IMG/VR virus record: IMGVR_UViG_3300038360_000218
Coordinates: 1 to 29,196 of that record
Direction: 5' to 3' (one strand)
DNA from: a virus
Length of the DNA stretch: 29,196 nucleotides
The notes beneath the pieces were generated by a model that worked only from the letters and a program-made list of their open reading frames with translations, was not told where the DNA came from and ran no database searches. The translations under genes and the position numbers were made by a program. Positions 1 through 29,196 of this stretch are shown here, one piece after another (position 1 is the stretch's first letter; each line of letters opens with the position of its first letter).

Positions 1-3000
1 GCAAAGGTACGCTGGCACTCGGTACTAACCTCCGTACGGGGTACATGCCGTACAAGGGTTACAACTTTGAGGATGGGGTGGTGCTCAGCGAGTCGGCCGC
101 GGGGCGCTTGACCAGCGAGCACCTGCATCGTAAGGCGCTGGACACAGACAAGACACACATCCTGAGCAAGAAGAAGTACCAGGCATACGTACCTGACGCG
201 ATGAACCGTGATCAGGCTGCGAAGCTGGACGATGATGGGGTTGTCCGCGCAGGGCAGACTATTATGCCTGGCGATACCCTGATCGCAGCCCTGCGTAAGA
301 AGCAAGCGCGACCTGAGGATAGGGAGCTTGCCAGGTTGCACAGGTCCCTGGTCAAGCCTTACCAGGACAGCAGCGTTAAGTGGGAGTCGGATAACCCAGG
401 TAAGGTGATTGAAGTAGTTAAGCGCGGGCGTAAAACTACAGTCCACATAAAAACCAGCGAGCGCATGGAGATCGGCGACAAGCTTGCAGGGCGCCACGGT
501 AACAAGGGTATCGTCACCGCCATCATCCCAGACGATGACATGCCGGTCACTGGTGACGGCAAGCCCTTGGAGATCCTGCAGAACATCACAGGCGTGCCTG
601 GGCGTACTAACTTGGGGCAGATCCTGGAGACCGCCGCGGGTAAGATCGCCCAGAAGACGGGCGAGACCTACAAGATCAAGAACTTCAAGAAGAACGCAGA
701 CCTCCATGCTCAAGTATCTGCCGATCTCAAGAAGCACGGCCTCAAAGATAGGGAGCTCGTCTACGATCCCAAGACGAAGCGCAAGATGGGCAATGTCTTG
801 GTCGGTCCCCAGCACATCATCAAGCTCAAGCACCAGGTAGAGAAGAAGATGGTAGCTAGGGCTGGCGGCCCTGGATATGCCTACGATCGCAGTATGATCC
901 CTAAGGGCGGAGGACTCCACGGTGCTCAGGCCCTTGGTACTCTCGGCCTCTATGCCATGCTGGCCCACGGGGCCAAGTCAAACCTGCGCGAGATGCAGAC
1001 TGTTAAGAGTGATGCGGCTCAGAATGATCAGTTCTGGGCATCTCTTCAGGCAGGAGAGCCCCTGCCCGCTCCGCGGCCTACCTTCGCGTACAAGAAGTTC
1101 ACCAGTTACCTTACCGGCCTTGGGCTGAACGTGAAGAAGGAGGGTGACACCCTCCAGCTCCTGCCCATCACAGATAAGCAGGTCACGGATCTGAGTAACG
1201 GGGAGATCAAGGACGCCGGCCGCATGGTGCGTGCAAAGGATCTGCGTCCCGAGAAGAATGGGTTGTTTGATCCTCAAGTTACTGGCGGCATCGACGGCAC
1301 TAAGTGGGGACATATCAAGTTGCCGGAGCCCCTGCCTAACCCCCTGTTCTCCCCGGCTATCCAGTCCCTCACAGGTATGACAGGTAAGGCGTACAACTCT
1401 GTCATCCAGGGCAAGAAGGGCATCGATAAGCAGGGCAATCTCGTAGACGCAGACGACGGCATCACTGGCGGCAGGGCCGTGTCTCAGATCCTGGGTAAGA
1501 TCGATGTGGCGAAGGATCTAACAGCTGCTAGAGCTGCACTGAAGAACCCGTCGCTTAAGGGCAACCGGCTGGATAGGGCCCACAAGAAGGTCAAGTACCT
1601 GCAGGCGTTGTCCAGCGCGGGTATGAACGCCAAGGATGCCTACATGGTGAAGAACATCCCCGTTCTTCCCCCGTCCATGCGCCCCCTGTCTCAGCTCCCC
1701 AACGGGGACTTGAACGTAGACGACATCAACCATATGTATAAGGGCATCTCGCTGACTGCCCAGCAGCTTAAGAAGCTGGGCACGAACGTGCCGGAGTCTG
1801 AGAAGGCTGACTTGCGGGCGGAGCTGTATGACGGGCTGAGTTCCCTTGCGGGCCTCGGCGGCCATGCGAATCGTGAGTTTCGCGGCATCTTGGATGTCAT
1901 CGGGGGTCGTAGAGTTGATCGTAACACTGGTGCTAAGCCTGGCTCTCCTAAGCTCGGCTTCTTCCAGAAGAAGCTGGTCCAGAGGAAGCAGGATCTGGGC
2001 ATGCGCTCTACCATTATCCCCGAGCCCTCCCTTGGGCTGGATGAGGTGGGGCTCCCGCGTAAGGCTGCGATGGAGATGTACAGGCCCTTCGTGGTCAAGG
2101 AGCTGCACGGCATCGCGGGTATGTCCCCTCTGCAGGCGCAGAAGGCTATTAAGGAGGGGCAGCCAATCGTAAACAAGGCACTCGAGCGTGTTGTATCGGA
2201 GCGCCCCGTGCTTCTCAAGCGCGACCCGGTGCTCCACAAGTACGGCATTCAGGGGTTCAAGCCGCGTATTGTGGGAGGCAAGGCAGTACAAATCCATCCA
2301 CTGGTGACCGGCGGGTTCAACGCTGATTTTGATGGCGACGCTATGGCTGCCTTCGTCCCTGTTAGTAAGGACGCGGTGGACGAAGCCCGGAAGATGATGC
2401 CATCTAACAACTTGTTCTCTCCCGCTACTGGTGGGGTGATGTATACGCCCACCCTGGAGTCGCGGCTCGGGTTGTACGGCGTCACGCAGGTAGGGCAGAA
2501 GACTAAGGAGTCCTTCAAGACAGTCCCTGATATGGAGCGTGCGCTGGAGGCGGGTAAGGTTGCTTTGAACGACCAGGTGCGCGTGGCAGGCAAGACCAAT
2601 GCAGTTGGCCGCTTCATGGTGGCCAAGGCATTGCCGTCAGAGATGCGTAAAGGGTTCCTCTCGCGTAAGGATGCGCTGAACGGCAAGGGGCAGGCAGAAC
2701 TGCTGTCAGACCTGGCACGCAACCACAAGCAGGACTACGGCCCTGTGGTGGATAAGCTGAAGGACCTTGGTAACCGCTGGGCCACGGATACGGCCTTCTC
2801 TCTAGGCCTTGACGACATCAAGCCGGAGAAAGTGATGCGTAAGGGCATCATGGACAAGGCGGATGCCCAGGTAGCCAAGATTAAGAAGGGCCCAGGTAGC
2901 CAGCGCGTTAAGGATGCGAAGATTGTCAAGGCGTACGCCCAGGCTACCGAGAGGATGCACACGTCCATCAAGGGTATGTCAGAGCAGAGCTCTAACCTCA

Positions 3001-4340
3001 AGGTCATGCACAACTCCGGCATCAAGCCCGGTATGGATGCCCTAAGGCAGATCTTGGTGTCTCCGATGCTCATTCAGAACGCTAAGGGCGAGACCATCCC
3101 TACCCCTGTGCGCAAGAGCTACTCCGAGGGCCTGGACGTGTCGGATTACTGGACGTCTATGAGTGGTGCACGTAAGGGCATCATCCAGAAGGTGCAGTCG
3201 GTCAGTGAGCCGGGGTACATCTCCAAGCAGGTCATGAACACCATGCTCCCCAACATAGTCATCGACGAGGACTGTGGTACTGACAAGGGTATATCGTTGC
3301 CTGTGGACGAGGTGGATGTGATGGACAGGCACTTGGCTGCGCCCATCAAGGTAGGGAAGAGGACGCTGCCTATTGGCACGTTGATCACTCCCGGTATCCG
3401 CACCACCATGCGTAACAACAAGGTGGGCAAGGTGGTGGTACGCTCGCCACTCAAGTGCAACCACGGCCCAGGTATCTGTAAGAAGTGTTACGGGCTGATG
3501 GAGGATGGCCAGCACCCAGCGGAAGGCACTAACGTAGGTGTCCTGGCGGGACAGTCTGTTGGTGAACGTACTGCGCAGCTAGCCATGAAGGCCTTCCACA
3601 CTGGCGGTACTGCAGCCAGTTCTGCTGCCCTGGTTGACGACTTCACCGCGGTCAAGCAGCTCCTGCGTATGCCCAAGACGGTGAAGAACTCTGCTACTCT
3701 GAGTACCGCCAGTGGCGTAGTGACCAAGGTGACCAAGGACCCCATCGGCGGTACAAATGTATTTGTGGGCAGGGAGAGGCACTACGTACCCCAGAACCTC
3801 GGTGCTCCGTCTTACGGCGGTAAGTCTATCCGTAAGGGTATGAAGATCCGTAGAGGGGACCCTCTTTCTGTAGGGCCCGTCAATCCGCATGAGATGCTAC
3901 CGCTGGCCGGGATCGAACGTGTGCAGAGTCACATGGCCAACACCATGCATACCTTGTTCAAGAAGGAAGGTATCCGCCGGCGTAATCATGAGATGATCGT
4001 AAAGAGCATGACTAACCTCTCTCGCGTGGACGATCCAGGAAATTCAACCGGATATCTACGAGGGGACTACGCACCGAGCACACAAATCGCTAAACTAAAC
4101 AGGACGCAGCTCAAGGGCAGGGCGCCAATCAGGCATCAGCCGGTGCTGCGCGGTGTTGATGTATTGCCGCTGGACATGCAAGAGGACTGGATGGCTAAGC
4201 TGAATCACGAGAGACTTACCTCGACCGTCCAAGAAGCTGCGCAGCGTGGCTGGAAGTCCCAGCTGCACGGCAAGCACCCTATCCCGCCGCTGGTATACGG
4301 AGCAGAGTTTGGCCGCGGCAAGAAGAAATTGGAGTACTAA
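1..4340 (+). CDS. rpoBC: Fused RNA polymerase beta-beta' subunit (5' partial)
   Basis: DNA-dependent RNA polymerase catalytic core with beta and beta' in one chain. The frame is open to the left edge (codons in phase with nt 3) and reads LALGTNLRTGYMPYKGYNFED, which aligns with cellular beta, so the ATG at 45 is internal and the beta N-terminal half lies outside. Visible in order: beta GYNFEDG; beta KLAGRHGNKGIV (nt 480-515); beta C-terminal anchor LREMQTVKSD (nt 984-1013); fusion linker near nt 1100-1200; beta' N-terminal GEIKDAG and LRPEKNGLF; WGHIKLPEPL (from nt 1305); catalytic NADFDGD holding the Mg-binding aspartates (nt 2319-2339); bridge-helix GARKGI (about nt 3165); second zinc site Cys codons at 3273, 3456, 3477 and 3486; trigger-loop GVLAGQSVGER...FHTGG (nt 3537-3610); and a beta' C-terminal region. 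The beta' N-terminal four-Cys zinc finger is absent: about 20 Cys-free residues replace it. No alpha, omega or sigma gene is visible here. Confidence 0.95.
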   Translation, partial: KGTLALGTNLRTGYMPYKGYNFEDGVVLSESAAGRLTSEHLHRKALDTDKTHILSKKKYQAYVPDAMNRDQAAKLDDDGVVRAGQTIMPGDTLIAALRKKQARPEDRELARLHRSLVKPYQDSSVKWESDNPGKVIEVVKRGRKTTVHIKTSERMEIGDKLAGRHGNKGIVTAIIPDDDMPVTGDGKPLEILQNITGVPGRTNLGQILETAAGKIAQKTGETYKIKNFKKNADLHAQVSADLKKHGLKDRELVYDPKTKRKMGNVLVGPQHIIKLKHQVEKKMVARAGGPGYAYDRSMIPKGGGLHGAQALGTLGLYAMLAHGAKSNLREMQTVKSDAAQNDQFWASLQAGEPLPAPRPTFAYKKFTSYLTGLGLNVKKEGDTLQLLPITDKQVTDLSNGEIKDAGRMVRAKDLRPEKNGLFDPQVTGGIDGTKWGHIKLPEPLPNPLFSPAIQSLTGMTGKAYNSVIQGKKGIDKQGNLVDADDGITGGRAVSQILGKIDVAKDLTAARAALKNPSLKGNRLDRAHKKVKYLQALSSAGMNAKDAYMVKNIPVLPPSMRPLSQLPNGDLNVDDINHMYKGISLTAQQLKKLGTNVPESEKADLRAELYDGLSSLAGLGGHANREFRGILDVIGGRRVDRNTGAKPGSPKLGFFQKKLVQRKQDLGMRSTIIPEPSLGLDEVGLPRKAAMEMYRPFVVKELHGIAGMSPLQAQKAIKEGQPIVNKALERVVSERPVLLKRDPVLHKYGIQGFKPRIVGGKAVQIHPLVTGGFNADFDGDAMAAFVPVSKDAVDEARKMMPSNNLFSPATGGVMYTPTLESRLGLYGVTQVGQKTKESFKTVPDMERALEAGKVALNDQVRVAGKTNAVGRFMVAKALPSEMRKGFLSRKDALNGKGQAELLSDLARNHKQDYGPVVDKLKDLGNRWATDTAFSLGLDDIKPEKVMRKGIMDKADAQVAKIKKGPGSQRVKDAKIVKAYAQATERMHTSIKGMSEQSSNLKVMHNSGIKPGMDALRQILVSPMLIQNAKGETIPTPVRKSYSEGLDVSDYWTSMSGARKGIIQKVQSVSEPGYISKQVMNTMLPNIVIDEDCGTDKGISLPVDEVDVMDRHLAAPIKVGKRTLPIGTLITPGIRTTMRNNKVGKVVVRSPLKCNHGPGICKKCYGLMEDGQHPAEGTNVGVLAGQSVGERTAQLAMKAFHTGGTAASSAALVDDFTAVKQLLRMPKTVKNSATLSTASGVVTKVTKDPIGGTNVFVGRERHYVPQNLGAPSYGGKSIRKGMKIRRGDPLSVGPVNPHEMLPLAGIERVQSHMANTMHTLFKKEGIRRRNHEMIVKSMTNLSRVDDPGNSTGYLRGDYAPSTQIAKLNRTQLKGRAPIRHQPVLRGVDVLPLDMQEDWMAKLNHERLTSTVQEAAQRGWKSQLHGKHPIPPLVYGAEFGRGKKKLEY

Positions 4341-4772
4341 ATGGACCAACACATGATGCGCGGGTTCTCTGATGAGATGGAGAAGATCGGGTTCTCCCCC
4401 TTCAAGTTCATGGGTGCCGGCTTCAGGCATCTCAAGAATGCTGTTACTGGCGGGCGTGCCGTTGGCGCTACTGGCCGAATAGGTGGCCGCGGTGCTGACC
4501 GCGCTGGCGGAATAGGCAAGCACATCTCCAGCATCTACCACGGCGCTGGGCAGAAGGCGGGGCGCAAGGCTATGGGCGGAGCGTCAGGTCCTGTGGGTCC
4601 CAAGGCTGAGGGGTATCTCATGGGCGGCCTTAAGGGCGTAGCCAAGTCCAGGTATGGCCAGATGGCTGCTGCTGGTGGCGCTACTGGCCTGGCTGGGTAC
4701 GGTGCATATCGTGCCGTTGGCGGTGGCGGCGGTGGCCGGCAACGTCAGCAGAGCCAGCAGGGCGGCTACTAG
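4341..4772 (+). CDS. Small Gly/Ala-rich virion-like protein with N-terminal FSDEMEKIG motif
   Basis: Unrecognised 143-aa protein starting one base after the RNA polymerase stop. Residues 9-17 read FSDEMEKIG, the N-terminal motif shared by many proteins of this block (candidate capsid-targeting signal). The rest is basic and glycine-rich, with a hydrophobic Gly/Ala stretch near residues 112-128 (MAAAGGATGLAGYGAYRAV) that could insert in a membrane, then a poly-Gly/Gln tail ending in GGY. No enzyme motif is visible. The direct abutment to the RNA polymerase gene implies co-transcription and translational coupling. I infer an internal or ejected head protein from the motif and composition; the function is not known. 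Confidence 0.8.
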   Translation: MDQHMMRGFSDEMEKIGFSPFKFMGAGFRHLKNAVTGGRAVGATGRIGGRGADRAGGIGKHISSIYHGAGQKAGRKAMGGASGPVGPKAEGYLMGGLKGVAKSRYGQMAAAGGATGLAGYGAYRAVGGGGGGRQRQQSQQGGY

Positions 4773-6019
4773 TGAGCGGCGGACCACATTCGTTCTCCAA
4801 CTCCCCGACCCAGTCGGGGCACGGACCCACTGAGATAGAGACGGGGTACATCTCTAGCATCAATGTCCAGAACATGACGGTAGATTGGGTCTCCCAGTAC
4901 ACCGGCAAGTATCAGACAGATGTCCCGATGATGAGTCCGTACGTGCACCGTACCCAGGGTGAGGGCTTCACGGTTATGCCTGAGGTAGGTGCGATCGCTC
5001 TGATGTGCTGGCCCTGTGACGATGCCGTCCCGTTCATTCTCGGGTTCCTGTCTGCGCCAGAGAAGGTGGGCGCGAAGACAGCGGCGACGACGCGTAAAGA
5101 TACCGGGGGAGGCGACACCTCCAAGACGAAGGTGGATGCCACAGGTAAGTCCACCGCGTCTGGAGGCACGCCTAACAAGTCAAACAGCGATGCATCGTAC
5201 AGGGCCAAGCGCCCCATCTTGAACCCCGGCGACATGATGCTGGAGGGCAGGGACGAGAACTTTGTGGTGCTGCGTAGGGGTGGGGTACTACAGCTGGGAT
5301 CTACCCAGGTGTGCCAGCGCTTCTATGTCCCCCTGCTCAACACCATCAGAGACTTCTGCGAGAACTGGGAGATGAACACGGCCGCCGGGTCTCTGGATTG
5401 GGAGGTCAAGAGGCAAGCGAAGGACCCCACAGGTAACGCCCCTACTGAGCTCACCTTGATTGCTAGGGAGTATGCTCAGGATAAGAACGCGTCGATCAAG
5501 GTGTGGATTGGTGGGTTGAACGATGCCACCAAGCCTCCCAGTGGGGACAAGACCTACTTCGAGGTAACGATCGCGCCGGAAAAGATAGACCCAACTACAG
5601 GTAAGGTAACGGGCACTCCCAAGTACGTGCTGCGCGTGGACAAGGCCGGTAATACGTACATGATGCAGGCCAAGAACCGTACGGAGATCATCAAGGGCAA
5701 CTACAAAGAAACGATCTACGGCAACCACACCGAGACCGTGAAAGGCAATCAGTCTGTTACAGTCAAGGGTAATCAGTCTACGGACATCACCGGCAGCCAT
5801 AAGATCACCGGTACGCTGTCCAGTACCGAGACATGGACAGGAATGAAGTCAATTACAGCTGCAACCACGCACATCGGTAGCCAGGCGGCTATAGAGCCCG
5901 CAGTACTGGGGTTCCGTCTAGTAGCCTGGCTAGCCAGCCACATCCACGTACCGTTTCTGCCCCCGGTTACTGCCCCAGCACTGGCCAGTATCCTATCTCA
6001 GAAGGTATTCTTGGTGTAG
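4772..6019 (+). CDS. Baseplate central spike / gp5-VgrG-like protein
   Basis: Likely the tail-tip spike that sits under the tail tube and pierces the cell envelope. The N-terminal region (about residues 24-92) looks like the OB-fold domain of baseplate assembly V/gp5 proteins: GYISSINVQN, then PMMSPYVHRTQGEGF and PEVGAIALMCWP...FILGFLSAP, as in proteins binding the hub. A Thr/Ser/Gly linker follows. Residues about 301-345 (nt 5672-5810) carry short beta-helix repeats of the type IKGNYKETIYGN, ETVKGNQSV, TVKGNQSTDITG, typical of trimeric spike stems. The GTG start overlaps the previous TAG by one base (TAGTG) and there is no better downstream start. The C-terminus after the helix (about 60 residues) is hydrophobic and may form the tip or bind the next small protein. 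No lysozyme domain is visible, unlike T4 gp5. Confidence 0.8.
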   Translation: MSGGPHSFSNSPTQSGHGPTEIETGYISSINVQNMTVDWVSQYTGKYQTDVPMMSPYVHRTQGEGFTVMPEVGAIALMCWPCDDAVPFILGFLSAPEKVGAKTAATTRKDTGGGDTSKTKVDATGKSTASGGTPNKSNSDASYRAKRPILNPGDMMLEGRDENFVVLRRGGVLQLGSTQVCQRFYVPLLNTIRDFCENWEMNTAAGSLDWEVKRQAKDPTGNAPTELTLIAREYAQDKNASIKVWIGGLNDATKPPSGDKTYFEVTIAPEKIDPTTGKVTGTPKYVLRVDKAGNTYMMQAKNRTEIIKGNYKETIYGNHTETVKGNQSVTVKGNQSTDITGSHKITGTLSSTETWTGMKSITAATTHIGSQAAIEPAVLGFRLVAWLASHIHVPFLPPVTAPALASILSQKVFLV

Positions 6020-6028
6020 GAGGACAGC

Positions 6029-6244
6029 ATGCCAGCAGCTGCACTAATAGAAATGTCCATCTTCACGGCGTTTCAAGACACGAAGAACCACGTAGGGCCC
6101 TGTATCACGAAGATGGTAATGAAAAAGACACCGGGTGGGCTCCCAGTCATGATCCCCACCACGGGCACAAAGGCGTTGGACCCGCTATTGGCCAAGGCAA
6201 TCGCAGGTGCGGTGGCTGATGGCATTGCGAAGTTCCTCCCGTAA
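6029..6244 (+). CDS. Small protein next to the baseplate spike, function unknown
   Basis: A 71-aa protein with a strong ribosome binding site (AGGAGG about 6 nt before the ATG). It has a mixed hydrophobic sequence with a PGGLPVMIP turn and a C-terminal Ala-rich helix (LAKAIAGAVADGIAKFLP). Its position directly after the spike gene suggests a spike-tip or baseplate accessory role, the place where PAAR-type tips are often encoded. It lacks the repeated His/Cys metal ligands I would expect of a PAAR tip, so that assignment is only a guess. The ORF is real on ribosome binding site, spacing and operon fit. Confidence 0.65.
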   Translation: MPAAALIEMSIFTAFQDTKNHVGPCITKMVMKKTPGGLPVMIPTTGTKALDPLLAKAIAGAVADGIAKFLP

Positions 6245-6254
6245 GGAGCATTAG

Positions 6255-8261
6255 ATGGAACCCCTCTTCCTGGATAAGAACCCTCTCGAGTTCGAGAAGC
6301 TGGCCTTTGAGTCGCGTCTCGGTGAGGACATGAACAACTGGCCTAAGGAGATCCTGGACGAGCTGTTCCGTCAGGCGCCCTTCACCAGCAACTACACCCC
6401 GAAGGTGGTGATCCGGCAGAAGGATGAAGATCGCCGGTATGCCATGGGTCACATCGAGCTGTACAACCAGCTCGCGATCAACCCTCGGGATGATCAGACC
6501 CCTCGGGAGCTCAAGGGCCGCCATATGGTGCTGGTCCCTATCGTGGTCAAGGACGGCAGGCTACTGCCTCTGGACCTGATAGTGGTCAACGGCGAGGCAG
6601 AGCCCCTGACAGATGAGCGCTTGCGCAGGGCCATGTTCCGCCCCAACCTCTTCGAAGCTATCCAGAAGAAGCCGGGCGACATCAGCATGATCGAGCAGCT
6701 CTACCCACCCCACAGGCAGACCAATTCCGCCGGCGGTAGCGGCAGCATGGGCACCAAGACGTCTAGTCCGCGGTATCTCATGGACGCTATCCTGCCCACG
6801 ATCAAGCTCGCACATGTGCGTGAGGTGGAGGAGGCGCTGAGCGATCCAGCACTGAACTCCGTGATGTTGGAGAACGAAGCGGTGCGCCCGTTCCTGGAGA
6901 AGCTGGGGCAGCGCGTAGAGATGGGCGAGCCATCTGGCGGTGAGTACATGCAGATGGCCGTGGAGTCTATCCATCCTAACGTGGTGCAGATCCAGAAGAT
7001 TGCAGGCGGCTACCGTATCAAGACTGCCAACAACCAGACGTTGATTCCTACCGCGGATGACGTGGACAAGCCCACAGCTATCGGTGCTGTGGGCGGTGAT
7101 GTGATCAACGAGGTAGAGTCGGACGGCACCGTGACTCTTACCACCGCGCCTGTGGTGAAGGAAACTCTCACGGACATCGTGGTCAAGGTGGTCAAGGAGT
7201 TCGGGCTGTACAAGGTCCGCACTTCTGACACCGACCAGGAGCTCGTGGGGTGGGTGTTCCCTAACGTGATGGACCTGGACGGTACGGTCTTGCCCCTGTC
7301 TGTGTTCTCTAACGGTAGCCAGTCCGGTATTCAGGAGAACATCGCGGGTACGCCCATTGACCGCAGCACTGACGTCATCGATGAGCCGCCCAAGGGCATG
7401 GGCAGCTTCTACTACACGGAAGGCAACGGCGCCGTAGGTCTCGTGCCCGTGTCTATCAAGGGCGAGGCGGACGGTAAGTATATCTGCGAGACCATCATGG
7501 GCGAGTCTGTCACGCTGGCTAAGCAGCCCCATCTTCGGATGATCGAGGAGTTGGGAGAGAACGAGTACGCCATCCCAGATACTATGGGATGGCTGCCCTT
7601 GCCGTGTAAGACCAATTTGATATCCATCCCCGATGAGTTCACCAAGAATGCTGAGGCGCGGGAGTGGCTGGATCGTGTTGAGGTGTTTGTCGATGGAGCT
7701 GGCACGTACTCCTTCCGGGGGCACCCCATCGATAAGATCGCACACGTGATGCCGGTCCAGGGATTGGACCGAGACGGCGCGGCATTCTTGGGAGCTATCC
7801 TGGGCCAGGACCCGGAGGTGATGCTGGAGAAGGTGGCACGTACTGCGAACTACGTAGCAACGGGTACGCACGCTACCGCTTTCTCCGCGGGGCCCGTAGA
7901 GACGGCGCAGGAGCACATAGGCATGTCTAAGCAAGCCGCAGCTGAGAGGTGGAAGGACTTCAACGAGCTGTGTGGCAAGTACGGTATGCCCGTAGATCTG
8001 ATTAAAGAGGCCGCCCCGCTGGAGGATCCAGCGTCTGTTGACAAGGTTCTTTCTCTTAAGTTCATCAACCCAGAGAACCTGATGACCTTTGCGTCCTTTG
8101 TACCGGACTTCGAGGAAACCATCAGGAAGCTGAGCACGTTGCTCTTTACCGCCCGTATGGGGTTGAGCGCGGTGGATGAGCACGCACTGCACAAGTGCGT
8201 GATTCACATGGACAAGGTTGTTGATGGTCTGAAGAGTCTGACCGCCACACCACAGGCGTAA
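6255..8261 (+). CDS. Large conserved-looking virion protein, function unknown
   Basis: A 668-aa protein with a good ribosome binding site (AAGGAG before the ATG at 6255) and a 10-nt gap from the previous gene. I do not recognise a catalytic motif. The N-terminus contains EFEKLAF at residues 12-18, a looser version of the motif shared by head-module proteins here. The first 140 residues (PKEILDELFRQAPF, HIELYNQL, LPLDLIVVNG, LRRAMFRP) look like a compact folded domain. The middle is beta-rich with Gly/Ser linkers, and QKIAGGY, DKIAHVM and LEKVARTANY resemble the K-[VI]-A core seen elsewhere. The C-terminus is helical. Size and context between spike and terminase suggest a structural protein. 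A portal role cannot be excluded, but nothing in it looks portal-like to me. Confidence 0.75.
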   Translation: MEPLFLDKNPLEFEKLAFESRLGEDMNNWPKEILDELFRQAPFTSNYTPKVVIRQKDEDRRYAMGHIELYNQLAINPRDDQTPRELKGRHMVLVPIVVKDGRLLPLDLIVVNGEAEPLTDERLRRAMFRPNLFEAIQKKPGDISMIEQLYPPHRQTNSAGGSGSMGTKTSSPRYLMDAILPTIKLAHVREVEEALSDPALNSVMLENEAVRPFLEKLGQRVEMGEPSGGEYMQMAVESIHPNVVQIQKIAGGYRIKTANNQTLIPTADDVDKPTAIGAVGGDVINEVESDGTVTLTTAPVVKETLTDIVVKVVKEFGLYKVRTSDTDQELVGWVFPNVMDLDGTVLPLSVFSNGSQSGIQENIAGTPIDRSTDVIDEPPKGMGSFYYTEGNGAVGLVPVSIKGEADGKYICETIMGESVTLAKQPHLRMIEELGENEYAIPDTMGWLPLPCKTNLISIPDEFTKNAEAREWLDRVEVFVDGAGTYSFRGHPIDKIAHVMPVQGLDRDGAAFLGAILGQDPEVMLEKVARTANYVATGTHATAFSAGPVETAQEHIGMSKQAAAERWKDFNELCGKYGMPVDLIKEAAPLEDPASVDKVLSLKFINPENLMTFASFVPDFEETIRKLSTLLFTARMGLSAVDEHALHKCVIHMDKVVDGLKSLTATPQA

Positions 8262-8262
8262 G

Positions 8263-9159
8263 ATGGCCAGACGTAGCCCAAATGAGTACTTTATCAAGTA
8301 CCTCATCTCGCAGAACAAGCACGAGACCAATACGATCTTGCGCATTCTGGAGGATTTTAACCTCGACGGGCTGACGTCTGGTTACGTACGTGATCTGACT
8401 GACCAGATGGGGGAGTTCCCAGACCCCTACAAGCCAAACGTCAAGTCTCACAAGATGAGCCAGGGGTTCCTTCGGAAGCACAAGGTCAGGGATCTTTGGT
8501 TTCCAAGTCCTCACGTACAGGAGGCGTACGCCATCCTGTCCAACGCACAGCTGCGTTCTGATATAGAGCAGCTGCTACTGTCTCCTCTTCGTATAGAGGA
8601 TATCGTCCGACGCGCAGGTAAGGCGCGGGAGATCTCCCTGTCTGTTGAGGGGGTGGAGGCCTTCGGTCATTACTTCTGGAACAAGTCCCTACTCTCCATG
8701 GATGAGTGGGTCGACTACCTGGAGAACAGGCACAACGCCCCTCCAGGTACGGTGCACTCGAGTGTTACAGCGTTGCAGGCATCCCCTGACATGGCTGAGC
8801 TCTTGGTCCCGTGGGTGGTCGGCCTAGAAGGAGTACCTAAGGACCTGAATACGGGTGTTGTGCACCGGCGCATCCGAGACAGTGTATTTTTGAAGTTCCT
8901 TGAGGTAGAAAGACAACCAGCATCGCTGGCCCATAGTAAGATGCTGAAGAACTACATGGATGTCATTCGCGCGGCAGAGGCTGAGATGCGGCAGAGTGAT
9001 GTTGCCCTGAAGGACGTGCTGAAGGAGTTCGAGAAGTTCCGGATGCGCAAGGAGGTTGATGAGGTGCCGTCGATCGAAGAGGTCGCAGGCCCCAACTTCA
9101 GCCACTCTGGCGAGGGTGACGAGGAAGACAAGGTCAAGTACGACAACTTCGAAGGATAG
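8263..9159 (+). CDS. Hypothetical protein upstream of terminase
   Basis: A 298-aa protein starting one base after the previous stop, so probably translated by coupling (no clear Shine-Dalgarno). It is mostly helical. The N-terminal part (FIKYLISQNKHETNTILRIL) and the central helices (QLRSDIEQLLLSPLRIEDIV) are amphipathic, and the tail is strongly acidic (HSGEGDEEDKVKYDNFEG). No catalytic or metal motif is visible. Its place two genes before the large terminase would fit a small-terminase or packaging-associated protein, but the sequence does not show a clear helix-turn-helix, so this is context only. Confidence 0.7.
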   Translation: MARRSPNEYFIKYLISQNKHETNTILRILEDFNLDGLTSGYVRDLTDQMGEFPDPYKPNVKSHKMSQGFLRKHKVRDLWFPSPHVQEAYAILSNAQLRSDIEQLLLSPLRIEDIVRRAGKAREISLSVEGVEAFGHYFWNKSLLSMDEWVDYLENRHNAPPGTVHSSVTALQASPDMAELLVPWVVGLEGVPKDLNTGVVHRRIRDSVFLKFLEVERQPASLAHSKMLKNYMDVIRAAEAEMRQSDVALKDVLKEFEKFRMRKEVDEVPSIEEVAGPNFSHSGEGDEEDKVKYDNFEG

Positions 9160-9170
9160 TGGAGGATCCA

Positions 9171-9686
9171 ATGAGTGAAGAAAGGCCGTTCTGGGCTGAA
9201 GAGCCTGCCCTGAAAGATGATGAGTCCGTTCCAGAGAGTGATGTGGTGGGCGCCGTACCCAAGATGAAGTACGTGGTAGGCAAGCACATTGTTGCGCGCT
9301 GGGGTATCCACGAGGGCGTACTCAACTACCACCTGTACATGAAGGAGCGGAAGGACATCCTGGACAGGGCAGAGGCCGCAATGGAAGACGTGCGGCTGAA
9401 TGATCAGCTCCAGCCTCAGCAGAAGGCCGCGGAGATGGATCGTATAGCAGCTGCAGGTAACGCGGAGCTTACGGAGCACCCGTGGCCGAACGGCTTTGCC
9501 GATATCACGCTGAAGCAGTTTGCCGATACGCTTAAGGGCCTGTTCCATGAGCCCAAGCTGGACTACTTCGCAGAGGTAGACAGCTACTCCCTGGCTATGC
9601 CAGAGCCCCAGACCCCGCTACGCGTTCCGGATGATGTCCTTGAGGAGCCCCTTAGGGTCATTGACGGCGTCATCGCTGCACTCTAA
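9171..9686 (+). CDS. Hypothetical protein immediately upstream of terminase
   Basis: A 171-aa protein. I chose the ATG at 9171 because GGAGGA sits 5 nt before it; the in-frame GTG at 9159 overlaps the previous stop but would place the ribosome binding site inside the gene. The N-terminus is acidic (SEERPFWAEEPALKDDESV), followed by a region with YVVGKHIVARWGIHEGVLNY, a helical Gln/Glu-rich stretch (LNDQLQPQQKAAEMDRIAA) and an acidic C-terminus. I do not recognise the family. Its stop TAA overlaps the ATG of the terminase by one base, so the two are tightly coupled. Confidence 0.7.
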   Translation: MSEERPFWAEEPALKDDESVPESDVVGAVPKMKYVVGKHIVARWGIHEGVLNYHLYMKERKDILDRAEAAMEDVRLNDQLQPQQKAAEMDRIAAAGNAELTEHPWPNGFADITLKQFADTLKGLFHEPKLDYFAEVDSYSLAMPEPQTPLRVPDDVLEEPLRVIDGVIAAL

Positions 9687-11515
9687 TGGCATCGGTTGAT
9701 GTAGCAGCAGCTGAGATGCTGCTGCAGTCCACCATCATCCCCCTTCTCTACTCTGCAGTAGGGGAAGGGGAGCTAGCCGCGTCTGAGCCTTACTTCGACT
9801 ACGATGATGATGGTGTTGCTCAAGACTTCGGTATAGACCTAGAGCCGCCAGATCCTACTGTTGAGGACCTGCAGGGTATAGACACCGCACACCTGCAGTA
9901 CAACGTGTCCCCCTCGCAGTTTGCTGAGACGGCCATTCGCGTCCCCATGGCTGGCCGTATTGCTGACTTCGAGTTCAAGGGACGTGAGTATCTGAGGCGG
10001 GTCTACGACACCGACTCCAAGAAGACGCTCTTCATGTGCGGTCGTCAGGTTGAGAAGAGCACCACGCTTGGCAACAAGCTGCTGTGCTACTCCGCCTTGA
10101 TCACCAACTTCAGGTCCCTGTTCGTTGCCCCTTCAGCTGAGCAGGCTAAGGTGTTCTCGGTAGACCGCATCAAGGACGTCATCGAGGCGTCTCCACTGCT
10201 CTCTGCCTACACGAGTACCAAGCTGAACCAGGCGGTGTTCTTCAAGAAGTTCATCAACTTCTCCCAGATTCGTCTACGTTACGCCTACCTTACGGCTGAC
10301 CGTGTACGTGGTATCCCGGCGGACCTGGTGTGCGTGGATGAGATCCAGGACATCTTGGTCGACAACATCCCCGTCATCGAGCAGTGCGCCTTTCACTCTG
10401 ACTACAAGTTGTTCATCTACTCCGGCACGCCTAAGAGTATGGACAACACACTGCAGCACTACTGGTCAGAGTTCTCCACGCAGAACGAGTGGGTCGTCCC
10501 TTGCCGTAGGCATGGTACTCCAAAGGACCCATCCTCTTGGCACTGGAACATCTTGGGCGAGGACAACATCGGCCCAGAAGGCCTGATCTGTGACAAGTGC
10601 GGAGCATCTATCTCTGCGCGGGACCCTGAGGCGCAGTGGGCAGCTACTAACCCCTGTACTGCCAGCAACAGGGACAAGGTCACCTTCGATGGCTACCGAG
10701 TCCCGCAGATCATGGTCCCATGGGTAAATTGGGAGGAAGTCCTCCAGGCCCAGGAGCAGTACTCCAGGGCTCAGTTCTTTAACGAGAAGCTGGGGATGTC
10801 GTTCGACTTTGGTACCCGCCCCATCACCCGTGGGCAGCTCAAGGCATGTTGCCAGGATCATATCCGTATGGGTGACATCGAGCACTTCAAGAACGTCACG
10901 GCTGGGCAGCAGGTCTTTGCTGGGATTGACTGGGGTACTGGGGAGGCGGAGTCCTTCTCGGTTATCTCCTTCGGTGCTTACCTGGGAGGGGATGCCTTCA
11001 CTATCTTCTGGACCCACAGGTTCACGGGCCAGGATTTGGATCCCGATCGGCAGCTTGACCTGATCACGCAGATGCTGGTGCAGATGAACGTGCAGGTTGC
11101 AGGCTGTGACTACGGTGGTGGCTTCTCCAACAACAAGACATTGATCAAGCGTCTTGGGCCTAACCGCATCTACAAGTACCAGTACAACCCCAATCAGAAG
11201 CAGAAGGTGTACTGGGAACCGAAGCTCGGTCGCTACATGGTGCACAGGTCTGAGGTGCTGACCGATATCTTTGAGGCGCTCAAGCACAAGCTGATCCACC
11301 TCCCGCAGTGGGATGACTTCTTCGATCCCTACGGTGCCGACATCCTCAACGTGTTCTCGGAGTACAACGAGAGGACCAGGATGGTGGAGTACAAGAGATC
11401 TCCAGGTAAGCCAGACGACACGCTGCACTCTGTCACTCTCTGCGTACTGGCCTCTATGCTGCGCATCCCCAATCCAGGTATCTTCGCCAACATCCGAGAC
11501 ACGGGTCTGAGGTAA
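9686..11515 (+). CDS. terL: Terminase large subunit
   Basis: DNA-packaging motor ATPase and genome-cutting nuclease, 609 aa. ATPase: Walker A-like GRQVEKST at residues 119-126 and Walker B LVCVDE with D218-E219. The segment YSGTPKS near residue 250 fits the coupling motif. A zinc-binding insertion (C273, H276, C302, C305) separates ATPase and nuclease, as in GpA-type terminases. Nuclease: FAGIDWGTG (D415), GCDYGGG (D475) and PDDTLH (D577/D578), the expected acidic triad of the RNase H-like fold. The Walker A Gly before Lys is replaced by Glu (VEKST rather than VGKST), a known kind of variation in packaging ATPases. The length is typical. It is the last + strand gene before a hairpin region and an opposing minus-strand pair. 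Confidence 0.93.
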   Translation: MASVDVAAAEMLLQSTIIPLLYSAVGEGELAASEPYFDYDDDGVAQDFGIDLEPPDPTVEDLQGIDTAHLQYNVSPSQFAETAIRVPMAGRIADFEFKGREYLRRVYDTDSKKTLFMCGRQVEKSTTLGNKLLCYSALITNFRSLFVAPSAEQAKVFSVDRIKDVIEASPLLSAYTSTKLNQAVFFKKFINFSQIRLRYAYLTADRVRGIPADLVCVDEIQDILVDNIPVIEQCAFHSDYKLFIYSGTPKSMDNTLQHYWSEFSTQNEWVVPCRRHGTPKDPSSWHWNILGEDNIGPEGLICDKCGASISARDPEAQWAATNPCTASNRDKVTFDGYRVPQIMVPWVNWEEVLQAQEQYSRAQFFNEKLGMSFDFGTRPITRGQLKACCQDHIRMGDIEHFKNVTAGQQVFAGIDWGTGEAESFSVISFGAYLGGDAFTIFWTHRFTGQDLDPDRQLDLITQMLVQMNVQVAGCDYGGGFSNNKTLIKRLGPNRIYKYQYNPNQKQKVYWEPKLGRYMVHRSEVLTDIFEALKHKLIHLPQWDDFFDPYGADILNVFSEYNERTRMVEYKRSPGKPDDTLHSVTLCVLASMLRIPNPGIFANIRDTGLR

Positions 11516-11556
11516 AGAAGAGCACCCGTGGGTGCCCTGCTCTCCCGAACGGGAGA
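11514..11556 (-). terminator. Hairpin terminator region between convergent genes
   Basis: Two adjacent perfect hairpins fill the gap between the terminase stop and the end of the minus-strand gene: GCACC/GGTGC around CGTG at 11522-11535, and TCTCCC/GGGAGA around GAAC at 11541-11556. Read on the minus strand the first hairpin is followed by TCTTCTTTA, a U-rich tail, so it is a plausible rho-independent terminator for the minus-strand cassette. On the + strand no T-run follows, so termination of the terminase transcript here is less certain. Confidence 0.6.
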
Positions 11557-11586
11557 CGCTGAGATGTGCATCAGTTGCTGCGTGGG

Positions 11587-12051
11587 CTACTCGCCGCCCC
11601 AGAGGCCGGCCTCGCGGCCGCCGTAGAAGCCGCCGGCGCCGAGGGCACCAGCCTTGAGGAGCAGGGACAGGCCGCCAGCCAGGGAGTCCCATCCGCCCAT
11701 GGTGAGGTGAGCGATGTCGTGGCCGACGATCGCGCTGAAGAAGCCGTTAACCTTCACGACCCCCAGCTCCTCTTTCATGAACTTGGCAAGCTGCTTCTCG
11801 CCGTCCTTCTCGGCAAGCATGTCCTTGATGAACTGGCGGGCGTCCGCGGCGTCGAAGCCGTCGCCCATCTTGTCGGCGACCATCTTCTCGATCTTCTCGA
11901 GCGCGTTCTCCAGGTCCTGCTTGTTGCCCTTGCGAGCCTCCTCGATGATCTTCTTGACCATGTTGAGGAAATCCTCGGCAGCCTTCTCATCCTTCTTCTC
12001 TTCTTTCTTTTCTTCCTGCTTCTCTTCCTTCTTCGGCGCCGCTGCGGCCAT
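11587..12051 (-). CDS. Lys/Glu-rich small protein with strong codon bias, function unknown
   Basis: A 154-aa minus-strand protein. The start at 12051 is set by AAAGGAG about 8 nt upstream; a longer in-frame start would bury this site. The N-terminus is a highly charged Lys/Glu tract (KKEEKQEEKKEEKKDEK), followed by amphipathic helices (FLNMVKKIIEEARKG, LENALEKIEKMVADKM) and a hydrophobic Gly-rich C-terminus (LAGGLSLLLKAGALGAGGF). Lys and Glu are almost always AAG and GAG and Ile/Leu/Phe mostly C-ending, a bias shared with the capsid gene and stronger than in most neighbours, suggesting high expression. It lies opposite to all structural genes, with the 164-aa gene upstream. I recognise no family; a virion core or abundant accessory protein is possible. 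Confidence 0.75.
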   Translation of the reverse strand: MAAAAPKKEEKQEEKKEEKKDEKAAEDFLNMVKKIIEEARKGNKQDLENALEKIEKMVADKMGDGFDAADARQFIKDMLAEKDGEKQLAKFMKEELGVVKVNGFFSAIVGHDIAHLTMGGWDSLAGGLSLLLKAGALGAGGFYGGREAGLWGGE

Positions 12052-12146
12052 GGTAAAGCTCCTTTCCACTTGGGGTTATGCCAGGGATGTCTATGAGGGT
12101 TCCTTTCCCTAACTCTTCTTCTTATCTCCTGTAATAACTACCTTTT

Positions 12147-12641
12147 TCACTTGGAGAGGGCTGACAGGAGCCTGTCGCAGCGGAGGAGTGCTTTTGTACG
12201 ATCTGGCAGGCCTTCTGGGTGATCGGTAAGGATCATGACGGCTGCTTCGCGTAGATTACGCCTTCCCTTGTCTAGTAGGGCGTATAGCTGGTTGAGGTGG
12301 TGGTCTGTACCGAAGTCCTTGTGCTGCCGTACGTCAGTCATGAACTTGACGCAGATCTGATAGAAGGGCTCCCAGGTGTGATGGTAATCAACCAGTCCGG
12401 CGAGTCGTCTGAACTCTAGTTCACTGACCTGTAGGAAGAATTCAGTCCAAGGACTGATCATTTCCGGAGGGAATGGTTTACTCAGCCCCAGAGAGGTAAC
12501 GGCGTTGCGGTACCATTCCAAAAGCTCTTGGTCAGGGGCGTTCCGTAAGGCGGATAGATCGAGTCCGTTGATCTTGAGCAGGAAGGCTACCTGCTTCTCG
12601 AGGATGCGTATGCGTGCTGCCGTTTCTTCGTTATGGTTCAT
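12147..12641 (-). CDS. Hypothetical protein, first gene of the minus-strand cassette
   Basis: A 164-aa protein; ATG at 12641 with a modest ribosome binding site (GGTGGGA). The N-terminus is a short coiled-coil-like segment (ETAARIRILEKQVAFLLK). The rest is helical with many aromatic and His residues (VDYHHTWEPFYQICVKF, DHHLNQLYALL). No motif I recognise. Codon use is less biased than in the following gene. It probably shares a transcript with that gene, 95 nt downstream, where the spacer holds two similar CCAAGTG-A-AA boxes (minus strand) but no convincing promoter. An early or regulatory role is possible from orientation alone; nothing in the sequence proves it. Confidence 0.7.
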   Translation of the reverse strand: MNHNEETAARIRILEKQVAFLLKINGLDLSALRNAPDQELLEWYRNAVTSLGLSKPFPPEMISPWTEFFLQVSELEFRRLAGLVDYHHTWEPFYQICVKFMTDVRQHKDFGTDHHLNQLYALLDKGRRNLREAAVMILTDHPEGLPDRTKALLRCDRLLSALSK

Positions 12642-12719
12642 CTTCCCACCATGATCCCGTACGTGGTACTACTTACACTGTGCACTACGCCTAGCGAGTA
12701 CTTCAAGTAGGGGCTATGA

Positions 12720-12749
12720 TTGACACCAAGTACCGTAGGTCTTTATAGT
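12720..12749 (+). promoter_or_regulatory. Sigma70-type promoter for the head module
   Basis: A perfect -35 box TTGACA (12720-12725) and a near-consensus -10 TATAGT (12744-12749) with an 18-nt spacer lie in the divergent gap between the minus-strand cassette and the 312-aa gene. The ribosome binding site AGAGGAG follows at 12754-12760, 5 nt before the ATG at 12766, so the 5' leader would be very short. The rest of the gap (12642-12719) is rich in GTAC/GTACT words and shows only a weak minus-strand candidate (TTGAAG, poor -10). Confidence 0.7.
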
Positions 12750-12765
12750 TTCCAGAGGAGCGATC

Positions 12766-13704
12766 ATGAGTGAAAATTCCCCTGGAGCCACCACACTGGG
12801 GCTCCTTCAGCAAAGCACGGCGAAGAAGGTCGACCCAGAGCAGCTGGAAGCGTTCGGAAAGAAGGCTGCAGCGCTCTATTGCGAAGGTACCAACCTCAAC
12901 GAGGCTGTTACCGGGGTAATCAAGACAGCGGCGCTGGCTCCTGAGCAGGTCAAGCGTGTCTGTGAGTTCGCCAACACCGCTGCTTACCTCAATGCCTTCG
13001 AGAAATCAGGTGAGGCACGTAATGTTGAGTTCGATGGCGGCCCAGCTAATCCGGCTGTCGTCATCCAGAACATCAATGACGGCTCTGCACCGCAGGCACA
13101 GCAGATTGACACGGACGATTACGTCCCCCCGGTGGGACAGTACAAGACAGCCTCCGTCCGCTCCAATGATATGCTGTCCAGTGCGTTCCAGTGTGCTGCC
13201 GACGGCATGGAGAAGACTGCCTCTGCTAGATACACCGATCACACAGCGCACGCCAACCCAGTAGAAGAGCTTTGGGCAACCAGAACTCGCCTGGAGGGAG
13301 CTCGTGATCATTTCATGAGCAAGGTATCGTCCTCCAATGTCCACCTGGAGCAGGTACAGGCTGACATGATCAAGGTAGCCGAGCTGGCGCATCTCGAAGG
13401 TGTCAGCCTCAAGGACATGGCTAGGGCCTGGTCAGCGTACGGCGATACCCCCATGGTCAAGCGGGCCATGATGCTGGTATGTGATCGTCTTCGGGACCGC
13501 GGCAAGAGCGATGAGCAGATCACCATCTCGATGGCTAAGACCGCCGGCGGGTCAGTACCTAATCCAACGCACCCTATCATCGAGCGCTTCGTTGCCTTCA
13601 CCAAGATTGCGGCGGGCGATGATGTACTGCAGGCGTCGGTGAGGATCCTGGATGAGCAACTTGCTCAGGTGAACCCAGCGATCAAGAGGTCGCTCAATGG
13701 ATAA
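12766..13704 (+). CDS. Head-module protein with repeated K-[TIV]-A motifs
   Basis: A 312-aa protein, first gene after the promoter, with a strong ribosome binding site. It is helical, without enzyme motifs. It holds at least five copies of a Lys-[TIV]-Ala core: GVIKTAALA, QYKTASVRS, MEKTASARY, MIKVAELAH, MAKTAGGSV and FTKIAAGDD. The spacing is irregular, often at boundaries between a helical segment and a polar linker. I read these as possible maturation-protease sites or docking signals, by comparison with the same words in the protease and scaffold-like proteins downstream. The last 8 nt overlap the next gene. A scaffold or core protein is the best guess from position; confidence in function is low. 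Confidence 0.8.
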   Translation: MSENSPGATTLGLLQQSTAKKVDPEQLEAFGKKAAALYCEGTNLNEAVTGVIKTAALAPEQVKRVCEFANTAAYLNAFEKSGEARNVEFDGGPANPAVVIQNINDGSAPQAQQIDTDDYVPPVGQYKTASVRSNDMLSSAFQCAADGMEKTASARYTDHTAHANPVEELWATRTRLEGARDHFMSKVSSSNVHLEQVQADMIKVAELAHLEGVSLKDMARAWSAYGDTPMVKRAMMLVCDRLRDRGKSDEQITISMAKTAGGSVPNPTHPIIERFVAFTKIAAGDDVLQASVRILDEQLAQVNPAIKRSLNG

Positions 13705-14035
13705 GTATGCAGCAGCAGCCCTTCTTCTGCGCAGCGGCGCCCTGGAAAAGGATGCAGCTAGCGTTATCCGCACAGGCCTCAAGGCCATGGAAGCTGCTGG
13801 CAAGGCTGGGGCTAAGACCATGGAGCAGGCGGGCCACAAGAATCTGGCTACCGCCGCACGTATTGCACCACACGCAGTAGCTGGCGGCGGTGCATATGCG
13901 ACGTACAAATCGGAGCCCGTACAGAGCACCATTCACGGGGTTAAGGTACGTGTTGAGCGCCGCAAGGCAAAGAAGCGGCAGAAGGCACAGTACAAGATGA
14001 TGATGCTCCAGCGCGCTAGACAAGGAGGATACTAG
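13697..14035 (+). CDS. Small basic head-module protein, ends in GGY
   Basis: A 112-aa protein overlapping the preceding gene by 8 nt. The N-terminus is hydrophobic then reads GALEKDAAS (residues 14-22), a variant of the shared motif. An Ala-rich segment (ATAARIAPHAVAGGGAYATY) is followed by a strongly basic C-terminus (RVERRKAKKRQKAQYK) and a terminal RQGGY. The AAGGAGG that encodes part of this C-terminus also serves as the ribosome binding site of the next gene. Small, basic and Gly/Ala-rich: likely DNA-associated or internal to the head, but unproven. Confidence 0.75.
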   Translation: MDKYAAAALLLRSGALEKDAASVIRTGLKAMEAAGKAGAKTMEQAGHKNLATAARIAPHAVAGGGAYATYKSEPVQSTIHGVKVRVERRKAKKRQKAQYKMMMLQRARQGGY

Positions 14036-14529
14036 TGGCCACTCCCCTGGAAGAGTTCCTTGCCGCACAGAGTGGCGAAGAGATGGAGAAGGATGCGGCC
14101 GGCGCCGCTAGTTGGGGGCAGGCACTGGGCGGCCACCTTTTGCAAGCAGGCGCAACCCTCGCAGTTGCCGGGCTCGGTTCTGCTGGATACCAGGGCTACA
14201 AAGGTATTCGAGAGCGGTATCAAAAGCCGCGCGACTACAAGGCCATGCTCCAGGAGAACCCAAGCCTACGTAAAGAGAGTCCGCGCCGAGTACAGATGCT
14301 GTACAACTCGTTCCGCAAGTTGTCTCCCACTATGGCGTCCGATCCGCTTCTGGCTGGCTCGTTTGTTAGAGACACACTGGCCATGTCCCCCGATGCCGGC
14401 ACCGCGGTCAGTCCAATGACGGCCAAGACAGTAGCCGACACACAGAAGAGCATCTCTGCGTCCCGTAAGTCTTCTGATTTTGTTAAGTGGATGACGAACC
14501 CAGGGGTCAAGGCTCCGTATGGATACTAA
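14035..14529 (+). CDS. Head-module protein with one probable membrane segment
   Basis: A 164-aa protein with a GTG start overlapping the previous TAG (TAGTG) and AAGGAGG 6 nt upstream. Residues 14-22 read GEEMEKDAA (shared N-terminal motif). Next comes a hydrophobic Gly/Ala helix (LLQAGATLAVAGLGSAGY), then a soluble helical domain with ENPSLRKESPRRVQMLYNSF and SDPLLAGSFVRDTLAMSP, and a C-terminal PYGY. A motif-bearing N-terminus plus one membrane-like helix plus a small conserved-looking domain suggests an internal, possibly ejected, protein. Part of the hydrophobic helix is identical at DNA level over 19 nt to the 494-aa gene (14149-14167 vs 18475-18493). Confidence 0.8.
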   Translation: MATPLEEFLAAQSGEEMEKDAAGAASWGQALGGHLLQAGATLAVAGLGSAGYQGYKGIRERYQKPRDYKAMLQENPSLRKESPRRVQMLYNSFRKLSPTMASDPLLAGSFVRDTLAMSPDAGTAVSPMTAKTVADTQKSISASRKSSDFVKWMTNPGVKAPYGY

Positions 14530-14535
14530 CAGCAG

Positions 14536-16404
14536 ATGATCACCAAAGTTTGCCACTATCACGCCCACGAAGAGGGTGAGCCGCTTGTACGGGTGTTTCA
14601 GCCCGGACAGGTAAGCGACTTTGTAAAGACCTCTGCGCCTCTGCAGCCTGACGTGCAGAGGTACATGGAGAAGCTGAAGCCTGACCCTCGAAAGATCTAC
14701 GTGCTGGTCAATGCACTAGGTGCTGGCGAGTTCTGGGGCAGCAACATCAACGGTGACTGGTTCCCCGAGAACGCCCTGATACACGAGGGCATGGACTACG
14801 GGTACAAGACTTTCCTCAACTCCCACTGCTTTGCTCACCACGTTAACAAGGACCCCGCTAAAAGCTTCGGCGACGTAGAGTTGTCTGTCTGGCACCCAGA
14901 CATGAAGCGGGTGGAGCTGGTGATTGCTGTTGACCGTGATCGAGCTCTACGTCTCGGTGCTCCGCACGTTATCGATAAGCTCGATCAGGGTCAGTTCCCC
15001 GATGTATCCATGGGCTGCAAGGTGCCGTACGACTTGTGCTCTGTGTGCACGGACTGGAAGAAGTACAGAGCTGCGCAGGCTACGTTCAACCCCGACATCC
15101 ACCAGACCATTGGTAAAGCCGTACTGGCCTTCCATAGGAAGAACCCCATCCGCGGCGTGTCTGTTACACGTAACGACTACTGCGAGCACCTCAAGAATCT
15201 ACTCAATAAGATCCTCCCCGACGGGAAGAAAGTCTATGCTATCAATGACTTCCCCCGGTTCTTTGACATCTCCTTTGTATTCATCGGAGCGGATAAGACG
15301 GCTAAGGTCATGATGAAGCTGGCGCATGCCTACGGGCAGGATGTTATGCCCTCTTGGCTTCTTGCCGAGCACCTTGGCCATGATCAGCCTGCAGTAGACA
15401 AGGGGTTTGAGAAAGCTGCAGCAGCTCAGATGATTGATCTCACCTCTCCGCAGATGACAGGTCCTTCGCGTAGGAACGCGAAGCTTGAGCGCGTGCTGGC
15501 TAAGCTACGAGAAAAAAGAGCTTCCCAAGATAAGGGCGCAGAGATTACAAAGGAAGTACCCGTACAGTTCGGTTCTAAGGCAGTACCAGTGATCAAGTCT
15601 GAGAAAGATCTAAGCAACAGCGCACTAGATGCTATGGGCAAGCACGATTCTCTCAGCGAGAGTCTGTCAACTGCCAGCTCTATGGGTATGTTGCTTAAGC
15701 CGCGTGAGTTCCAGCGGGTTGTAATCATCAGGCTCGGCATGCCCAGCATGGCAGATGAACTCGATCGCCGTAACCAGGTTTTTAGTCCTACGGACGATAT
15801 CGATGGCTCTGTTCCAGTAGTGCCTGGCAAGTTCAGTGACATGATCAAGAAGATATTGCTGCCTTTTATGCAGGAGAGGAGTTGCCTGGGCCCTGTAATG
15901 CAGCGTAGAATCATCAAAGTCTCACTAGACAAGCCAAAAATGACGCCCGAGCCAGAACATGTAGAGAACGACGAGATCCTGAACAAGGTTGCTGCGTCGT
16001 ATAACAGCTACATAGATCAGGCTATCACCTGCACGATGAACTCAGATAGTGTGCACCGTGCACACCCTGATCTCTGGCAGGCAGTAACCGGGGTCAGCGT
16101 AGCCGATAGTTTTGATAAGACGGCTGCCGGACTTGTTAACCCCGCATCTTTGGCTCTCGGCGGTGCAGGTGCCGGATACTTGTTGAGTCGCTGGGCTAAG
16201 TGGGAAAGAACAAAAGCAACGATGGGCGCGCGTGAGCCCGTCGGTATTATAACAAATACTCTTGCTGATACTCCTGAATTGGCCATGGCTGCTGGTGCCA
16301 TGCTGGGCGGTCACTACGGTGGCTCAAGAATCCCGCGCGCGATTGTAGGTGGAGCAAGAGACGCAGTTGTAGGGGGAGTCAATGCTTTCAAGCGAGGCTT
16401 GTAA
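14536..16404 (+). CDS. Prohead (capsid maturation) serine protease with C-terminal extension
   Basis: Protease that trims scaffold and capsid proteins during head maturation. Residues 54-175 resemble the T4 gp21/HK97-type fold: NALGAGEFWGSNINGDWFP, SHCFAHHVNKDPAKSFGDV with candidate catalytic His97, His101 or His102, RVELVIAVDRDRA, and FPDVSMGCKVPYD with candidate nucleophile Ser158; the spacing of about 57-61 residues fits the family. A Cys cluster follows (C168, C171 and the later DYCEHL), possibly zinc-binding, then DISFVFIGADKTAKV. After about residue 260 an unusually long extension (over 300 residues) holds GFEKAAAAQ, EILNKVAAS and DSFDKTAAG, which match the repeated motif of this block and could be self-processing sites, plus a Gly-rich hydrophobic C-terminus. 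It starts 6 nt after the previous stop, just upstream of the scaffold-like and capsid genes, as expected. Confidence 0.8.
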   Translation: MITKVCHYHAHEEGEPLVRVFQPGQVSDFVKTSAPLQPDVQRYMEKLKPDPRKIYVLVNALGAGEFWGSNINGDWFPENALIHEGMDYGYKTFLNSHCFAHHVNKDPAKSFGDVELSVWHPDMKRVELVIAVDRDRALRLGAPHVIDKLDQGQFPDVSMGCKVPYDLCSVCTDWKKYRAAQATFNPDIHQTIGKAVLAFHRKNPIRGVSVTRNDYCEHLKNLLNKILPDGKKVYAINDFPRFFDISFVFIGADKTAKVMMKLAHAYGQDVMPSWLLAEHLGHDQPAVDKGFEKAAAAQMIDLTSPQMTGPSRRNAKLERVLAKLREKRASQDKGAEITKEVPVQFGSKAVPVIKSEKDLSNSALDAMGKHDSLSESLSTASSMGMLLKPREFQRVVIIRLGMPSMADELDRRNQVFSPTDDIDGSVPVVPGKFSDMIKKILLPFMQERSCLGPVMQRRIIKVSLDKPKMTPEPEHVENDEILNKVAASYNSYIDQAITCTMNSDSVHRAHPDLWQAVTGVSVADSFDKTAAGLVNPASLALGGAGAGYLLSRWAKWERTKATMGAREPVGIITNTLADTPELAMAAGAMLGGHYGGSRIPRAIVGGARDAVVGGVNAFKRGL

Positions 16405-16512
16405 GCGCACAGTTGTTCCAGAGGCAGTTAGGGGCTTCGACCTCGAGGATACACGATCTGCTGGGATGACCAACTTCGAAAAACTGACCGGAGAAGGTCA
16501 AGGAGAAAAAGG

Positions 16513-17229
16513 ATGAATCCTGAACTCGCAGAGATGTACGGGACCGTAGAGGGCTCGGAGGACGATCTGGAGAAGACTGCTGCTATCGAGATGCTGGTAA
16601 AGATCGCGGATGCAGAGGGCGTTGACCTGGACGATTTCGAGCCGGAGCAGCTCGAGGACATGGTTTTCGATCTGATGTCTGGTGACGAAGTGTACGAGGA
16701 AGAGGATGACTTCCAGGAGAAGGTCGCAGAGGCCGACTACCTGGGCCGTGTCATGGCTCACTCGATGACCCAGGAGCTTGGCAACATCGAGGAAGAGAAG
16801 TACGCCAGCGTGGGCACCGCCGCTTTCAAGGTGAAGCATGCCCCCGGCAAGGCGTTCGGCGCCGTCAAGAAGTACCTCGGCGACGTGTCCGGCCATTCCG
16901 TCAAGGCTCGTGAGGCCCGCAAGCTCAGCATCACCCGCGGTGAATCGGGCAAGAGGAAGGCGCTCGAGAAGGCCCGTGACCTTGCGCAGAAGCGCACTAA
17001 GCAGGTCGGTATCGGTACTGCTCTGACGCTGGCTGGTGCCGGCGGTGCCAAGGAGCTCATGTCCAAGAAGTCCGCAATGGACGAGCTCGCCGAGCAGCGC
17101 GCCTACGAGATGCTGGCGGAAGCCGGTTACCTCGAGGAGGAGAAGGTAGCGAGCAGCCTGGACGAGGCAGTCGAGATGCAGGCCCTCGAGATCCTCGAGG
17201 CGAACGGCTACCCGGTGGATTGGGAGTAG
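16513..17229 (+). CDS. Acidic scaffold/core-like protein with repeated EK-x-A motifs
   Basis: A 238-aa protein with a clear ribosome binding site (AAGGAG) in a 108-nt leader. The N-terminal half is very acidic (DDFEPEQLEDMVFDLMSGDE, EVYEEEDDFQEKV); the middle is basic (KAREARKLSITRGESGKRK) with a short hydrophobic helix (GIGTALTLAGAGGAKELM); the C-terminus is again acidic. It carries DDLEKTAAIE, MLVKIADAE, FQEKVAEAD, EEEKYASVG and EEEKVASSL, four or five copies of the recurring core. Two helical repeats, DELAEQRAYEMLAEAGYLEE and DEAVEMQALEILEANGYPV, look like an internal duplication. Composition, codon bias and position between protease and capsid suit a scaffold or head core protein cut by the protease. 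This is inference, not homology. Confidence 0.8.
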   Translation: MNPELAEMYGTVEGSEDDLEKTAAIEMLVKIADAEGVDLDDFEPEQLEDMVFDLMSGDEVYEEEDDFQEKVAEADYLGRVMAHSMTQELGNIEEEKYASVGTAAFKVKHAPGKAFGAVKKYLGDVSGHSVKAREARKLSITRGESGKRKALEKARDLAQKRTKQVGIGTALTLAGAGGAKELMSKKSAMDELAEQRAYEMLAEAGYLEEEKVASSLDEAVEMQALEILEANGYPVDWE

Positions 17230-17274
17230 TCATTAGTACTGATTGCCTTGGGGCTAACAGTGACTGGGATTAAT

Positions 17275-17574
17275 ATGAGCGCTTTCGCAGACGAGATGAT
17301 CAAGATTGCTGAGACGCAGTCTAGGGATCAAGGCAGCCCGTGGGCTTCAAAGTCCACCGGCACGCCAAGGCTCCAGATGCCTAAATCGTCCATGTCCAAC
17401 GCGCCCACTACCCCCGGTAACCTCGGCCCCAAGGTGATCAAACCTGCCGCAGGCATAGGCAAGCGGCAGAACTATTCTCAACCCACTAGTAATGCACCCC
17501 CTGAGACGAATCCCGGTCAGCAAGCCGGGTTGAGGATGGCCCCGCCGCCTAACGTCGTCTTCGGAGCAAAGTAG
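17275..17574 (+). CDS. Small Pro-rich protein with FADEMIKIAE N-terminus
   Basis: A 99-aa protein. The ATG at 17275 puts the shared motif at the extreme N-terminus (MSAFADEMIKIAE), as in the genes near 27.4-27.8 kb; an in-frame TTG at 17248 is possible but has no better ribosome binding site. The remainder is polar, rich in Pro/Asn/Gly and probably disordered (KSSMSNAPTTPGNLGPK). No hydrophobic segment. It is a clean example of motif plus disordered cargo, as expected for a small internal head protein. Confidence 0.7.
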   Translation: MSAFADEMIKIAETQSRDQGSPWASKSTGTPRLQMPKSSMSNAPTTPGNLGPKVIKPAAGIGKRQNYSQPTSNAPPETNPGQQAGLRMAPPPNVVFGAK

Positions 17575-17583
17575 GAGGACATC

Positions 17584-19068
17584 ATGAAGTTCTCGCTGCA
17601 GGAGATGATCCGCCAGACCGTAGGTGAGGCGGAGATGCGCGTTAAGACCGCTGCGGCGGCTGGAGCGCCGATGGAAGAGTCTCCTGAGAAGAAGGAAGAC
17701 AAGAAGAAGCGCCCACCAGCAGATTCTCCAGATGAGAATTCTGCCACGCAGCCACAACGCAACGAGTCCGATATGCACGGCTCGGGCGGCGAGAAGATCT
17801 CCTCGATGTATGTGGAGAAGCTGGCTAGTGCTACCGATTACCTTAACACCCACCTGTGGAAGGTGGGCGGTGCACCGATCACATCCCCCACGGGAGTTAC
17901 CAAGGGCCCCAACACCCTGGAAACGAACGTGGAGTCCCCCACCCCAGGTAAGCAGGTCTCTCCTGGTGGCGGGTCCAAGGGCAAGGCGATCCCCATGAGC
18001 TCGGCCTCTGATGTTAAGAGCCCGGGGCAGACCAACGCGGCTACCGCCATGTTGACTGACATGAATGATCGCCCCGGCGGTGACACGGACTGGCGTACTA
18101 CAGAGCCGATGTCCGAGAAGACGCAGCTTAAGGTCGCGCAGGTGATGGCGAAGCTCGGTTACTCAGAGCCCGCTGCCCAGACCTTCCGTGAGCGTGCCGG
18201 CTTCCGTACGCGTCGTAAAAAGAAGGTCCTGAAGCACGGCCGGTCTGGCGCTACGAACCCCGGGGCACCGTACAACCACCCGCAGCAGCAGGCGGCCCCG
18301 AAGCCGAAGCCTGCGGCAAGTGCCAAGACTACTGCTAAGGCAGAGGCCGGCGCAGCTAAGACAGAAGCCGGCGCAGCCAAGGGTGCCGTTAGCCGTGTAG
18401 GTAAGTTCCTGCGTAGTACTGCAGGTACCGCTGCTCATGGTGGTGGGCGCTTTGGTACTGCCGCACGCGCTGCTGGCGCAACCCTCGCAGTTGGCGGCGC
18501 CATGGGCGGCGGCTACAAGGCCTACAAGGCCATGACCGGCAAGAAGAAGGCAGCGAGTGCGAAGTACGCTGCTGACTCTGAGAACGCCGCCAGCATGTTG
18601 GCAGCCCATCACGAGAACATGCCGCCATTTTCTCAGGCGGAAGAGAAGGTCCCGTCGCTCCCGTCCACGGCCAGCAAGCAGGAGAAGCTGATCATGGATA
18701 TCAAGAGGGCGATCAGTTACACGAAGAATGACGCGAAGTCCGTTCCTAAGGCGCAGATGAGTGAGGTACTCACTGAACCAGCTCAGAGGAAGGCTACGGA
18801 TCCGGTACTTCAGGAGAACTTGGACTGTGCCAAGGCGCCGGGGGCTACCAAGCTCTCGTCCGTCCAGAAGGTTGCAGCTGCCAAGACTCTGCTCCGCAAG
18901 ATCGCGGAGGAGGGAGCGGCGCCAGATGCCTCTCCCGAGCAGAAGGAGAAGGCCGACAAGTTGAAGGCCATGATCCTGTCCAAAAAGGAAGGCCCCGACT
19001 CCAAAGAGAAAGAAAAGGAGTCCATGTGGGGAGACAACGAGAACCAGCCGCTTGGCGGCGGCTACTAG
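17584..19068 (+). CDS. Large low-complexity head protein with glycine-rich module and GGGY end
   Basis: A 494-aa protein with a good ribosome binding site (TAGGAGG). The N-terminus has EAEMRVKTAAA (residues 15-25). Recurring cores follow: YVEKLASATD, LKVAQVMAK, KKAASAKYA and VQKVAAAKTLLRKIAEEG. Most of the chain is disordered Pro/Ser/Thr/Lys sequence. The stretch AEAGAAK-TEAGAAK is a 21-nt tandem repeat. Then comes a Gly/Ala module beginning AVSRVGKFLRSTAG (nt 18385-18501) that is repeated in the 557-aa protein, and a hydrophobic segment AGATLAVGGAMGGGY. The C-terminus is Lys/Glu-rich and ends LGGGY. I see no enzyme domain. Best reading: a multi-site processed core or internal protein of the head. 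Confidence 0.8.
   Translation: MKFSLQEMIRQTVGEAEMRVKTAAAAGAPMEESPEKKEDKKKRPPADSPDENSATQPQRNESDMHGSGGEKISSMYVEKLASATDYLNTHLWKVGGAPITSPTGVTKGPNTLETNVESPTPGKQVSPGGGSKGKAIPMSSASDVKSPGQTNAATAMLTDMNDRPGGDTDWRTTEPMSEKTQLKVAQVMAKLGYSEPAAQTFRERAGFRTRRKKKVLKHGRSGATNPGAPYNHPQQQAAPKPKPAASAKTTAKAEAGAAKTEAGAAKGAVSRVGKFLRSTAGTAAHGGGRFGTAARAAGATLAVGGAMGGGYKAYKAMTGKKKAASAKYAADSENAASMLAAHHENMPPFSQAEEKVPSLPSTASKQEKLIMDIKRAISYTKNDAKSVPKAQMSEVLTEPAQRKATDPVLQENLDCAKAPGATKLSSVQKVAAAKTLLRKIAEEGAAPDASPEQKEKADKLKAMILSKKEGPDSKEKEKESMWGDNENQPLGGGY
18340..18381 (+). repeat. 21-nt tandem repeat (two units) encoding AEAGAAK/TEAGAAK
   Basis: Two consecutive 21-nt units (18340-18360 and 18361-18381) differ at only a few bases and encode the 7-residue units AEAGAAK and TEAGAAK inside the 494-aa protein, just before the shared SRVG module. 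Probably replication slippage in a linker. Confidence 0.75.
18385..18501 (+). repeat. SRVG/AHGGGR module, copy 1
   Basis: This 39-residue segment, from AVSRVGKFLR through TAAHGGGRFGTAAR to TLAVGGA, matches the segment at 25334-25450 at 31 of 39 residues by hand count. It has no gaps and many shared codons. It ends in a hydrophobic Gly-rich stretch also partly shared with the 164-aa protein (19 identical bases). It looks like a mobile membrane-associated module inside otherwise unrelated low-complexity proteins. Confidence 0.85.
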
Positions 19069-19077
19069 GAGGCCGAG

Positions 19078-19461
19078 ATGAGTGTGAAGATCAGCGCAGC
19101 TGAAGCAGCCATGGTCTACGCCGAGGTCCCTGAGGTACTCCGGGGACTCTCTGCAGATAGGGACCAGTGGAAAGAGAAGTGTGCATCTCTCCAGGCAGAG
19201 CTCAGTGAGTATCGTGAGAACGAGCGCATTGAGAAGATTGCCCGTCAGATGGAGGACCGGAACATCGATGTCGGTACCTCCATGGACGACAAGGTCGAGA
19301 AGGTTAAGGAAGCTGCCGCGCGCGGCAGGCTGGATGCCTTCGAAGAGGCCGTTGGAATCACTGCACCTGCTCAGTCCCTGGGTACCCTTGGTAGCGAACT
19401 GGAGTACGGCAACAGTGCCGACCGGTTCGAGGGCATGCTTTTGGGCGAAGTCGAACAGTAA
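19078..19461 (+). CDS. Coiled-coil protein upstream of the capsid genes
   Basis: A 127-aa protein with a good ribosome binding site (AGGAGG). The central part is a probable coiled coil (DRDQWKEKCASLQAELSEY, RENERIEKIARQME) followed by KVEKVKEAAARGRLDAFEEA and a polar C-terminus (LEYGNSADRFEGMLLGEVEQ). It contains one EKIAR core. The position between the low-complexity 494-aa protein and the decoration-like and capsid genes suggests an assembly or scaffold-associated role. No family recognised with confidence. Confidence 0.75.
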   Translation: MSVKISAAEAAMVYAEVPEVLRGLSADRDQWKEKCASLQAELSEYRENERIEKIARQMEDRNIDVGTSMDDKVEKVKEAAARGRLDAFEEAVGITAPAQSLGTLGSELEYGNSADRFEGMLLGEVEQ

Positions 19462-19491
19462 CCGGAACTTAGAACCTCAAGGAGAACGAAA

Positions 19492-19950
19492 ATGGCAGTC
19501 AACTTCGAACTGATCACCGAGCTTCAGGCTCTGATCAGGCGTGATTTCGTGGTGGCCTCGACCGTCAACGTCAAGGCAACCGACACGAACCCGCTGATCG
19601 CTGGAGAGTTCATGGTTATGAACGCTAGTTACCAGCTGGTCCGCGCTTCCACCGCCGGTATGGGTTGGGCAGTCTTCATGGAGAAGGGGCGTTACGACGT
19701 CCAGGCTCTGCGCAAGACCACCATCCTGTTCAGCGGTGGCTATGAGGCGGACACCCGCGTGTTCACCACGGCCGGTATCACCGCCGTTGGCCAGGGACTC
19801 CAGATTGACGCTGCTGTTGCGGCGCCGACGGGCGAGTCCGGCACCAAATGTGGCCTGAAGATTTATGCTTCGGGCATCAACGTCGGCTACGTTACCAGGC
19901 TTCCGGCCAACAATGGTGGCCGGCTTCGCTTCTTCCAGACCTGGGCATAA
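19492..19950 (+). CDS. Putative head decoration/stabilisation protein
   Basis: A 152-aa protein with a strong ribosome binding site (AAGGAG, 8 nt). It is predicted beta-rich by eye (INVGYVTRL, KCGLKIYASG, YQLVRASTAGMGWAVFMEKG) with no low-complexity or motif elements, and with GC-ending codon bias like the capsid gene. It sits immediately before the major capsid gene with a 23-nt gap. Decoration or head-stabilisation proteins are typically small, beta-rich, highly expressed and next to the capsid gene, so that is the best call; sequence homology was not evident to me. Confidence 0.7.
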   Translation: MAVNFELITELQALIRRDFVVASTVNVKATDTNPLIAGEFMVMNASYQLVRASTAGMGWAVFMEKGRYDVQALRKTTILFSGGYEADTRVFTTAGITAVGQGLQIDAAVAAPTGESGTKCGLKIYASGINVGYVTRLPANNGGRLRFFQTWA

Positions 19951-19973
19951 CGGAAGGACAAAGGAGAGAGACA

Positions 19974-21095
19974 ATGGCAGTTCCTGCAAGCATCCTGAAT
20001 GATCTCTTCGCCCAGAAGCTGGATTCGGCTGATGGGAAGGAGAAGGTCGCTGAATACGCTGGTACCTACATCAGGGACCGGCTGCGTGAGGTTAGCTTCG
20101 CGCGCAAGATCGTACCGCCGCAGATGGTCACCAAGGCCGACTGCCAGCGTTCGGTCAACCACGATACGCTGATCAAGATCGTGGACATCGAGCCGAAGAG
20201 CAAGGCCATGGCCTTGACCTTCCGCGGTCAGCCGACTGCACGGTTCATCACCGCTAACCGGGCCGAGGTGGCTTTCTTCACCATCGCGTCCGAGAAGTTC
20301 GAGAAGACCGAGCAGGAGCTGCTCGCGTACGAGATGCCTGTGACGAAGATCATCGAGGACAACTCGGTGAAGGACATCCAGGAGATCGAGGACCGCGAGT
20401 GGTTGGTGCATGTTGAGGCTGCTGTGCAGGCTCTGCAGACCGACGCCAACGGCGCCGCCACCGCTCTGCACTTCACCACTGTGCAGGCCGGCACGGTCAT
20501 CGAGTTCGCAGCCCGTAAGGGTGAGCTGGCTCGCGTGGCTACCACTGGTACGGCAGTTTCCCTGCCCATCCAGCGTCCTGACTTTGTCAACCTCTACAAG
20601 ATGCTCGACACCAACCGCCTGCGTGCGGAGGTCGTGCTGATGACCGAGGGCGACTGGGACGACATCCTGCAGTGGACCGTCGAGGACTTCGGTGACAAGC
20701 TGCAGAGCGAGACCACCACGGACGGGTACAAGTACAACCTGATCCTGGGTCGCTCCTACGTCCGTACCATCAAGACGGACATCCTCCGGGCCGGCAACGT
20801 GTACTGCTTCACCAAGCCCGACTTCTTCGGCAAGTTCTACGTGCTGAACAACACCAAGTTCTACATCGACAAGATCGCGAACTTGATCACGTGGCAGTCC
20901 TGGGAAGACATCGCGGTGGCAGTCATCAACATCGCCGCGGTCCGGAAGCTGGAGCTGTACTCCGGTGACGCCAACCCGACGACCGATGTCGAGGGTCTGC
21001 TCACCTCTGTCACCCCGGTGGCTGAGGAGGATCTCGGTGCAGAGAACAACAAGGTTGAGTCTGGGCTGCACTACCCGGATGTCGAGGTCTACTAG
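19974..21095 (+). CDS. Major capsid protein (HK97-fold type)
   Basis: A 373-aa protein forming the icosahedral head shell. The start at ATG 19974 is set by AGGAGA 8 nt upstream; a longer open frame from 19848 overlaps the previous gene without a ribosome binding site. After a short helical N-terminus with DGKEKVAEYAG (a candidate processing site in the recurring core) come SFARKIVPPQ, FRGQPTARFITANRAEV, FFTIASEKFEKTEQEL, MPVTKIIEDN and EDREWLVHVEAAV, then LQWTVEDFGDKLQ, GRSYVRTIKTDI and TKPDFFGKFYVLNNTKFYI, a pattern consistent with HK97-like capsid proteins of large myoviruses. Codon bias is strong and the gene is closed by a strong terminator. The assignment rests on length, position, bias and pattern rather than a residue-level match. 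Confidence 0.8.
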   Translation: MAVPASILNDLFAQKLDSADGKEKVAEYAGTYIRDRLREVSFARKIVPPQMVTKADCQRSVNHDTLIKIVDIEPKSKAMALTFRGQPTARFITANRAEVAFFTIASEKFEKTEQELLAYEMPVTKIIEDNSVKDIQEIEDREWLVHVEAAVQALQTDANGAATALHFTTVQAGTVIEFAARKGELARVATTGTAVSLPIQRPDFVNLYKMLDTNRLRAEVVLMTEGDWDDILQWTVEDFGDKLQSETTTDGYKYNLILGRSYVRTIKTDILRAGNVYCFTKPDFFGKFYVLNNTKFYIDKIANLITWQSWEDIAVAVINIAAVRKLELYSGDANPTTDVEGLLTSVTPVAEEDLGAENNKVESGLHYPDVEVY

Positions 21096-21126
21096 GTCCC
21101 CTAACAGGGTCCGTGCTTGACCAAAC

Positions 21127-21162
21127 AGCGCCGGACGTCCTTCGCGGCGTCCGGCGCTTTTT
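21127..21162 (+). terminator. Rho-independent terminator after the capsid gene
   Basis: A 10-bp perfect GC-rich stem (GCGCCGGACG at 21128-21137 with CGTCCGGCGC at 21148-21157) around a 10-nt loop, followed directly by TTTTT (21158-21162). It lies 31 nt after the capsid stop and 17 nt before the next start, so it caps the transcript from the 12.7-kb promoter and would raise capsid dose relative to downstream genes. Confidence 0.9.
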
Positions 21163-21179
21163 GCTAGCGGAGGATTCAA

Positions 21180-22016
21180 ATGGCTGATGCGCCCGAACTT
21201 ATCCGAGTCATCAATACAGTAAGAAGCCCGCATACTCGCATGCACAGGGTCGTATCTTCTAGGCGGCACCGCTTCTCGGTGAGGATCGGCGGCCAGAAGG
21301 TCCCCCGTACGCGCGCTGTTGTTATTACCCGTGCCGTGTTCGAGAACGAGAAGACCGCCATCTTGCAGATGATGCTTGAAGGCAAGGTCGCACTCGTGTT
21401 CATCAAGGACGGCATGAAGGTCACCTCTACCTTTGACGGCAAGTATGTCCTGACCAGGGCAGACGGGGCAGTCAAGATGCTGGAGAAGGGCGAGTACCCT
21501 GAGCACTTCCAGATGGAAGTGCCCGAGCCTGTTGAGGAAGAGAAGATCTTCCCAGAGGATGGCAGCACTGTCGAGATCATCGCAGAGCAGGAAGCTGAGA
21601 AGGCTGAAGAGCCCACTGCTGCTGAGGTGTTCGAGGAGTCTATCTTCGAGGATGAGGAGCCTGGTCTGTCCGACATGCCCATCGAGGATGTCATAGACGC
21701 GAAGCCTGTAATGGTCCCCGCCGAAGAGGTGGAAGCTGCCATCGAAGAGGAAGGCGGCATGGACGCGCTCCTCGAGAAGGTCAACGAGGAAGAGCCCGCG
21801 GAGCCGCACCCAGGCATCGTGGACTACGTTGAGCCCGAAGAGGTCGAGCCTGCTGCTGAGCCTGAGCTTGAAGAGGAGCCAGAGCCTGAGGTCGAAGAGG
21901 ACCCCGAGCCAGAGCCCGAGAAGAAGCCCAAGCGCACCAGGTGTGCCCACCCCAAGTGCCGCAAGCTGGCGAAGCCTGGTGAGTCGTTCTGCACCAAGCA
22001 CGCCAAGGAGAAGTAG
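21180..22016 (+). CDS. Acidic linker protein with C-terminal zinc knuckle
   Basis: A 278-aa protein with a strong ribosome binding site (GGAGGA). The N-terminal domain of about 115 residues is basic and looks folded (LIRVINTVRSPHTRMHRVV, KVALVFIKDGMKVTSTFDGK). Then come about 130 residues of very acidic Glu/Pro-rich sequence with EPEPE repeats, and a compact Cys/His end: C255-x4-C260-x10-C271-x2-H274, a plausible zinc knuckle in a basic setting (KKPKRTRC...KHAKEK). Basic domain, acidic spacer, zinc tail is a layout suited to a DNA- or protein-bridging accessory of head completion, but I recognise no family. The long acidic tract is probably disordered. Confidence 0.75.
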   Translation: MADAPELIRVINTVRSPHTRMHRVVSSRRHRFSVRIGGQKVPRTRAVVITRAVFENEKTAILQMMLEGKVALVFIKDGMKVTSTFDGKYVLTRADGAVKMLEKGEYPEHFQMEVPEPVEEEKIFPEDGSTVEIIAEQEAEKAEEPTAAEVFEESIFEDEEPGLSDMPIEDVIDAKPVMVPAEEVEAAIEEEGGMDALLEKVNEEEPAEPHPGIVDYVEPEEVEPAAEPELEEEPEPEVEEDPEPEPEKKPKRTRCAHPKCRKLAKPGESFCTKHAKEK

Positions 22017-22018
22017 CC

Positions 22019-22381
22019 ATGCGTAAGGTAAAGAACCTGGCCTGTGAGTTGGTGCCTTTCATGGGCTACTCCCTGCAGCCTGATGGGCGCCTCATTGACG
22101 CCGGCGGTTACACGGTGGATGGCGTTCCCGAAGAGGTAGCAGTCAGCTCGGTATGTATTCGCCTTCACGCTGCTGGTGTGATCGAGATCGAGGACCTTGC
22201 TATCCCTGTGATCAAGGAACCCGCTCCCCAGATCACCATTGATGTAGGTATCATGGAGGCCACGGTAACGGCAGGCGACGACAAGAAGTTCGGTACTGAC
22301 GATGATGAAGTCGTGGTCAAGGCCAAGCCCCGCAAGAAGTACTCGTCGAAGAAGGCAGCGGCCAAACCCGACAAGGAGTAG
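22019..22381 (+). CDS. Hypothetical protein with basic C-terminal tail
   Basis: A 120-aa protein, 2 nt after the previous stop, ribosome binding site AAGGAG about 8 nt upstream. The first about 65 residues look folded (ACELVPFMGYSLQPDGRLID, VSSVCIRLHAAGVIEIEDL); then an acidic stretch (DDKKFGTDDDEVVVK) and a basic tail (KPRKKYSSKKAAAKPDKE). No recognised family. The folded part resembles a small sandwich domain by pattern only. Confidence 0.65.
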   Translation: MRKVKNLACELVPFMGYSLQPDGRLIDAGGYTVDGVPEEVAVSSVCIRLHAAGVIEIEDLAIPVIKEPAPQITIDVGIMEATVTAGDDKKFGTDDDEVVVKAKPRKKYSSKKAAAKPDKE

Positions 22382-22383
22382 TA

Positions 22384-22638
22384 ATGTTGTCTACTATTGC
22401 GCTGGGAGCCATGTCAGATGAGATGGCCAAGATTGCTGCTAACAAGTGGCTAGCAGCAGCCAAAGCACGGGGCTGGATAGAGTACGTGACGAAGAGTGGA
22501 AAGAAGGGTTATCGCAACCCGACGTATATGCGGCCAGGAGCCCCCAACACTGGAACAAGGAGTGGGGGCCAGACTATTAAGCCGCGGGAAGGAGTCCCTA
22601 ATCCCTGGACGCGTAGTGGCGGCGTTAATCTAAGCTAA
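22384..22638 (+). CDS. Small basic protein with MSDEMAKIAA motif
   Basis: An 84-aa protein. ATG 22384 has AAGGAG 5 nt upstream; an internal ATG at 22411 would put the shared motif (AMSDEMAKIAAN, residues 9-20) at the very start. The rest is basic and polar (KWLAAAKARGWIEYVTKSGK, RNPTYMRPGAPNTGTRSGG), probably disordered, with no hydrophobic segment. A further case of motif plus short cargo. Confidence 0.7.
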   Translation: MLSTIALGAMSDEMAKIAANKWLAAAKARGWIEYVTKSGKKGYRNPTYMRPGAPNTGTRSGGQTIKPREGVPNPWTRSGGVNLS

Positions 22639-22651
22639 TTGAGGACCCCAG

Positions 22652-23164
22652 ATGACTGCGCAGCTCCAAGGTCTCACCGGCATCCCAGGACTAACGGATA
22701 ACTTCCGCGCGTTCATCCAGACCGTACGCCTGTTCATGAGAGATCATCCTCATCTCAACAGGCTCGTTAAGGGTGAGGAACATTCTGACCGTATGATCGC
22801 GTGGGCGATCATGGACTTCCTCAGTGACTTTGCGGGTACGCCCCCGAACCTTGGTTACTACTCCCTGGATGAGATGATCACCATGCACTATCAGTCCTTC
22901 GCTTTGCGGGGAGTGTGCGTGTCTCTTCTTCAGTCCGTGGGTATTCTGCAGACACGTAACCACCTGAACTTCTCTGATGGTGGCCTGAGTGTCGGTGTGT
23001 CCGACAAGGCCCCACTTCTCCTTCAGTGGATTGGTCAGTTCCAGAGCAAGTACGAACAAGAGAAGGTTCAACGTAAAGTTGCCCTAAACATTGCGCAGCT
23101 ATGGGGCGATACTGGACAACACAGCGAATATTTCTTCATCAACGGCTGGTGGGGAAGTTACTAG
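22652..23164 (+). CDS. Probable neck/structural protein of phage-conserved type
   Basis: A 170-aa protein, mostly helical, with well-ordered conserved-looking motifs: GIPGLTDNFRAFIQTVRLFM, LNRLVKGEEHSDRMIAWAIM, LLQSVGILQTRNHLNFSDGG, VSDKAPLLLQWIGQFQ and a C-terminal INGWWGSY. I have a recollection of this pattern in other large phages near neck and tail genes, but cannot verify it here. Position after the capsid cluster and before the tail genes fits a head completion or neck protein. It starts 13 nt after the previous stop with a weak ribosome binding site. Confidence 0.7.
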   Translation: MTAQLQGLTGIPGLTDNFRAFIQTVRLFMRDHPHLNRLVKGEEHSDRMIAWAIMDFLSDFAGTPPNLGYYSLDEMITMHYQSFALRGVCVSLLQSVGILQTRNHLNFSDGGLSVGVSDKAPLLLQWIGQFQSKYEQEKVQRKVALNIAQLWGDTGQHSEYFFINGWWGSY

Positions 23165-23173
23165 GAGGCGATC

Positions 23174-24793
23174 GTGAGCAACGACCTCTACAGCACATTG
23201 GTCGGGGATTCAAGAGAGATCCCTTGGGCAGCTCGAGCAGATCATTACTTGAGCATCAAGGTTGCCTCTGGCGGACTCCTGCCTGATGAAGAGAGAGCGC
23301 TTGAGGAGATACTGGAGAAGCATGCCGCTTCTCCAGATGATGCACGCCAGCGTTGGAGTATGGCTAAGTCCCATGCACGTAAGGGTGGGTATCTGTCAGC
23401 CATTAGGTCTGGTCTGCGTGAAGACATGGTCAACGTGCAGCGCACCAAGCGTAACCGCGGCAAGAACGTGGGCACTGCTGGTGGCGCGCTTGCCGGTGCC
23501 CTTGCTGGCCACAAAGCTACGCCCGGCGGTACTCGTTCTAAAATACTTGGTGCCGGGCTGGGCGCTGCTATCGGTGCTGCTACTGGCCGCTCTGCAGGCA
23601 GGGAAGTGGATGCTGTTCGTACCAAGCGCAAGTACAAGAAGATCGCCGACAAGATCCGGGCCGGTCGCGCTAAGCAGGCAACCATCATCAAGACCGGCGC
23701 AGATAAGAAGGACAGTAGGAACAAGGCAATTGCCATGGGTGCCATGGGAGTTACTGGCGGAGCAGTAGGTGCTTCCGCCGGCGAAGGCATGTTCCGCAAG
23801 GGCCTAGACAAGGCGATCTCCGATTCTACTGCGTACAGTAAGATGATCGAGCGCAAGGGCGGCGACATTGCGATGAAGCCCAAGTACAACAGGGGCGACG
23901 TTGCAGCGAAGCTTAACAATATGCGCGGGAAGCTTGGCATTAAGGGCGGGATGCGCACTAGGGCACGTATCCGAGGCGGTATTGGTGGTCTGGGTGCTGG
24001 ACTTCTTGCAGGCGCCGGTATCCACAAGATCAAGAAGAAGATACAGGCCAAGAAGATGGAGAAGGCAGGCATGGCCCCGCTGCCTCCAGAGGCCCAGCTT
24101 CCGCCTGAGATGGCGGGACCGCCAGACATGTCAGCAGGTCCCCCTTCCGGTGCACCCCCGGCGCCCCCGCAGATGCCGAAGGGACAGGACCCCGCAGCCC
24201 TGCAGTCGTTCTTGGACACCCAGCAGGATGTGAATGAGAAAGAGTTCCTTGCTCAGCGAGTAGAACAGGCAGAAGCCGATGCCGATGCCGCAAAGAGTGA
24301 GGCGGAGATGGCTGCACAGCAGGCCCAGCAGTCGCAAGAAGAAGCTGCCATGAAGGATCAAGCTGCCCAAGAGCAGCAGGCCATGGAAGCGCAGAAGGCG
24401 GAAGCCGCAAACATGAAGGCCGACATGGCGTCGCAGGATGCTGTGTCAGCACGAGACGAGTCGCTGCAAGCGCAGCAACAGAACCTGGAGATGAGGCAGT
24501 CGTTCACGGACTTTCGGCAGCAGCTGATGCAGTTGGTGGCGCAAGATCCCCTGATGGCTATGGGTCCTCCTCCGGTACAAGACACAGGTGCGCAGCCTCC
24601 TCCAGGACCTGAAGGCGGTCCTCCGCCCCCGGAAGAGGGTGGGCCCCCGCCTGGCGGTCCTGAGGGAGCTCCACCACCTGAAGGCGGTCCTCCGCCACCT
24701 GGCGGTCCTCCTCCGGGCGGTCCTCCCCCTGCTGGTCCTCCTCCGGGTGGGCCACCTGCTGGTCCTCCTCCGGGCGGGCCTCCCCAAGGTTAG
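23174..24793 (+). CDS. Large glycine-zipper, coiled-coil and Pro/Gly-repeat protein
   Basis: A 539-aa protein (GTG start, AGGAGG 6 nt upstream). In order: a short folded N-terminus containing LEEILEKHAASPDD; basic linkers; two or three glycine-zipper hydrophobic segments (GTAGGALAGALAGHK, LGAGLGAAIGAATGRSAG, GGLGAGLLAGAGIHKI) that could cross a membrane; a long Ala/Gln/Glu coiled coil (about residues 355-435); and a C-terminal run of Pro-Pro-Gly/Gly-Gly-Pro repeats. No enzyme motif. Most of the length is low complexity, so the ORF rests on ribosome binding site, operon fit and consistent codon use. It could be an internal head protein ejected to form a channel, or a long structural spacer. 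Confidence 0.75.
   Translation: MSNDLYSTLVGDSREIPWAARADHYLSIKVASGGLLPDEERALEEILEKHAASPDDARQRWSMAKSHARKGGYLSAIRSGLREDMVNVQRTKRNRGKNVGTAGGALAGALAGHKATPGGTRSKILGAGLGAAIGAATGRSAGREVDAVRTKRKYKKIADKIRAGRAKQATIIKTGADKKDSRNKAIAMGAMGVTGGAVGASAGEGMFRKGLDKAISDSTAYSKMIERKGGDIAMKPKYNRGDVAAKLNNMRGKLGIKGGMRTRARIRGGIGGLGAGLLAGAGIHKIKKKIQAKKMEKAGMAPLPPEAQLPPEMAGPPDMSAGPPSGAPPAPPQMPKGQDPAALQSFLDTQQDVNEKEFLAQRVEQAEADADAAKSEAEMAAQQAQQSQEEAAMKDQAAQEQQAMEAQKAEAANMKADMASQDAVSARDESLQAQQQNLEMRQSFTDFRQQLMQLVAQDPLMAMGPPPVQDTGAQPPPGPEGGPPPPEEGGPPPGGPEGAPPPEGGPPPPGGPPPGGPPPAGPPPGGPPAGPPPGGPPQG
24590..24790 (+). repeat. Pro/Gly-encoding degenerate repeat tract
   Basis: About 200 nt of degenerate CCTCC/GGCGG repeats encoding Pro-Pro-Gly-type units at the C-terminus of the 539-aa protein. 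Exact direct repeats include a 20-nt word at 24608-24627 and 24677-24696 and a 17-nt word at 24731-24747 and 24758-24774. Length is likely variable by slippage or recombination. Confidence 0.85.
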
Positions 24794-24805
24794 AAGGAGA
24801 GCAAA

Positions 24806-26479
24806 ATGGATGACTTCCTGACGAAGATGTTTCAGGACGAGCAGGAGAAGATCGCCGCGGCGGATACTGAGGCGTACTTCAACCTGATGAGTGTGAATGA
24901 GCTTGAGGACTACCTTGGTATCGTCAAGGAGGCACGTCCTCGGTCTGCGCGTAGGAAGAGATTGGATCGAGTGAGGGCCAACGAGTTCAACAGGCAGGCT
25001 GCTAACGCAGAGGCGGGCCGCGGTGCGCCACCCAGGCCTCAAAAGAGGCGCAAGAGCCGTAAGTATCGTCAGCAGGAGACTGCTAGGCGAGCCGGTCGGA
25101 TGAACAAGCAGCGTGCAGTACCGCGTCCAGGTACGCCGCCGCCTCCAGGAAGTGGTGGGCGCCGGTCTGGTGCTTCTAACCCACCACCGCCCACTCAGCA
25201 GACGCGACCTCGGAACACCCAATCGGGTGTTCCGAAACAGAAGGCGAAGGTCCCCCCGGGTGCCGCAGCGCAAGGTGCATACAAGGCTACCGGCGTGCCC
25301 AGCGCCGTAAAGACCACAGTGGTTAAGCCTTCTGCCGTAAGCCGCGTAGGCAGCTTCCTTCGGGGTGCGGCTAATACTGCTGCTCATGGCGGCGGGCGCC
25401 TTGGTACTGCTGCACGCGTGGCTGGTGGCACACTAGCTCTTGGCGGCGCCGGGTATGGCGCGTCTAAGGCATTTGGATTCGGCAAGGGTAAGAAGCCGGC
25501 GTATAGCAAGGTCGCTGCTGTAGGTGGCCCCGAGAACCCTCCCATGCCTAAGGGCATGGCCGCAGTAGAGAGGAAGCTGGCGGCCAAGGCGCGTGAAGTG
25601 CGTGCTCTTGAGAAAGAGAAGGAGGCTGGAGTGCCCTGGGGTATTGCAGCTCCAGCACTGGCAGGCGGAGCACTAGGCGCTGCTTACTCACGTAAGGGCC
25701 ATGGGGTAGCAGATACTGCGCGCGGTGCTGGTGTAGGCGCTGCGACGGGTGTCGGCGCAGGACTTGGCGGCGTAGGAGGGGCAATTGGTGGCGGTCTGGC
25801 AGGCGCCGGCACCGGCGCTCTTCTAGGGTCCCTTGGCGGGGCCAAGGGGAGGGCTTTGGGAGCTGCTGTAGGCGCAGGCGCAGGGTTCGGCGGCGGCCTT
25901 ATTTACGGCGGAGTTAAAGGCGGGAAGAAGGGGTATTCCGTAGGCAAGAAGCACATGTGGGATAGCGCGAAAGGGCGCGGCAAGAAGGAGAAGAAGGCCG
26001 AAGCTCTATACTCCGCGGACGCTGCCGGCCGGATCATGGCCAAGATCGCAGCTAAGGGAGGAGATGACGACGCCAAGTTCTCCGTGAAGCCTAAGTCGTG
26101 GGTCGCTGGGCAGAGAGGTTCTGGACGCGCTATGAGCCACAAGGGCGAGGGTAAGGTCCTGACTGACAAGCTCGTCGGAAGGATGGGCCGTAAAGGGGTG
26201 GAGCAGGCCAAGAAGGGTATGGGCGTCGGCGCTAGCGTAGGAGGGCTCGCAGGTATTGCTACAGGTTTGGCTGCGGCGCGCAAGGGCAAGAAACTCCCGG
26301 CTGCTGCGCTCTTGGGCCTTGGCGGTGCCGGCTTTGGTACCGTTACGGGCGCGAGCATAGGTAACTCTCGCGGCCAGATGGGGGCCATGAATGACCACCT
26401 GCGCAAGAAGGGCATCAAGTCCAGTTGGGGCGGCATGAAGCTTCGGTACACTCCTAAGGCGGCGAAGAAGTACCTGTAG
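24806..26479 (+). CDS. Large Gly/Ala-rich multi-membrane-segment protein with QEKIAAA N-terminus
   Basis: A 557-aa protein with a strong ribosome binding site (AAGGAG). It begins MDDFLTKMFQDEQEKIAAAD, a clear instance of the shared motif. Next is a long basic Pro/Arg-rich tract (residues about 45-170), then the SRVG/AHGGGR module (nt 25334-25450), SKVAAVGG, and a very Gly/Ala-rich region with several hydrophobic glycine-zipper segments (WGIAAPALAGGALGAAYS, GVGAATGVGAGLGGVGGAIG, LGAAVGAGAGFGGGLIYGGV, GVGASVGGLAGIATGLAAAR, AALLGLGGAGFGTVTGASIG). It also holds RIMAKIAAKGG. Tandem glycine zippers are typical of pore-forming or membrane-spanning peptides, so an ejected channel protein is a reasonable idea; direct evidence is lacking. 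Confidence 0.8.
   Translation: MDDFLTKMFQDEQEKIAAADTEAYFNLMSVNELEDYLGIVKEARPRSARRKRLDRVRANEFNRQAANAEAGRGAPPRPQKRRKSRKYRQQETARRAGRMNKQRAVPRPGTPPPPGSGGRRSGASNPPPPTQQTRPRNTQSGVPKQKAKVPPGAAAQGAYKATGVPSAVKTTVVKPSAVSRVGSFLRGAANTAAHGGGRLGTAARVAGGTLALGGAGYGASKAFGFGKGKKPAYSKVAAVGGPENPPMPKGMAAVERKLAAKAREVRALEKEKEAGVPWGIAAPALAGGALGAAYSRKGHGVADTARGAGVGAATGVGAGLGGVGGAIGGGLAGAGTGALLGSLGGAKGRALGAAVGAGAGFGGGLIYGGVKGGKKGYSVGKKHMWDSAKGRGKKEKKAEALYSADAAGRIMAKIAAKGGDDDAKFSVKPKSWVAGQRGSGRAMSHKGEGKVLTDKLVGRMGRKGVEQAKKGMGVGASVGGLAGIATGLAAARKGKKLPAAALLGLGGAGFGTVTGASIGNSRGQMGAMNDHLRKKGIKSSWGGMKLRYTPKAAKKYL
25334..25450 (+). repeat. SRVG/AHGGGR module, copy 2
   Basis: Second copy of the 39-residue module (AVSRVGSFLR, NTAAHGGGRLGTAAR, TLALGGA) found in the 494-aa protein at 18385-18501, 31 of 39 residues identical by hand count. 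Synonymous differences are frequent, so the duplication is not recent. Confidence 0.85.
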
Positions 26480-27387
26480 TGGATAACATCAACTTCACAG
26501 AGCTGCGTGTTCGTACGTTCTCCTTGGACTTCCTTGAGTTGACCTGGGAGATCGAGAACACGCTGCTCGATGTGCTGGACTACACCATGTACATCGAGCG
26601 TAGCGAGTCTGAGATGGGCCCCTGGGATACTGTTGCTGGGCCCTTCAAGGACCGCTACCGCTTTGTGGACAACAGGGTCAACCAGCTCGATCGCTGGCGG
26701 CAGATCTGGTATCGGATCAAGTCCATAGAGAATGCCGACACTGACAACATAGAGTACTCAGACCCCGTGTTGATGGCGGCTGAGCCTGACCTGATCGCCG
26801 CAGAGGTACAGCGCCAGGAGAGGCTGCTGTGGGAAGAGTACGCAGGCCGTAGGGTCTTCGTCTTCCCCATCCGTACCTTTGGTCAGCGCTGCGGCAACTG
26901 CTACGACGGGCACGAGAAGGGCAAGGGCTTCACGTCTCAGAGGCGCAGATCACATTGCGCTACCTGCTACGATACAGGGTTCGTGCGTGGCTACCTCAGT
27001 CCCATCGAGGTGTTCATGCAGATCGATCCCTCTCCTAAGACTGTCCAGCCACTACCTGTTGGGGAGCGCCAACAAAGTGACACAAGGGGCCGACTTCCCA
27101 ACTTCCCACTGCTGAAGCCCAGGGATATAATTGTCGAAGCTGAGAATAGGAGGTGGCGCGTAGTACAGGTGAACAGCACTGAGAGACTGAGAAGTGTCGT
27201 GCGCCAGGAACCTACGCTCCATGAGATTGCAAAGGGAGACATCGAGTTTGGCCTGCCAATCAGGCTGGACTCGATAAAGGACTTCGAGCCGAGCCCCATG
27301 CGTAACTTCACGAACCCCCAGACACTAGAAGCGTTTGAGGATGCGGTGATAAATGACGTTCTGGGTATATACGGGTACGATACATGA
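26479..27387 (+). CDS. Putative neck/adaptor protein with FN3-like and zinc-ribbon domains
   Basis: A 302-aa protein. The GTG start overlaps the preceding TAG by one base (TAGTG); the next in-frame ATG is far inside. Residues 1-100 look like a fibronectin-III-type beta sandwich (LDFLELTWEIENTLLDVLDY, YTMYIERSESEMGPWDTV, WYRIKSIENADTDNIEYSDP). A zinc ribbon follows: C138-x2-C141 and C160-x2-C163 (RCGNCYDGH ... SHCATCYDTGFVRGYLSP). The rest is beta-rich (PRDIIVEAENRRWRVVQVNS). It ends four bases into the next gene (ATGA). Position between the internal-protein genes and the tail-completion gene supports a head-tail connection role; the specific role is inference. Confidence 0.75.
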   Translation: MDNINFTELRVRTFSLDFLELTWEIENTLLDVLDYTMYIERSESEMGPWDTVAGPFKDRYRFVDNRVNQLDRWRQIWYRIKSIENADTDNIEYSDPVLMAAEPDLIAAEVQRQERLLWEEYAGRRVFVFPIRTFGQRCGNCYDGHEKGKGFTSQRRRSHCATCYDTGFVRGYLSPIEVFMQIDPSPKTVQPLPVGERQQSDTRGRLPNFPLLKPRDIIVEAENRRWRVVQVNSTERLRSVVRQEPTLHEIAKGDIEFGLPIRLDSIKDFEPSPMRNFTNPQTLEAFEDAVINDVLGIYGYDT

Positions 27388-27764
27388 TCGACTACTCAGC
27401 GTTCACAGATGAGATGCTCAAGATTGCGGCGAATAATGATCGCCGCAGTAACATGTTGGCGGGTGCTGCAATCGGCGGTGCCACGTCTGGTGCAGCCGGG
27501 TATGGGATAGGCCAGCTATCGGGCCGAGCGCAAGCTAGTAGGTTCAAAGACACTACTAGGTCGCTGGCAAAGGGCTTGGGAATGAACGCCGATAATGCAC
27601 AGTGGCGTAGTAAGGGACTTACAGGCAAGGTTACTTCTCATGGAGCAGGCAAGGCTGGGTACAAGGGGCTGAAGCGCGCTATGGGAAACAAAACGGGGCT
27701 GATACTTGGCGGCCTTACCGGTCTGGTAGGCGCGGCATCGGGCGCACTTAGGAGCAGTAGTTAA
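27384..27764 (+). CDS. Small membrane-like protein with FTDEMLKIAA motif (paralogue A)
   Basis: A 126-aa protein whose ATGA overlaps the previous stop. It begins MIDYSAFTDEMLKIAANN, the clearest form of the shared motif, then has two Gly/Ala hydrophobic segments (NMLAGAAIGGATSGAAGYGI and LILGGLTGLVGAASGAL) around a basic linker. It is built like the next gene (motif, basic linker, hydrophobic segments), and the two probably arose by duplication. Candidate internal, ejected membrane protein. Confidence 0.75.
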   Translation: MIDYSAFTDEMLKIAANNDRRSNMLAGAAIGGATSGAAGYGIGQLSGRAQASRFKDTTRSLAKGLGMNADNAQWRSKGLTGKVTSHGAGKAGYKGLKRAMGNKTGLILGGLTGLVGAASGALRSSS

Positions 27765-28090
27765 TGATCAATTACTCCTCATTTGCTGATGAGATGACCA
27801 AGATCTCAGAGGAGCAGAAGCGCGAGGCTACCAAGCCTCGGCTTAAGAGGCTCATGACCACCGTAGTACCCGCTACGGCAATTGGTACTGGTCTCGGGGT
27901 TGGTACTGGGAAGCTGATCAGCAGTAAGATGTCGCCGGCACGGTTGGCAACGCTAAATAAGAGCTTTGGACGCAAGTACGGACCCGGTATGCTAGGAGGC
28001 GCGGCAGGTATTGTAGGCGGACTGGCTGCCTACAGATCTAGGCGCATAAAAAAGTATCTGGACGATGGCAAAGAGCGCAGATCCAAGTAG
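27764..28090 (+). CDS. Small membrane-like protein with FADEMTKIS motif (paralogue B)
   Basis: A 108-aa protein; its ATG overlaps the preceding TAA by one base. It begins MINYSSFADEMTKISEEQ, then a basic linker (REATKPRLKRL), a hydrophobic segment (TTVVPATAIGTGLGVGTG), a basic loop, a second (GMLGGAAGIVGGLAAY) and a basic tail (RSRRIKKYLDDGKERRSK). The last position of the motif is Ser rather than Ala. The 3' end overlaps the next gene by 26 nt. Confidence 0.75.
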   Translation: MINYSSFADEMTKISEEQKREATKPRLKRLMTTVVPATAIGTGLGVGTGKLISSKMSPARLATLNKSFGRKYGPGMLGGAAGIVGGLAAYRSRRIKKYLDDGKERRSK

Positions 28091-28880
28091 CACCATTCAT
28101 ACCTCCGGGCCTATAGAGGCCAGTTGGAATGAAGACCCCCTGAACTACATGATCAGGGCGTTTGTTGCGTTCTTGCAGACTATTTATGAGGAAGCAGAGC
28201 CGGGGCACCTTCACTGGTCCTCGCAGTTCGAAGAGTCTGAGATTGTGATCACCGAGGAGAACCCTGTGCACATTGATTCGCTAGAGCAGAAGCCAGCGAT
28301 CTCCGTGATCATGGGGTCCACCCGGTTCAATGGCACGGCCATGGATGACCTGCAGGGTATCGACTTTGCTACAGGTACAGAGACGCACACAGACATGCTT
28401 CCGGGCACGATGTCCCTCAACTGCATCTCCAGGGTACGGCAGGAGTCGCGGTTCATGGCCTGGGTATGCGCCAGGACCATCTGGAACCTGCGCAAGCTCT
28501 TCATCAAGGAGACCCACATCCACGAGGTGGGCAGGAACATCACCATCACGCCCACCACGCCGGCGGGTGCTTTGGTGCAGGGGGATAATACAACAGAGTG
28601 GGTTAGCACATCTGTCATGTGCCCCTACTTCTTGCAGTGGCGTGATCAGGTGACCCCATTGAAGCATGATTGGTCGGGTCGCCCTGTTGCCCTGCTGAAG
28701 AATATAGAAATGAGGCTGCAGACTCGAATGGGGATAGCTCAGCCTAACCTGACTCACACCCAGAATGTTGGGATGCGAAGATGGGGTGAGGAGGCTGGGC
28801 CACAGCTCCGTTCCCCGCAACTAAGGGGTAGGCAAGTCGGTATCGATTCGGTGCCGCTTGATACCACACATAAGGTTTAG
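28065..28880 (+). CDS. Putative tail completion/neck protein
   Basis: A 271-aa protein starting inside the previous gene (26-nt overlap). Core features: DPLNYMIRAFVAFLQTIYEE, LHWSSQFEESEIVITEENPV, KPAISVIMGSTRFNGTAMDD, MLPGTMSLNCISRVRQESRF and MAWVCARTIWNLRKLFIKET. A compact alpha/beta fold and a position right before the probable sheath gene suggest a tail terminator or completion protein of the gp3/gp15 kind. No residue-level homology is claimed. The C-terminal tail is polar and may be extended. Confidence 0.7.
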   Translation: MAKSADPSSTIHTSGPIEASWNEDPLNYMIRAFVAFLQTIYEEAEPGHLHWSSQFEESEIVITEENPVHIDSLEQKPAISVIMGSTRFNGTAMDDLQGIDFATGTETHTDMLPGTMSLNCISRVRQESRFMAWVCARTIWNLRKLFIKETHIHEVGRNITITPTTPAGALVQGDNTTEWVSTSVMCPYFLQWRDQVTPLKHDWSGRPVALLKNIEMRLQTRMGIAQPNLTHTQNVGMRRWGEEAGPQLRSPQLRGRQVGIDSVPLDTTHKV

Positions 28881-28891
28881 AGGAGGTCGTC

Positions 28892-29196
28892 ATGGCCACG
28901 TCGTTGCTCAAGCCAGGTGTCTCGGTCATTCAGTCCTTCAGGACTACCAGCCCGACGATTGTGACGCCTACTCTCGTCCCGTGCGCAGTTGCTCCGTGCT
29001 TCCAGGTAATTGAAGCACTGACCACAGACGCTACCGGAAACAGTATCGTTAACACTGACTCTTACGCAGCTGTCCCGGCCATCTTGACCGCGGGCAATGC
29101 GGGTAGTTATGCGGGCCTGAATGGTCTGACGCTCATCGTTCGCTTGAACGGTGGTACGCCTCAGACGTTCTCGTTCACTGATTCCCCTGCGTTGGG
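28892..29196 (+). CDS. Probable contractile tail sheath protein (3' partial)
   Basis: The frame starts at ATG 28892 with AGGAGG 5 nt upstream and runs off the window after 101 codons with no stop. It reads MATSLLKPGVSVIQSF, SPTIVTPTLVPCAVAPCFQV, then LNGLTLIVRLNGGTPQTFSF. The N-terminal KPGVSVIQ and the PTLVPCAVAPCFQVI strand resemble the beginning of sheath proteins of large myoviruses. Only the first third or less is visible, so this is a moderate call; another repeated tail protein is possible. Confidence 0.6.
   Translation, partial: MATSLLKPGVSVIQSFRTTSPTIVTPTLVPCAVAPCFQVIEALTTDATGNSIVNTDSYAAVPAILTAGNAGSYAGLNGLTLIVRLNGGTPQTFSFTDSPAL

Follow-up and report, generated by a model that had tools for sequence, protein, structure and literature searches.

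The capsid-targeting sequence (CTS) of the phage T4 internal proteins IPI, IPII and IPIII is a short N-terminal helix in which targeting residues are followed by processing residues (PMC9026906). The phiKZ-like phages resemble the tagged phages described below in being large and, if our interpretation holds, in extensive head proteolysis and the presence of many internal proteins; for SPN3US gp245, A-X-E cleavage sites are described, cut after Glu, the propeptides of these phages mostly comprise 111–254 residues, the protease has a C-terminal propeptide of its own, and the sections of that source dealing with propeptides describe no shared tag, unlike what we find here (PMC10052503). Polyvalent proteins and the Dar proteins of P1 are comparable to some of our tagged proteins in their InPase domain and, presumably, as capsid-packaged, injected anti-defence cargo; however, Dar proteins are large, and the pertinent sections of the sources describe no shared short tag (PMC5512222, PMC12810830).

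The DNA analyzed here (the window) is a stretch of 29,196 nucleotides, IMG/VR record IMGVR_UViG_3300038360_000218; all features given below lie on its plus strand. As the record is only a 29-kb fragment, whole-genome tests were done on relatives. An initial annotation had proposed a single N-terminal motif on eleven window proteins, and all eleven quoted peptides were found in the respective genes, but they turned out to represent two motifs. Six proteins carry a strict full tag, a 10-residue helix with the N-terminal consensus M-x(~7)-[AS]-F-[FLYV]-D-E-[LM]-x-K-I-[AG]. These are GFSDEMEKIG (4362..4391; PWM score 28 bits) at residues 8–17 of gene 4341-4772, which encodes a basic 143-aa protein with 27% Gly; AFADEMIKIA (17281..17310; 24 bits) at residues 3–12 of gene 17275-17574 (99 aa), which has homologues in other loci, with the tag kept in orthologues; AMSDEMAKIA (22408..22437; 23 bits) at residues 9–18 of gene 22384-22638 (84 aa), for which no homologue was found among the other loci; MFQDEQEKIA (24827..24856; 21 bits) at residues 8–17 of gene 24806-26479, encoding 557 aa with a net charge of +67 and 19% Gly; AFTDEMLKIA (27399..27428; 25 bits) at residues 6–15 of gene 27384-27764, encoding 126 aa with Gly-rich hydrophobic segments; and SFADEMTKIS (27779..27808; 23 bits) at residues 6–15 of gene 27764-28090 (108 aa). 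Enrichment at protein starts held against shuffled sequences, with 8 versus 0.10 N-terminal matches in the window for a simple regex and 6 versus 0 for the PWM. The tag helix is amphipathic (moment 0.40 versus 0.24 shuffled). Although the search did not require it, K at position +2 was present in 102 of 115 tags, and where it is missing, K.A often reappears one helical turn downstream.

The five ‘looser’ peptides of the initial annotation (GALEKDAAS, GEEMEKDAA, DDLEKTAAIE, EAEMRVKTAA and EFEKLAF) lack F-x-D-E-[LM] and are instances of another, shorter motif: phi-x-K-x-A makes up the last part of the full tag but is also found on its own in seven head-module families. Near N-termini, it occurs as LEKDA (13742..13756) in gene 13697-14035; as MEKDA (14083..14097) in gene 14035-14529, with K at 100% and A at 95–100% in a family whose local conservation is about 0.4; as FEKLA (6291..6305; K 97%) in gene 6255-8261 (668 aa), which has further conserved copies inside; and as conserved K21-T-A23 (17644..17652) in gene 17584-19068, likewise with more conserved K.A sites inside. 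The major capsid protein (19974..21095; phrog_2522) carries a conserved K24-V-A26 in its N-arm (20043-20051), and one further K.A site, at residue 300, lies deep within the conserved capsid fold. A peptide with a candidate site is exemplified by AFFDELEKIAAS. Among residue pairs conserved in poorly conserved surroundings, K.A accounted for 13 of 30 and the next commonest pair for 2; no such K.A site was found in RNAP, terminase, spike or 26479/28065, and K.A enrichment was highest in the terminase-protease-capsid module. A mere composition effect was rejected, as ATK, AIK, AVK and R-x-A were not similarly raised.

The profile search of related phages revealed 2–9 N-terminally tagged proteins in each of 9 of the 10 large relative contigs (117–196 kb) and about none in shuffles (PWM). 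Considering all loci fetched, about 95 BLAST-unrelated families are tagged, more than the initial annotation had seen when it noted the motif on otherwise unrelated proteins. The 30-mers encoding the tag, with varied codons, are all distinct among 69 family representatives, and recurrence is therefore at the protein rather than the DNA level. Placement of the motif at protein starts applied in most cases, but full tags in relatives also occur internally or C-terminally, often directly after a small domain, and phi-x-K-x-A has internal copies in g4, g9, the protease, g13, g15 and g23, rendering ‘N-terminal only’ incomplete. An IMG/VR-wide DNA pattern search gave 58 matches, most of them 3–12 codons downstream of a start codon; 11 of 15 checked contigs with such matches encode the capsid protein of this lineage, and the other four comprise three with matches that are not N-terminal and one fragment that carries further genes of the lineage. 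The tag is restricted to one capsid lineage. All 47 counted N-terminally tagged genes lie on the capsid-gene strand (P 1.8e-8). A tandem arrangement occurs among some tagged genes. Internal pattern matches in G023, G030 and G031 and a tag-matching kinase-like protein of G007 were dismissed as chance. As to the host, labels conflict among three MAG contigs. Of the annotated isolates, Salmonella phage Arash and three phages of Vibrio alone share the capsid protein, and all are distant; as the two of them examined gave no tag in the PWM search, the Arash virion proteome (PMC10585845) is uninformative on the tag. A literature search for the motif strings returned no paper, and broader searches no description of such a tag.

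The cargo behind the motif, which the initial annotation had called disordered, basic or membrane-like, is strongly basic (net charge per residue +0.087 versus −0.008, P 1e-28), rich in Gly/Ala and poor in aromatics. Some tagged proteins contain InPase, DUF5661 or DnaJ domains, which are typical of injected ‘polyvalent’ proteins. For InPase/DUF5661-type domains of late-strand proteins, matches reached 2e-44 (PF18823) and 3e-12 (PF18905), both in one protein of G001; none was found in the window's own cargos, and within the lineage no tag was detected on some of the proteins with InPase or DUF5661.

The putative prohead protease gene (14536..16404; phrog_18299) lies upstream of the major capsid gene on the same strand. 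A first Foldseek run against the PDB gave nothing significant; Foldseek matches to phage prohead proteases were obtained, and in VIA-align the top match of the model was T4 gp21 (5jbl_B; Z 9.6, rmsd 2.6 Å over 131 residues), with herpesvirus assemblins/proteases at Z 5–9. The catalytic domain (residues 47–264, 14674..15327; AF2 model, VIA-align range) is accordingly predicted to adopt the assemblin/gp21 fold. H101, H102 and S158, nearly invariant in 45 sequences, and the invariant D244 may include the catalytic His/Ser(/Asp) residues. K.A motifs flank the catalytic domain: K31-T-S33 (14626..14634; K 95%, A/S 88%) ends the disordered N-terminal segment (pLDDT below 50 through residue 32), K293-A-A295 (15412..15420; K 82%, A/S 98%) lies in the disordered linker after the domain (low pLDDT at 279–313), K333-G-A335 (15532..15540; K 98%) in a second disordered linker stretch (326–352), and K528-T-A530 (16117..16125; K528 at least 90%) at the break before the C-terminal helices (528–531). 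Four of seven conserved K.A sites fall at low-confidence breaks, a weak test (P 0.04). In one relative, an InPase domain is inserted in the protease linker, with K.A sites on both sides. From conservation and position, phi-x-K-x-A is probably the cleavage site of this gp21/assemblin-type protease. Herpesvirus protease sites are of the x-A/S type and T4 sites of the x-E type; the candidate site, with Ala last and then S, A or E, is nearer the former.

Between the protease and capsid genes sits g13 (16513..17229; 45-sequence alignment, AF2 model), an acidic helical protein of net charge −25 and, by position, charge and helicity, a candidate scaffold. It carries LEKTA (K21, A23; 16567..16581) and K70-V-A72 (16720..16728), both conserved at least 90%, as well as K211-V-A213 (17143..17151; K 97%, A/S 95%). 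Its most conserved segment resembles the whole tag including both its spacings and contains the invariant residues G78, R79, A82 and E88; in the window's g13 this segment is degenerate (MAHSMTQELGNI, 16753..16788), orthologues carry MAHSFADEMRKIA or MAHAYVNELNEIEKSAG, and it scores at least 12 bits in 37 contigs (PWM).

We consider it likely that the motif acts as a bipartite tag for capsid targeting, in which a docking helix copied from a scaffold segment is joined to a probable cleavage site. The residues of Module 1, [AS]-F-x-D-E-[LM], would line one side of a short, amphipathic helix at the N-terminus; by mimicking the most conserved g13 segment, this helix would dock its carrier protein in the prohead core during growth. 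The lineage-specific phi-x-K-x-A (Module 2) is also found alone at protease domain borders, in g13 and in other head-module proteins; it is probably where the prohead protease cuts, which would set the cargo free and clear the scaffold ahead of DNA packaging. Small basic, Gly/Ala-rich and InPase/DUF5661/DnaJ polyvalent-type proteins would then be injected as cargo together with the DNA. Capsid targeting by the tag is well supported indirectly, and its most likely role is to load tagged proteins into the heads of these large uncultured phages, from which they would be injected into the bacterial host.

A possible though rather unlikely alternative is that F-x-D-E-L and phi-x-K-x-A both merely bind a head partner, such as the inner capsid surface, a scaffold or a hub protein, with no cut at K-x-A. 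This would be in line with the g13 K.A sites being inside predicted helices (AF2), unlike typical exposed cleavage sites, and with the capsid site at residue 300, deep in the fold; tags in internal or C-terminal position, too, are no harder to reconcile with a docking motif than with an N-terminal propeptide. Against docking alone speak the presence of K.A at low-confidence breaks on either side of the protease catalytic domain and around the inserted InPase domain, and the separation of the tag into a targeting part and a K.A part, an arrangement shared with the T4 CTS (PMC9026906). It is improbable that the tag sends late proteins elsewhere, to tail, baseplate, membrane or virion RNA polymerase. 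The direct evidence shows the late strand only, and several cargos have weak Gly-zipper-like matches, but the K.A enrichment peak in the head module, the lack of such conserved sites in RNAP, terminase, spike and 26479/28065, and the resemblance to g13, which adjoins the protease, argue against such destinations.

That the tag is the T4 CTS itself, by inheritance, is very improbable. The architecture is the same, a short N-terminal helix common to unrelated basic proteins with targeting residues first and processing residues last (PMC9026906), and a gp21-fold protease and the gene order protease–acidic helical protein–capsid are shared as well. Yet the T4 sequence M-K-T-[YF]-x-E-F (IPII and IPIII start MKTYQEFIAEA) differs from the tag, which ends K-I-[AG] rather than L/I-x-E, and the PWM gave T4 IPI, IPII and IPIII −6 to −17 bits. 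Unlike the CTS, the tag occurs on many more families per lineage, may be internal or C-terminal and is similar to part of the candidate scaffold. Chance, or relics of a single duplicated gene family, for which the tandem position of some tagged genes might speak, is refuted by near-zero counts in shuffles, about 95 families and 30-mers that all differ in DNA.

The independent T4-like signal suggested by the initial annotation is thus the best-supported reading, given lineage restriction, capsid strand, basic/polyvalent cargo, g13 likeness and no T4 CTS match, although it had merged two motifs and the tag is not strictly N-terminal. A wider version, which we hold tentatively and at somewhat less than an even chance, is that a scaffold docking helix spread to ~100 unrelated genes by convergence or exchange and was combined with a new protease specificity, cut after Ala, giving one code for the virion-internal proteome and for maturation sites, including effectors inserted in the protease.

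To our knowledge, the proteins injected by phages are usually unknown, and for uncultured phages they are almost never known. Should the tag indeed encode head loading, candidate injected proteins, early anti-defence cargo among them, could be listed from metagenomes with a 10-residue profile. The CTS strategy would then have arisen outside T4-like phages through copying of a scaffold segment, and a second, sequence-unrelated tag would be at hand for protein delivery via phage heads.

The window, a 29,196-base IMG/VR fragment, comes from a large tailed phage and lies in its late region. RNA polymerase β and β′ form a single continuous reading frame (3-4340) that starts outside the window, followed by a T4 gp5-like spike (4772-6019), the terminase (9686-11515; phrog_675), the head-maturation (prohead) protease (14536-16404; phrog_18299), g13, an acidic, helical candidate scaffold (16513-17229), and the major capsid protein (19974-21095; phrog_2522). 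Two genes within this plus-strand head module lie on the minus strand (11587-12069 and 12147-12641), the former rich in Lys/Glu. Related viral contigs reach 190-195 kb, and the closest isolates by capsid protein, Salmonella phage Arash and three Vibrio phages, share less than 30% identity. MAG contigs with capsid relatives (L304, L305, L306) are labelled Deltaproteobacteria, uncultured bacterium and Methanoregulaceae.

The initial annotation had noted a shared N-terminal DEM-x-KIA motif as a candidate capsid-targeting signal. All of its peptides are present, but they represent two motifs, the full tag (e.g. AFTDEMLKIA) in six genes and the shorter K-x-A in five. A regex gave 8 N-terminal matches in the window versus 0.10 expected from shuffles. 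Gene calling was extended to ten large relatives (contigs of 117-196 kb, some fragmentary) and two distant controls, and a position weight matrix (PWM) was derived from an alignment of 112 N-terminal instances. At the cut-off of 14 bits, its N-terminal matches numbered 2-9 per contig in nine relatives, one in the tenth (G010), six in the window, none in either control and about zero in shuffles. Tags follow the consensus M-x(~7)-[AS]-F-[FLYV]-D-E-[LM]-[EQ]-K-I-[AG], with fixed placement, residue 9 being the commonest start of the aromatic core. As the training regex required K, we recounted without this requirement: K was kept in 102/115 sequences, I next in 93/115. An exact DNA pattern encoding FFDEL.KI[AG] yielded 58 matches at 50 IMG/VR loci, the majority 3-12 codons past a start codon. 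This capsid protein is encoded in 11 of 15 pattern-bearing contigs tested; in three of the others the match lies away from the N-terminus, and one is a fragment carrying other lineage genes.

The tagged proteins fall into about 95 families, which could not be joined by BLAST after tag removal, and the DNA under the tag differs in 69/69 family representatives. Adjacent genes of IMGVR_UViG_3300045125_000140 (L270, L272, L288) share a near-identical N-terminus around GFFDELxKIA while their bodies differ. The N-terminus is the usual but not the sole location, since some tags are internal or C-terminal, the internal ones frequently having a small domain (InPase, DUF5661, J-domain or ATQQAHK domain) immediately before them. 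The small ATQQAHKLGK domain (L165:5805-6281 and homologues), tag-fused in 8 of 13 proteins, had no Pfam match at E 0.05. All 47 N-terminally tagged genes counted in nine contigs lie on the capsid-gene strand (P 1.8e-8). Cargo is basic (net charge per residue +0.087 over 78 families, tag excluded, versus -0.008 for all proteins; P 1e-28), with raised Gly and Ala and lowered aromatics, the composition expected for internal head proteins. Pfam domains in tagged proteins are InPase (PF18823, best E 2e-44), DUF5661 (PF18905) and, more weakly, DnaJ; the six cargos of the window contain no recognised domain. PMC5512222 lists InPase among the domains of phage polyvalent proteins, which are believed to be injected after packaging. 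InPase and DUF5661 also occur together in one untagged protein of relative G001.

K-x-A is in excess across the lineage, KTA ranking second among tripeptides (275 versus 175 expected), an excess not present in the controls; the maximum falls in the terminase-protease-capsid module. When 18 family alignments were scanned for x.y residue pairs conserved amid poorly conserved surroundings, K.A accounted for 13 of 30 (runner-up 2), and other spacings gave no comparable pair. These K.A pairs occur in seven families (genes 6255, 12766, 14035, 14536, 16513, 17584 and 23174) and in none of RNAP, terminase, spike, 8263, 22652, 26479 and 28065. Their logo, [LFM]-E-K-[TV]-A-[SAE], resembles the tag end. 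Where tags lack K at the second position past DE[LM], phi-x-K-x-A is often found three residues further; the tag thus consists of two separable modules on one helix. In g13, located between the protease and capsid genes like the scaffold of T4, the segment of highest conservation, MAHSFADEMRKIA or MAHAYVNELNEIEKSAG in relatives, resembles the tag in both spacings, and it scores at least 12 bits in 37 contigs though outside the PWM training set.

Modelled with AF2 (pLDDT 78), the protease matched T4 gp21 best (5jbl_B, Z 9.6), then herpesvirus assemblins, and Foldseek matches included phage prohead proteases. Among its conserved K.A sites, K31, K293, K333 and K528 lie within or at low-confidence breaks that surround the catalytic domain, and K254, K261 and K484 do not (P 0.04). 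The prohead protease of one relative (L116:4449-6614) has an InPase domain (8e-40) inserted in its linker, flanked by K.A sites. Hint and LAGLIDADG domains in TerL (L168:15371-18295) and protease (L169:1237-5256) of G001 indicate that inteins interrupt both genes; further relatives show split TerL matches.

We propose that a helix copying a scaffold segment would draw tagged cargo into the prohead core, and that the protease probably cuts past K-x-A in tags, scaffold and itself; cargo would remain in the head and then be injected. The analysis establishes the tag, its distribution, the cargo properties, the K.A conservation and the protease fold; the role of g13 as scaffold, docking, cleavage, packaging and injection are inferences. 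The main alternative retains targeting but reserves K-x-A for docking only, a reading favoured by the g13 K.A sites, which lie inside predicted helices. Targeting combined with cleavage, our preferred reading, would follow the layout of the T4 capsid-targeting sequence (CTS), in which the first residues (4, 7) serve targeting and later ones (8, 10) processing (PMC9026906). Since the tag is not matched by the internal proteins of T4, it is an analogue of the T4 CTS. The motif strings appeared in no paper of the literature searched, subscription papers being outside its scope.
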